Shown here: piece by piece, positions 1 to 64,000 of the stretch
How positions within the stretch are numbered: position 1 is the stretch's first letter
Layout of the letters: every line of letters starts with the position of its first letter
From: Asparagopsis taxiformis
Taxonomy: Eukaryota; Rhodophyta; Florideophyceae; Bonnemaisoniales; Bonnemaisoniaceae
NCBI GenBank assembly: GCA_030407315.1
Contig: JALQPE010000071.1
Coordinates: 1-64,000 of the forward strand
Reading direction: 5' to 3'
DNA length: 64,000 bases
Made by a program: the position numbers and the translations under genes
The notes under the pieces: generated by a model
What the model was told of the DNA's origin: nothing
Database searches by the model: none
What the model saw: only the letters and a program-made list of their open reading frames with translations

Positions 1-3000
1 GCATGTCGGTGCATTGGAAAATGGCAGAGGATAGCAACTTTCATCGCATCGCTCGGATCTACAGTGCCATCGCATCTATCCATCCGTCTAACCATCCGCC
101 TCTGCCGCACCAATATCTCTTCCCCCACCACTCTGCTTCTGCATGTCTAACTAGCGCGCAAGCTTCCGAAGATGCAGAGCATTCCGCGCGAAAGGAACCG
201 CTCTATCCAAGTCACGAACTAGACATCGTCCACCGTGCTACCTTTCGCCAACCATCACTACGTCACACTGTACGGAGAGCGCTTTGCCAAGCGGTAAATT
301 AGCTCTGCTACCGCGATTTCTTCACCCTCCCTTACAAACGCATTCATGAGCTCGTACCCATCGTTACCGCCTTCAGAGCTGCGATATTGGGTAATAGAAG
401 CGTCTCACCCTTCGCAAAGCCTCATGTCTCAATGTTTACATATGAACTGGAAATGAAGGAGGTTATTGGAAGTCATGAAGCGAACTATTATGCGCAATAC
501 ATGATCATTACCCAAGTTTCATTATCGCACAATCATGGTAACAACAGCATGCATTTTATCTTCATCATCTGCACTGCAGTTCATGAGCTATGGTTAAGAT
601 GATGAAGTTGGATAGACCAATGTTCCATCTACATCTTTAAGAAGAAGGTAACACGCGTAGAGGTCGATGGCATGGCCGTATCATACCCCGTGTATGTTAT
701 ACAAGTTCAAGTAAGCGCGGATGCTTCAGCAAAGCGATTGGTAACAAACGGATACCATGCATTAGAAGAGTCGGTGCAGTGCGAACTTCGTGCATCGCGA
801 TGAAGTTTTGAACATGTACGGGTTTATTCCTGACAGCCTATCTCATTGAACAATTATACAGCTAACTGGTAATGATTTATCAACATTTAACGATACGAAG
901 ACAATGTGCATGATGTGCATGGCTGTATATATGTACATGAGTGGAAAGTTCTAATGCGGACCTTGCGGGATGCTTGCAAGCGCGTGCATCATGCACGCGT
1001 ATGATATGTCTGTATATACGGGAGTGGCTTTTACAGGCTTTGGAATCTCCTTCCGCGAGCCTCTTTCATGCTCTGCCATACTCAGTACGGAATGCCCGTG
1101 GTCAAACTGCGCAGCTGAATTTAAGGTAGCGCAGAGCTTGACTCACCCATGACGAATTTAATGCATCTATGTACATCTCAATTGTGTACTCTACAACAGT
1201 TACTCTTGGAAGTATACGGCTTCGAGCATATGCGATGCATCCGAGGGAATCCAATTCAACACCGGCCATATGTAACCCAGATAGTTGATAGTGGAGAAGC
1301 AGAATCCTTTTCATAGACGTTCCGAATTGAGTATACTCAATTCAAGAGTATACTGTTTTCTCATCGCTGTCAACAAACGAAATCATTCACTAAAGTTTGC
1401 TATCCATGTGCATTGATTATGTGCAAGAAAAATCACCCAGCACAATAGCTGAAGCAAAATACATGAAGGAGAGAAGAGAATCGACGGGAAATCATTGGAT
1501 CAGACTATGAAATCGCATATGGTGCAGTCATTGAAGTACCTACTGCCCGACTTGCACCGCAAATTGTGCCATAGTTGAAGCACTTGCTGTAGCTTTTCTA
1601 GAACGAGTATTGTTTAATTGATTCACATCGCATCGCACACATTTTCTATTTTGCTTGTGTACTCTTCTGTTGCATGTTTGCACAAACAGCACAGATTCGC
1701 TCATTTGTCTCGCCTCCACTGCATAAGTCATGCACCTTTTTTCGGCACTTTGTGCAAACAGTGAGTAGGCGCTCGGGCCGTTGAGCATCAGGGTTATTTG
1801 CGAGGATACATAACGGTCCTGATGCACATATCACGTACTTCTCGATGATGGACCATTGGTTGTATTGGGGCGTGATAGTTCCGTAGTTTCTCTATTTTCG
1901 GATGAGATATGTGAGGAATACGCAATATCGTTCTGGTCAGAAAGATTTGTGGCATCTGAGCTCTTCTCAGAGGGATCAGCATCGGTTTCAGACTGCTCTA
2001 GTCTCTCTTTGCCGAATTCATCTTCTTGGAACTCTTCAGTATCTTCGGTACTGGAGTTGGATCCGAATCGGGAAAGGATACAAATAGTCTCAGCCTGTGA
2101 TTCGCCTACTCCCAGTGTCCGAGATCTTGTATTACGAGTGCTCTGTGTTGAATTATTTATGTCCTCCGCGCACCTCAGTAAACGATTCCTAGCCAATCTG
2201 AAACAATCGCTGCTCTGCTCCACAAGTGTGCAAGACCTTCTTGTGGCGAGGCAGGCAATTCCAGTTGTCATTGTACCTGCATACGTGTCCAACACATTCC
2301 CATCCTCCGGAGCGAATGTAGTCATAATCTCTGCCAAAAGGAATGGATTCTTCTCTTCGACACGCACTCTAGCTCGGCTGTTTGGGTATGTGAGCTTGTT
2401 CCTAACTATAGGAATGTTATCGATAACATTGAATTTTCGTTTGTGGGATACTCGAAGCAGACAGTATTGAGATTGGAGATTTGCTTTGAAACCAGATGGG
2501 TGTTGCCCGGCACATCTACCAACTAGTGCAAATTCCACGGCATTCTGTGGGAATGTGTTATTTCTTGTACGTTGGAGTCCGGAACTCTCTTTGACAAATG
2601 TCAGTGGATGTTGCATCATTGAAATATCTGTTGTCCGGAATGCATTGAACCATCTTGGCAGTAAATGAAATGATGAAAATATCACGACATATCCGCCCGG
2701 CTTAACCATTCTTCTCGTGAACTGTACAAATGACTCCATCTCAGCATCGTCTATGTAATCACTGTACTCAGACCCTGTATGAGAGGCATTTGGTTTCACC
2801 ATATATGGAGGATCCGTTAGCACGAGGTCGAACGTTTGCTCTTCAGATACAACAGTGTTGCGATAGTGCTGCCAGGACATTTGGTAGCATCTTATATTGT
2901 ATGATTCAAGCAGAAAAATCTCATTTGAGTCCTTTGTTCCTGTACTAGTATCCAATCTTTCGGATGTTTGAGTGTGAGGTACTGAAACTGAGTTTGCCTT

Positions 3001-3502
3001 GGACTGCTGAGAGGAAATTTTTTTCTTACCAATATCCTGCTCGCCGATGGAGGTGGATGATTGTTTGCCAGTCTGGATGCTAGAGTCATCTGCATTTAAA
3101 GTTTCCGAATCTTCTGCATCTTCGTCTGAAGCACTAGGTGCACACTTCGGGCCTGGTTCCTGTGGTTCCTGAGTCTCGGCAGGGTTTTGATGCAGTGAAG
3201 GTTCTGATGAGTTGAGTTCATTACCTGATTCGATGTTTCCCTGAGGATCGCATTTTTCTCGGAGAACACGGCTTTGTGTATCCATATACTTCTTCATCAT
3301 CCAATCGAACTGAGATGGACATGCACTCTTGAATACCTTGAGCAATGAAGGAAGTATGTCAATGTCATTTCCAGCGTTACTGAGTACCTCTTCATCGAGA
3401 ACAAACGTACGAAGAAGATTTTTCTGAATTACTTCCAGGTCTTTCGGCCATACATCGGAACCCAGGAAGCGTTGAAACTTCTCGGCCTCAAGACGAGCAG
3501 CT
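1..3502. mobile_element. Copy A of the methyltransferase/ParB DNA transposon, left-arm fragment
   Basis: This stretch is nearly identical to 31128-34631 in the complete element and runs off the left edge of the window. It holds part of the long terminal inverted repeat and the 3' two thirds of the methyltransferase gene. Homology stops abruptly at 3502; the sequence beyond is unrelated to the other copies, so the ParB-like gene, the transposase gene and the right repeat are missing here. Small indels distinguish it from the later copies, so it is an independent, older or truncated insertion. Confidence 0.88.
1646..3502 (-). pseudogene. Truncated and frameshifted beta-class DNA amino-methyltransferase (copy A)
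   Basis: The reading frame matches the intact 671-residue methyltransferase at 32774-34789 from its residue ~58 onward, including the acidic low-complexity linker, the TDPPY motif and the LDTYAGT motif-I region. The first ~57 residues are absent because homology ends at 3502; the open frame runs on to 3549 through unrelated sequence. A single-base deletion in a T run near 1830 shifts the frame just before the C-terminal zinc finger, which continues in another frame to a stop at 1646. The catalytic region looks intact, but the fragment lacks its start and its fused finger and is very probably non-functional. The breakpoint follows a pyrimidine-rich tract ending in CAG in the coding sense, so a retained intron is a weaker alternative explanation. 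Confidence 0.8.
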
Positions 3503-3946
3503 GGTAAAGGTAAGAAGCGAAGTTTGAAGTCGGGTAAATTGCTCAGCAAAGGTCTGTACGGCTGTGAGCAGCTCTCAGGAGTATTTTACCTCACGTGGTC
3601 TCTGTTCAGGTTATACCCTGTATATATATAGGTAGCCTAGTGTAGGTGGAAGATAGACGAAAATTCTACAAATAATTTATCACAGTGACGGCTCTCGTAG
3701 TCGAAATCTGCGCGTTGTCAAGGGTTGAAACTAGTCTCCCCCTACGGCCTAGCTAGTAAAATCATATAACGTTGTAGACTAATATTAAAAAGTAGCAAGC
3801 AATCTGCTGAGTAGCACTAAACTATGAGATGAAGGACAGATGTATAGATGAGAACTGAAAAATGGGCTAAGGTAACAATGTTGAGATAAGAAAGACAGAA
3901 CTTTATAGCAGGGAACAGTAGTATAGGTTTTAATACTTCTGATATG
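3503..3946. other. Non-coding stretch between copy A and the first fusion gene
   Basis: AT-rich sequence downstream of the minus-strand fusion gene. I see no coding frame with recognisable similarity, no CACTA-type terminus and no LTR. It presumably holds the 3' untranslated region of the gene that ends at 3947. Confidence 0.5.
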
Positions 3947-6900
3947 CTATCTATTGCTCCTATCGTACTTGTAATATTCGACGGTGTGGATGTGGTCCGT
4001 GAGGACGTCCTTCTCCGTCTTCAAGTAGATGTGGCCGCGCGTGGGCAGGCCATAGACTAACTTCTCGCCTGCAGGAAGATCTCCTCGGCTGAAGCCGACC
4101 CCGTAATGGTAAAGGTCACCGCGACCAACCAATACGGAATAGGGTGGCACCCAAAAGATGAGAGGGGAACCTTCCACATATCGGCGCCCGGACTGGCCAG
4201 GCATACATGACTATAAGGGGCAACTACTATAGAGAACCCATCGGCTCCGCTCGACATCATGAAATATGATGGAGACGTGGTAGGACTTCCAACACTATTC
4301 GTCGCTACCTTGAAGTCCGTGTGCCCATCCTGGTCCGCAGCCCCATCTGCTGTAAGAAGCAGCCGCAATCCTGTCTTCGGGAAGAAGACAGGATCCTCAC
4401 CCTCCATTCCCAACTTCAAGAACTCCGCACAAACACCAAGAGCAAGCTCTGCCACCAACTTGTTCTTATACATCTCCAAATTCCCCTCCTCCAACTTGTC
4501 GCACAACTCACGCCGCGGCAGAGAGAGGCGCCCACGACCACCATCGATGCGGTCCTTCGCATCACCCACGTTGTGGATGAACTGCCACGGCGAAGGATCG
4601 AAGCCGGGCTTTGCGAAAGCTGGCGGCTCGTCCTGTGGCTCCCTGTCGTCATCGTTAGAATCAGACTGCTGGGAGGGTTTTTCAACCTCCTCAACCAGCG
4701 GGAACTGCCTAGCGAAGTGACCGAACAACTCATGCGTCGCATTACCAGCCGTGGACGATGCCAACAGGCCTTCCATAACAATAACCCCCAAGTTTTCCAA
4801 CAATGCCTTCTTCACCGCAAAGTACCTGTCCACCACCGTATCCTCAGCACCCGGCGATGCAGCTGCCTGGAATGCTGCCGCCCTCATTTCCGCCCGAACC
4901 GTCTCCACCGTCGTACTTTCCATATAGTACTTCATCCGGCTGCCAGACGCAATTGCGCTGGGGAGAACGGCGGCCACATTCTCATCGACGATACTGTCGG
5001 GAATGGGATTCTCCTGGGCGTCGTCGAACTGGAGAACCGGCTCCCGAGAGCGACCTCGGGAAGCCGACTTGGATTTCTTTGACGACGACTTTGATGAAGT
5101 CTCACCGAGCCTTCTCTTTTTGGTAGAAGGCTCGGGCGTCGCAGAAGCGGCTTCCAAGTTACGCTTCCCGAGGATGGAGTTTTCACCCGCATCCTCGGGG
5201 GCGCTCTCCAGCTCGACGACCTCCACAGCACCACCCGCCGTTCCACCACGACCGGAACGACTCGCTTGCAGGCGGGTACTCCTTCTGGGCATCACTTTCC
5301 TCCCAGAAGTTTCCACTCCGGGCGGTGCAGAATCACTGACTTCAATGACATCTTCGTCAGGATCTGCACCGCCCTTCGCACTGCTGCCCTCGACCACATT
5401 CTCGGGAGTAGGGCCCTCCGTCGAAATCCTCGCAACCGTCTTCTGTCCAACCCCACCGGATGGTGAAGGGACGAAGCTGTCATCGCTGGAGCTTCCCGAA
5501 CTGCTAGCAGATGCAGAACGGGAAGCTTCGACAGCGGGGGCCGGAGCAGCAGGGTGCTGCTCGGCAGCCGGAGTCGCAGGCTCAGGCTGCGAAGCCGGTG
5601 AGACCTGCTCCTGCGCGGCTTGGACAGGACGGTTGGGGGTACCAGTCCCGGCGTGGGAAACTGGACCAGAGCGTTCGCTGCCATCCTGGGGACCACGCGC
5701 AGTCGGCTTGACCGGGGTCACCGCAGGGGAGGATGCCGACACGGCAGGGGTAGAGACAGGAACAGGGGCAACCTCGGAATTGCTGGAAGATTCCAGTTGA
5801 GGTGGTGGGGGCAAAGGAATGGAGGATGAAGGGATGGGCAAGGAATTGGAAGAGGAAGGGATGGGGGCATCATCACCACATGTGGCTGGGAGCGCAGCAT
5901 GTGGGATGTCTGGGTACATCGCGTGAAAGCGTTTCCGCATTTGCATGTCGCGGTACCCAGTGACGCGCAGGAGCATTTTCCTGGCGTCCTTCCCGAAGAC
6001 AGACTTCTTACGGGGAAAAATATTTTCGTAACTGTAACCATCGGGGGGGCCTTCCTTGGGACGGAAGTCTGCCCAGCACCCCTTCTTGGGGACCATCTGA
6101 GCAAGAACTTCGACAACGCGCGAGCGAATGTCGAAGCTCTTGCTCGGGTCACCCCGGCTGGGAATTGACCCATCCAGCATCCTCAACACATCCGACACGT
6201 TCCAGTACTCGGCCACCTCCTTCACGTACCCGAAGATTTCCAACAAACCAGCAATCCATTCCTGCCCAATGGTACCAACCGAGTACGGTTTCAGCCCGGC
6301 CGACCGACGGCTACAAGTGTAGCGCGCCGTCATCTCCAGGATGAAACACTTCTGCACATCCGGAGCACTCCTGAACGACCCATTGAACAACAAGTTCACC
6401 GTACAACCAGCCAGATCCTCGGTCGAAGAGAACTGCACGAACTCCGGCCTGTTCGGGATGCTCGACCAGTACTTGAAAGCAGGGCTTTCAATGGTCTTGA
6501 ACCCTCGCGCGATCGAGACGTAGCGCATGAGCTGTCTCGGACGAATCCAGCTCAGCGCTTTCCGTTCTTTTATGTATTGAACGGTCGGCTCGATCTTCTT
6601 CTTTCCCAGGCGGTGGATATTGATGAACTCCATCACAGAGCACACATTGTCAGCAACTGTTACCTCGCTGACATTGTGGGTGTGGAAGTTCATCAGCCGT
6701 GAAAGCGGGAGTACTTCTTCGGAGCAGAAGACATCCCGGCCAAGCCGAGTCGGTGGGAGGAGAAAGTCGACTGGAATAGTTCCAAAGCGACGGTAGATGT
6801 CAGACTTGACAAACTCCTCCCACTCTGGACTGTCCTTCGCAGGAGCAGGTCCAGCCGACTCGAGAATGGCCTTCAACGCGGTCACTCGGTGAGATCCATC

Positions 6901-7593
6901 GACATATTGCAGTCGTACTTTTGCATTGGAATCAATCACCTCGCAGACGGACACGCGTGAAGCAATCACGGAAAATCCCTGAGTGAGAAACGTTTTCTTC
7001 AACTCATCAACGCGATGCGGCCTGACCACCCTGGACACGACTGCCGGAGGAGAAACATCCAGGGGGGAAATGAAGACTGGAATGTTTCGGCAGCTCTCCG
7101 GACTTATGTCGTAGTCCACATCCACCGGGATGGGCACTGTGCCAGGGTAGGCCAGCCTGGTGCTGCGGAGAGGCTTGTTCGGTACGATGTCACGAGCGTT
7201 GTGATCATCGACCTTCTCCGCATCCTCTGCCAAGTCGCTGCCGGACGCGATGATCATGTCCGGAGCAGGCGAGCTAGGCAGAGGAGCACCAGATCCCTCG
7301 ACGGCTGGCGCCGCTTCGGCAGATTGAGCCGGAAGCGGAGTTGCGGGAACGCCAGCGTCGATTGTCGGGACAACCGCGGGATCGGAAGCGGAAGGGGGGG
7401 AGGGGACGGGCTTAGGTGCTGGGCTGAGCTGGGTCAGCGCTGCAGCAGCTTCGCAAACGTCCATGGGGACAGGGGGGGCCAGAGAAGGAGAAGGAGAGGG
7501 AGAAGGAGAGGGAGAAGGAGTGGGAGAATCGTTGTCACGGCGGCTGGCAGAGCGCACCTGGCGGTCGAAAGCGTTGGGGGATTGTTGAGCCAT
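3947..7593 (-). pseudogene. ParB-like / Fe(II)-2OG dioxygenase-like fusion protein, frameshifted near the C terminus
   Basis: I start at the ATG at 7593 (MAQQSPN); the frame is open a little further upstream without another ATG. The first ~150 residues are Pro/Ser/Ala-rich. A ParB/Srx-like domain follows (about 165-300) with the motif DGSHR at 232-236 and the downstream helix pattern seen in its paralogue at 9167-12427. A long low-complexity region with KKRR clusters, probably nuclear targeting, leads to a C-terminal double-stranded beta-helix domain with an HTD iron-binding motif and the PSYFMM/GADGF strands shared with the paralogue. Near 4160-4164 a CTCTC run throws the frame: the ORF reads unrelated residues to 4057, while the continuation with WVPPYS, the distal histidine in LYHYG and the tail lies in another frame ending at 3947. 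As written the protein lacks the third iron ligand. A sequencing error or an unrecognised small intron is possible. Confidence 0.72.
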
Positions 7594-7798
7594 TGCTTTG
7601 GTGAGTGATTGACAAACGAAGAGTGAAAGATTGAGAAAGAGAGAAGAAGATCTGAACGACAAGCTGTTTTGCTGCGTAAGCTGAGTAAGATAGGCGAAAC
7701 TTAGAGATCTGACATATTCCTATTAGTATACACCCTGGTAATGATATTCAGCGGTTGACCAATCCGAACCTTCCACATCACTTTTCGTTGTACGACAA

Positions 7799-8120
7799 TT
7801 ACAGCTCAGGCAGTTTACCAAGGATCCTTACAGCAAAGCCATCGTTACGATGACTTTGCTGTAAGGAAACGTTTCATTACAGAGGCCAGGAATTTTTTTA
7901 CCGGGTAAAGAAATCATGGCCACTGTAATGTTTTGTTTCCTGACAGCAAAGTCATCGTTACGATGACTTTGCTGTAAGAAAACGTTTTCATTACAGCGGC
8001 CAGGAATTTTTTTACCGGGTAAAGAAATCATGGCCACTGTAATGAAACCTTTCCTTACAGCAAAGTCATCGTAACGATGACTTTGCTGTAAGCATCCCTG
8101 GTAAACTGCTCCATCTGTAA
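7799..8120. repeat. Palindrome cluster 1 (three 37-bp palindromes in an inverted-repeat frame)
   Basis: Three copies (7828-7864, 7941-7977, 8055-8091) of a palindrome with 18-base arms, left arm TTACAGCAAAGTCATCGT, around one central base that is T, T and A in order. Between them lie two copies of a second odd palindrome, TTTACC-G-GGTAAA (7897-7909, 8011-8023). The cluster is itself bounded by inverted CAGTTTACC and TTACAG segments at 7799-7828 and 8091-8120. It begins about 205 bp upstream of the start codon of the fusion gene at 7593, so it could be a promoter-proximal protein-binding array, a foldback element, or both. Confidence 0.85.
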
Positions 8121-8659
8121 GCCGTTGGTCTCAACCCTCGCTCTCGTTTCTGTTGTCCTCCATCATCTCCACCTACCTTCCCCCTACACACCACCTCTCT
8201 AATGTCACTCTGCCCACCCTTTGGTGCATGAAATATTTTCTTACCACTGCCATAGTCTACACATACTGCTGCCTTCATACCTCTGCATGCCTACCCTTCA
8301 ATCTTTCTTCCATCTTTCTCTACCGTGCTAGGCTTAGACCATGCTCTGTGCACATCTGACTTACTTAATATCATTGTATAGTTAGAAACTAGAATAATAA
8401 TTACATCACTAGAGTACACTGCAAATGTTAGTAACTATGGTTGGTGTGGTACACAACACCCTACCTCCTTCATGAGTAAACTTTGCGCACAGAACCGTTC
8501 AATACCAGGTAGTGCAGCCAGCGCAAACCAGGCTTGCACGACGCAGAGTGCTCCCCAGAGCCGTCAACAGTCGTCCAAACCATCGTTGTACGATGTTCCC
8601 GGCTCCACACTTCCCTTCTCACCCTTCCCAGGGTGGGAGACGGACGAAACTCCCAACCG
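8121..8659. other. Spacer between palindrome clusters 1 and 2
   Basis: No coding frame of note, no inverted repeat and no tandem repeat seen. Flanking words such as AACCGCTTACAG near cluster 2 and CTGTAAGCCGTTGG near cluster 1 resemble each other in inverted orientation, so the two clusters may derive from one duplicated module. Confidence 0.4.
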
Positions 8660-8946
8660 CTTACAGCCGAAGCCGTTTACCCGGGATGCTTACAGCAAAG
8701 TCATCGTTACGATGACTTTGCTGTAAGGAAAGGTTTGATTACAGTGGTGAGAAAATTTTACCGGGTAAAAAAATCAGCAAGAATTTTTTACCCGGTAAAA
8801 AATTGTGGCCGCTGTAATGATTTGATTTCTTACAGCAAAGTCATCGTTACGATGACTTTGCTGTAAGAAATCAAATCATTACAGCAAAGTCATCGTAACG
8901 ATGACTTTGCTGTCAGCACCCCAGCGAAACTGCATCATCTGTAAGC
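8660..8946. repeat. Palindrome cluster 2 (three 37-bp palindromes)
   Basis: Copies of the 37-bp palindrome at 8690-8726, 8830-8866 and 8879-8915 (last base pair altered, TGTCA end), with central bases T, T and A, the same order as in cluster 1. TTTACC/GGTAAA palindromes lie around 8758-8805. The outer boundary again has inverted TTACAG and CGTTTACC/GTTTCG segments. It lies about 220 bp downstream of the 3' end of the fusion gene at 9167. Confidence 0.85.
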
Positions 8947-9166
8947 CTTCCTCACCTCAATGTTGTAACCAAAGACGACTGCGATATTACCTTGTTCTAT
9001 TCTAGTAGTGCCCACCATAGTTTCCTCCCCTTCTCATATTAAATTGAGTATTGTATATCTCCCGACCCGTCTACATACGCAAACGTCATGTACTAGCCTA
9101 ACTTTCATCGTTTACTTGAAGGCGGCCTTGATGCCTGCCATAGAATGCTATTAAGAACTAATTTCA

Positions 9167-12100
9167 TCAGATATCTAAACGCTCCCAGTAGTTGACATTG
9201 AAGGGAGGCTGTAGCAACTTCTCCCTGGAAGTTCGCAGTGATAGATGGGACCGGATAGGATGCTGGTACCTCACCGAAGAACGACCCTCCGCGAATCCCA
9301 TTCCTCCGTGATACACGTCCGTTCGGCATACAAGCAGGGAATACGGTGGGATGCGCACGTTCGTCACTGGCACGCGGTACTTGTCTTTCGCTGGATGACT
9401 TAGGCACACATGGCTGAACTTGGCGATACGAATGATGAACCCATCCGCACCAGCAGCCATCATGAAATATGATGGCGAGTTGAGAGGACCAGTTCCAGTT
9501 CCCTCACGGACGGGAACATCGGTATGCATAAGTTGCTCCTGACTACCTTCTGCGGTCAAAATCAGACGAAGACCCGTTTCTGGAAAGACCACCGCTTCTT
9601 CTCTTCCAAACCCGAGCTTCAGGTTCTCCGCACAAATCGCCTTACCTAGCTCCAGAATCAGCTTGTTCCTGTACTGCCGCGCGCTTTCTTGCTCAAGGTC
9701 ATCGCAGATGCTTTTCCGGTCCGTCTTGAATACACCAGTGCTGTCTTTCGGTCGAAGTGGTTTCCACGGGTTCTTCTGACTTGCACTTGAGCCACTTGTA
9801 GTACCTTGGAATGTGCTGGCCATCTGTGTGAATAACTCGTGCGTAGCTGCTCCCACTGTAGTAGAAGAGAAAATGTCTTGCAACACCACGTAACCAAGCT
9901 CGTCGATCATTCTTCTCTGGTAGCTGAAGTATTGTTGGCTTTCACAAGAACCGAGGGGACATACCAAAGTAGAGTAGCCTGCAGCTGCTTCCATTATCTC
10001 CGTCCGGATTGTATCAATGTCTTCTTCTGTGATATAATACTTCATTCTCGAGTTGGAAGGAACGCATAAAGGCAGCTTCTCAGGTATGTCCTCTGCGAAT
10101 GTGCGGTCTGGAAGGGAGTTTTCTTGCTCGTCAGTGAAGAGTGGTGCTTCTTCTCCAGTCGTTCGTTTTCTTGCATTGACTCTACTCTTCTTTTCCCGGG
10201 GAGGCCCAATCTCAATGTTGTCATCCGGCGTATTGGGCTCAGAAAACTTCGCGCTAGTATCTTCCCTTCTTCGCTTCTTATCCAACCTGGACTCGTTTTC
10301 ATCGCCGCTTCCACCAGAACTCCTGCTTCTTCCCGAATTCTCCTTGTCCACTTCGGCCGGGCTAGTGCTGTAAGTTTCTGGTGTCCTGATTCGAAGTTTC
10401 AATATCACAGAGCGGTTCTGCGCATCTCCAGCTTGTTGTCCAGGCGTGTCTATGTCCATGCGACCACTATTGTCCAAGTTGATATCCAGACTTTGCGTAT
10501 CGCCGCTTTGTTTCCTTCCCTGAGGAAGATCTTCTCTGACAATCCTTCCCGGCGAATTATCCCTGGCACGACTTTCCCGCTCTGCCCTTGAAGCTGAAAG
10601 ACGTTCCTGTTCTTTTTGGAGAACAGCAAGACGTTCTGCTTCCCTCTTCTCAGCTGCTGCAAGACGCGTGGCAGGACGTTCCTGTCCTCCCTCTTTTGCT
10701 GCGGCAGGACGGTCTTCTGCTTCTTTCGGGGTGCTCAGAGGTGCCTCTTCTATTGCTTTCGTCGCGACAGCAGGAATCACTTCTTCAGCCACCACATTTG
10801 GAGTAATTTCCTGTTCTTCCTCCACAACAGCAGAAACTTCCTGCTCTGCTTGGGCTTCGGCAGATACTCCTTCTTCTGCTTGAACAGGACCAGAAGTTTC
10901 CACAGTTTCCTTCTCTGTAGAATTATTTCCCTGTTCTGCGGCAGTAGGTGCTTCTTCGTCTTCTGCTTTGGCGCCATCAACAAGTGCTTTTTCTATTTCT
11001 CCGGGGGTCATGCGATTCCGTTCCCTCTCCTCCTCCGCTTTCGTCTCCTGCATTGCCTTTGTCCCGGTAGCATATTCCAGTTTGTCGTAAAAACTGTTTG
11101 TAAACATCCCGTTCTTGGTTCTCAGACTGCTACTGTCTACCACGTCGTCATGAAAGTCGACAAGGACGAATACAATGCGCTCTCCAATGCGATGATCATT
11201 ATCCCCGACCTCCTTCGCGTTTTCTGCTGCCAAATCCGTTCGCACGAATTCCTCCATCGTTGCAGAGTTCAACCACTTGCGGACGACCTCTGCCATATCA
11301 TAGATGGCCAACAGAGCCAGTAGCCAAGTGCGCATCGTGAACGGACTTCCGCTTCCGATATTTCTGACAAGTCCTCTCTTCCTCCTCATCCTTGTCCACG
11401 ACGCTGTCATCTCGAGCACAAACCACTGGAACCACTCCTTATCGCGCGTCCCGCGTCCGTCCGTGCCATTGCGGAATATTGCGTTATTGACAAGATCGAG
11501 CACGCACCCGTACATATCGGCAGAGTCAATTCGAGAAAAGTCCGGATCTCTTCCCTCGGTTCTTGCATCCTCGATTTCTCTGTTCCTATCCAAAGCATTG
11601 TAAACGCTAGGGATAGAGCTCCAGTACACGAAAGCAACGCTGTCTGTGCGATTGAACCCCTTCGCAATGTTGATGTACTGCCTATACGAGTTCTCCGAAC
11701 GGTTCCTGTCGGACGGCAGAATATAGCTCACTTCTTTCAGAATAGGAATAAGCCGGACAACAGGAAGATCCATCTGGTTGGAAAACCTGAGAAACTCTAT
11801 GACCGCACACACATTGTCGGCAATGCTCACAGAAGCGACATCGTGAGTTTGTATATTGGCTTCGAGAGACAGTTTCAGAACCTCCAGCGCATCGAAAATT
11901 AGACGCCCGTTCGGCGCAATCAACTGTTGTACCCAAACCAATTCCAAGGAATCCCTGTTCTTTCCTGAGTACTTCTCCAGGCATAGTTGCAGAGCAGCTA
12001 TGCGATGAGAGCCATCGATGCAGTAAAACTCGTCTCCTTCGTTATCTTCCATTTTGCAGACTGTAATCATAGTTCCAGTGGTAGAGAAACCTCTATCCAT

Positions 12101-12427
12101 GAAAATGCTGGCCAGTTCGTTTACACGACCCGGTCGCACCAAACGGGAGGTCACTGTCGGAAATTTCACTTTGCGAGGATCAACTTGCACTTTAGAAGAG
12201 CTGTACTGAGCAATAGTGATGCTTTTCTCTTCAGCAGAAGGAGAATTGCTCTTCTCCGCTGTAGTATTCATGATACTATTGTCTCCCATTGTAATCCCTG
12301 CAATCTCAGTTCGTTCAATCGGTTCTCTGTTCAAATGTTGTGTAGACGATGAAATCCACAATTGTGGTACCTCCGAGTGCGCTTCCCGTCTCTCAGCTTC
12401 CTCTCTTATACTGTCCGGACAAGACAT
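9167..12427 (-). CDS. ParB-like / Fe(II)-2OG dioxygenase-like fusion protein (intact paralogue)
   Basis: An uninterrupted 1086-residue protein from an ATG at 12427. Residues ~80-210 form a ParB/Srx-like domain: QVDPRKVKFP strand, VRPGRVNEL, the signature DGSHR at 138-142 and a following segment LEANIQTHDVASVSIADN that resembles the ParB N-terminal helix region. Residues ~480-760 are Glu/Ala-rich, partly repetitive and probably coiled or disordered, with basic KKRRR clusters. The C-terminal ~250 residues form a double-stranded beta-helix of the Fe(II)/2-oxoglutarate dioxygenase type: H968-x-D970, distal H1040 in VYHGG, and R1053 as a candidate 2-oxoglutarate ligand. All key residues are present, so the enzyme could be active. 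The family of substrates (DNA base, histone, other) cannot be told from sequence alone; a nucleic-acid substrate is inferred only from fusion to a ParB-like domain inside a transposon. Confidence 0.82.
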   Translation of the reverse strand: MSCPDSIREEAERREAHSEVPQLWISSSTQHLNREPIERTEIAGITMGDNSIMNTTAEKSNSPSAEEKSITIAQYSSSKVQVDPRKVKFPTVTSRLVRPGRVNELASIFMDRGFSTTGTMITVCKMEDNEGDEFYCIDGSHRIAALQLCLEKYSGKNRDSLELVWVQQLIAPNGRLIFDALEVLKLSLEANIQTHDVASVSIADNVCAVIEFLRFSNQMDLPVVRLIPILKEVSYILPSDRNRSENSYRQYINIAKGFNRTDSVAFVYWSSIPSVYNALDRNREIEDARTEGRDPDFSRIDSADMYGCVLDLVNNAIFRNGTDGRGTRDKEWFQWFVLEMTASWTRMRRKRGLVRNIGSGSPFTMRTWLLALLAIYDMAEVVRKWLNSATMEEFVRTDLAAENAKEVGDNDHRIGERIVFVLVDFHDDVVDSSSLRTKNGMFTNSFYDKLEYATGTKAMQETKAEEERERNRMTPGEIEKALVDGAKAEDEEAPTAAEQGNNSTEKETVETSGPVQAEEGVSAEAQAEQEVSAVVEEEQEITPNVVAEEVIPAVATKAIEEAPLSTPKEAEDRPAAAKEGGQERPATRLAAAEKREAERLAVLQKEQERLSASRAERESRARDNSPGRIVREDLPQGRKQSGDTQSLDINLDNSGRMDIDTPGQQAGDAQNRSVILKLRIRTPETYSTSPAEVDKENSGRSRSSGGSGDENESRLDKKRRREDTSAKFSEPNTPDDNIEIGPPREKKSRVNARKRTTGEEAPLFTDEQENSLPDRTFAEDIPEKLPLCVPSNSRMKYYITEEDIDTIRTEIMEAAAGYSTLVCPLGSCESQQYFSYQRRMIDELGYVVLQDIFSSTTVGAATHELFTQMASTFQGTTSGSSASQKNPWKPLRPKDSTGVFKTDRKSICDDLEQESARQYRNKLILELGKAICAENLKLGFGREEAVVFPETGLRLILTAEGSQEQLMHTDVPVREGTGTGPLNSPSYFMMAAGADGFIIRIAKFSHVCLSHPAKDKYRVPVTNVRIPPYSLLVCRTDVYHGGMGFAEGRSSVRYQHPIRSHLSLRTSREKLLQPPFNVNYWERLDI

Positions 12428-13104
12428 TCCCTACCTACGTTCAGTCCTGATGAACCTTACGCTGCACCCGCTCAGCACCTCTGACTCTACCTGATCCTGA
12501 TACCTCCACAAAGCGTTTAGCCCTTTCCATCAATCTACACCTAATAGTATGTACCTCTAGCGCATATAATGCAATCGAACCCGTTTACCTCACCACGTCA
12601 ATTATCATTCATATTCCAACAACCTATTTCATCCACACTCTCCACCTCGCTTCTTCTTCCGTACCATTGATTCCTATCAATCGATTCTACGTGAGTTTTA
12701 TACATTTACTACGATCCACCTCTCCTACAAGTCTGAAAAATTCATTTCTACACTAACTTTTGCTACTCACAAATGAACGGTTCCCGTGCAGGCCACTGCT
12801 TGAATTTCTTCCTATTGGCGTACTCGGCTGCAAAGGATTCATAGACTATTTAAACGGTGATCATATAAATGGTTTTCAATGTGCTCCAATGGACAATACA
12901 CCAAAGAACATCAATATGAATTCATTTCAACTACCTATTCACTACTGCGATTCAGTTTTCTTGCATACCAAATCTCATTGCGTTCCTACCCTAGTCGATT
13001 CAAAATGCTTCCTCTTCGTCAGTTGATCAATATTCCTTATTCCTTACAACGAGCAGGTCCTCTGGACATCCTAAAGTTGGTTACTTAACCTTAACTATCG
13101 ATGA
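12428..13104. other. Upstream region of the intact fusion gene
   Basis: AT-rich intergenic sequence between the start of the gene at 12427 and palindrome cluster 3. It presumably contains the promoter and 5' untranslated region; I see no convincing TATA box, repeat or additional gene. Confidence 0.4.
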
Positions 13105-13532
13105 ATTTGCTGTAATGAAACGTTTTCTTACAGCAAAGTCATCGTTACGATGACTTTGCTGTAAGAAAAGAAAACATTACAGCAGCCATGATTTCTTTAC
13201 CGGGTAAAAAATTGTGGCCGCTGTAATGAAACGTTTTCTTACAGAAAAGTCATCGTAACGATGACTTTGCTGTAAGAAAGCAAATCATTACAGCGGCCAC
13301 AATTTTTTTACCCGGTAAAATTTCTTGCTGATTTTTTACCCGGTAAAAAATTCTTCGGCCACTGCAAGGAAACGGTTCCTTACAGCAAAGTCATCGTTAC
13401 GATGACTTTGCTGTAAGAAAGCAAATCATTACAGCTGCCACGATTTTTTTACCCGGTAAAAAATTCTTGGCCACTGTAATGGAAACGTTTTCTTACAGCA
13501 AAGTCATCGTAACGATGACTTTGCTGTAAGCA
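13105..13532. repeat. Palindrome cluster 3 (four 37-bp palindromes)
   Basis: Copies at 13128-13164, 13239-13275 (one altered base in the left arm), 13380-13416 and 13493-13529, with central bases alternating T, A, T, A. Several TTTACC/GGTAAA palindromes and repeated GGCCGCTGTAATGAAACG-type spacers lie between them. The cluster separates the intact fusion gene from the transposase 3' end. Alternation of the central base means successive copies are in opposite orientation. Confidence 0.85.
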
Positions 13533-13650
13533 TACCTCCCTCCATCCTCTCAGATCCTCTCCCCACTACTTTGCACCAATCCACCACCGCCCTAGAGTGT
13601 ACAATTCATATGTGATGCATCTGGTTATTCATTTTATTCTTCCCTAAAAA

Positions 13651-16600
13651 TCATGCAGCCCTCGGTGGAAATCCGTCTCGCCTACATAGTGCATATATCT
13701 CTCCACCCTCCAGCAGTCCGGGTCCGTGCCTTACCTCCCTCATGTTCTCATCATATTCGCATACACTCCCATTGCAATAGTGCATACCAAACACCTCAGT
13801 GACTCCCTCACTCATCTCCACAATTACTGTTCGTCGCCTCTCTTCGACCTTGAACACTCCTTCATCAGTTTTTTGCAAACCCAGGCAAACTCCATAAGCT
13901 GTACCTTGCTCATCTCTCGCACTCTCGTTCCTCAGGATAAAGAACGCTAGAACAATAAAAAACCGCGGTTCATAATTAATTCTTCCCCGCATTATCTCTG
14001 ATGTGAGACGAGACGCCGGGTACAGAATCGCTTGTGAAGTTGCACCATCCTCACATTTCCTCTGTTCAGGGCAAACAGCATGGATGATAGCTCCTGATTC
14101 TAGAGAGCCAGACCTCTGCACTGTTTTCCTTCCCCACTCTGTCGTAGTGCTTCTAGAAACTCTTCTCACCCATTCGGCATACTTTCCACACCCGCTTGTT
14201 CCGCTTCCGTACCTTTCGGTAAAGAACCGTTTGAAAACACCTACAGCACCCTCTGCCATATCACATTTTCCATTCATGTACTCCTTGACCTCGTCAATAG
14301 ATATACCTCCATGCCCTCTCCACGTCACAATTTCACCATCCGCCGACAATATCTTTCCTCGACGCTGGGAGAGAAGCTGGAGAACCGGTTCCTGGAAGCA
14401 GTTTTTCACTACCTCGTCTTCCACATCTATTTCTCTCCCTAGCTCCTGTGAAAGAACGTTGACCATTTGAGAGCATTCGGACGAGGACCAATGTTGTGGC
14501 TCCATGCCGATTTCGCGCAAAACAATGGCCACTCTCGTCTGCCAGTCATCCGCAAGAACTAATTCCAGCGCTGAAAGCTGTTCGCTTTGGTGATTGGACA
14601 TTCTCACACCTTTCTTCAGCGGCTGATGCATCCGTTCGAATATAAGCTCCTGCACGTGCTTCACAGAGCCGTAGGCAGGAAGCGTATGAACACAAAACTC
14701 GACAAGACGATGAACATTAGGCTTGTCCAAATGTGCTCCTGCTCCCTTCACTTTCCGACAATACTCATTCAACGTCTCCACGTAGTCTACAGTTCTTCCC
14801 AGAATGTATTCATTCCTGCCACCTTCTCCGTCAGCCGTCTCTACTTCATGGGGACCGTCTTTCCACCATACGGGCATGAAACTAATACACGAAACCAGCT
14901 TCTGAAACATCACTACTAGTTTGACGGCCCCATCAAATTTTTCACGATGACCTTCCCCTTTCCCATCCATCATTCGAGCTGCGTTTTCGAATGCCATAGG
15001 TGCTATCAGAAGCACACTGAATATGTCACTCATGTTCATGGAAAGCAGATTGTTGGTTCCAAATAAACGGTTCTGCCTTCCCATCCTGAACTTCTTCAGA
15101 GCGCCCAGAATTTGCAATTCAGCTACCTCTCGAATTCGTGGGCTGGCAGCTGAAATACAAGCGTTCAGTACATCTTGTGCCAGTCCAGACAATAGATGGT
15201 CAGGTGCTATCACTGCGGAACGGTACGGGTCAAAAATTGCTGGGACAACTGAAACTCCGTTTTCCGTCTTCGGTACTTCTTCCTGCACTGCTTCCAAGGA
15301 AGTGCTCAGGACATGAAATGGTAAATCTTCCCCTTCTTCTGCAGCCAGTCCGAGAGTGCGAAGCTGGGTTTCTGTGGCATCCTTACGTGTCGATGCATTC
15401 CGATACTTGCTCCTGGCATGCGTCGATGTTTGCCCGTTCACTACCGAAGTGTATGCATTCTTCGTGCCACCAGTACTGCTCAGGTCATATTTGCGGAAAC
15501 TGCAGATGTGGCACGGAGAGTTTGATGTGTGTCCAAGAACATCCAGGGTATGTGAAACTGCAGGATAGTCTCCAATGCTCCCCACTGGGTCTAGAAATAC
15601 CACAATATCTTCTCCCTCTGCATTTTTCGTTGGGAAACCCTCTGTGCTTCCTCGCACTATATCTTGAACGATATATCGCAATACACAATTTGTGGACACT
15701 CCCGGAGGTGGCAAACCAATCACTCGAACCGCTTGGTAGCTTCCCCTTTTCCGAGGCGGTAGATTGAGAGGTAACATATAGCATCCACCAAAACTTCCCT
15801 TCCTGCTTGTGAATGGTTCAAAGTCATCCGTGTAAAGGAGAAATCGGTAAACAAAGTAGTTTCGACCATCCTCCAGCTTTCCCCAACATGGTGCATCTTC
15901 TCGCGGAGACGCTGGGTGCCATTGCGACCTGTGGTCTCCGAAACCATCCGAGAACACCCCTGAAACACGAATTTCTTCATAGTTGGGGCTTCCTAGTCTA
16001 TCGGGCGGGTTTCTGGCTTCAGCAAAGCTCGCGCCCGGTGAAAAGCAAAGTAACATGGTGGATGCTTCTCCGACCTGCTCTTTCAAATACCTGTTCACCA
16101 ATACGACGTGTGGAACAATATCACCCTCTTCCATTCCAATTGGTAATAGAACGGTTATCACGTCCCCAGCTCGTGTTCCTTTTCCCTTGGCTCCTGCTCC
16201 GATTACACATTGCGATATCGCTCGCAGAGCATGCTGCCTCTCCCATTCCAATAGATGTGACATTCGCGGCTGCAGATATTTTTCGACATGCACATCATGC
16301 TCACCGTCGTGTCGAGCCTCATAGGTAACTATGGTCCTAGCATGAAGTTCCCACAACGACGTAACCGCCACTCTTCTCCTCTTCGGTTTCCCACCATCTC
16401 TGTCATTCTTCCTGAACCCTTTTGCTCTTTCGATGACGGCAACCTGACGAGCTCCTGGATGACATCGGATTCGAATTGCTGTTCCATCAGGTACATAAAT
16501 GTGCTTCAAACCCTTTTTCCCATCGCTGTCAATGGGAACAACTGCTGTGCGAACGAATGGGTCGCTCAAAACACCCCTCCTGCACTTTGCAATGAACGAA

Positions 16601-17454
16601 TCTTCAATGCTGCACTCTGCGGTTGATTTTTCTCCTTCCGAGCTTCGATTGTTCGCATCACTGCGGAATGCTTTAAAGATTGGTCGAGTCTGGACATCTT
16701 TCAGAGCCCATGTGCTTGGGAGTACAATACGAACTTTCGCCATTCCTCCACAATTGTCTCTGTCATCTGTTGTTCCACGGGTTCCTACTGCACCTCGATG
16801 CTGTGCAGCTCTTGCTCCGCTCTTTCGAAGGTCTATCGGAAACTCGATGTCACAGCTCTTTGCATAGCAGTGTTTCCTCAAGAATGGTAGTATCTTCTGT
16901 CGCATCACAGAGTCCGACGGGACGTGCTCACTTGGATCTCTGCGGAAATTCATTCCGAACAGGGTACCTTCATAGTGGGCTCTTGTCATTCTTTGAGTTC
17001 CACTCAGCTGAAGAGCCCCATACATCGCAGGCCATTGTAGTAATGCCTTGAAATCACCACATGCTTCATCCCCAGCATTTCGGTCTATCGGGCCTCCAGT
17101 TGAAATGGAATCAGAACCTCGTCCGGTTGCTTCTTCCGATTCCATTAGCGTGCTCGATGCTACGTAGATGTCACTTCCAGCTTCATCGTTGTTGCTGTAC
17201 ACATCAATACAACCTTCTATTGTGTCACCCATAGGGATTGGGGACTCCAATAGGTCATCTGTGGTACACTCACGTCGTAGCTCATTACCTCTCGGGATTT
17301 CTTTGTTCATGCAGGCTGCATCACTGCTGCGGATTTCTCCCTGCAGTTTCCCAGGAAGCTGTTTACTGGGACTGGCCACATTGAGTGAATCGAATCTCGC
17401 CTTTGTCCTACGACTTGTGGTTTTCTTTCGAATAGGAGTCCGTCTCGGAGCCAT
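13651..17454 (-). CDS. Plavaka/CACTA-like DDE transposase
   Basis: An intact 1267-residue protein from ATG at 17454. The N terminus is basic (RRTPIRKK), consistent with nuclear import and DNA binding. Residues ~535-585 carry a pattern like FLLYTDDFEPFTSRKGS followed by GG-CYMLPLNLPP, as I know it from Plavaka-type CACTA transposases, where this acidic pair lies in the RNase H-like catalytic core. Residues ~617-652 carry DYPAVSHTLDVLGHTS then CHIC, matching the Gly-His plus CxxC insertion of TNP2/Plavaka proteins. Farther on, HLDKPNVHRLVEF and FERMHQPLKKGV fit the C-terminal part of that family. The protein probably cuts and joins the CACTA ends at 20062 and the unseen partner end. The third acidic residue cannot be fixed by eye. 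No frameshift is visible, so the element could be autonomous if its left end exists. Confidence 0.75.
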   Translation of the reverse strand: MAPRRTPIRKKTTSRRTKARFDSLNVASPSKQLPGKLQGEIRSSDAACMNKEIPRGNELRRECTTDDLLESPIPMGDTIEGCIDVYSNNDEAGSDIYVASSTLMESEEATGRGSDSISTGGPIDRNAGDEACGDFKALLQWPAMYGALQLSGTQRMTRAHYEGTLFGMNFRRDPSEHVPSDSVMRQKILPFLRKHCYAKSCDIEFPIDLRKSGARAAQHRGAVGTRGTTDDRDNCGGMAKVRIVLPSTWALKDVQTRPIFKAFRSDANNRSSEGEKSTAECSIEDSFIAKCRRGVLSDPFVRTAVVPIDSDGKKGLKHIYVPDGTAIRIRCHPGARQVAVIERAKGFRKNDRDGGKPKRRRVAVTSLWELHARTIVTYEARHDGEHDVHVEKYLQPRMSHLLEWERQHALRAISQCVIGAGAKGKGTRAGDVITVLLPIGMEEGDIVPHVVLVNRYLKEQVGEASTMLLCFSPGASFAEARNPPDRLGSPNYEEIRVSGVFSDGFGDHRSQWHPASPREDAPCWGKLEDGRNYFVYRFLLYTDDFEPFTSRKGSFGGCYMLPLNLPPRKRGSYQAVRVIGLPPPGVSTNCVLRYIVQDIVRGSTEGFPTKNAEGEDIVVFLDPVGSIGDYPAVSHTLDVLGHTSNSPCHICSFRKYDLSSTGGTKNAYTSVVNGQTSTHARSKYRNASTRKDATETQLRTLGLAAEEGEDLPFHVLSTSLEAVQEEVPKTENGVSVVPAIFDPYRSAVIAPDHLLSGLAQDVLNACISAASPRIREVAELQILGALKKFRMGRQNRLFGTNNLLSMNMSDIFSVLLIAPMAFENAARMMDGKGEGHREKFDGAVKLVVMFQKLVSCISFMPVWWKDGPHEVETADGEGGRNEYILGRTVDYVETLNEYCRKVKGAGAHLDKPNVHRLVEFCVHTLPAYGSVKHVQELIFERMHQPLKKGVRMSNHQSEQLSALELVLADDWQTRVAIVLREIGMEPQHWSSSECSQMVNVLSQELGREIDVEDEVVKNCFQEPVLQLLSQRRGKILSADGEIVTWRGHGGISIDEVKEYMNGKCDMAEGAVGVFKRFFTERYGSGTSGCGKYAEWVRRVSRSTTTEWGRKTVQRSGSLESGAIIHAVCPEQRKCEDGATSQAILYPASRLTSEIMRGRINYEPRFFIVLAFFILRNESARDEQGTAYGVCLGLQKTDEGVFKVEERRRTVIVEMSEGVTEVFGMHYCNGSVCEYDENMREVRHGPGLLEGGEIYALCRRDGFPPRAA

Positions 17455-18415
17455 CTTGATGTTTTTGTTCTTTTCTTCTTCGCTCAGTTTTGTTGCATAG
17501 AATACAACTCTAAACTTCTATGACATGACTACTATCTCAATACAGTACTACTACTTTTAACCGTTACGAAACCTTTCCAGGCTTTCATTCGATCCAATGA
17601 ACTGGTTCACCACAATGCTTTGCCCTATGCTCATTGCTTTATGCACATTGATTGCTATTTCATCCGGACTCAACATCGTTTTGCTATCTTGTATCGCATC
17701 CCCTAACCACAAACCCAGCCAAGATGTATCCATTTCCGGAAAACGGCCGTTTATTTCGCAGTGATGCTCTAGGCACTAATACTGAATCTGATTTTCTCAT
17801 ACACGTACTTCCTACTCGTATACTCTACCATTTTCGGCCCTATTTACAAGTTGAAAGCACAATCTCTCGTTGAATCGTACTCGGTGTGATATCTTAAATT
17901 AGCATAAATTTATATATTGCAATGCAGATTCACTGCTCGCTTGCAACATGAAAATTATAAAATTTCTCCCACACTGCTGTTTCCTAGCCGCCCACATCCA
18001 CGTGGCCCGCTTTGACTGCCTGCCAAGTGTGCTCAGAGCATGCAATGACGTCATCGATATATACCGTCCAAATCATCACTGGAAGCGCGGACTCCTCGTC
18101 CAGGAAAGTGCGCCATTTTTCCTACTCCTCGCCTCCCCCTTTCCAGTAGGCCCCATATGCTAGTGTTTTTCCTATATTTCTGTAGTGATGACGTCATTAT
18201 AGACTAGAGAAGGCGGTAGAAGATACAATAATTTTGCGCCTGTTCTGCCAGGTCATGTGCTTCAAAGCGTAATTCGCACCCTAGGTATCGTTTTTCTGGG
18301 CCTCCCATCGCACCGCTCCGTTTCAAATTCATCCCTCTATTGTTCTCCTACACGTCATTTCCGCCCGCAGAGTGCTACTTAAACAACAGATTCTGGAAAT
18401 CCCTGTTTCCATCTT
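17455..18415. other. Upstream region of the transposase gene
   Basis: Non-coding and AT-rich. Two TGACGTCA words (around 18047-18054 and 18187-18194) lie about 140 bp apart and could bind bZIP-type factors, but this is suggestive only. No ORF of note on either strand. Confidence 0.4.
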
Positions 18416-18552
18416 CATATCCGTCGGAAACAAAGCAACAACTCTGGCTGTGGAAGCAGTATAGATCATCTATACTGCTTCCAAAGCGTAAGTTGTAGAT
18501 CATCAATACTGCTTCCAGAGCCAAAGTTGTTGCTTTGTCTCCGACGGATATG
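18416..18552. repeat. 137-bp imperfect hairpin
   Basis: The arms 18416-18470 and 18498-18552 are inverted copies of about 55 bases with only a few mismatches, beginning CATATCCGTCGG and ending CCGACGGATATG. The left arm and the loop also hold a nested palindrome (GAAGCAGTATAGATCATC, 18453-18481), so two alternative foldings compete. It could be a foldback/MITE remnant, a transcript hairpin or a small-RNA precursor. Its place upstream of the transposase leaves a regulatory role open. Confidence 0.75.
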
Positions 18553-19250
18553 AACCATGATGGTACGTTTCCACAACTCACGCCACTAACCCAGTTTTCT
18601 ATTCGTTTTCTCTTTCTCAGGTTTCCAGTCGGTGAGTGTTCCACTTCTACTTTCATTTATCTTTCTCTCTTACCACTTCTCCACTACTTTTCTTTTCTGC
18701 CTGTGAGTACATATCTCAATTTGGGATGCAATGGTATTTGTTAAGGTACGTTAGTCTCCTAATCACCATCAATTTCCCTCTCCAATTCAACGTCACTAAC
18801 TTGTTTCCTTTCTCTACATCATTTTTTCTTCTTCTCTTCATTTCCTAGCTTATTCATGCAGCTCAATCAGTTGATAGATTTCTAGACTTTTCTAGTAGTT
18901 TTAGTTTTACTCGTCGGAATAGTGTTAGTTGTAGTAGCATTTTTAACATAGGGATTGTTTATTCTCAATGTAGCCTGCGCAAATAAACAAATCCAGAGTG
19001 AAGCTTCCCATATCGCACCCTCTTAGATTGCTACCTATCCTACCGCGTATACCTCTCGCTAGCTCATAGTCACTACGAAATAAAAATTCCTAGCCGTACT
19101 ATTCTGTCCATTCCCATATGAATACCGTCCATGCCCCATCCTCATAGCGCTAGAACTGCCTTCCTCTACCCCAGAAAGATGCCCACGACAGCGTGACGCT
19201 CCATCTCATCCACCACTCCCAGACACCGAATTTTACTATATCAGGACACT
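18553..19250. other. Pyrimidine-rich non-coding stretch
   Basis: Plus-strand pyrimidine-rich tracts ending in CAG and followed by GTGAGT (around 18600-18640) resemble splice sites around a very short exon, but I cannot identify a protein. Nothing else is recognisable. Confidence 0.3.
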
Positions 19251-19255
19251 ACTTT

Positions 19256-19702
19256 TACTGTCTCCAGGTGCTGCCCAGGGCAGCACGAAATACTGTCTCC
19301 AGGTGCTGCCCAGGGCAGCACGAAATACTGTCTCCAGGTGCTGCCCAGGGCAGCACGAAATACTGTCTCCAGGTGCTGCCCAGGGCAGCACGAAATACTG
19401 TCTCCAGGTGCTGCCCAGGGCAGCACGAAATACTGTCTACAGGTGCTGCCCAGGGCAGCACGAAATACTGTCTACAGGTGCTGCCCAGGGCAGCACGAAA
19501 TACTGTCTACAGGTGCTGCCCAGGGCAGCACAAATACTGTCTACAGGTACTGCCCAGGGCAGCACAAAGTACTGTCTACAGGTACTGCCCAGGACAGTGA
19601 AAATCACTGTCTCCAGGTACTGCCCAGGACAGTGAAAATCACTGTCTCCAGGTACTGCCCAGGACAGTGAAAATCACTGTCTCCAGGTACTGCCCAGGAC
19701 AG
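19256..19702. repeat. 35-bp tandem repeat array, about 13 units, subterminal to the CACTA end
   Basis: Units begin TACTGTCTCCAGG and contain the odd palindrome GTGCTGCCC-A-GGGCAGCAC. The first five units are identical, the next ones carry TCTACAGG, then GTACTGCCC, and the last four change to CCAGGACAGTGAAAATC, giving a smooth gradient of variants. Such arrays next to CACTA ends commonly serve as transposase-binding sites in this superfamily; that role here is inferred. Confidence 0.9.
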
Positions 19703-20043
19703 TGCACCGTGTTGGTTCCATCTATTGTCCCAGGCAGCGTATTTCACTATCCGGCCATGTTGCCTTGGCCAATACAAAACACTATCCGCCAACACTGCCC
19801 AGTACAGTAAATTACATCATATCCAACTATTGAATAAATCAGTAATTTTTACTGTCTCCATTCACTGCCTCAGACAGTACTGTGAGACAGTGTTTTTTAC
19901 TGTCTGCAGACAGTGTTCCGTACTGTCTGCCAGACAGTGCAAATCACTGTCTCCAAGTGTGGCATTAATTTTCATTTGCCGCATAGTGATTTTTACTGTC
20001 TCAGACAGTAAAAATCACTGTCTCGCAGTACTGTCTGAGGCCC
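19703..20043. repeat. Dispersed ACTGTC/GACAGT subterminal motifs
   Basis: ACTGTCTC and its complement recur in both orientations, often as palindromes such as ACTGTCTCAGACAGT (19996-20010) and ACTGTCTGCAGACAGT (around 19900). The density rises toward the terminus at 20062, as expected for subterminal repeats of a CACTA element. Confidence 0.8.
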
Positions 20044-20062
20044 CCTTTTCAACACCGTAGTG
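20044..20062 (-). repeat. CACTA-type terminal sequence
   Basis: Read on the minus strand this is CACTACGGTGTTGAAAAGG. CACTA elements start with CACTA plus a short inverted repeat and make 3-bp duplications; the adjacent outside bases are TGT. The partner end was not found, so the terminal inverted repeat and the duplication cannot be confirmed. Confidence 0.65.
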
Positions 20063-20176
20063 TGTATCGCTATGCGGCCATCAGCTGAAGAGCAAATGTT
20101 CCTTATCCGTACATCAGAGGAACACCATGCATGTCATAGGTTCATCATGCGGAAATCTTTGGTACATCTTTAAGGC

Positions 20177-22282
20177 TTACTGGGTTGCGTATCCAAGCAT
20201 AATTGCTTCCTTTGCCCGCAAATCAAGGGTCTGAAGAAGTTTATCAGGCGTTTTGTACCAGCATCTACTTCCGAACGTTCGCATATGAGCAATACTCGGT
20301 TTCCTACCATACCAGATCTCATACGGAGTATTTCCAGTTGGCAGGGAGCGGCTGGTGACACGGTTACGAATGTAGGCAGCACAGGAGAGTGCTTCTGCCC
20401 AGAACTCGAATGGGGTGTTGCTGTGATGGAGCATGGCACGAATTTGATCTTTGAGGGTTCTGTTCATTCCCTCTGCCACACCATTCTGTTGCGGAGTGTA
20501 TGCACAGGTGGTCTGACGTTTGATTCCTTTGCTGTCGAGGAAGGAGGTAAAGTCGTTTGAGAAGAACTCTCCCCCTCCATCCGAGCGTAGTTGGCGGAGT
20601 TTACAACCAGTTTGCGTTTCAGCAATACGCAGGAATCTCTGGAAGGAGTCGAAGCAATCGGACTTACGGTGGAGCGGGTATACCGTTAGCCATCGGGACT
20701 TGTCATCGATGAATGTCACAAAGTATCGAGCTCCCCCTTTCGAGAGTACTTCCATCGGCCCTGCCAGATCTGTGTGAACCAACTGGAGTAGCTCAGATGC
20801 TCTCGTTTCGGAGAGCTTTGGAATAGCTGCTCGGGGCATTTTGCCGGTTATGCATCCTTCACATGGGGCACCTGCATTTGATTTCTGGGATTTGATTCGG
20901 AGGCCCTTCACGGCAGATAGCTGTTCCATGCGTGAGATACCGGACTTGTTGACATGCCCGAGCCGCTCGTGCCAGAGCTGTAGCGAGGCCACACAGGCTG
21001 TTTGCTGCACATGATCTTTTGGGGCCTTTGACGAGAAGAGATCAATGGCATAGAGTCCCTTGCTTCTCCGTCCAGTGGCTATCGGTTTGTTGTTCTGAGT
21101 CAGGATGACTGTATTGTTATTGAACTGCACCGATATGCCTCGAGTAGTGAGGGTGCTGACGGAGATGAGAGCAAATACAAAAGAGGGAACGTGGAGGACG
21201 TCACGAAGTATGCACTGTTTTATTTCCCCATATAGAGAGATCATTAAACGAACATCACCACGGCCGACTGCCATTGAGGTAGACTTATCTCCCAGAGTTA
21301 CGGAGAACGGTGTTATTTCCTTATAGGAAACAAACATGGAGCGATCGAAGGTCATGTGAGAGGTGGCAGCAGAGTCTATGTACCAAGTTGATGTATGAAG
21401 AGATCCAGGAGTAGTTGACAGGAGGCAAACATACTCTTTCTCTTCATCATTATGGAAAGTAGACGCTGAAACAGAGTTTGATGGAGGATTGCCTTCTGAA
21501 TCGGTGAGAGTAACCATGGCAGAAGGTTTAGACCGTGCAGGCCGAGAGCGGGATGGACGGCCATACTTTTGCCAACAATACGGTTCAGTGTGGTTGGTAC
21601 GACCACAATGAGTGCATTTCTTTCGGTTACTGCCGGGCTGTTTCCCAGACCTGGATAATAATGCAGCTGAGTCAGAAGAAGAGCTTCCAGGTTTCAAAAT
21701 AGAAGCTCTACGTTCCTCCTGAAGAAGGAGACTTCGGACTTTGTCGAAGGTGAATGTAGGATCCTCATCACCTATAGCATCAAGAGCAGTAATGAGTGTC
21801 TGGAAGGAAGAAGGAAGGCCATTGAGGACAGCCATAGCCATTTCCTTGTCGTCGATGATCACGCCCATAGAGCTGAGGACCGAGGCCATCTGTCGAACAC
21901 GATTAATGTAGACGAGCATCTGTTCACCGGGCTTCATAGTGGCAGTATAGAAATCACGCCTTGCAGCTAGTTTGTTTAGGAGAGTGTGCCTTTGGTGCAC
22001 GTTACAGATCTCCTGCCACATTTCCAGAGCAGTAGTGGTGTGTGAGACGTTCTTGAGCATCTCATCAGACAACGTGATCCCGATGGTCATCCGAGCAGTC
22101 TTATCTTTGCGAAGCCACTTGGACAGTGCTTCCTGTTCTGCCGGGCGTGGAGGACGTAGGTCAGGATCGATCATTTCGTCCACCTCGCGGTGTCCGAGGA
22201 TGAGCTCCATCTTTTGCTTCCATGAGTGGAAGTTGGAGTAGTCCAGCTTTTCAATGCGAATGCCGGATGAAGTGCTCTCCAT
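20177..22282 (-). pseudogene. Copia gag-protease-integrase polyprotein, truncated
   Basis: A 701-residue frame from ATG at 22282. It has a gag domain beginning MESTSSGIRIEKLDYSNF, a CCHC-like knuckle CTHCGRTNHTEPYC, the aspartic protease site in STWYIDSAATSHM, the integrase HHCC zinc-binding region (LWHERLGHVNKSG ... CEGCITGK) and the integrase core with the HTDLAGP, RSDGGGEF and PQQNGVAEGMNRT segments that supply the D, D and E residues. It stops after LGYATQ, where a complete Copia protein would go on for another ~600 residues. Sequence beyond the stop no longer looks like Copia, so this is truncation and not one nonsense mutation. Confidence 0.88.
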
Positions 22283-22465
22283 GGTTCTGTATTATGTCTT
22301 ATCTGTTCGACCCTTCCCAAGTGGACAACCGATAGTCGTCTAGGACCAAGCTGGGATCTATAGGATAAAGACTTTTAGCTAAGAGCTAGATGAGTGGAGA
22401 ACAAGAAACAAGGTTTATCAAAGAGAAATCAGCTAGATTTCTATTGTGTCTAGAGAAGAGGAGTA
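22283..22465. other. Copia 1 leader segment upstream of gag
   Basis: Short non-coding stretch between the gag start codon and the zinc-finger ORF, both read on the minus strand. No motif recognised. Confidence 0.4.
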
Positions 22466-22885
22466 CTACTTATCGGAGGAGGAAGAAGCCTTAGAGGCTT
22501 TAGCGGCTTTGAGAGTCTTCTCGATGCCACGGTGGCGACTACCGCGGAGGTGGTTGTCGAACTCGCTCTGGGTGCGAACGATGACACCGCAGGGCTTGCA
22601 GACCTTGAGACCACCTTCCTTGAGGCGTTCGATAGTCTTCTTATGTCTAGAGCCGCTGAAGTGTGCGACTCTAGACTCGGCGGAGTTGAGAAAGACGTTG
22701 CAGTGATGGCACCTCGAGCGGTTTGCCTTCTTGTGAGCGGCGTACTTCTTCTTGTTATCCCTCCTTTCGGCGATGCTGTAGGCTTTGCGGAAGACCCGGT
22801 CTTGAAGAGACTCCCCCTCGCGACGAAGCCTGGGAGGCTGCTCGTCGGTGCGCGGTTCCACGCGGTCTTCGTCACTGCTAGACAC
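22466..22885 (-). CDS. Tandem U1/matrin-type C2H2 zinc-finger protein in the Copia leader
   Basis: A 139-residue frame with two fingers of the pattern C-x2-C-x12-H-x5-H (CHHCNVFLN...H and CKPCGVIVR...H), the wide-spaced type found in U1C, matrin and JAZ proteins that bind double-stranded RNA or RNA-DNA structures. The N terminus is acidic, the tail Lys/Ser-rich. The frame has no ATG; it opens after a CTGCAG acceptor-like site at about 22889, and a canonical donor (CAA|GTAAGT) lies upstream near 22981 on the same strand, so the true start is probably in an upstream exon. It lies between the primer site and gag of a Copia element in the same orientation, which suggests capture by the retrotransposon or an unrelated host fragment. 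Confidence 0.55.
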   Translation of the reverse strand: MSSSDEDRVEPRTDEQPPRLRREGESLQDRVFRKAYSIAERRDNKKKYAAHKKANRSRCHHCNVFLNSAESRVAHFSGSRHKKTIERLKEGGLKVCKPCGVIVRTQSEFDNHLRGSRHRGIEKTLKAAKASKASSSSDK

Positions 22886-22889
22886 TGCA

Positions 22890-23156
22890 GAGAGAAGAGA
22901 ACAAGAGAGTTAGAAGTTATACCGATCAATACTAAGGTCTAAACCTTGAAATAGACCGAAAGGTGAAAGGTATAAACTTACTTGTGGATAGAGTTGATGA
23001 GAAAACCAAACGTTCGATGAGTTTATTCGGTGATATGTAACGGCTATAACGCTATACCGATCAGGACAAGGTCACTGTCTTACAAGAGCAGGGCCGAGTT
23101 GAAAAAGGTATAGACTAGCCAATATAAAAGCAAAGGTCGATTCCAGTAATTGGGCC
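22890..23156 (-). other. Putative 5' exon/intron region of the zinc-finger ORF
   Basis: On the minus strand a GTAAGT donor near 22981 and a CTGCAG acceptor near 22889 delimit a plausible intron of about 90 bp. No start codon could be assigned in the sequence upstream. Confidence 0.35.
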
Positions 23157-23249
23157 TTGAATGGCCCGGTAGCCGAGTCGGTTGGACGGTCCACGGCGAT
23201 GTATAGATCCTTGGTTCAAACCCCAGCAACGACGCTGGCCAAACTTTTT
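23157..23249 (+). ncRNA. tRNA-like Pol III transcription unit or SINE head
   Basis: TAGCCGAGTCGG (23170-23181) fits the Pol III box A consensus and forms a four-pair D-stem with its downstream CGGT; GGTTCAAACCC about 45 bases on fits box B; TTTTT at about 23245 would terminate Pol III. The anticodon and acceptor stems do not fold as a normal tRNA, so a tRNA pseudogene or SINE promoter is more likely than a working tRNA. It is transcribed opposite to the Copia in whose leader it lies. Confidence 0.45.
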
Positions 23250-23284
23250 CGCACGCGAACCCCAGATGAAAGAATGATGTCACC

Positions 23285-23475
23285 TGATGACGATGACCCG
23301 GAAACGGATGGCAAGATGACAGAGTGTCAGTATGACACAGTGTGGATGACAGGATGTCAGTGTCAGTGACAGGATGACACAGTGTCGGCGCGGAGCGGCG
23401 ACAGAGGTGCGGCGCGGCGACAGAGGTGCGGCGCGGCGACAGAGGTGCGCGGCGGCGACAGAGGTGCGCGTGGAG
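23285..23475. repeat. Low-complexity direct repeats (GATGACA-rich, then GACAGAGGTGCGGCG)
   Basis: A GATGACA/GTGTCAG-rich tract at 23285-23380 is followed by about four direct repeats of a 20-bp unit containing GCGGCGACAGAGGTGC (23393-23475). No function is evident; the repeats lie in the Copia 1 leader. Confidence 0.7.
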
Positions 23476-23648
23476 GAGACGCTCAGCAAGGCCGCGGAAG
23501 CGCGGGAAGGCGCAGAACGGAAGAAAAGCGAGTAGACGAAGAGAAGAGAGAACGAGGCGAGAACGAGACGAAATAGGTAAGAGAACGCCGACGAAAACGA
23601 CGCACTTACCAAAGCGCTAGAGAATAAGAAACGACCCGAGCGAGCGCA
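23476..23648. other. Purine-rich Copia leader segment next to the primer site
   Basis: Rich in GAGAA and CGA words; no coding similarity or structured repeat recognised. Confidence 0.35.
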
Positions 23649-23662
23649 CTGGGCCCATAACC
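23649..23662 (-). other. Primer binding site, initiator tRNA half-molecule type
   Basis: On the minus strand GGTTATGGGCCCAG directly follows the 5' LTR. This is complementary to the anticodon stem-loop of eukaryotic initiator tRNA-Met (CTGGGCCCATAACC), the internal site used by Drosophila copia, whose primer is a cleaved half tRNA. It proves the LTR at 23663-24151 is the 5' LTR of a minus-strand element. Confidence 0.85.
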
Positions 23663-24151
23663 TGTTGAAACGAATTGGTCGCTTACCGAGCGTTTTACTG
23701 AATCTGCGAGCTCACTACATAATTTGTATTCTCGCCGAGGTGCGCCGGCGGTGCTAAGGACAGCCTATTTATGGCTGCTCCAGACAGACTGTCACTGACA
23801 GTCTGTCCTAGCAAGCACCCGCTGCCAATCTGGTACACGTGGGCTTCTCTATCATATCATCCACACGTGTACACTTATCATAAGATTTTCCCTCTGCCAT
23901 GATGGCAACCCATCCTGGCATTTCTAATTACTAATTGAAACTATGACAAACAAATTGAAACTTCAGACGCTATTATTTCCATGAAGAAAGGTCGTAGAAG
24001 CTTCGGAGAAGTTGCTACCCGACTAATTCGGGCACGCTGAACACGATGAGATAGGTTTCGGAGCGCATAGAGCACTCCTTCTAGGAGAAATCGAGGGTCA
24101 AAGTTTTCTCACGTAATTGAGCCCCTCAGGGCCAATTCCAGTGCTTCAACA
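23663..24151 (-). repeat. 5' LTR of Copia 1
   Basis: A 489-bp LTR starting TGTTGAAGCACTGG and ending CGTTTCAACA on the minus strand, with TGTTGAA/TTCAACA inverted ends. It matches 29673-30160 with only scattered differences. The right flank (GAATT) is Gypsy sequence; the matching duplication at the other end is not present because the 3' half is lost. Confidence 0.88.
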
Positions 24152-26483
24152 GAATTCACGCGTCAATCCGACAATTTCGGAGGTACTGGAACATGTGGGA
24201 ATTGGTTCCAGTTTTCCTTCCCCTTCCGCCGATACACCATCTGTCGTAAGGCTGGAAACCCCTCGTGCAGACGCTAAAAAATCTGGTCGTAACATGCCGA
24301 GAACGATTTCACGTCCAATCTGGAAAACTGCCCTTTCTCATACGGCCACAACCACTGGTGCAGCTAATCGACAAATTGACCATGAAACAACGGCCCCACC
24401 ACCAGCGCCAGAACTGCCGGGATCACCCATTGCAGTGACCGCGGCAATTAGCCCAAGTGGCATTGACAGGATAATGGACAAAATCACACAATTAGAGAAA
24501 AACATAAATCGTGTCGTCACTGAAGTCGTTTCGGAAAAAATGCAACACGTGCAAAACTACATATCCGCTCAGATCAAGACGGAAGTACACGGCTTAATGG
24601 ACAGGTATATGTCTGAAGTACCTGCTGTCGAACGAGTCGATCGCATCGCTGATGATGTGACTGCACTGAGTAATGCGCTACATCAGGCACAGGCGAAAAT
24701 AACTTCACTGGAGGATGGACAAGCCAAGGTAATCGAGTTCAGTGAGCGGGTGGATGGCATAGCTAAAAATATCACGGTACCCACGCAAAACGCCCCGAAA
24801 GAAACACTCAAATCGTTTGATACACTGGGAGCGGACTCTTCAAGTTCAGATGACAACGGAGAACGGCCTATGACACGCTTGGGAATGGCGAATAGACGTG
24901 CACACCGCCATGAACGCAATCCGAAAATGAGGGTTATTTTATCGGAATGCTGCTGCACTGATTGCGAAAATGATCCGTCGCATAATCGACGCGGTCATGT
25001 GTGGAAGGGACCTCACGAACGGGATCTAGAAGAGCTGTGCTCATCAGACACACAGTTTAACAGGGTGCTATCTTACAGGCGTTATCGCCTTCGCAACGTC
25101 GACGCTCGAGTCGACCGAACTGTTACTGCCAATATTGGGGCATACAGGAGGCTTCTGTCACACTCGATTAGTGAGCGTAAGTTTGACGGCAGCACCCCAA
25201 TCGGAATTCTAGAGTTTCTGTCTGTCTTTAAACGCCAATGTGATGAAAATGATATTAGCGAAGGTGCAGCGATGCTATTATTACCCTCTTTTCTTGAAGG
25301 GGATGCAAGGGAAAACTATTTAGCGCACTTTGATCTTGGCACCGAACAGCTCGGCGGATTTCACTTATATTCGCAAGCAGTTCAACACCTATTAAGAACG
25401 TACGCCAAGGACATATATATTGATAAGCCTGTTGCCGAACTTGACGCGACTCGTCAGCAAGCTAATGAGGACGAAATGACGTATGGTACTCGCTTGCGTC
25501 GCAAAGCCAGGGTATGTGGTAACGTGTACTCTGAGCAACAGCTCATAACCAAGTTTATTAGAGGTGTGAGGGGTGATATCAGGCCACTTCTACAAGCAGC
25601 TAGGGGAGCGGAGTTGCAAATGACATACACGGAGTGTGTGGAACGTGCACAGGCTATTGGTGACTCTAATCGTGCGTTGTTGTCTGCAAATACCCCAAGG
25701 CGGGCTACACAGGACCGGGCTCATAGAGCCATGTTGGTGGATGCAAATGCTCCCATGCCACCCCACCGGGTGGATCGGAGACTCAAGGCGACACGGCGTC
25801 AAGAAATGACGGCTGACGCCGTCTTCGCCACACAACCCACATTGGAGCCGCCATCCAACGGTTGCTCTGTTTCTTATGACAGAGACTACGAAGCTTTCAT
25901 GCAGCAAACTCCTACAGAGTCAATGGCAGTCAATTCAGACCCTTCTGGTCCATTCCCCCCTGTTGCCATTCAATGGAATCCAAAACAAAACCGCACAGGA
26001 TGGCATAACAATTCCGATGTTTTCCGCAGCAGCCAGTCGGAGGCCCCAAAATCATCCGACAGACAAGCCCAGAAGCCCTCCAATGCAAACCAACCAACAG
26101 ATATATGTTTTGACTGTTTCGCGGTTGGGCACAGAAAGCCAAACTGTCCTCTTCTCTCCACCTCATTTCCAGAATCAAACATAGTGGCCATACAGATGGC
26201 TACCTACGAAATACTCACGCCCTCACAGAAGCAGTGGCTAGTCAGAGTCGGACGTGCACCAACATTTTCATTGCCGGTAACATCTGCACAGAACTCGGGG
26301 CCAACGCAAGAGGCACCGCATGATAACCGGGCGCAAGACGCCAGGTACTGCCAGACAAGGGAAAATTCTGGGAACAGGCGCGACCACCGCTTCCGCCGCC
26401 CACCGTCATCTTCAGGCACAGTGAAAACTGCTGGAGACATAACAACAAACCCACCGGCGAAAAACGCCCAGAGGCGGGCATAG
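24152..26483 (+). pseudogene. Gypsy gag, 5'-truncated
   Basis: The frame enters from Copia LTR sequence at 24117, so the native start is lost; the first gag residues are around 24155. The protein has Pro/Ser/Thr-rich N-terminal sequence, a coiled-coil-like stretch (residues near MDKITQLEKNINRVVTEV), a retrotransposon gag region with the PSFLEGDARENYLAHFDL segment, and a zinc knuckle CFDCFAVGHRKPNC near the C terminus. It ends at a stop at 26483. A plus-one or stop bypass would be needed to reach the protease frame at 26594. Confidence 0.8.
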
Positions 26484-26593
26484 CTGACACGTTATCCTTA
26501 CAGAGGCCATCCGTTACAGCCATACCTAGTCCGAAAAGGCTTAACGCACAAGTAAACACGGCATTTCCGTATGGCCTACCTCCCAAAACATCT

Positions 26594-27082
26594 TTGGAAA
26601 GCTACGAGCAAAGCAATGTGTGCTATCTGTCCGCCTGGAACTATAAAGTGACCGCAAAAATTGGATTATCAGCAAAAACACAGATCGACCGACTCACAGT
26701 GTTTGACACAGGAGTCGGCCCGAACCTAATTCGTGCCGATTTATTACCTGCTGATGCCAAACCAAAAATCAACAAAACGAGACGCATCGTCAATCTATCC
26801 AGCGCTTCTAATCACAGGCTAAAAACGTTGGAGATAATTTATCTAACGGTAACTATCGCTAAGTATACCGTGCGCCAGCCGTTTGTGGTGGTGGAGAAAC
26901 TAGGTGCTGATGCCATTCTTGGCGCCACCTACATGGACGAGCACGTCGAATCTATTCAACCCCAAAACCAGCGGGTACTCCTTGTCAACGGAGCCTCCTT
27001 GTCAACGGAGACCTCGCAAAAATTACACGGAAGAGCGCCCTCCACACGCCGACCCGGAATTCATGTACACAACCGCCACTGA
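26594..27082 (+). pseudogene. Gypsy aspartic protease region
   Basis: Open frame containing VFDTGVGPNLIRADLLP, the DTG active-site loop, and LGADAILGATYMDEH, the second conserved flap-to-C-terminal segment of retroviral-type proteases. It is separated from gag by about 110 bp with stops and overlaps the reverse transcriptase frame by one base. Whether the separation is natural frameshifting or decay cannot be decided. Confidence 0.78.
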
Positions 27083-29232
27083 TGCGTAAAACTGCGATGC
27101 CGAGTGGAAAAATCCGTGTGGCTGCAAGTATAACGTTGCCTAGCCACACGGAAGTCAATGTATTGGTGCAAACTGATGTCACGGGTCTCCACTTCATGGA
27201 GACCAATCCCCAGCTATATTCAAAATACCAAATAGCGCTGAGCAATGGCGTAATCCATATGCAAAAAAATGTCGCCTGTGTAGTACGAGTGGCAAACTTC
27301 GCTGCCAGTCCGCAAAAGCTTGCGAAAGGCCAAGTCATTGGATCCGCAATACCGGCACCGGCAACCATTATCACCGTCAACCTAACAGAGAATGATGAAC
27401 CGAGCGTATCTCCGGCCACAAAAGCTGATCTTAGTACAAGTGGAAGTTGCACAGAGCGTACCACCACCCCAACAAGGATGGAGACTGATTTTTCGCAACA
27501 TTTACGAAATCAAAAAGCTACAGATGTGGTACTTACTCTCAATCACCATACCTCGGTTTCCTCACTCTCAGGCAAGCCTTTTCCAGAAAAATCAACTGAA
27601 CAAGCCGAGTCGAACGATAATCCTCCATCCACTGTCTATGCCATTGACTTATCACATTTGCCCGCCGATATACAGTCAAAAGTACGAGAGATGCTAGATC
27701 AATATTCGGATATGTGGAAGGGACAGCTTGGCGAAATAAGTGTCACTGAGCACCGCATCAAACTAAAAGAAGGATCGGAGCCTGTTTATTGTCAACCGTA
27801 CAGGGCAGGTCCGAGAGCACGAGAGGCCGAACGGAAACAAGTTCAGGATATGCTTCAAAGCGGTGTTATTGAGCCCGCTTCATCAGAATGGGCATCGCCA
27901 GTGGTTCTGGTGCCGAAACAGGACGGATCGCTTCGTTTTTGCGTGGATTACAGGAAATTGAACAATATTACAGTCAAAGACACTTACCCATTGCCGCAAA
28001 TGGACGAGTGTTTAGACTCGCTTGGCGATGCACGCTGGTTTACCACTCTGGACTGCAACGCGGGTTATTGGCAGCTCCGCGTCGCCGAGGAGGATCGTGA
28101 CAAGAAAACCTTTACTTGCCACTGCGGAACCTATCGATTCTGTCGCATGCCGTTTGGGTTATGCAATGCACCAGCAACTTTTCAGCGGACAATTGACATT
28201 TTATTGGCGGGCTACCGCTGGAGAACCTGTCTAGTCTATCTGGACGACATCATCATATTCTCTAAATCTACTGAAGAGCACATTCGACACGTCGACGAGG
28301 TCCTGAGCGTATTGCGCGGAGCTGGTTTGTCGTTGAAGTTACGCAAATGCAACTTCTTCAGGGAAAGTGTAGACTATTTAGGACATGTTATCCGCCCCGG
28401 CCTCCTTGAAGTTGCTACCAAGAACACGGGCGCAATCTCGGGGTTTCAAGAGCCGACCACACAGACGCATCTGTGGTCGTTTCTTGGACTATGCAATGTC
28501 TATCGCCGATTTGTACCGAACTTTGCTCGCGTTGCGGCACCGCTGTTCGCACTAGTACGCCAGGGCATCGGCCCGACATTGAATCCATTCACAAGCGAGC
28601 AGAGGGAAGCATTCTCTAGCCTCAAAACCGCTCTTATCTCCCCTCCCATCCTCCGTCTCCCTCGAGCCGATCTCCCCTTCTCTGTCGACACAGACGCCTG
28701 TGAATACCAAATCGGGTGCTGCTTGTTGCAGACTCACCCGGAAGATGGTAAGCGCTATCCCATCGGCTTTTGGAGCCGATCGTTGACGCCAGCTGAGAAA
28801 AACTACTCTGTGGGCGAGAAAGAATGTCTTGCTGTTGTTTGGGCAGTTCATATGCTACGCCCGTACCTACAGGGAACGCACTTCGAGGTGTTCACCGACC
28901 ATCAGGCGCTCAAGTGGATGATGAACTTGTCGGACGCAAGTGGGCGCTTGGCACGTTGGCGACTGAGATTGCTCGAGTTCGACTTTACTGTGCAATACCG
29001 CAAAGGAGCATCTAATACCATCGCCGACTGCATAAGTCGCTTGCCTACTTACGGTGAATCGAGCCCTAAAGTCGATATGGAGATACCATGCTTCATTATC
29101 ACTGACGACTCGATAGCGACCACAAAAACCCAAAATTCCCTGACTATTCCCGCCATAGATGCTGATGATACTTGGGATGGAATTGAATTGGATTTCTGGA
29201 TGAATTGGTTGTGGAACATATCCTTACGGTAG
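27082..29232 (+). pseudogene. Gypsy reverse transcriptase and RNase H
   Basis: A 716-residue frame. Reverse transcriptase motifs in order: FCVDYRKLNNITVKDTYPLP, TTLDCNAGYWQL, RMPFGLCNAPATFQ, the catalytic YLDD in CLVYLDDIIIFSK and LSLKLRKCNFF. The RNase H part follows (SVDTDACEYQIGCCLLQ; YSVGEKECLAVVWA; FEVFTDHQALKW). The frame then ends at 29232 ahead of the integrase, which is in a different frame from 29309. Confidence 0.88.
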
Positions 29233-29308
29233 AATCACCTGAAGTAACCCCAATTTCGATCACCACTTTCGTGGATGCTCAACACTCTGACAAGTATTGC
29301 CGTGAAAA

Positions 29309-29672
29309 ATGGATCTTTTAGACAAAGGGGTTACCTGTCCCTTCAAGCTAGACAAACGTGGACTACTTGTACGTACGTCACCAGTTGACAAGTCCGAACA
29401 GATCGTGGTACCTGAAGATTTAAGATCCCGTGTTTTGTTTTTAGCTCACTTCCCCCGCATGAGTGGACACCCAGGTGGAACTCGCATGTTTTCGACCTTA
29501 CGCCGGCAATATTATTGGCCATCGATGGCAATGGACGTGCATGCCACAGTAAGAGGATGTCCTGAATGTGCCATAGAGCGCATTAACCTCCGCAAGCACG
29601 CATCCTTCCTTAAGCTTTTTCCCGCAGCCGCCCCTCTCGAATTTGTCGCTATTGATATTTTGGGGCCTCTTA
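29309..29672 (+). pseudogene. Gypsy integrase N-terminal part, cut by a Copia LTR
   Basis: Carries the HHCC zinc-binding domain (HFPRMSGHPGGTRMF ... CPECAIERI) and the first catalytic aspartate in LEFVAIDILGPL. The Copia 2 LTR begins right after this segment, so the rest of the integrase core is absent. Confidence 0.85.
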
Positions 29673-30160
29673 TGTTGAAACGAATTGGTCGCTTGCCGAG
29701 CGTTTATTGAATCTGCGAGCTCACTACATAATTTGTATTCTCGCCGAGGTGCGTCGGCGGTGCTAAGGACAGCCTATTTATGGCTGCTCCAGACAGACTG
29801 TCACTGACAGTCTGTCCTAGCAAACACCCGCTGCCAATCTGGTACACGTGGGCTTCTCAATCATATCACCCACACGTGTACACTTATCATAACATTTCCC
29901 CTCTGCCATGATGGCAACCCATCCTGGCATTTCTAATTACTAATTGAAACTATGACAAACAAATTGAAACTTCAGACGCTATTATTTCCATGAAGAAAGG
30001 TCGTAGAAGCTTCGGAGAAGTTGCTACCCGACTAATTCGGGCACGCTGAACACGATGAGATAGGTTTCGGAGCGCATAGAGCACTCCTTCTAGGAGAAAT
30101 CGAGGGTCAAAGTTTTCTCACGTAATTGAGCCCCTCAGGGCCAATTCCAGTGCTTCAACA
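29673..30160 (-). repeat. 3' LTR of Copia 2
   Basis: A 488-bp LTR nearly identical to 23663-24151. It is followed to the right by a polypurine tract and the end of a Copia RNase H frame on the minus strand, so it is the 3' LTR. The left flank TCTTA (29668-29672) is Gypsy integrase sequence and should be one half of the target duplication. Confidence 0.88.
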
Positions 30161-30172
30161 CTCCCCCTCTTT
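30161..30172 (-). other. Polypurine tract of Copia 2
   Basis: On the minus strand AAAGAGGGGGAG immediately precedes the 3' LTR, the expected position for the plus-strand primer of a retrotransposon. Confidence 0.85.
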
Positions 30173-30630
30173 GACCTTCTCGATTAATGATCTGGTAGTT
30201 ACCCCCATAAGTTCACGAAGCTTGACGAACTGAATCCTTTGCAGAGGCTTAGTGAGGACATCCGCTACCATATCGGATGTTGGACAGTAGTCGATATCGA
30301 ACATCCCTTCGAGGAGGCAATCCCGGACAAAGTGATACCGAATGTCGATATGCTTTGTGCGGGTTCCAGAAGCATCGTTCCTAGCCATTTTGATAGATCC
30401 TTGATTATCCACATTGATGAGGATAGGATCTGCAGGATTTGTACTGCTGCTGAAACCAACGATGTTTCTCAGCCAGAATGCCTCCTTCACTGCTGCACTG
30501 AGAGCCATGTATTCGGCTTCTGAGGAAGACTGGGCTACACAGCCTTGCTTACGAGACTTCCAGCTCACCGCTCCTCCAGCCATCTTGAAGACATAGCCAC
30601 TAGTCGACTTCCGGTTGATAGTACAACCGC

Positions 30631-30634
30631 CCCA
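30631..30634. repeat. Target-site duplication CCCA, left copy
   Basis: CCCA precedes the transposon end AACACTAG; the same CCCA follows the other end at 62279-62282. The native Copia sequence needs only one copy to keep its reading frame. Confidence 0.85.
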
Positions 30635-32979
30635 AACACTAGTTTGGTGTATTTCGGGGGAATATTTTTGAAATAGGGAAATTTCAGAATGGGCGAATCT
30701 GGGTGTAATGCATATCGCTGGAGAGCTACTTTCGAGCAAATTACAATGGTACTCATTTGGTTGGTTCAGTGCTCATAGTTACCAAGCTATTCAAACTTCT
30801 ATTTTGGAAGCAAAAATGACCTATCAGTTGTGCATTGTTCTGAAGTTTAAATATTTTTTCCGATTTTCAATATCACGTGGTCTGTCTCTCATGGTAATAA
30901 AGCGTTTGAGCTGGTATGATGCGTATCGCATCCTGAAATCTCAAAATTTTTTATGCTTGCAACAAGAAAGTGCACATGAGCCATCAGATCGTTTTCAAAA
31001 CACACCGACGGTGGTGTATCCAATCGGTTACTGTTAGACCAAGCTTGTATGAAATAGAAGATGGATCTGGAGGATGTGAAGATTTGGACGAATAAGTTAA
31101 TGTTGATGATGAATGTCTCGCATGGCATGTCGGTGCATTGGAAAATGGCAGAGATAGCAACTTTCATCGCATCGCTCGTGGATCTACAGTGCCATCGCAT
31201 CTATCCATCCGTCTAACATCCGCCTCTGCCGCACCAATATCTCTTCCCCCACCACTCTGCTTCCTGCATGTCTAACTAGCGCGCAAGCTTCCGAAGATGC
31301 AGAGCATTCCGCGCGAAAGGAACCGCTCTATCCAAGTCACGAACTAGACATCGTCCACCGTGCTACCTTTCGCCAACCATCACTACGTCACACTGTACGA
31401 GAAGCGCTTTGCCAAGCGGTAAATTAGCTCTGCTACCGCGATTTCTTCACCCTCCCTTACAGACGCATTCATGAGCTCGTACCCATCGTTACCGCCTTTC
31501 AGAGCTGCGATATTGGGTAATAGAAGCGTCTCACCCTTCGCAAAGCCTCATGTCTCAATGTTTACATATGAACTGGAAATGAAGGAGGTTATTGGAAGTC
31601 ATGAAGCGAACTATTATGCGCAATACATGATCATTACCCCAAGTTTCATTATCGCACAATCATGGTAACAACAGCATGCATTTTATCTTCATCATCTGCA
31701 CTGCAGTTCATGAGCTATGGTTAAGATGATGAAGTTGGATAGACCAATGTTCCATCTACATCTTTAAGAAGAAGGTAACACGCGTAGAGGTCGATGGCAT
31801 GGCCGTATCATACCCCGTGTATGTTATACAAGTTCAAGTAAGCGCGGATGCTTCAGCAAAGCGATTGGTAACAAACGGATACCATGCATTAGAAGAGTCG
31901 GTGCAGTGCGAACTTCGTGCATCGCGATGAAGTTTTGAACATGTACTGGGTTTATTCCTGACAGCCTATCTCATTGAACAATTATACAGCTAACTGGTAA
32001 TGATTTATCAACATTTAACGATACGAAGACAATGTGCATGATGTGCATGGCTGTATATATGTACATGAGTGGAAAGTTCTAATGCGGACCTTGCGGGATG
32101 CTTGCAAGCGCGTGCATCATGCACGCGTATGATATGTCTGTATATACGGGAGTGGCTTTTACAGGCTTTGGAATCTCCCTCCGCGAGCCTCTTTCATGCT
32201 CTGCCATACTCAGTACGGAATGCCCGTGGTCAAACTGCGCAGCTGAATTTAAGGTAGCGCAGAGCTTGACTCACCCATGACGAATTTAATGCATCTATGT
32301 ACATCTCAATTGTGTACTCTACAACAGTTACTCTTGGAAGTATACGGCTTCGAGCATATGCGATGCATCCGAGGGAATCCAATTCAACACCGGCCATATG
32401 TAACCCAGATAGTTGATAGTGGAGAAGCAGAATCCTTTTCATAGACGTTCCGAATTGAGTATACTCAATTCAAGAGTATGCTGTTTTCTCATCGCTGTCA
32501 ACAAACGAAATCATTCACTAAAGTTTGCTATCCATGTGCATTGATTATGTGCAAGAAAAATCACCCAGCACAATAGCTGAAGCAAAATACATGAAGGAGA
32601 GAAGAGAATCGACGGGAAATCATTGGATCAGACTATGAAATCGCATATGGTGCAGTCATTGAAGTACCTACTGCCCGATTTGCACCGCAAATTGTGCCAT
32701 AGTTGAAGCACTTGCTGTAGCTTTTCTAGAACGAGTATTGTTTAATTGATTCACATCGCATCGCACACATTTTCTATTTTGCTTGTGTACTCTTCTGTTG
32801 CATGTTTGCACAAACAGCACAGATTCGCTCATTTGTCTCGCCTCCACTGCATAAGTCATGCACCTTTTTTCGGCACTTTGTGCAAACAGTGAGTAGGCGC
32901 TCGGGCCGTTGAGCATCAGGGTTATTTGCGAGGATACATAACGGTCCTGATGCACATATCACGTACTTTCTCGATGATG
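30635..32979. repeat. Left terminal inverted repeat
   Basis: It pairs with 60859-62278 (outer part) and 39498-40409 (inner part). The last ~200 bp encode the C-terminal zinc finger of the methyltransferase. The repeat contains a perfect 20-bp palindrome GAATTGAGTATACTCAATTC (32452-32471) and an odd 19-bp palindrome CGCGTGCATCATGCACGCG (32109-32127). No other protein-coding potential is convincing in 30635-32770. Confidence 0.88.
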
Positions 32980-34789
32980 GACCATTGGTTGTATTGGGGC
33001 GTGATAGTTCCGTAGTTTCTCTATTTTCGGATGAGATATGTGAGGAATACGCAATATCGTTCTGGTCAGAAAGATTTGTGGCATCTGAGCTCTTCTCAGA
33101 GGGATCAGCATCGGTTTCAGACTGCTCTAGTCTCTCTTTGCCGAATTCATCTTCTTGGAACTCTTCAGTATCTTCGGTACTGGAGTTGGATCCGAATCGG
33201 GAAAGGATACAAATAGTCTCAGCCTGTGATTCGCCTACTCCCAGTGTCCGAGATCTTGTATTACGAGTGCTCTGTGTTGAATTATTTATGTCCTCCGCGC
33301 ACCTCAGTAAACGATTCCTAGCCAATCTGAAACAATCGCTGCTCTGCTCCACAAGTGTGCAAGACCTTCTTGTGGCGAGGCAGGCAATTCCAGTTGTCAT
33401 TGTACCTGCATACGTGTCCAACACATTCCCATCCTCCGGAGCGAATGTAGTCATAATCTCTGCCAAAAGGAATGGATTCTTCTCTTCGACACGCACTCTA
33501 GCTCGGCTGTTTGGGTATGTGAGCTTGTTCCTAACTATAGGAATGTTATCGATAACATTGAATTTTCGTTTGTGGGATACTCGAAGCAGACAGTATTGAG
33601 ATTGGAGATTTGCTTTGAAACCAGATGGGTGTTGCCCGGCACATCTACCAACTAGTGCAAATTCCACGGCATTCTGTGGGAATGTGTTATTTCTTGTACG
33701 TTGGAGTCCGGAACTCTCTTTGACAAATGTCAGTGGATGTTGCATCATTGAAATATCTGTTGTCCGGAATGCATTGAACCATCTTGGCAGTAAATGAAAT
33801 GATGAAAATATCACGACATATCCGCCCGGCTTAACCATTCTTCTCGTGAACTGTACAAATGACTCCATCTCAGCATCGTCTATGTAATCACTGTACTCAG
33901 ACCCTGTATGAGAGGCATTTGGTTTCACCATATATGGAGGATCCGTTAGCACGAGGTCGAACGTTTGCTCTTCAGATACAACAGTGTTGCGATAGTGCTG
34001 CCAGGACATTTGGTAGCATCTTATATTGTATGATTCAAGCAGAAAAATCTCATTTGAGTCCTTTGTTCCTGTACTAGTATCCAATCTTTCGGATGTTTGA
34101 GTGTGAGGTACTGAAACTGAGTTTGCCTTGGACTGCTGAGAGGAAATTTTTTTCTTACCAATATCCTGCTCGCCGATGGAGGTGGATGATTGTTTGCCAG
34201 TCTGGATGCTAGAGTCATCTGCATTTAAAGTTTCCGAATCTTCTGCATCTTCGTCTGAAGCACTAGGTGCACACTTCGGGCCTGGTTCCTGTGGTTCCTG
34301 AGTCTCGGCAGGGTTTTGATGCAGTGAAGGTTCTGATGAGTTGAGTTCATTACCTGATTCGATGTTTCCCTGAGGATCGCATTTTTCTCGGAGAACACGG
34401 CTTTGTGTATCCATATACTTCTTCATCATCCAATCGAACTGAGATGGACATGCACTCTTGAATACCTTGAGCAATGAAGGAAGTATGTCAATGTCATTTC
34501 CAGCGTTACTGAGTACCTCTTCATCGAGAACAAACGTACGAAGAAGATTTTTCTGAATTACTTCCAGGTCTTTCGGCCATACATCGGAACCCAGGAAGCG
34601 TTGAAACTTCTCGGCCTCAAGACGAGCAGCTTTGGCTGCTACAACTTGTTTTTGCATGACAGCCGCGGGGACAGTACGAAAGTTGTTCTGCTTGCAGTAC
34701 ATCTGCGCACGGTAAAGAGAATTGATTTGGTCCGCTGCAGTGGAGTTCATGAACGCAGAGGAGCCTTTGAGAGTATTCGTAGAGATCAT
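32774..34789 (-). CDS. Beta-class DNA amino-methyltransferase with C-terminal zinc finger (copy B)
   Basis: A 671-residue protein from the first ATG at 34789 (MISTNTLKG). Residues ~1-130 are helical. ~135-250 are acidic and Ser/Gln-rich, probably disordered. The catalytic domain spans ~255-500: TDPPY at 282-286 (motif IV; DPPY is typical of adenine-N6 or cytosine-N4 enzymes), KPGGYVVIFSS, then NPFLLAEIM and LDTYAGTMTTG (457-467), a degenerate motif I for S-adenosylmethionine, and TLVEQSSDCFRLARNRL. Motif IV before motif I is the beta-class order of bacterial enzymes. After another acidic linker, residues ~608-671 form a Cys/His finger (CTKC, HDLC, CAVC) encoded within the terminal inverted repeat. 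It likely methylates DNA in the nucleus; the target base and site are unknown. Confidence 0.85.
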   Translation of the reverse strand: MISTNTLKGSSAFMNSTAADQINSLYRAQMYCKQNNFRTVPAAVMQKQVVAAKAARLEAEKFQRFLGSDVWPKDLEVIQKNLLRTFVLDEEVLSNAGNDIDILPSLLKVFKSACPSQFDWMMKKYMDTQSRVLREKCDPQGNIESGNELNSSEPSLHQNPAETQEPQEPGPKCAPSASDEDAEDSETLNADDSSIQTGKQSSTSIGEQDIGKKKISSQQSKANSVSVPHTQTSERLDTSTGTKDSNEIFLLESYNIRCYQMSWQHYRNTVVSEEQTFDLVLTDPPYMVKPNASHTGSEYSDYIDDAEMESFVQFTRRMVKPGGYVVIFSSFHLLPRWFNAFRTTDISMMQHPLTFVKESSGLQRTRNNTFPQNAVEFALVGRCAGQHPSGFKANLQSQYCLLRVSHKRKFNVIDNIPIVRNKLTYPNSRARVRVEEKNPFLLAEIMTTFAPEDGNVLDTYAGTMTTGIACLATRRSCTLVEQSSDCFRLARNRLLRCAEDINNSTQSTRNTRSRTLGVGESQAETICILSRFGSNSSTEDTEEFQEDEFGKERLEQSETDADPSEKSSDATNLSDQNDIAYSSHISSENRETTELSRPNTTNGPSSRKYVICASGPLCILANNPDAQRPERLLTVCTKCRKKVHDLCSGGETNERICAVCANMQQKSTQAK

Positions 34790-34864
34790 ATCTCTATACA
34801 CTCTACAGTCAAGGGTTGGGAGTGGATTGAGTGAGCGTCCCTGCGATGATGCTCTCTGTTTCTC

Positions 34865-35668
34865 TTAAGATCTCGCGAGCTCCGGGTGTTCCCCGTTCAC
34901 CAATTCCCCAACCTTCTCCAGCACAATGCTAGATAGTTTCATAACACACCCAGCAAGCTGTCTCTGAGTGCTAGTCGACCTTCCATCCCCTCCTGCGTAA
35001 AAATCAGCGACTGCTGTTACGAATCCCTTAGGGATCCTAGAATCATCCAGACATCGCTCCCTTTTCAACGTATTACAGTCGTCATGAAGAGATTTCATAG
35101 GGTCGAAAACTGTCGTTTTGATGATGTAAGAGTCCTCCTGAAGAGCGTTCCTTGCTCGAGCGTACGCACGAAGCTTATCTAAGGGTGATGGGTTTATGCA
35201 CAAAACAGTCCAAGAGAACCCAGCCCATTGCTCTGGTGACTTTTCCATCAAGCGCTGAAGAACAAGGAGGCGGTGAAAGCCATCTACGATTCCGAACCAA
35301 GCCGCAAACTTTTGAACTTCCTTTTCTGCATCTTCGTTATTCATTCCATGTTCCTCCATGAGATAGGATTTCGGATAACTGCGAAAAGCACCTTCAAGTT
35401 TAATAACGACAGCTTTGTTCCCGGCACTGCTTATTCCTCTCTCTATTATTCCATTTTGAGCCCCACTTCCGGTTGTGAAGCTGTGCTCTAGTCTATCGAG
35501 GCCTGAAGGAGATATGTGACGAACTTTTGTGAGAGGCACGCATGATCTTGGGTCTACCTGAATGATTCTTGCACCTTCTATGTCGCCAAATAGGATTTGA
35601 ACACGCTGGATTTTCATGGGTGGAACATCTTTCTCACTTTTTTTCCTTGGTGTAGACTTTCGCGGCAT
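34865..35668 (-). CDS. Small ParB-like protein (copy B)
   Basis: 267 residues from ATG at 35668 (MPRKSTPRKK); the open frame extends eight codons further without an ATG and passes a TTGTTGCAG acceptor-like site, so an upstream exon is possible. The basic N terminus suggests nuclear import. IIQVDPRSCVPLTKVRHI, SGLDRLEHSF and the signature VDGFHRLLVLQRL (near residues 130-142) match the ParB/Srx-like fold, followed by LDKLRAYARARNALQED, the position of the ParB helix after box II. No helix-turn-helix or extra enzyme domain is obvious. The 3' end lies about 75 bp from the methyltransferase start, both on the minus strand, so the two genes may be co-transcribed. Partner or substrate is unknown. 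Confidence 0.72.
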   Translation of the reverse strand: MPRKSTPRKKSEKDVPPMKIQRVQILFGDIEGARIIQVDPRSCVPLTKVRHISPSGLDRLEHSFTTGSGAQNGIIERGISSAGNKAVVIKLEGAFRSYPKSYLMEEHGMNNEDAEKEVQKFAAWFGIVDGFHRLLVLQRLMEKSPEQWAGFSWTVLCINPSPLDKLRAYARARNALQEDSYIIKTTVFDPMKSLHDDCNTLKRERCLDDSRIPKGFVTAVADFYAGGDGRSTSTQRQLAGCVMKLSSIVLEKVGELVNGEHPELARS

Positions 35669-37050
35669 TCTGCAACAAATCACAAACAACACTGCAATGC
35701 CTATGGAAGAGTCTCTGAACAGTCACACTTCATATATTGCCAATAGACCCAGCACTTCCGATAGATCAGTACCTATCTTCTCAAGATTAGTATTGCAACG
35801 TCAGCGGAGCGAAAGGGATAGTGTTCAAACGCGTAGTTGGGATGATGAGAACAATGGATCGATTCTATACGCCGGCTAAAGAAGAATATTAAAGCTTCGA
35901 TCTTCCATGAAATATTCAGCCGAGTGCAGCACAGTGGGAATGAAATCTATCACGATTTTTCTTGACAAGCGTCTAGTTTCATTGTGAAGAACCTATCTAT
36001 CGACCAATATTGAAAATGCCCTAGACATGACTTGTGTCATATATCCTGAGAACCTGTCATTTCATCTGTGCCAGCCGTACGTTTGGTTTAGAAATTGTAG
36101 CTTACCTTTAATCAGAATGACTATTGGCCCTTGATTACACTGTACTGGTTACAATGCGTAGACCATACATGGAATTCTCCACCGTGTTAAAATGGCATCT
36201 TTCCATTGGTTGACGGAAACCGCCATGTGCTTCTCCAATCTCTTCATTTCGAAAATGCCCCAAAGATGGTAGCCGTTTGCTTCATTTGTAGCTGCCCCGC
36301 TGTAAAAACACTTTGAGGTATAAGACCACAGATGCTCACCAATTGCCACGAGACCACTTCAATTCAGACACGTATTGATCCGTTCCTGTGAGCGAGTTTC
36401 CACATGCGCTCTAGACACGTCACGTTTGACGTGTGGACCGGGATGTTGGATTCTCATGAGAAACCACCATCCGTGGATAGCTCATCCCTCCACAGGCCTC
36501 AAATCTGATGAAATTGAATCTAACAGGATAAGAAGGCCTTGCCATCGAGAAATATCATTCTGCCTAATGTAACGAATTAGTTTTGAAACATATCCTTCTA
36601 TTGAGAACCGAAAGTTTCTGGAGAGAGATGTTACAGTCCCGTACAAACTGCACGAAACATCACTAAAGCCACTGGTAGTGGGGAGCAAGACCACTGAGTA
36701 CACTCGGCCAGTACGTACGGTAAGTGGCGCTGAAAATTGGAATCAATTCGTTCAATGAGTTCCTCACTTCGCACCAGTCCGAATATCGCTGGAGCTGAAC
36801 GGAACATTGAATATTAGTATGGATGATAGATGAAGTTATCGGCTTTCGGGGTATGCACGATGATGAACCTAACTCAAATCAATTTAACGTAACTGGAAAT
36901 CCTCTGCCATCACTCCACATCTGCCACAGTCAGACATTGAACTATTCAGGATACACGGTTCAACTGAACCCAATTCACGTTTCTTCTGCTAGTTGACGCG
37001 TCTCCCACTCCTCAAAATCTGGTCATTGTGTCATTATCACTGGTCTTTTC
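35669..37050. other. Divergent promoter region between the ParB-like and transposase genes
   Basis: About 1.38 kb without convincing coding sequence between two divergent genes, so it should hold both promoters. It contains the 20-bp inverted repeat at 36415-36434. No TATA box was assigned with confidence. Confidence 0.5.
36415..36434. promoter_or_regulatory. ACACGTCA/TGACGTGT inverted repeat
   Basis: Two 8-base arms, ACACGTCA and TGACGTGT, separated by CGTT. ACGT cores of this kind are bound by bZIP-type factors in many eukaryotes. Its position in a divergent intergenic region makes a regulatory role plausible; the same sequence is conserved in the second copy near 51010. Confidence 0.35.
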
Positions 37051-39703
37051 ATGTCATCCCTCTCAGATTCGGTTTGCATCAACTGCGATGAAGATGAACC
37101 TGTACTGTCGAGTCCAATTCCTTCACATTTAAGGCTCTCTACTACATTTACCTCAATTGAAACTCCGGAATCGACGCACTTTTTGAATCATCTTCCTACA
37201 TATCACCGAAATGGAAAGCCTACACCCTACCGATACTATATTTCTGGTATTTGTAAGCCTTTAAGTCCAAGTTTATCCAGGCGTCGTTACAAATTGAAGG
37301 AAAGAACTCCACGAGCCGACTCGGTAAGTTCTCTAAAAAAATGGAGGCTGGAGCAGTCCCAGACAAGTCTCAACCCGTTCGAAATGAATAGAACCTGCTG
37401 CGTGAAACTAGAATGCTTCCGACGAATTGCTACGAACGGTTCTATCGGCTATACATTTGAAACATATAAGCGAATAATGGCAATGGAGCGAGAGGAAAGG
37501 AAACGGACTCTACTTTTGATGCTCAAGCCCGATGAAGGGCAATTCTATTTCAACAACGAACGGGTTTGTGGAGAATTCCTTCGATTGGGTTTCGGGTTTT
37601 CTCGAACACTGCAGAGCTGCGTGAAAGGTACTTCATGTGCCCCTGCGTCTAGGTCCGTTGCAGCATTGCCAAGGGCTCCCCGCGAATTCTTATCCCATAA
37701 GGAATCTATTCTCATGTTTCTTGAATCACTTGCGGACACTACGGCACAAATTATGCCTGACAGAGACGAAAAGCACTTACCGGCATTCAAGAAAACCGCA
37801 GTCTATGAGCAGTTTCGGGAGAATTATGAAGAATATGAAAGTGATGGTTCCGTTCGAGTACCTCCCTCGAAGAGCTACTTCTTTAACATATGGAAACGTC
37901 ATTCTTCGCATATCAAAGTTAGAAAGCACCACAGGTTCACGAAGTGCTCCGAGTGTGAGCTTCTAAGGTCTGAACTTGACAAGTGCGGTCTCAATGAAAA
38001 TCGTGCCAAACCTCTTAGGGATCGTCAAAAGATTCATTATTAATACATTGCTAGAGAAAGGCTTGCATACTCTATGAAAGCAAAGATGGCCGCGAGGAAC
38101 CCGAAATCTTAATGCTCATTCGTGATAGATGGTGCAGACCAATCCGCTTTTGGATTGCCGCATTTTGTACAAAGACGTCTTTGATACGAAATCTTCCAGG
38201 GGTGAGAAACTAAAGGTGAAGTTAATTGGCTCGCTAGAGCATGGCTCAGTGAACAACTTGACATTGTTTCTTCTCACTGAAGAGTTTGAACTGGAGGGAA
38301 TCATATAATTGAAACAATACATCGAGTACTGCAGATGAAGTTCGATACTGGAGCACTACCAAAAACCCTATTTCTACAGCTTGACAACTGCACTAGGGAA
38401 AATAAGAACCGGTATGTGATGGCTTATATCGAAACGTTAGTAAGCCGGGGTATCTTTGATGAAGTACAAGTCTCGTTCCTCCCAATCGGCCATACACACT
38501 CTGACATTGACCATTGTTTCAGTCGAACTTCTCAAAGGTTGCGAACTAATGAAGCGTTGAATATGGAACAGATGATGGAGGAACTAAAAATGTGCTACAA
38601 TCCTGCACCTGTGGTTGTTCGGATGAAACATGTCGTAAACTTTTCGGGCTTGTGCATTCTCCAAGGATGCCTCCGAAAAATACCTCCATTCAGTCATTAC
38701 CGGTTCTTCCGGTTCACCAGGACAGCTTGAGGAGGTCAGAGTTTTGAAGATGGAGTTCTTTCGAGCGGTACAAAATGCGCTGTCCGCGTGGCCTGTCTGG
38801 ATGATTGGATTCCTCTTGATGAATCATCTCCTCAGACAGGCTTCATTAAATTTCCCCCAGACCTGAAGCTTACACCTGTTTCCAAACTTCGATCCCCTGA
38901 TAACGTAATAAGCATAAACAAGTGCTTGGAGTCATGCGAGGAAAGGATTTCGAATGCTTCTGTTCTTCGTTCGCTAAGAGAATTGAGAGACCAAGTTTAT
39001 TGTGACCGAGACGATCCGTTCCATTGGGATCTGGCACACTCATTTGAGATGAACCAAACGCATATCCTGGATGATTCCGGAGAGGAAGACAATTGCAATT
39101 ATATTCATCCAGGTATTGGATTCGAGTACAACTCTGGTGAGATGGTGGCAGTTAAGACCTCATCATCAGATTGTCCATTTTGGGTTGCTGAGATTCTATC
39201 CATCTCCCAGAGATCGGAGGATAACGTAATAACCAGGATCAAAATCAGATGGTACGAGCAGTACAGAAATGACACTGATATCTTCACTGCAAGATATGCT
39301 CCAAGCAATACAAAAATCGGGAAAAGAAATGTCCCTTTCATTCAGGAAATCAGTGTTCAGACAATATTGGTGAAGTTCGGACGGCTGAAGAGGGATAAAA
39401 GAATTAGTGTAAAAGATGCCAAGAGCATCCGAAGCTCTCTTGGGGTTGCATGACAGTTTGATGGGCTCCCCAGGAAATGAAACCCACCTTGAATTACCGT
39501 CACCGGGAAAGTCCGTGATATGTGCATCAGGACCGTTATGTATCCTCGCAAATAACCCTGATGCTCAACGGCCCGAGCGCCTACTCACTGTTTGCACAAA
39601 GTGCCGAAAAAAGGTGCATGACTTATGCAGTGGAGGCGAGACAAATGAGCGAATCTGTGCTGTTTGTGCAAACATGCAACAGAAGAGTACACAAGCAAAA
39701 TAG
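37051..39703 (+). pseudogene. DUF7869-like RNase H-fold transposase, decayed (copy B)
   Basis: From ATG at 37051 the frame gives CVKLECFRRI, VCGEFLRLGFGFSRT and CSECELLRSELDK, then VIDGADQSAFGLPHF, KVKLIGSLEHG, LFLQLDNCTRENKNRY and SFLPIGHTHSDIDHCFSRT. These match, as I know it, the DUF7869-type proteins of mobile elements, where IDG.DQ, LDN and GHTHEDID lie in an RNase H-like core. Lesions: TAA at 38041 (only in this copy), TAA at 38110, frameshifts near 38175 and 38298, TGA at 38728. Conserved residues run through all of them, so they are not introns. Toward the 3' end a 67-nt GT-AG segment (39407-39473) would join the frame exactly to a zinc-finger exon in the right inverted repeat, ending at 39703, the same finger as in the methyltransferase. 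The gene is inactive as written; trans-mobilisation is likely. Confidence 0.75.
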
Positions 39704-40409
39704 AAAATGTGTGCGATGCGATGTGAATCAATTAAACAATACTCGTTCTAGAAAAGCTACAGCAAGTGCTTCAACTATGGCACAATTTGCGGTGCAAATC
39801 GGGCAGTAGGTACTTCAATGACTGCACCATATGCGATTTCATAGTCTGATCCAATGATTTCCCGTCGATTCTCTTCTCTCCTTCATGTATTTTGCTTCAG
39901 CTATTGTGCTGGGTGATTTTTCTTGCACATAATCAATGCACATGGATAGCAAACTTTAGTGAATGATTTCGTTTGTTGACAGCGATGAGAAAACAGCATA
40001 CTCTTGAATTGAGTATACTCAATTCGGAACGTCTATGAAAAGGATTCTGCTTCTCCACTATCAACTATCTGGGTTACATATGGCCGGTGTTGAATTGGAT
40101 TCCCTCGGATGCATCGCATATGCTCGAAGCCGTATACTTCCAAGAGTAACTGTTGTAGAGTACACAATTGAGATGTACATAGATGCATTAAATTCGTCAT
40201 GGGTGAGTCAAGCTCTGCGCTACCTTAAATTCAGCTGCGCAGTTTGACCACGGGCATTCCGTACTGAGTATGGCAGAGCATGAAAGAGGCTCGCGGAGGG
40301 AGATTCCAAAGCCTGTAAAAGCCACTCCCGTATATACAGACATATCATACGCGTGCATGATGCACGCGCTTGCAAGCATCCCGCAAGGTCCGCATTAGAA
40401 CTTTCCACT
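39498..40409. repeat. Right terminal inverted repeat, inner part
   Basis: Reverse complement of about 32068-32979. It is cut at 40409 by the Copia element; the outer part continues at 60859-62278. The first ~200 bp encode the zinc finger in the plus-strand direction. The five bases CCACT at 40405-40409 are the left copy of the Copia target duplication. Confidence 0.88.
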
Positions 40410-40821
40410 TGTGAAGGTTGAGACAGTTGGAGAGGTTGAGAAGAGAAGGAAAGATGTCGCTTGACTTGGTTTACTATCGGATCGCCTCGCAACACCACTA
40501 CTTATACTACTGGAATTTACAATTTCCGATTTTCAGAGTTCCAACCTGCAGCGCGCCGCATACACGACGGCGTAACCCTAGATGGCCCGAATCCGGATCG
40601 GTATCCACGTGTCAATCCCGATTCGACCAAAATGGTAAAATCACCAGCTCATTGCCCTGAACAAAGTCTACGGGGTTAGATTTCACATAGTCCACTAGAT
40701 CCTTCGCTACAGGCACAACAATGCAAGTAATCAATAATCCATATTGTATCAAATTCCAATAGTACTCACACGTGGAATCCAGCTGGAAACCATAAGCCAT
40801 TCTGAGGTGCCCACATCAACA
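40410..40821 (-). repeat. 3' LTR of Copia 3
   Basis: Minus-strand ends TGTTGATGTGGGC and CTTCACA. The gag-pol stop codon TGA lies within the first bases of this LTR. The purine-rich GCGGAGGAG next to it on the minus strand is the polypurine tract. Confidence 0.9.
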
Positions 40822-43800
40822 CTCCTCCGCAGCTGTACTTCCAAGTCCAATTCGACCGCATACGTTCCTCAGAGCAATACGTCCAAGCGGCTTCGTCAGC
40901 ATATCAGCATCATTGTCTCCAGAGGCAATGTATTCGACTTCCAGAACGCGCTGCTGCACCAAGTCACGAATGTAGTGAATGCGAACATCAATGTGCTTGG
41001 CACGTCCAGAGGCGCAGCGTTCACCTGTTGCCCAAGCAATTGCAGACTGATTGTCAGACTTTAGTACAATTGGGCTCGTCGAATCCACCACTCCAGCTTC
41101 ACACAGCACCCTTTTTAGCCAAACAAGTTCCGTTGCAGCCAGAGGCATTGCATGGTACTCAGCCTCACATGTGGACAAGGACACAGCATTCTGCTTCTTA
41201 GCACCCCAGATGACCATAGCTCCTCCGATTTTCACAAGGTACCCAGACATTGATTTGCGGTCCATGGTGTCTCCGGCATAGTCAGAGTCAACGTGAGCTA
41301 TCATTGCGAGACCCGAAGCCGAGTAACATATCACAAGGTCAGTTGTTCCGTTGAGGTACCGAAGAACACGTTTAACGCCACGATGGCAATATGCAGTGGG
41401 GGCCTTTTGGAAACGAGCTAGGATGAGGACGGGTGCAAGAATGTCCGGTCGAGTGCGGAGAGCAAGGTAGAGCAGGGATCCAATCATCTGCTGGTAGAGC
41501 TCAGCCGAGACAGCACTTTTATCCTCCTCCGAAGCCAAACCAGTGAAGAACGATTCAACCATTGGAGTGATTGCCGGTCTAGACCCGCACATTCCGAATC
41601 GGCGAAGGACGCTTCGGGTGTACAAGGGCTGAGACAGACGCAACAACTGAGATTGGCCATCCGTTCCACGTTTCCACTCAAGCTGAACTCCAAGGAAGAA
41701 GTCGGCGTTGTCACTCACTCGAACTTCGTACAACTCCTTGAGGCAGTTCACCACTGTGCCCAACTCACGTTCTGAAGTGCTCATCACAATCAAGTCATCC
41801 ACGTATACCAGGACAAAGCATTTTCCGGGTGATAATGCCCTGACAAACACGCATGGGGCACTGGGAAGTTCTGTGAATCCGAGCGTCTCCAAGTCACTGT
41901 ACAGACGTTTGTGCCACGCAAGGTGAGCTTGCTTCAGACCGTAAAGTGCTTTGAGCAGACGATAGCTCTCACACCGCACACCGGGTACTCCGCGAGGAGA
42001 CATTACCCACACATCCTCGTCCAGGTCTCCATTGAGGAAAGCTGTTTTCACATCCAGCTGTGCCACATAGAGTTGCAGCATGATAGCAATGTAGAGGAAT
42101 GTGCGAACGAGGCTGAAGGACACCACAGGGGCATACGTTTCCATGTAGTCTGTGCCATAGGTCTGGAAGTTACCACCAGCAACGATGCGTGCTTTGAACC
42201 GATCCACTGTACCATCCGAGTTGCGTTTCACCTTGAGAACAATATGAGTAGGTAGCGGCTGTGCACCCGGTGAGTCGTCTCGAGTCCATGTGCACTTGGA
42301 TTTCAATGACTTGAACTCGTCATCAATGGCCTGCTTCCACAAGTCACACTCGGAAGGAGTGGCGTTCATTGCCTCTCGAAGGGTTGGTTCATCGCTAGTA
42401 GTGACCTCGATTGCACCATCACGTTGAGCAGAGGTTAGCATGAACCACGCCTGAGGGCGTTTACGCTCTCGGACCGGGTAACGCCTTTGTGAACCATCTC
42501 CATCACCCAGAGTATCGTTGTTTTGCGTAAGTTCGGTAGCACCATCACCACGTGCATCATCATCATTGGAAGCTGCGTCATCCCACTCATCTTCATCGCT
42601 GGTGAATGAATCTTTGCCAATAGATTTGTGCGAGCTGGAGTCCTGATCTGTGACGGGAGGGTTCCTAGTGTCCTGGGTACCATCGTCAAATGATATGCCA
42701 ACATCCGAAACAGTGTCACTGGATACATCCGAGTCTGAATCGGCTTCGTCAGACATGCAGTGCTCAAGGTCAGGTGCTCCAGGGAAGCGATTCTCGTCAA
42801 AGGTGACATGGCGAGACTCAATAATGTTTGCAGACGAGTCCTGAATCACCAACACTCTGTAGATCCCGTGTGGCAGACACTCCAGAAGGACACCTTCCAC
42901 CGCTCGAGGCTCAAACTTCGATCCTCGCGGAAGACGTAGCACGTATGCCGAGCATCCAAACACTCTGATATCCTTCAGTGATGGTTTTGTACCATGAACA
43001 ACCTCGAATGCAGTCGACTTAATGGCAGAGTGTGGGATGCGGTTGCGGACGTACACAACGTGTTTCAGAGCAAACGGCCACAATGAACTCGGAAGATTAG
43101 CCTGGATGAGCAGAGACCTGGACGCCTCAATAACGGTGCGATTGACACGCTCGGCAATTCCATTGTGCTCAGGAGTGTATGGTGGAGAGAATGTCTTTTC
43201 CACTCCCTCCCCCCGGAAGGCATCTTGCAAACTCACATACTCCTTTGCACAATCCGAATGCACACGACCCACGTTGAAACCTGCATTTCCCAGTTGGTTG
43301 CAAACTCCCGTGTACACATCGGCTATATCGCTTTTGCACTGCATCATTCCGAAGAACAGAAACCGTGAATGATCATCCAGAAACGAGGCTGCATAGCGGT
43401 GACCATCGGGGAACGATAGCGGAAGAGGACCAATGATGTCCGAGTGGAGGATGTCCCCGACGCTGGAGCTGGTAGCAAAGTGGCTGGTGAACGGAAGTTT
43501 GTGTGCTTTGCCAAGACGGCACGCCCGACATACATCGCTGGAAGGCTGCAATTGTGGAACATCAGTCGTGTGTTTGTGCACATCAGACAGGTCTCGGAAG
43601 TTGACATGTGCGAGTCTCCTGTGCCATAACTCCGTTTCGGAAGCAGTAGACAAGACAAGGGCAGTTCCAGAAATGGGTGCAGCCTCCTCCGGTTGTGGTA
43701 AAACGTACAACCCGGACTGTCTGTCACGGTGACCACTCCCGATTTCCATTCCATCCGATGCTCGAGAGAGATGCACATGACCAGAGTCGAAAGATGAATT

Positions 43801-45105
43801 GACTCCTTTGTCACACATTTGACCAACTGACACAAGATTGTATCCGAGACCCGGCACCAATAGTACATCAGAGAGACGCAAGTTGACATGCTCGAACGGT
43901 ATCAGAACATCTCCAGACTGTGTAGCAGTGACAGAGGAGTTGTCCGCGAGCTTGATTGTGCGAGGCTCACATGATGTGATGGAGCCAGGGACGAATACAG
44001 ACAATGAGTGGCACACATGGGTGGTTGCTCCGGAGTCTGCATAGCACCGATTGTCGCATGGCGGCTTCACTGTTGTTCGTTCCACACTGACTGCAGCAAT
44101 TTCAACCTTCCCGGATTTGTTCACCTTCTTCTCAACACTGACAAGAGAGGTGTCATGTTTTGTGTCTGATGAAGATGCAATGATTTTCTTCATGATATCA
44201 GGAGAAAGATGGTTGTTTGGATTGTGGGGGTTGATGTAGCAGCGGTCTTGTGTGTGTCCAGGACGCTCACAGAAGTCGCAGCGAACGGCATTGCGCTTTG
44301 ATGAGGATGATTTGGAGACGTTGAGAGCAGCAGCAAATGCTTTGGCGGCACCCCGGAGATCGGATGGAACGTCAGAGTCGGAGTCGGAGAGATGAGAAAG
44401 ATGAGCTTGCTGGTTTGATTTAGCAATGCCAGCTCTCTTCTTTCGGCGGCGACGTTTGGACTCGGCCATATTGAGATTTTTTGCGTTGTACTCATCGATG
44501 AGGGTGGTAGCAACATAGTCCCAGGTGAGCTCTTCGACGTCCTTAGTGCGCAATGCGGCAGCAGTGACTTCCAATTCACTCGAAGGATCGATAGACGCAA
44601 GCAGCATCGGTGCCTTGTGAGCCTCCGGAATGCCAGCGCCCTTACCCATGCGTTCCAGTTGAGCAAACAGAGATGTGTACTGGTCAACATACGCAGCCAT
44701 GTCTTGGCCAGAATACCTCATACGAAACAGCTGTGTTTGCACTGCGATGCGAGAGACAGTGCGACTGGAAGCATACCGGGCATCCAAAAGCTGAAGCATG
44801 CGAGCTGGATCATCGTCGGCATCAATGACAACGCGAAGAGGAGAGTCGCCGAGGGCGGTAATGATGATTCCAGAGGCCTTTTCGCGCTTCGAGAGACGTT
44901 TGGAAGCGTCGATGATGGAGTCGGCAGTGGAAGCGGAGCTTGCAGAAGAGGCAGCATTGGGGTCAACAACAGACCAGACACCCTTGACACGACATGCAGC
45001 ACGGAGGCGAAGACGCCACAAGCCATAGTCCTCATCACGACAACCGTGAAAGCGGGGAAGTTTGATGGAGCCAGAGGTTCCAACGTCATTGTCGGTGTCG
45101 GACAT
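40816..45105 (-). CDS. Copia gag-pol polyprotein, intact
   Basis: A 1429-residue frame from ATG at 45105 to a TGA inside the LTR. Order: gag (~1-270), zinc knuckle CDFCERPGHTQDRC (277-290), aspartic protease with YADSGATTH (~355), integrase with HRRLAHVNF ... CRACRLGK and catalytic segments LHSDIIGP, VHSDCAKEY and NGIAERVNRT (~495-680), reverse transcriptase with QLDVKTAFLNGDL and YVDDLIVMS (~960-1200), RNase H with HVDSDYAGD, TCEAEYHAM and KSDNQSAIAW (~1290-1400). Integrase before reverse transcriptase is the Copia order. The single frame, without frameshift between gag and pol, is normal for Copia. All catalytic motifs are present, so the protein could be functional. Confidence 0.95.
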   Translation of the reverse strand: MSDTDNDVGTSGSIKLPRFHGCRDEDYGLWRLRLRAACRVKGVWSVVDPNAASSASSASTADSIIDASKRLSKREKASGIIITALGDSPLRVVIDADDDPARMLQLLDARYASSRTVSRIAVQTQLFRMRYSGQDMAAYVDQYTSLFAQLERMGKGAGIPEAHKAPMLLASIDPSSELEVTAAALRTKDVEELTWDYVATTLIDEYNAKNLNMAESKRRRRKKRAGIAKSNQQAHLSHLSDSDSDVPSDLRGAAKAFAAALNVSKSSSSKRNAVRCDFCERPGHTQDRCYINPHNPNNHLSPDIMKKIIASSSDTKHDTSLVSVEKKVNKSGKVEIAAVSVERTTVKPPCDNRCYADSGATTHVCHSLSVFVPGSITSCEPRTIKLADNSSVTATQSGDVLIPFEHVNLRLSDVLLVPGLGYNLVSVGQMCDKGVNSSFDSGHVHLSRASDGMEIGSGHRDRQSGLYVLPQPEEAAPISGTALVLSTASETELWHRRLAHVNFRDLSDVHKHTTDVPQLQPSSDVCRACRLGKAHKLPFTSHFATSSSVGDILHSDIIGPLPLSFPDGHRYAASFLDDHSRFLFFGMMQCKSDIADVYTGVCNQLGNAGFNVGRVHSDCAKEYVSLQDAFRGEGVEKTFSPPYTPEHNGIAERVNRTVIEASRSLLIQANLPSSLWPFALKHVVYVRNRIPHSAIKSTAFEVVHGTKPSLKDIRVFGCSAYVLRLPRGSKFEPRAVEGVLLECLPHGIYRVLVIQDSSANIIESRHVTFDENRFPGAPDLEHCMSDEADSDSDVSSDTVSDVGISFDDGTQDTRNPPVTDQDSSSHKSIGKDSFTSDEDEWDDAASNDDDARGDGATELTQNNDTLGDGDGSQRRYPVRERKRPQAWFMLTSAQRDGAIEVTTSDEPTLREAMNATPSECDLWKQAIDDEFKSLKSKCTWTRDDSPGAQPLPTHIVLKVKRNSDGTVDRFKARIVAGGNFQTYGTDYMETYAPVVSFSLVRTFLYIAIMLQLYVAQLDVKTAFLNGDLDEDVWVMSPRGVPGVRCESYRLLKALYGLKQAHLAWHKRLYSDLETLGFTELPSAPCVFVRALSPGKCFVLVYVDDLIVMSTSERELGTVVNCLKELYEVRVSDNADFFLGVQLEWKRGTDGQSQLLRLSQPLYTRSVLRRFGMCGSRPAITPMVESFFTGLASEEDKSAVSAELYQQMIGSLLYLALRTRPDILAPVLILARFQKAPTAYCHRGVKRVLRYLNGTTDLVICYSASGLAMIAHVDSDYAGDTMDRKSMSGYLVKIGGAMVIWGAKKQNAVSLSTCEAEYHAMPLAATELVWLKRVLCEAGVVDSTSPIVLKSDNQSAIAWATGERCASGRAKHIDVRIHYIRDLVQQRVLEVEYIASGDNDADMLTKPLGRIALRNVCGRIGLGSTAAEEC

Positions 45106-45892
45106 TGTGCCAAAGTAGAGGAGCAGGGTGCAGATGAAATAAAAAGCACGTCAGCGGAGGCAAACAATTCGATTGTAAAAGCAGTGAATCGACTCGAACG
45201 GAGATAGTCTCGACGTTCAAAATTTTGGGATGGTGATGTGGTGGTGGAGATGTCTCGACACCAATAGAAGCAGAGAGTTGGGTTGGTTCTGGTATCGGGG
45301 AAATAAGGACACCCCCTCAGAGTCGGACTCTGTGACCCCGGGAACGCACTCTCCCGGCGAGATGCGACTACAGCTGCCTCACTTGGTCGTGCGCACACAG
45401 ACACAAGCGCATATAATCCTTACGAGTCGTCCCAAGGAGGTTACTCACTGAGCATAAGCTTTCACCAGTAAATCCAAGCTAGACTCTTGCAGGAAGGGTG
45501 CGCGGCACGTGAACTCTACGAGAACACGGAAGGGTCAGGAACACTCGGACACTCACTCAGTCTGCTCTGGGATACTGGGACAGTCAATCACAAGGTCAAC
45601 AAAGTCACTGGCGGACCGGTGAAGAACCGAAGTTACTTGCACCGGAGACGACAAACACACACGGGCGGGCCACACGAAGACAGGCGGAACTGAATTCGTG
45701 CGGAGATGAACCGAGGTAGTGACACAGAGACAAGATCAACACGATCGATAGGGACAATCACGGACAACAGAGACAGACTGAGACAAAACTGAGACAAACA
45801 GAGACCGGACACTGAGACAGAGCAACACGAGCAACAAAAACTGAGAACTGAGACCGAAGCAGGAAGCGATTGAATCTGCTATAGTTGATCCT
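45106..45892 (-). other. Copia 3 leader between primer site and gag
   Basis: About 790 bp, non-coding, rich in GACA/GAGACA repeats toward the primer site (45715-45860). It presumably contains the packaging signal and the 5' untranslated region. Confidence 0.6.
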
Positions 45893-45906
45893 CTGGGCCC
45901 ATAACC
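45893..45906 (-). other. Primer binding site of Copia 3
   Basis: Minus-strand GGTTATGGGCCCAG directly next to the 5' LTR, identical to the Copia 1 site and complementary to the anticodon stem-loop of initiator tRNA-Met. Confidence 0.88.
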
Positions 45907-46318
45907 TGTGGAGGTTGAGACAGTTGGAGAGGTTGAGAAGAGAAGGAAAGATGTCGCTTGACTTGGTTTACTATCGGATCGCCTCGCAACACCACTACTT
46001 ATACTACTGGAATTTACAATTTCCGATTTTCAGAGTTCCAACCTGCAGCGCGCCGCATACACGACGGCGTAACCCTAGATGGCCCGAATCCGGATCGGTA
46101 TCCACGTGTCAATCCCGATTCGACCAAAATGGTAAAATCACCAGCTCATTGCCCTGAACAAAGTCTACGGGGTTAGATTTCACATAGTCCACTAGATCCT
46201 TCGCTACAGGCACAACAATGCAAGTAATCAATAATCCATATTGTATCAAATTCCAATAGTACTCACACGTGGAATCCAGCTGGAAACCATAAGCCATTCT
46301 GAGGTGCCCACATCAACA
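45907..46318 (-). repeat. 5' LTR of Copia 3
   Basis: Same 412 bp as the 3' LTR with one visible difference near its end. The right flank is ATGATGAAG, sequence of the transposon left arm (31726 onward) and not the expected CCACT flank. Confidence 0.9.
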
Positions 46319-47572
46319 ATGATGAAGTTGGATAGACCAATGTTCCATCTACATCTTTAAGAAGAAGGTAACACGCGTAGAGGTCGATGGCATGGCCGTA
46401 TCATACCCCGTGTATGTTATACAAGTTCAAGTAAGCGCGGATGCTTCAGCAAAGCGATTGGTAACAAACGGATACCATGCATTAGAAGAGTCGGTGCAGT
46501 GCGAACTTCGTGCATCGCGATGAAGTTTTGAACATGTACTGGGTTTATTCCTGACAGCCTATCTCATTGAACAATTATACAGCTAACTGGTAATGATTTA
46601 TCAACATTTAACGATACGAAGACAATGTGCATGATGTGCATGGCTGTATATATGTACATGAGTGGAAAGTTCTAATGCGGACCTTGCGGGATGCTTGCAA
46701 GCGCGTGCATCATGCACGCGTATGATATGTCTGTATATACGGGAGTGGCTTTTACAGGCTTTGGAATCTCCCTCCGCGAGCCTCTTTCATGCTCTGCCAT
46801 ACTCAGTACGGAATGCCCGTGGTCAAACTGCGCAGCTGAATTTAAGGTAGCGCAGAGCTTGACTCACCCATGACGAATTTAATGCATCTATGTACATCTC
46901 AATTGTGTACTCTACAACAGTTACTCTTGGAAGTATACGGCTTCGAGCATATGCGATGCATCCGAGGGAATCCAATTCAACACCGGCCATATGTAACCCA
47001 GATAGTTGATAGTGGAGAAGCAGAATCCTTTTCATAGACGTTCCGAATTGAGTATACTCAATTCAAGAGTATGCTGTTTTCTCATCGCTGTCAACAAACG
47101 AAATCATTCACTAAAGTTTGCTATCCATGTGCATTGATTATGTGCAAGAAAAATCACCCAGCACAATAGCTGAAGCAAAATACATGAAGGAGAGAAGAGA
47201 ATCGACGGGAAATCATTGGATCAGACTATGAAATCGCATATGGTGCAGTCATTGAAGTACCTACTGCCCGATTTGCACCGCAAATTGTGCCATAGTTGAA
47301 GCACTTGCTGTAGCTTTTCTAGAACGAGTATTGTTTAATTGATTCACATCGCATCGCACACATTTTCTATTTTGCTTGTGTACTCTTCTGTTGCATGTTT
47401 GCACAAACAGCACAGATTCGCTCATTTGTCTCGCCTCCACTGCATAAGTCATGCACCTTTTTTCGGCACTTTGTGCAAACAGTGAGTAGGCGCTCGGGCC
47501 GTTGAGCATCAGGGTTATTTGCGAGGATACATAACGGTCCTGATGCACATATCACGTACTTTCTCGATGATG
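46319..47572. repeat. Left inverted repeat, 5'-truncated (second unit)
   Basis: Corresponds to 31726-32979; the outermost ~1.09 kb of the left repeat is absent because the unit starts at 46319. It includes the same 20-bp palindrome (near 47045-47064). No independent gene seen apart from the 3' end of the methyltransferase. Confidence 0.88.
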
Positions 47573-49382
47573 GACCATTGGTTGTATTGGGGCGTGATAG
47601 TTCCGTAGTTTCTCTATTTTCGGATGAGATATGTGAGGAATACGCAATATCGTTCTGGTCAGAAAGATTTGTGGCATCTGAGCTCTTCTCAGAGGGATCA
47701 GCATCGGTTTCAGACTGCTCTAGTCTCTCTTTGCCGAATTCATCTTCTTGGAACTCTTCAGTATCTTCGGTACTGGAGTTGGATCCGAATCGGGAAAGGA
47801 TACAAATAGTCTCAGCCTGTGATTCGCCTACTCCCAGTGTCCGAGATCTTGTATTACGAGTGCTCTGTGTTGAATTATTTATGTCCTCCGCGCACCTCAG
47901 TAAACGATTCCTAGCCAATCTGAAACAATCGCTGCTCTGCTCCACAAGTGTGCAAGACCTTCTTGTGGCGAGGCAGGCAATTCCAGTTGTCATTGTACCT
48001 GCATACGTGTCCAACACATTCCCATCCTCCGGAGCGAATGTAGTCATAATCTCTGCCAAAAGGAATGGATTCTTCTCTTCGACACGCACTCTAGCTCGGC
48101 TGTTTGGGTATGTGAGCTTGTTCCTAACTATAGGAATGTTATCGATAACATTGAATTTTCGTTTGTGGGATACTCGAAGCAGACAGTATTGAGATTGGAG
48201 ATTTGCTTTGAAACCAGATGGGTGTTGCCCGGCACATCTACCAACTAGTGCAAATTCCACGGCATTCTGTGGGAATGTGTTATTTCTTGTACGTTGGAGT
48301 CCGGAACTCTCTTTGACAAATGTCAGTGGATGTTGCATCATTGAAATATCTGTTGTCCGGAATGCATTGAACCATCTTGGCAGTAAATGAAATGATGAAA
48401 ATATCACGACATATCCGCCCGGCTTAACCATTCTTCTCGTGAACTGTACAAATGACTCCATCTCAGCATCGTCTATGTAATCACTGTACTCAGACCCTGT
48501 ATGAGAGGCATTTGGTTTCACCATATATGGAGGATCCGTTAGCACGAGGTCGAACGTTTGCTCTTCAGATACAACAGTGTTGCGATAGTGCTGCCAGGAC
48601 ATTTGGTAGCATCTTATATTGTATGATTCAAGCAGAAAAATCTCATTTGAGTCCTTTGTTCCTGTACTAGTATCCAATCTTTCGGATGTTTGAGTGTGAG
48701 GTACTGAAACTGAGTTTGCCTTGGACTGCTGAGAGGAAATTTTTTTCTTACCAATATCCTGCTCGCCGATGGAGGTGGATGATTGTTTGCCAGTCTGGAT
48801 GCTAGAGTCATCTGCATTTAAAGTTTCCGAATCTTCTGCATCTTCGTCTGAAGCACTAGGTGCACACTTCGGGCCTGGTTCCTGTGGTTCCTGAGTCTCG
48901 GCAGGGTTTTGATGCAGTGAAGGTTCTGATGAGTTGAGTTCATTACCTGATTCGATGTTTCCCTGAGGATCGCATTTTTCTCGGAGAACACGGCTTTGTG
49001 TATCCATATACTTCTTCATCATCCAATCGAACTGAGATGGACATGCACTCTTGAATACCTTGAGCAATGAAGGAAGTATGTCAATGTCATTTCCAGCGTT
49101 ACTGAGTACCTCTTCATCGAGAACAAACGTACGAAGAAGATTTTTCTGAATTACTTCCAGGTCTTTCGGCCATACATCGGAACCCAGGAAGCGTTGAAAC
49201 TTCTCGGCCTCAAGACGAGCAGCTTTGGCTGCTACAACTTGTTTTTGCATGACAGCCGCGGGGACAGTACGAAAGTTGTTCTGCTTGCAGTACATCTGCG
49301 CACGGTAAAGAGAATTGATTTGGTCCGCTGCAGTGGAGTTCATGAACGCAGAGGAGCCTTTGAGAGTATTCGTAGAGATCAT
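47367..49382 (-). CDS. Beta-class DNA amino-methyltransferase with zinc finger (second copy)
   Basis: 671 residues from ATG at 49382; the protein sequence appears identical to the copy at 32774-34789, with the same TDPPY, LDTYAGT and C-terminal finger. Full conservation while the neighbouring copy also stays intact shows the duplication is recent or is an allelic assembly duplicate. It is in the low-error half of the second unit, so the frame is reliable. Confidence 0.85.
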   Translation of the reverse strand: MISTNTLKGSSAFMNSTAADQINSLYRAQMYCKQNNFRTVPAAVMQKQVVAAKAARLEAEKFQRFLGSDVWPKDLEVIQKNLLRTFVLDEEVLSNAGNDIDILPSLLKVFKSACPSQFDWMMKKYMDTQSRVLREKCDPQGNIESGNELNSSEPSLHQNPAETQEPQEPGPKCAPSASDEDAEDSETLNADDSSIQTGKQSSTSIGEQDIGKKKISSQQSKANSVSVPHTQTSERLDTSTGTKDSNEIFLLESYNIRCYQMSWQHYRNTVVSEEQTFDLVLTDPPYMVKPNASHTGSEYSDYIDDAEMESFVQFTRRMVKPGGYVVIFSSFHLLPRWFNAFRTTDISMMQHPLTFVKESSGLQRTRNNTFPQNAVEFALVGRCAGQHPSGFKANLQSQYCLLRVSHKRKFNVIDNIPIVRNKLTYPNSRARVRVEEKNPFLLAEIMTTFAPEDGNVLDTYAGTMTTGIACLATRRSCTLVEQSSDCFRLARNRLLRCAEDINNSTQSTRNTRSRTLGVGESQAETICILSRFGSNSSTEDTEEFQEDEFGKERLEQSETDADPSEKSSDATNLSDQNDIAYSSHISSENRETTELSRPNTTNGPSSRKYVICASGPLCILANNPDAQRPERLLTVCTKCRKKVHDLCSGGETNERICAVCANMQQKSTQAK

Positions 49383-49457
49383 ATCTCTATACACTCTACA
49401 GTCAAGGGTTGGGAGTGGATTGAGTGAGCGTCCCTGCGATGATGCTCTCTGTTTCTC

Positions 49458-50264
49458 TTAAGATCTCGCGAGCTCCGGGTGTTCCCCGTTCACCAATTCC
49501 CCAACCTTCTCCAGCACAATGCTAGATAGTTTCATAACACACCCAGCAAGCTGTCTCTGAGTGCTAGTCGACCTTCCATCCCCTCCTGCGTAAAAATCAG
49601 CGACTGCTGTTACGAATCCCTTAGGGATCCTAGAATCATCCAGACATCGCTCCCTTTTCAACGTATTACAGTCGTCATGAAGAGATTTCATAGGGTCGAA
49701 AACTGTCGTTTTGATGATGTAAGAGTCCTCCTGAAGAGCGTTCCTTGCTCGAGCGTACGCACGAAGCTTATCTAAGGGTGATGGGTTTATGCACAAAACA
49801 GTCCAAGAGAACCCAGCCCATTGCTCTGGTGACTTTTCCATCAAGCGCTGAAGAACAAGGAGGCGGTGAAAGCCATCTACGATTCCGAACCAAGCCGCAA
49901 ACTTTTGAACTTCCTTTTCTGCATCTTCGTTATTCATTCCATGTTCCTCCATGAGATAGGATTTCGGATAACTGCGAAAAGCACCTTCAAGTTTAATAAC
50001 GACAGCTTTGTTCCCGGCACTGCTTATTCCTCTCTCTATTATTCCATTTTGAGCCCCACTTCCGGTTGTGAAGCTGTGCTCTAGTCTATCGAGGCCTGAA
50101 GGAGATATGTGACGAACTTTTGTGAGAGGCACGCATGATCTTGGGTCTACCTGAATGATTCTTGCACCTTCTTCTATGTCGCCAAATAGGATTTGAACAC
50201 GCTGGATTTTCATGGGTGGAACATCTTTCTCACTTTTTTTCCTTGGTGTAGACTTTCGCGGCAT
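49458..50264 (-). CDS. Small ParB-like protein (second copy)
   Basis: 268 residues from ATG at 50264. It differs from the first copy by one extra glutamate (GDIEEGAR instead of GDIEGAR) caused by a 3-base insertion in a CTT repeat. The DGFHR signature and all surrounding residues are the same. An in-frame change with no other coding differences suggests two alleles or copies under the same constraint. Confidence 0.72.
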   Translation of the reverse strand: MPRKSTPRKKSEKDVPPMKIQRVQILFGDIEEGARIIQVDPRSCVPLTKVRHISPSGLDRLEHSFTTGSGAQNGIIERGISSAGNKAVVIKLEGAFRSYPKSYLMEEHGMNNEDAEKEVQKFAAWFGIVDGFHRLLVLQRLMEKSPEQWAGFSWTVLCINPSPLDKLRAYARARNALQEDSYIIKTTVFDPMKSLHDDCNTLKRERCLDDSRIPKGFVTAVADFYAGGDGRSTSTQRQLAGCVMKLSSIVLEKVGELVNGEHPELARS

Positions 50265-51646
50265 TCTGCAACAAATCACAAACAACACTGCAATGCCTAT
50301 GGAAGAGTCTCTGAACAGTCACACTTCATATATTGCCAATAGACCCAGCACTTCCGATAGATCAGTACCTATCTTCTCAAGATTAGTATTGCAACGTCAG
50401 CGGAGCGAAAGGGATAGTGTTCAAACGCGTAGTTGGGATGATGAGAACAATGGATCGATTCTATACGCCGGCTAAAGAAGAATATTAAAGCTTCGATCTT
50501 CCATGAAATATTCAGCCGAGTGCAGCACAGTGGGAATGAAATCTATCACGATTTTTCTTGACAAGCGTCTAGTTTCATTGTGAAGAACCTATCTATCGAC
50601 CAATATTGAAAATGCCCTAGACATGACTTGTGTCATATATCCTGAGAACCTGTCATTTCATCTGTGCCAGCCGTACGTTTGGTTTAGAAATTGTAGCTTA
50701 CCTTTAATCAGAATGACTATTGGCCCTTGATTACACTGTACTGGTTACAATGCGTAGACCATACATGGAATTCTCCACCGTGTTAAAATGGCATCTTTCC
50801 ATTGGTTGACGGAAACCGCCATGTGCTTCTCCAATCTCTTCATTTCGAAAATGCCCCAAAGATGGTAGCCGTTTGCTTCATTTGTAGCTGCCCCGCTGTA
50901 AAAACACTTTGAGGTATAAGACCACAGATGCTCACCAATTGCCACGAGACCACTTCAATTCAGACACGTATTGATCCGTTCCTGTGAGCGAGTTTCCACA
51001 TGCGCTCTAGACACGTCACGTTTGACGTGTGGACCGGGATGTTGGATTCTCATGAGAAACCACCATCCGTGGATAGCTCATCCCTCCACAGGCCTCAAAT
51101 CTGATGAAATTGAATCTAACAGGATAAGAAGGCCTTGCCATCGAGAAATATCATTCTGCCTAATGTAACGAATTAGTTTTGAAACATATCCTTCTATTGA
51201 GAACCGAAAGTTTCTGGAGAGAGATGTTACAGTCCCGTACAAACTGCACGAAACATCACTAAAGCCACTGGTAGTGGGGAGCAAGACCACTGAGTACACT
51301 CGGCCAGTACGTACGGTAAGTGGCGCTGAAAATTGGAATCAATTCGTTCAATGAGTTCCTCACTTCGCACCAGTCCGAATATCGCTGGAGCTGAACGGAA
51401 CATTGAATATTAGTATGGATGATAGATGAAGTTATCGGCTTTCGGGGTATGCACGATGATGAACCTAACTCAAATCAATTTAACGTAACTGGAAATCCTC
51501 TGCCATCACTCCACATCTGCCACAGTCAGACATTGAACTATTCAGGATACACGGTTCAACTGAACCCAATTCACGTTTCTTCTACTAGTTGACGCGTCTC
51601 CCACTCCTCAAAATCTGGTCATTGTGTCATTATCACTGGTCTTTTC
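50265..51646. other. Divergent promoter region (second copy)
   Basis: Near-identical to 35669-37050, including the ACACGTCA/TGACGTGT inverted repeat around 51011-51030. One A/G difference near 51583. No gene recognised. Confidence 0.5.
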
Positions 51647-54292
51647 ATGTCATCCCTCTCAGATTCGGTTTGCATCAACTGCGATGAAGATGAACCTGTA
51701 CTGTCGAGTCCAATTCCTTCACATTTAAGGCTCTCTACTACATTTACCTCAATTGAAACTCCGGAATCGACGCACTTTTTGAATCATCTTCCTACATATC
51801 ACCGAAATGGAAAGCCTACACCCTACCGATACTATATTTCTGGTATTTGTAAGCCTTTAAGTCCAAGTTTATCCAGGCGTCGTTACAAATTGAAGGAAAG
51901 AACTCCACGAGCCGACTCGGTAAGTTCTCTAAAAAAATGGAGGCTGGAGCAGTCCCAGACAAGTCTCAACCCGTTCGAAATGAATAGAACCTGCTGCGTG
52001 AAACTAGAATGCTTCCGACGAATTGCTACGAACGGTTCTATCGGCTATACATTTGAAACATATAAGCGAATAATGGCAATGGAGCGAGAGGAAAGGAAAC
52101 GGACTCTACTTTTGATGCTCAAGCCCGATGAAGGGCAATTCTATTTCAACAACGAACGGGTTTGTGGAGAATTCCTTCGATTGGGTTTCGGGTTTTCTCG
52201 AACACTGCAGAGCTGCGTGAAAGGTACTTCATGTGCCCCTGCGTCTAGGTCCGTTGCAGCATTGCCAAGGGCTCCCCGCGAATTCTTATCCCATAAGGAA
52301 TCTATTCTCATGTTTCTTGAATCACTTGCGGACACTACGGCACAAATTATGCCTGACAGAGACGAAAAGCACTTACCGGCATTCAAGAAAACCGCAGTCT
52401 ATGAGCAGTTTCGGGAGAATTATGAAGAATATGAAAGTGATGGTTCCGTTCGAGTACCTCCCTCGAAGAGCTACTTCTTTAACATATGGAAACGTCATTC
52501 TTCGCATATCAAAGTTAGAAAGCACCACAGGTTCACGAAGTGCTCCGAGTGTGAGCTTCTAAGGTCTGAACTTGACAAGTGCGGTCTCAATGAAAATCGT
52601 GCCAAACCTCTTAGGGATCGTCAAAAGATTCATTATGAATACATTGCTAGAGAAAGGCTTGCATACTCTATGAAAGCAAAGATGGCCGCGAGGAACCCGA
52701 AATCTTAATGCTCATTCGTGATAGATGGTGCAGACCAATCCGCTTTTGGATTGCCGCATTTTGTACAAAGACGTCTTTGATACGAAATCTTCCAGGGGTG
52801 AGAAACTAAAGGTGAAGTTAATTGGCTCGCTAGAGCATGGCTCAGTGAACAACTTGACATTGTTTCTTCTCACTGAAGAGTTTGAACTGGAGGGAATCAT
52901 ATAATTGAAACAATACATCGAGTACTGCAGATGAAGTTCGATACTGGAGCACTACCAAAAACCCTATTTCTACAGCTTGACAACTGCACTAGGGAAAATA
53001 AGAACCGGTATGTGATGGCTTATATCGAAACGTTAGTAAGCCGGGGTATCTTTGATGAAGTACAAGTCTCGTTCCTCCCAATCGGCCATACACACTCTGA
53101 CATTGACCATTGTTTCAGTCGAACTTCTCAAAGGTTGCGAACTAATGAAGCGTTGAATATGGAACAGATGATGGAGGAACTAAAAATGTGCTACAATCCT
53201 GCACCTGTGGTTGTTCGGATGAAACATGTCGTAAACTTTTCGGGCTTGTGCATTCTCCAAGGATGCCTCCGAAAAATACCTCCATTCAGTCATTACCGGT
53301 TCTTCCGGTTCACCAGGACAGCTTGAGGAGGTCAGAGTTTTGAAGATGGAGTTCTTTCGAGCGGTACAAAATGCGCTGTCCGCGTGGCCTGTCTGGATGA
53401 TTGGATTCCTCTTGATGAATCATCTCCTCAGACAGGCTTCATTAAATTTCCCCCAGACCTGAAGCTTACACCTGTTTCCAAACTTCGATCCCCTGATAAC
53501 GTAATAAGCATAAACAAGTGCTTGGAGTCATGCGAGGAAAGGATTTCGAATGCTTCTGTTCTTCGTTCGCTAAGAGAATTGAGAGACCAAGTTTATTGTG
53601 ACCGAGACGATCCGTTCCATTGGGATCTGGCACACTCATTTGAGATGAACCAAACGCATATCCTGGATGATTCCGGAGAGGAAGACAATTGCAATTATAT
53701 TCATCCAGGTATGGATTCGAGTACAACTCTGGTGAGATGGTGGCAGTTAAGACCTCATCATCAGATTGTCCATTTTGGGTTGCTGAGATTCTATCCATCT
53801 CCCAGAGATCGGAGGATAACGTAATAACCAGGATCAAATCAGATGGTACGAGCAGTACAGAAATGACACTGATATCTTCACTGCAAGATATGCTCCAAGC
53901 AATACAAAAATCGGGAAAGAAATGTCCCTTTCATTCAGGAAATCAGTGTTCAGACAATATTGGTGAAGTTCGGACGGCTGAAGAGGGATAAAAGAATTAG
54001 TGTAAAGATGCCAAGAGCATCCGAAGCTCTCTTGGGGTTGCATGACAGTTTGATGGGCTCCCAGGAATGAAACCCACCTTGAATTACCGTCACCGGGAAA
54101 GTCCGTGATATGTGCATCAGGACCGTTATGTATCCTCGCAAATAACCCTGATGCTCAACGGCCGAGCGCCTACTCACTGTTTGCACAAAGTGCCGAAAAA
54201 AGGTGCATGACTTATGCAGTGGAGGCGAGACCAAATGAGCGAATCTGGCTGTTTGTGCAAACATGCAACAGAAGAGTACACAAGCAAAATAG
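51647..54292 (+). pseudogene. DUF7869-like transposase, decayed (second copy)
   Basis: It shares with the first copy the TAA (52706), both internal frameshifts and the TGA near 53324, but reads GAA where the first copy has its earliest TAA (equivalent of 38041). The shared lesions therefore predate the duplication, and the extra stop arose in one copy afterwards. From about 53709 onward further single-base indels break the C-terminal region and the finger exon; these lie in the low-quality stretch and may be sequence errors. Confidence 0.72.
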
Positions 54293-54994
54293 AAATGTGT
54301 GCGATGCGATGTGAATCAATTAAACAATACTCGTTCTAGAAAAAGCTACAGCAAGTGCTTCAACTATGGCACAATTTGCGGTGCAATCGGGCAGTAGGTA
54401 CTTCAATGACTGCACCATATGCGATTTCATAGTCTGATCCAATGATTTCCCGTCGATTCTCTTCTCTCCTTCATGTATTTTGCTTCAGCTATTGTGCTGG
54501 GTGATTTTTTCTTGCACATAATCAATGCACATGGATAGCAAACTTTAGTGAATGATTTCGTTTGTTGACAGCGATGAGAAAACAGCATACTCTTGAATTG
54601 AGTATACTCAATTCGGAACGTCTATGAAAAGGATTCTGCTTCTCCACTATCAACTATCTGGGTACATATGGCCGGTGTTGAATGGATTCCCTCGGATGCA
54701 TCGCATATGCTCTCGAAGCCGTATACTTCCAAGAGTAACTGTTGTAGAGTACACAATTGAGATGTACATAGATGCATTAAATCGTCATGGGTGAGTCAAG
54801 CTCTGCGCTACCTTAAATTCAGCTGCGCAGTTTGACAACGGGCATCCGTACTGAGTATGGCAGAGCATGAAAGAGGCTCGCGGAGGGAGATTCCAAAGCC
54901 TGTAAAAGCCACTCCCGTATATACAGACATAAATACGGTGCATGATGCACGCGCTTGCAAGCATCCCGCAAGGTCCGCATTAGAACTTTCCACT
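54087..54994. repeat. Right inverted repeat, inner part (second unit)
   Basis: Corresponds to 39498-40409 with many single-base indels. It ends in CCACT (54990-54994) followed by the Copia LTR, the same junction as at 40405-40409. Confidence 0.85.
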
Positions 54995-55399
54995 TGTGAA
55001 GGTTGAGACAGTGGAGAGGTTGAGAAGAGAAGGAAAGATGTCGCTTGACTTGGTTTACTATCGGATCGCCTCGCAACACCACTACTTTAACTACTGGAAT
55101 TTACAATTTCCGATTTTCAGAGTTCCAACCTGCAGCGCGCCGCATACACGACGGCGTAACCCTAGATGGCCCGAATCCGGATCGGTATCCACGTGTCAAT
55201 CCCGATTCGACCAAAATGGTAAAATCACAAGCTCATTGCCCTGAACAAAGTCTACGGGGTTAGATTTCACATAGTCCACTAGATCCTTCGCTACAGGCAC
55301 AACAATGCAAGTAATCAATAATCCATATTGTATCAAATTCCAATAGTACTCACACGGGAATCCAGCTGGAAAACCATAAGCCATTCTGAGGTGCCCACA

Positions 55400-58300
55400 T
55401 CAACACTCCTCCGCAGCTGTACTTCCAAGCCCATTCGACCGCATACGTCCTCAGAGCAATACGTCAAGCGGCTTCGTCAGCATATCAGAATCATTGTCTC
55501 CAGAGGCAATGTATTCGACTTACAGAACGCGCTGCTGCACCAAGTCACGAATGTAGTGAATGCGAACATCAATGTGCTTGGCACGTCCAGAGGCGCAGCG
55601 TTCACCTGTTGCCCAAGCAATTGCAGACTGATTGTCAGACTTTAGTACAATTGGGCTCGTCGAATCCACCACTCCAGCTTCACACAGCACATTTTTTAGC
55701 CAAACAAGTTCCGTTGCAGCAGATGCATTGCATGGTACTCAGCCTCACATGTGGACAAGGACACAGCATTCTGCTTCTTAGCACCCAGATGACCAAGCTC
55801 CTCCGATTTTCACAAGGTACCCAGACATTGATTTGCGGTCCAGGTGTCTCCGGCATAGTCAGAGTCAACGTGAGCTATCATTGCGAGACGAGCCGAGTAC
55901 GAGTACACATATCACAAGGTCAGTTGTTCCGTTGAGGTACCGAAGAACACGTTTTAACGCCACGATGGCAATATGCAGTGGGGGCCTTTGGAAACGAGCT
56001 AGGATGAGGACGGGTTGCAAGAATGTCCGTCGAGTGCGGAGAGCAAGGTAGAGCAGGGATCCAATCATCTGCTGGTAGAGCTCAGCCGAGACAGCACTTT
56101 TATCCTCCTCCGAAGCCAAACCAGTGAAGAACGATTCAACCATTGGAGTGATTGCCGGTCTAGACCCGCACATCCGAATCGGCGAAGGACCGCTTCGGGT
56201 GTACAAGGCTGAGACAGACGCAACAACTGAGATTGGCCATCCGTTCCACGTTTCCACTCAAGCTGAACTCCAAGGAAGAAGTCGGCGTTGTTCACTCACT
56301 CGAACTTCGTACAATCCTTGAGGCAGTAACCCCCACTGTGCCCAACTCACGTTCTGAAGTGCTCATCACAATCAAGTCATCCACGTATACCCGGACAAAG
56401 CATTTTTGGGTGATAATGCCCTGACAAACACGCATGGGGCACTGGGAAGTTCTGTGAATCCGAGCGTCTCCAAGTCCACTGTACAGACGTTTGTGCCACG
56501 CAAGGTGAGCTTGCTTCAGACCGTAAATGCTTTGAGCAGACGATAGCTCTCACACGCACACGGGTACTCCGCGAGGAGACATTACCCACACATCCTCGTC
56601 CAGTCTCCATTGAGGAAAGCTGTTTTCACATCCAGCTGTGCCACATAGAGTTGCAGCATGATAGCAATGTAGAGGAATGTGCGAACGAGGCTGAAGGAAC
56701 ACCACAGGGCATACGTTTCCATGTAGTCTGTGCCATAGGTCTGGAAGTTACACCCCAGCAACGATGCGTGCTTGAACCGATCCACTGTACCATCCGAGTG
56801 CGTTTCACCTTGAGAACAATATGAGTAGGTAGCGGCTGTGCACCCGGTGAGTCGTCTCGAGTCCAGTGCACTTGGATTTCAATGACTTGAACCTCGTCAT
56901 CAATGGCCTGCTTCCACAAGTCACACTCGGAAGGAGTGGCGTCATTGCCTCTCGAAGGGTTGGTTCATCGCTAGTAGTGACCTCGATGCACCATCACGTT
57001 GAGCAGGGTTAGCATGAAACCACGCCTGAGGGCGTTTACGCTTCCGGACCGGGTAACGCCTTTGTGAACCATCTCCATCACCCAGAGTTCGTGTTTGGTT
57101 TTCTCGTAAGTCCCGGTAGCACATCACCCGTGCATCATCATCATTGGAAGCTGCGTCATCCCACTCATGTCATCGCTGGTGAATGAATCTTGCCAATAGA
57201 TTTGTGCGAGCTGGAGTCCTGATCTGTGACGGGAGGGTTCCTAGTGTCCTGGGTACCATCGTCAAATGATATGCCAACATCGAAACAGTGTCACTGGATA
57301 CATCCGAGTCTGAATCGGCTTCGTCAGACATGCCAGTGCTCAAGGTCAGGTGCTCCAGGAAGCGATTCTCGTCAAAGGTGACATGGCGAGACTCAATAAT
57401 GTTTGCAGACGAGTCCTGAAATCCACCAACACTCTGTAGATCCGTGTGGCAGACACTCCAGAAGGAACCTTCCACCGCCGAGGCTCAAACTCGATCCTCG
57501 CGGAAGACGTAGCAAGTATGCCGAGCATCCAAACACTCTGATATCCTTCGTGATGTTTTGGACCATGAACAACCTCGAATGCAGTCGACTTAATGGCAGA
57601 GTGTGGGATGCGGTTGCGGACGTACACAACGTTTTTCAGAGCAAACGGCCACAATGAACTCGGAAGATTAGCCTGGATGAGCAGAGACTGGACGCCTCAA
57701 TAACGGTGCGATTGACACGCTCGGCAATTCCATTGTGCTCAGGAGTGTATGGTGGAGAGAATGTCTTTTCCACTCCCTCCCCCCCGGAAGGCATCTTGCA
57801 AACTACACATACTCCTGCACAACCGAATGCACACGACCACGTTGAAACCTGCATTTCCAGTGGTTGCAAACTCCCGTGTACACATCGGCTATATCGCTTT
57901 TTGCACGCATCATTCCGAAGAACAGAAAACCGTGAATGATCATCCAGAAACGAGGTTGCATAGCGGTGACCATCGGGGAACGATAGCGGAAGAGGACCAA
58001 TGATGTCCGAGTGGAGGATGTCCCCGACGCTGGAGCTGGTAGCAAAGTGGCTGGTGAACGGAAGTTTGTGTGCTTTGCCAAGACGGCACGCCCGACATAC
58101 ATCGCTGGAAGGCTGCAATTGTGGAACATCAGTCGTGTGTTTGTGCACATCAGACAGGTCTCGGAAGTTGACATGTGCGAGTCTCCTGTGCCATAACTCC
58201 GTTTCGGAAGCAGTAGACAAGACAAGGGCAGTTCCAGAAATGGGTGCAGCCTCCTCCGGTTGTGGTAAAACGTACAACCCGGACTGTCTGTCACGGTGAC

Positions 58301-59660
58301 CACTCCCGATTTCCATTCCATCCGATGCTCGAGAGAGATGCACATGACCAGAGTCGAAAGATGAATTGACTCCTTTGTCACACATTGACCAACTGACACA
58401 AGATTGTATCCGAGACCCGGCACAATAGTACATCAGAGAGACGCAAGTGACATGCTCGAACGGTATCAGAACATCTCCAGACTGTGTAGCAGTGACAGAG
58501 GAGTTGTCCGCGAGCTGATTGTGCGAGGCTCACATGATGTGATGGAGCCAGGACGAATACAGACAATGTGGCACATATGGTTGGTGCTCCGGAGTCTGCA
58601 TAGCACCGATTGTCGCATGGCGGCTTCACTGTTGTCGTTCCACTTGACTGCAGCAATTTCAACCTTCCCGGATTTGTTCACCTTCTTCTCAACACTGACA
58701 AGAGAGGTGTCATGTTTTGTGTCTGATGAAGATGCAATGATTTTCTTCAGATGATCAGGAGAAAGATGGTTGTTTGGATTGTGGGGGTTGATGTAGCAGC
58801 GGTCTTCGTGTGTCCAGGACGCTCACAGAAGTCGCAGCGAACGGCATTGCGCTTTGATGAGGATGATTTGGAGACGTTGAGAGCAGCAGCAAATGCTTTG
58901 GCGGCACCCGGAGATCGGATGGAACGTCAGAGTCGGAGTCGGAGAGATGAGAAAGATGAGCTTGCTGGTTTGATTTAGCAATGCCAGCTCTCTTCTTTCG
59001 GCGGCGACGTTTGGGACTCGGCCATATTGAGATTTTTGCGTTGTACCTATCGATGAGGGTGGTAGCAACAGGCCCAGGTGAGCTCTTCGACGTCCTTAGT
59101 GCGCAATGCGGCAGCAGTGCAGTGACTTCCAATAACTCGAAGGATCGATAGACGCAAGCAGCATCGGTGCCTTGTGAGCCTCCGGAATGCCAGCGCCCTT
59201 ACCCATGCGTTCCAGTTGAGCAAACAGAGATGTGTACTGGTCAACATACGCAGCCATGTCTTGGCCAGAATCCCTCAACGAAACAGCTGTGTTTGCACTG
59301 CGATGCGAGAGACAGTGCGACTGGAAGCATACCGGGCATCCAAAAGCTGAAGCATGCGAGCTGGATCATCGTCGGCATCAATGACAACGCGAAGAGGAGA
59401 GTCGCCGAGGGCGGTAATGATGATTCCAGAGGCCTTTTCGCGCTTCGAGAGACGTTTGGAAGCGTCGATGATGGAGTCGGCAGGGAAGCGGAGCTTGCAG
59501 AAGAGGCAGCATTGGGGTCAAACAACAGACCAGACACCTTGACACGACATGCAGCTCGGAGGCGAAGACGCCACAAGCCATAGTCCTCATCACGACGACC
59601 GTGAAAGCGGGGAAGTTTGATGGAGCCAGAGGTTCCAACGTCATTGTCGGTGTCGGACAT
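55400..59660 (-). pseudogene. Copia gag-pol polyprotein, broken by many indels
   Basis: The same protein as 40816-45105 in pieces: the integrase/protease segment (57636-58433) and part of reverse transcriptase/RNase H stay open, but single-base insertions and deletions occur every 50-200 bp, including inside motifs that are intact in the first copy. Most changes are one-base losses. The pattern fits uncorrected long-read sequence better than natural decay, given only one difference between the LTRs in the other copy. Confidence 0.8.
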
Positions 59661-60454
59661 GTGCCAAAGTAGAGGAGCAGGGAGCAGATGAAATGAAAGC
59701 ACGTCAGCGGAGGCAAAACAATTCGATTGTAAAAAGCAGTGAATCGACTCGAACGGAGATAGTCTCGACGTTCAAATTTTGGGATGGTGATGTGGTGGTG
59801 GATTGTCTCGACACCAATAGAAGCAGAGAGTTGGGTTGGTTCTGGTATCGGGGAAATAAGGACACCCCCTCAGAGTCGGACTCTGTGACACCCCGGGAAC
59901 GCACTCTCCCGGCGAGATGCGACTACAGCTGCCTCACTTGGTCGTGCGCACACAGACACAAGCGCATATAATCCTTACGAGTCGTCCCAAGGAGGTACTC
60001 ACTGAGCATAAGCTTTCCCCAGTAAATCAAGCTAGACTCTGCAGGAAGGGTGCGCGGCACGTGAACTCTACGGAACACGGAAGGGTCAGGAACACTCGGA
60101 CACTCACTCAGTCTGCTCTGGGATACTGGGACAGTCAATCACAGGTCAACAAATCACTGGCGGAACGGTGAAGAACCGAAGTTACTTGCACCGAGACGAC
60201 CAACACACACGGGCGGGCCACACGAAGACAGGCGGAACTGAATTCGTGCGGAGATGAACCGAGGTAGTGACACAGAGACAAGATCAACACGATCGATAGG
60301 GACAATCACGGACAACAGAGACAGACTGAGACAAAACTGAGACAAACAGAGACCGGACACTGAGACAGAGCAAACGAGCAACCAAAAACTGAGAACTGAA
60401 GACCGAAGCAGGAAGCGATTGAATCTGCTATAGTTGATCCTCTGGCCCATAACC
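59661..60454 (-). other. Copia leader and primer site (second copy)
   Basis: Matches 45106-45906 with indels. The primer site reads CTGGCCCATAACC on the plus strand, one G shorter than in the other copies. Confidence 0.7.
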
Positions 60455-60858
60455 TGTGGAGGTTGAGACAGTTGGAGAGGTTGAGAAGAGAAGGAAAGAT
60501 GTCGCTTGACTTGTTACTATCGGATCGCCTCGCAACACCACTACTTATACTACTGGAATTTACAATTTCCGATTTTCAGAGTTCCAACCTGCAGCGCGCC
60601 GCATACACGACGCGTAACCCTAGAGGCCCGAATCCGGATCGGTATCCACGTGTCAATCCCGATTCGACCAAATGGTAAAATCAACCAGTTATGCCCTGAA
60701 CAAAGTCTACGGGTTAGATTTCACATAGTCCACTAGTCCTTCGCTACAGGCACAACAATGTCAAGTAATCAATATCCATATTGTATCAAATTCCAATAGT
60801 ACTCACACTTGGAATCCAGCTGGAAACCATAAGCCATTCTGAGGTGCCTACATCAACA

Positions 60859-62278
60859 ACCACTCATGTACATATATACAGCCATGCACATCATGCACAT
60901 TGTCTTCGTATCGTTAATGTTGATAAATCATTACAGTTAGCTGTATAATGGTTCAATGAGATAGGCTGTCAGGAATAAACCCAGTACATGTTCAAAAATT
61001 CATCGCGATGCACGAAGTTCGCAACTGCACCGACTCTTCTTAATGCATGGTATCCGGTTTGTTACCAATCGCTTTGCTGAAGCATCGCGCTTACTTGAAC
61101 TTGTATAAAATACACGGGGTATGATACGGCCATGCCATCGACCTCTACGCGTGTTACCTCTTCTTAAAGATGTAGATGGAACATTGGTCTTATCCAAATC
61201 ATCATCTTAACCATAGCTCATGAACTGCAGGCAGATGATGAAGATAAAAGCATGCTGTGGTTACCATGATGTGCGATAATGAAACTTGGGGTAATGATCA
61301 TGTATGGCGCATAATAGTCGCTTCATGACTTCCAATAACCTCTTCATTTCCAGTTCATATGTAAACATTGAGACATGAGGCTTTGCGAAGGGGGTGAGAC
61401 GTCTATTACCCAATATCGCAGCTCTGAAAGGCGGTAACGATGGGTACGAGCTCATGAATGCGTCTGTAAGGGAGGTGAAGAAATCGCGGTAGCAGAGCTA
61501 ATTTACCGCTGGCAAAGCGCTTCTCGTACAGTGTGACGTAGTGATGGTTGGCGAAAGGTAGCACGGTGGACGATGTCTAGTTCGTGACTTGGATAGAGCG
61601 GTTCCTTTCGCGCGGAATGCTCTGCATCTCGGAAGCTTGCGCGCTAGTTAGACATGCAGGAAGCAGAGGGTGGGGGAAGAGATATTGGTGCGGCAGAGGC
61701 GGATGTTAGACGGATGGATAGATGCGATGGCACTGTAGATCCACGAGCGATGCGATGAAAGTTGCTATCTCTGCCATTTTCCAATGCACCGACATGCCAT
61801 GCGAGACTTCATCATCAACATTAACTTATTCGTCCAATCTTCACATCCTCCAGATCCATCTTCTATTTCATACAAGCTTGTCTAACAGTAACCGATTGAT
61901 ACACCACCGTCGGTGTGTTTTGAAAACGATCGATGGCTCATGTGCACTTTCTTGTTGCAAGCATAAAAAATTTGAGATTTCAGGATGCGATACGCATCAT
62001 ACCAGCTCAAACGCTTATTACCATGAGAGACAGACCACGTGATATTGAAAATCGGAAAAAATATTTAAACTTCAGAACAATGCACAACTGATAGGTCATT
62101 TTTGCTTCCAAAATAGAAGTTTGAATAGCTTGGTAACTATGAGCACTGAACCAACCAAATGAGTACCATTGTAATTTGCTCGAAAGTAGCTCCCAGCGAT
62201 ATGCATTACACCCAGATTCGCCCATCTGAAATTTCCCTATTTCAAAAATATTCCCCCGAAATACACCAAACTAGTGTT
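60859..62278. repeat. Right terminal inverted repeat, outer part
   Basis: Reverse complement of about 30635-32070. It ends ACCAAACTAGTGTT at 62278. Small indels relative to the left repeat continue through it. No coding frame. Confidence 0.88.
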
Positions 62279-62282
62279 CCCA
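62279..62282. repeat. Target-site duplication CCCA, right copy
   Basis: Directly follows the right transposon end and matches 30631-30634. Confidence 0.85.
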
Positions 62283-63350
62283 GTCCGAGTCGCTGTACCC
62301 GACTGGTGCAAGTGTGCTGTAGCTCTGTACATTACGCTAAAGTCCCGTGTACCAGCGATGTAGCGCAGGACACGTTTAACAGCTACCCAGAGAGCTGTTG
62401 TCGGGGCCTCAACGAACGTGCAAGTCCCAACAGCAAATGCGATGTCCGGGCGAGTTCCCACCGCTAGGTACATCAGGCTTGCCCATTGCTCTACGATAGA
62501 GCGTAGAGTCTATGGGCTCAGTTTCGGTATCCGCGACGGAGATCTGAGCTTGCATTGGCGTAACCACGGGACTTGCATTTCCATCAAAACCGTTCCAATA
62601 CCTCTCAGCGTAGCGGGACGATTCAAGTGTAGCAGTCCTTTGGAGGTGTTGCGCGCAATCTCCAGGCCAAGACATCCGAGCTCTACCACAATCCTTCATC
62701 TCGAAAAACGCTTACTGAATTCTGCTTTCAGCTCATCAAACATATCTCTACTGCTTGAAGCAAGAAGAATATCGTTGACGTATATGCAATGATGATCATA
62801 GAGTCGTCACAATACCTGACATAGAAACATGGATCGTACGGAGAGCTCTGGAAGTCGAGCTGTGAAATGAGAAAGTCACGATAGCATGCCACTGCTCGGA
62901 GCTTGTGAGTCCGTATAGAGCCTTTTGCAGTTTGCAGACATGGTCTGGATGCTTTCGAGTCGACGAATCCCTCCGGCTGCCATGAATATGTCCTGCTCGA
63001 GATCTCCGTAGAGAAAGGCTGTTGACGTCCATTGATCGCAGTGCAAATCGTGGTGGACAGTGAGCGCAAAGAACATGCGAAGGGTACAGAACTGGACAAC
63101 GGGGCATAAGTCTCGAAGTAGTCGATTGCCGTACTTCTGCTGGAATCCTCGAGTTACAAGTCGAGCTTTGGTTTTGATCGAGTGCCACCAGTTTCATCCA
63201 CAACATCTTTGCGTTTGAAGACCCACTTCGAAGTGAGGAGGTTGAGAGCTTCACTGCGGGGGACCAGAATCCAGTGCCATTTGCTTCGAGGGAATCCATC
63301 TCGGACTGAATGGGCCTCAATCCAGAGATCTTGGTCCTCCCGGGTCACCT
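62283..63350 (-). pseudogene. Copia 2 reverse transcriptase region, 5' fragment of an interrupted gene
   Basis: Starting from the right: TREDQDLWIEA, LTSKWVFKRKDVVDE, then (across frames) QTVFFALTVHH-type reverse transcriptase sequence, YGDLEQDIFMA, KLQKALYGL, a DD-containing segment, and near the break YLAVGTRPDIAFAVG, VLRYIAGTRDFSV and GYSDSDW. These are consecutive Copia reverse transcriptase/RNase H motifs. Frame changes are frequent, while the other half of the same gene at 30155-30634 is clean, so part of the damage may be base-calling error. Confidence 0.75.
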
Positions 63351-64000
63351 CCTCAGTGAAGGTAAGAGATGTTTCGGAGTGGTATCAGCAGTAGTGGAGA
63401 CAAGGGCAGTGTTTTCCACCACTCACCGGAGGTTTACGAGATCGAGAGATTTACGCGGAGCGTTAAGGAGAGACTCATCAGTAGAGTGAGGGAGTTGGTG
63501 GAGGAGATTGAGGTTGGGAGTTGGTGTCAGAGTCAGAGTCCGAATGGGATGAAGGAGGAGTATCCTGTTTGGTAGAGAGCGTCTGTGTTCTCGGAAATGG
63601 ACGCGGACGTCCACAACCTCTAGTACACCTAGTATTACTAGGCGGACGTCCATGTTCTCCAGTATTTTTGGATGTCCGCCTAGAACCGGACGTCCATGCG
63701 GTCCTAGTACGTCTAGTATTACTAGGGCGACATTCATTGTTTCTAGTACCACGGATGTCCCCCTCGGGATGGACTTCCGCCATGTCTATGTCCACCTAGG
63801 ACGGGCGCACGGTTCAGAAATTCAAAAATTTCGACCCCAGAAATTTCTGCCGCCGTGCTCGACATGGATGTCCGCATCCATCACGGCGACCACTCTATTT
63901 TTCCTTGTCGGTCGACTCCAATTTCGTCTTTAATTTTTTCATCCTCTCGCTCACACCCCTTCCTGTTGGTGCTCACCTCCCCCGTACTGTACCTCAAACA
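63351..64000 (-). other. Copia 2 linker upstream of reverse transcriptase, with degenerate repeats
   Basis: On the minus strand this should encode the low-complexity linker between integrase and reverse transcriptase: one frame is Ser/Asp/Pro-rich (PPSSHSDSDSDTNS). At 63596-63800 GGACGTCCA, CTAGTATTACTAG and related words recur in both orientations as degenerate repeats. Integrase itself is not visible before the window ends. Confidence 0.5.

Follow-up and report, generated by a model that had tools for sequence, protein, structure and literature searches.

The analyzed stretch of Asparagopsis taxiformis DNA (the window; 64,000 nucleotides of contig JALQPE010000071.1) contains a Copia retrotransposon gene on the minus strand that is interrupted by a large insertion. 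The sequence AACACTAGTTTGGTG starts at position 30635 and recurs as its reverse complement with the last base at 62278; no further exact copies are present in the 64-kb window. Both ends are flanked by the tetranucleotide CCCA (30631–30634 and 62279–62282), assigned as target site duplication from the sequence and from the joined reading frame. The downstream part of the Copia RNase H region was delineated at 30161–30634 by means of the frames and the empty-site comparison. The upstream part of the pol gene occupies 62283–63344, where the frames are broken in a noisy part of the contig. Joining of the flanks with a single CCCA led to an open Copia frame reading GYSDSDW-GGCTINRKSTSGY, and retention of both CCCA copies resulted in a frameshift.

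A 140-bp probe representing the joined flanks was used to search the genome for empty sites. From 161 first-look candidates 40 places were scored, and all 40 matched end to end with 97–98% identity, places on different contigs not necessarily being independent copies. The four empty sites that were retrieved (L048–L051) exhibited the identical junction with one CCCA and an open frame; relative to them, the right flank of the window displayed a one-base gap. Since the frame rejoins with one CCCA and the empty sites match the probe, both the borders of the insertion and its 4-bp duplication are confirmed. The original prediction, which had named these ends, their CCCA flanks and a restored RNase H frame and had proposed a search for empty sites in the same Copia family, thus proved exact to the base. 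Judged from its sequence, the insertion is a cut-and-paste DNA transposon that landed inside another mobile element, the Copia retrotransposon.

Comparison with further copies revealed the true architecture of the element. Four complete copies elsewhere in the genome have a length of 11,171–11,173 bp. Three of them are 99.69–99.77% identical to the fourth (contig C2431), which served as reference for canonical coordinates and as the sole standard for copy identities. Their inverted repeats span 2,331–2,332 bp, as had been anticipated (2.3 kb), and the arms are 99.7–99.9% identical within a copy. In the window, canonical positions 1–9737 are found at 30635–40409, canonical 1093–9737 are repeated at 46319–54994 followed by a second Copia, and canonical 9733–11171 are located at 60860–62278. 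On the basis of the complete copies, the left terminal inverted repeat beginning with AACACTAGTTTGGTG was assigned to 30635–32980 (plus strand). The right repeat (minus strand) is unbroken only across its outer part (60860–62278), which ends with CACCAAACTAGTGTT. Its inner part (39497–40409) extends up to a 5.9-kb Copia LTR retrotransposon (40410–46318, minus strand) with LTRs of approx. 415 bp and a 5-bp duplication (CCACT, 40405–40409). The region from 46319 to 60859 (plus strand) repeats canonical 1093–9737 together with the Copia as a 14.6-kb tandem duplication. An element length of 31.6 kb, as implied by the original prediction, is therefore wrong; the interval is composed of the 11,171-bp element, the 5.9-kb Copia and a tandem second copy.

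The 14.6-kb tandem duplication itself probably arose during assembly, at a contig end that had not been polished. A 100-base probe across the duplication junction (46318/46319) was matched in full at one of 40 scored places (71 candidates), and this place was the window's own contig. Moreover, gap openings relative to the reference copy increased from 7 in the first 9.8 kb to 21 in the following 8.7-kb block and 30 in the final 1.4 kb. It is the lack of a full junction match elsewhere together with this rise of indels toward the contig end that points to misassembly. It is very unlikely that the entire 31.6-kb structure including the tandem duplication represents one real insertion. The structure is contiguous in the assembly, and four other places (one each on C3120 and C3119, two on C2210) reach base 67 of the junction probe, 17 bases beyond the junction, at 91% identity. 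However, apart from the unique full match and the indel-rich second half, contig C811, which shares the right flank of the window, argues against it: here, one Copia passes straight into the right element end, and this end contains 2 gap openings compared to 30 in the window.

A second, partial copy of the element (canonical 492–3982) is located at 1–3502 on the plus strand and is joined to other sequence at 3502/3503. On contig C1549, a copy with the same Copia left flank stops at canonical 3982 and continues as window position 3503 onward. As both contigs share this join, one version of the locus is rearranged. Downstream of the join, two large minus-strand frames (4057–7719 and 9167–12430) are paralogues with 34% identity over 334 amino acids. 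The N-terminal VDP...DGSHR region of the latter frame shows weak similarity to the ParB-like part of the accessory protein described below (hhalign E 7e-4, probability 26%), and a 2OG-dioxygenase-like C-terminus is possible. The minus strand also carries a frame of 1,288 aa (13651–17517) that matched no Pfam family and is possibly, as a guess, the transposase of another giant element beside the two ParB-like genes. At 19256–19704, an array of approx. 35-bp tandem repeats contains two or more overlapping open frames for the same repeat-rich peptide. The region 23663–30160 harbors a retrotransposon with 489-bp LTRs that are 98% identical, which we take from its frames to be of the Gypsy type.

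The element encodes two large proteins. The first gene (36997–39453, plus strand) corresponds to an 815-aa stop-to-stop frame in the complete copies (P0001) and codes for a DUF7869 transposase; the window copy is broken by 7 in-frame stops. Four aspartates (D378, D460, D500 and D502) are invariant in all 39 aligned sequences and map onto an RNase H fold in the predicted structure model. According to this model, the DUF7869 protein has the features of a DDD-type transposase with either D500 or D502 as third aspartate. A Foldseek search with the model yielded nothing matching at E < 0.001, and a plasmid search with the transposase gave no match. The C-terminus forms a putative BAH-like domain, which suggests a possible link between the transposase and histone marks of the host.

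The second gene (32774–35722, minus strand) codes for an accessory protein with an N6_N4 DNA methyltransferase domain. It was defined by a 983-aa stop-to-stop frame of the reference copy (C2431; P0002), and the window copy carries one in-frame stop. The protein consists of an N-terminal part with ParB-like motifs, the N6_N4 methyltransferase domain containing DPPY, and a Cys-rich finger at the C-terminus. Residues 590–802 match N6_N4_Mtase (PF01555) with an E-value of 5e-11 and 43.3 bits at a Pfam gathering cut-off of 26.7. They also match phrog_67, a family of phage methyltransferases (E 1e-23), and the PDB structure of DpnA (E 2e-4). Five NCBIfam families, all far below their cut-offs, comprised three adenine DNA methyltransferases, one generic DNA methyltransferase and one rRNA guanine methyltransferase. 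In the alignment, DPPY precedes a motif of the SAM-binding type. Because of the DPPY motif and the adenine-type relatives, adenine N6 is a likelier predicted target than cytosine N4. The N-terminal VDP and VDG-HR (DGxHR-like) motifs we take to be ParB-like; Pfam profiles recorded no ParB in the accessory protein even at E 10. Searches of the protein database, in one of which the best 7,993 candidates were scored, revealed at least three relatives. The 3′ end of the gene is located at canonical position 2128 and thus inside the left inverted repeat, which extends to 2331, so that the last part of the gene is duplicated behind the transposase gene.

The ends of the element were compared throughout the genome. 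The terminal 126 bp matched 34 places, of which 21 with 96–100% identity belong to the family of the window (family 1) and 13 with 71–72% identity to a sister family (family 2). Ten contig placements contained both ends. They exhibited the same ends, and eight of the ten, equivalent to seven sites, were flanked by 4-bp duplications, consistent with what had been predicted for other copies. The duplicated sequences were CCCA, GTTG, CATG and ATGG in family 1, and ACTG (on C338 and C158), CTTC and CAAG in family 2. Contig C2105 starts at the element end and does not contain the left flank; its right flank is common to C2104, so that both contigs probably represent one site. On C2237 (7973–58223), two element ends are separated by 50 kb and their outer flanks mirror each other; they do not form a simple pair, which by sequence suggests a large inverted duplication or an assembly fold-back.

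A third family of approx. 10.98 kb is nested inside a family 2 copy on C2382 and absent from the related C2455. When its ends are read as AACACAG, its repeats are identical over approx. 1,211 bp, and on this reading an AACAC start is common to all three families. Read in this way, the element is flanked by ATAT on both sides, and C2455 displays ATAC at this position, a difference of one base. The inverted repeats measure 2,331 bp in family 1, 1,225–1,399 bp in family 2 and approx. 1,211 bp in family 3, and the transposases of the three families are approx. 37–71% identical to that of the first. Inspection of families 1 and 2 for repeats inside the inverted repeats or for depleted methylation sites revealed nothing convincing. 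GATC occurs 29 times in family 1 at an expectation of 52, and it is not low in two family 2 copies (52 versus 53 expected and 61 versus 69 expected).

When the window's family was compared with the family 2 copy on C2382, the transposase displayed a dN/dS of 0.092 and the accessory gene (residues 19–766) one of 0.081. Subdivision of the accessory gene gave 0.069 for the ParB-like part, 0.045 for the middle, 0.400 for the linker and 0.020 for the methyltransferase domain up to residue 766. All these values are rough because dS exceeds 1.5 throughout. By these ratios, both genes are under purifying selection, and within the accessory gene the constraint is strongest on the methyltransferase domain. 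Among the complete family 1 copies, the accessory frame contains one indel in C2104 and is free of stops in C2105 and C1711; it is broken in some family 2 copies.

In each of the three families found, transposase and accessory gene are arranged head to head. A genome search for PF01555 displayed 2,605 first-look candidates, and all 150 that were scored exceeded the Pfam cut-off. Seventy-nine of the 150 share a score of 65.6 bits, often with frames of 1,186 aa. A phycobilisome family search gave 13 matches in the same genome, 11 of which lie on contig C469; they point to a red alga as the likeliest host and not to a basidiomycete fungus, other phycobilin-bearing algae or a contaminating cyanobacterium being less likely sources. 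Among 55 scored transposases, 12 have a methyltransferase from the 150 scored (of 2,605) within 10 kb, in all 12 cases head to head. Eleven of these pairs are equal-scoring copies of one family with 55% identity, in which the gap amounts to 3,165–3,168 bp in ten and 2,544 bp on C825; in the twelfth pair, on C293, the methyltransferase is 9.1 kb away. The other 43 transposases, including copies of similar identity (e.g. C929:19813, C491 and C682), have no partner within this distance among the scored 150, a set that does not include the accessory genes belonging to the family of the window (e.g. that of C2431).

The large surplus of methyltransferase matches over elements, with 79 of one score, and the 43 unpaired transposases would be in line with a methyltransferase that is mere cargo. 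Such an enzyme would serve the host or itself, for instance by genome-wide marking or in defence against mobile DNA, and would play no role in the life cycle of the element. We consider this unlikely, as the head-to-head pairing has been kept across three families whose transposases are as little as approx. 37% identical to the first, and the constraint on the catalytic domain exceeds the transposase average. An integrated virus or virus-derived element carrying a methyltransferase is highly improbable. The enzyme does resemble phage methyltransferases, but the similarity amounts to just 22–24% over the methyltransferase domain and was found in 8 of 50,697 records. Furthermore, the 11.2-kb copy contains only two frames longer than 300 aa, neither of which matched a capsid or polymerase family when these two were scanned, and its tight ends are accompanied by 4-bp duplications.

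The element probably belongs to the Sola superfamily, most likely as a Sola1-like member, as judged by the published description and the gene set. In PMC10741241, Sola elements are characterized by a DDD transposase, 4-bp duplications, a size of mostly 2–9 kb with some exceeding 15 kb, and inverted repeats of 11–1,124 bp. A 4-bp target duplication was present in eight of the ten two-ended placements and in the nested third family. The inverted repeats of all three families exceed the range of 11–1,124 bp, which is a reported range and no strict definition. The description of Sola1-1_Ec32 from Ectocarpus (PMC12477816) comprises a 21.5-kb element with an opposite-strand gene for a 1,104-aa ParB-like and methyltransferase protein predicted to produce 4mC or 6mA. 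The original statement that inverted repeats, 4-bp duplication and genes fit no nameable group was right about the features of a DNA transposon, but the novelty it implied did not hold, as the Asp-triad transposase and the 4-bp duplication fit Sola (PMC10741241) and the gene set matches that of Sola1-1_Ec32 (PMC12477816). IS3EU elements, which according to PMC10045372 have TA..TA termini and usually 6-bp duplications, were ruled out by the AACAC termini and the 4-bp duplications.

Alternatively, DUF7869 transposases may constitute a superfamily of their own with the same cut-and-paste mechanism, and the ParB-methyltransferase may have been gained in an event separate from that in the brown-algal Sola1 element. 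In line with this scenario, the transposase carries a BAH-like domain, and published Sola elements are mostly smaller (2–9 kb) and have shorter repeats (up to 1,124 bp; PMC10741241); moreover, no mention of DUF7869 was found in the literature searched. We regard it as rather doubtful, because the aspartates, the 4-bp duplication and the opposite-strand ParB/methyltransferase gene coincide with Sola and Sola1-1_Ec32 as described in PMC10741241 and PMC12477816.

All these results are best accommodated by an 11.2-kb autonomous cut-and-paste transposon, most likely a Sola1-like Sola element, that undergoes transposition and would combine it with chromatin reading and self-methylation, a reading to which we attach a probability of roughly 60%. 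The transposase would bind the ends of the long inverted repeats, which start with AACAC, and excise the element. The element would then be joined to a target whose two strands are cut 4 bp apart, and subsequent repair would produce the duplication. The BAH-like C-terminal domain might read a histone mark and thereby bias the place or time of integration. The accessory protein would bind the element via its ParB-like part and methylate its bases, at adenine N6 more likely than at cytosine N4. This methylation might keep new copies expressed, or toggle the ends between active and inactive states.

In a wider and still tentative reading, several red-algal transposon lineages may have made a bacterial-type adenine methyltransferase their standard second gene, so that mobile DNA would modify itself at large scale and its transposase would read chromatin via the BAH domain. 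If this is true, the element is a two-part system for self-marking and targeting, and transposons, not the host, could be the source of an adenine (or N4-cytosine) methylome. This bears on the question why a transposon keeps a DNA methyltransferase. Relevant here are the constrained catalytic domain, the constant head-to-head arrangement, and nearly identical copies whose insertion sites are known and can be set against empty sites.

Fungal KDZ elements carry TET/JBP genes. Transposons that encode TET/JBP enzymes (PMC13297926) and retrotransposons with cytosine methyltransferases (PMC5890265) are mobile elements bearing a DNA-modification enzyme like the present one, but they differ from it in the class of transposase or retroelement and of enzyme. 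MetB of early-diverging fungi is likewise a bacterial-type adenine methyltransferase in a eukaryote; in contrast to the transposon-borne PF01555 enzyme, PMC11258239 describes it as a PF02384 host gene of mainly vertical descent. With Sola elements in general (PMC10741241), our element shares the DDD transposase and the 4-bp target duplication; it differs from them by its 2,331-bp repeats (11–1,124 bp in Sola) and by an accessory gene outside the Sola definition. Among the literature matches listed, no description was found of the present family or its 2.3-kb repeats, of a BAH-like domain in its transposase, of the pattern of selection or of how many such methyltransferases one genome contains, and no Sola element with such an accessory gene beyond that of PMC12477816. 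As this Sola1-1_Ec32 of Ectocarpus has the same pairing, neither the idea nor the gene pair is new. The two elements, compared by their descriptions, differ in size (11.2 kb versus 21.5 kb) and in their hosts, a red and a brown alga. Nevertheless, both are large DNA transposons with a ParB-like/methyltransferase gene opposite to the transposase strand, encoded in a 983-aa frame in A. taxiformis and comprising 1,104 aa in Ectocarpus (PMC12477816).
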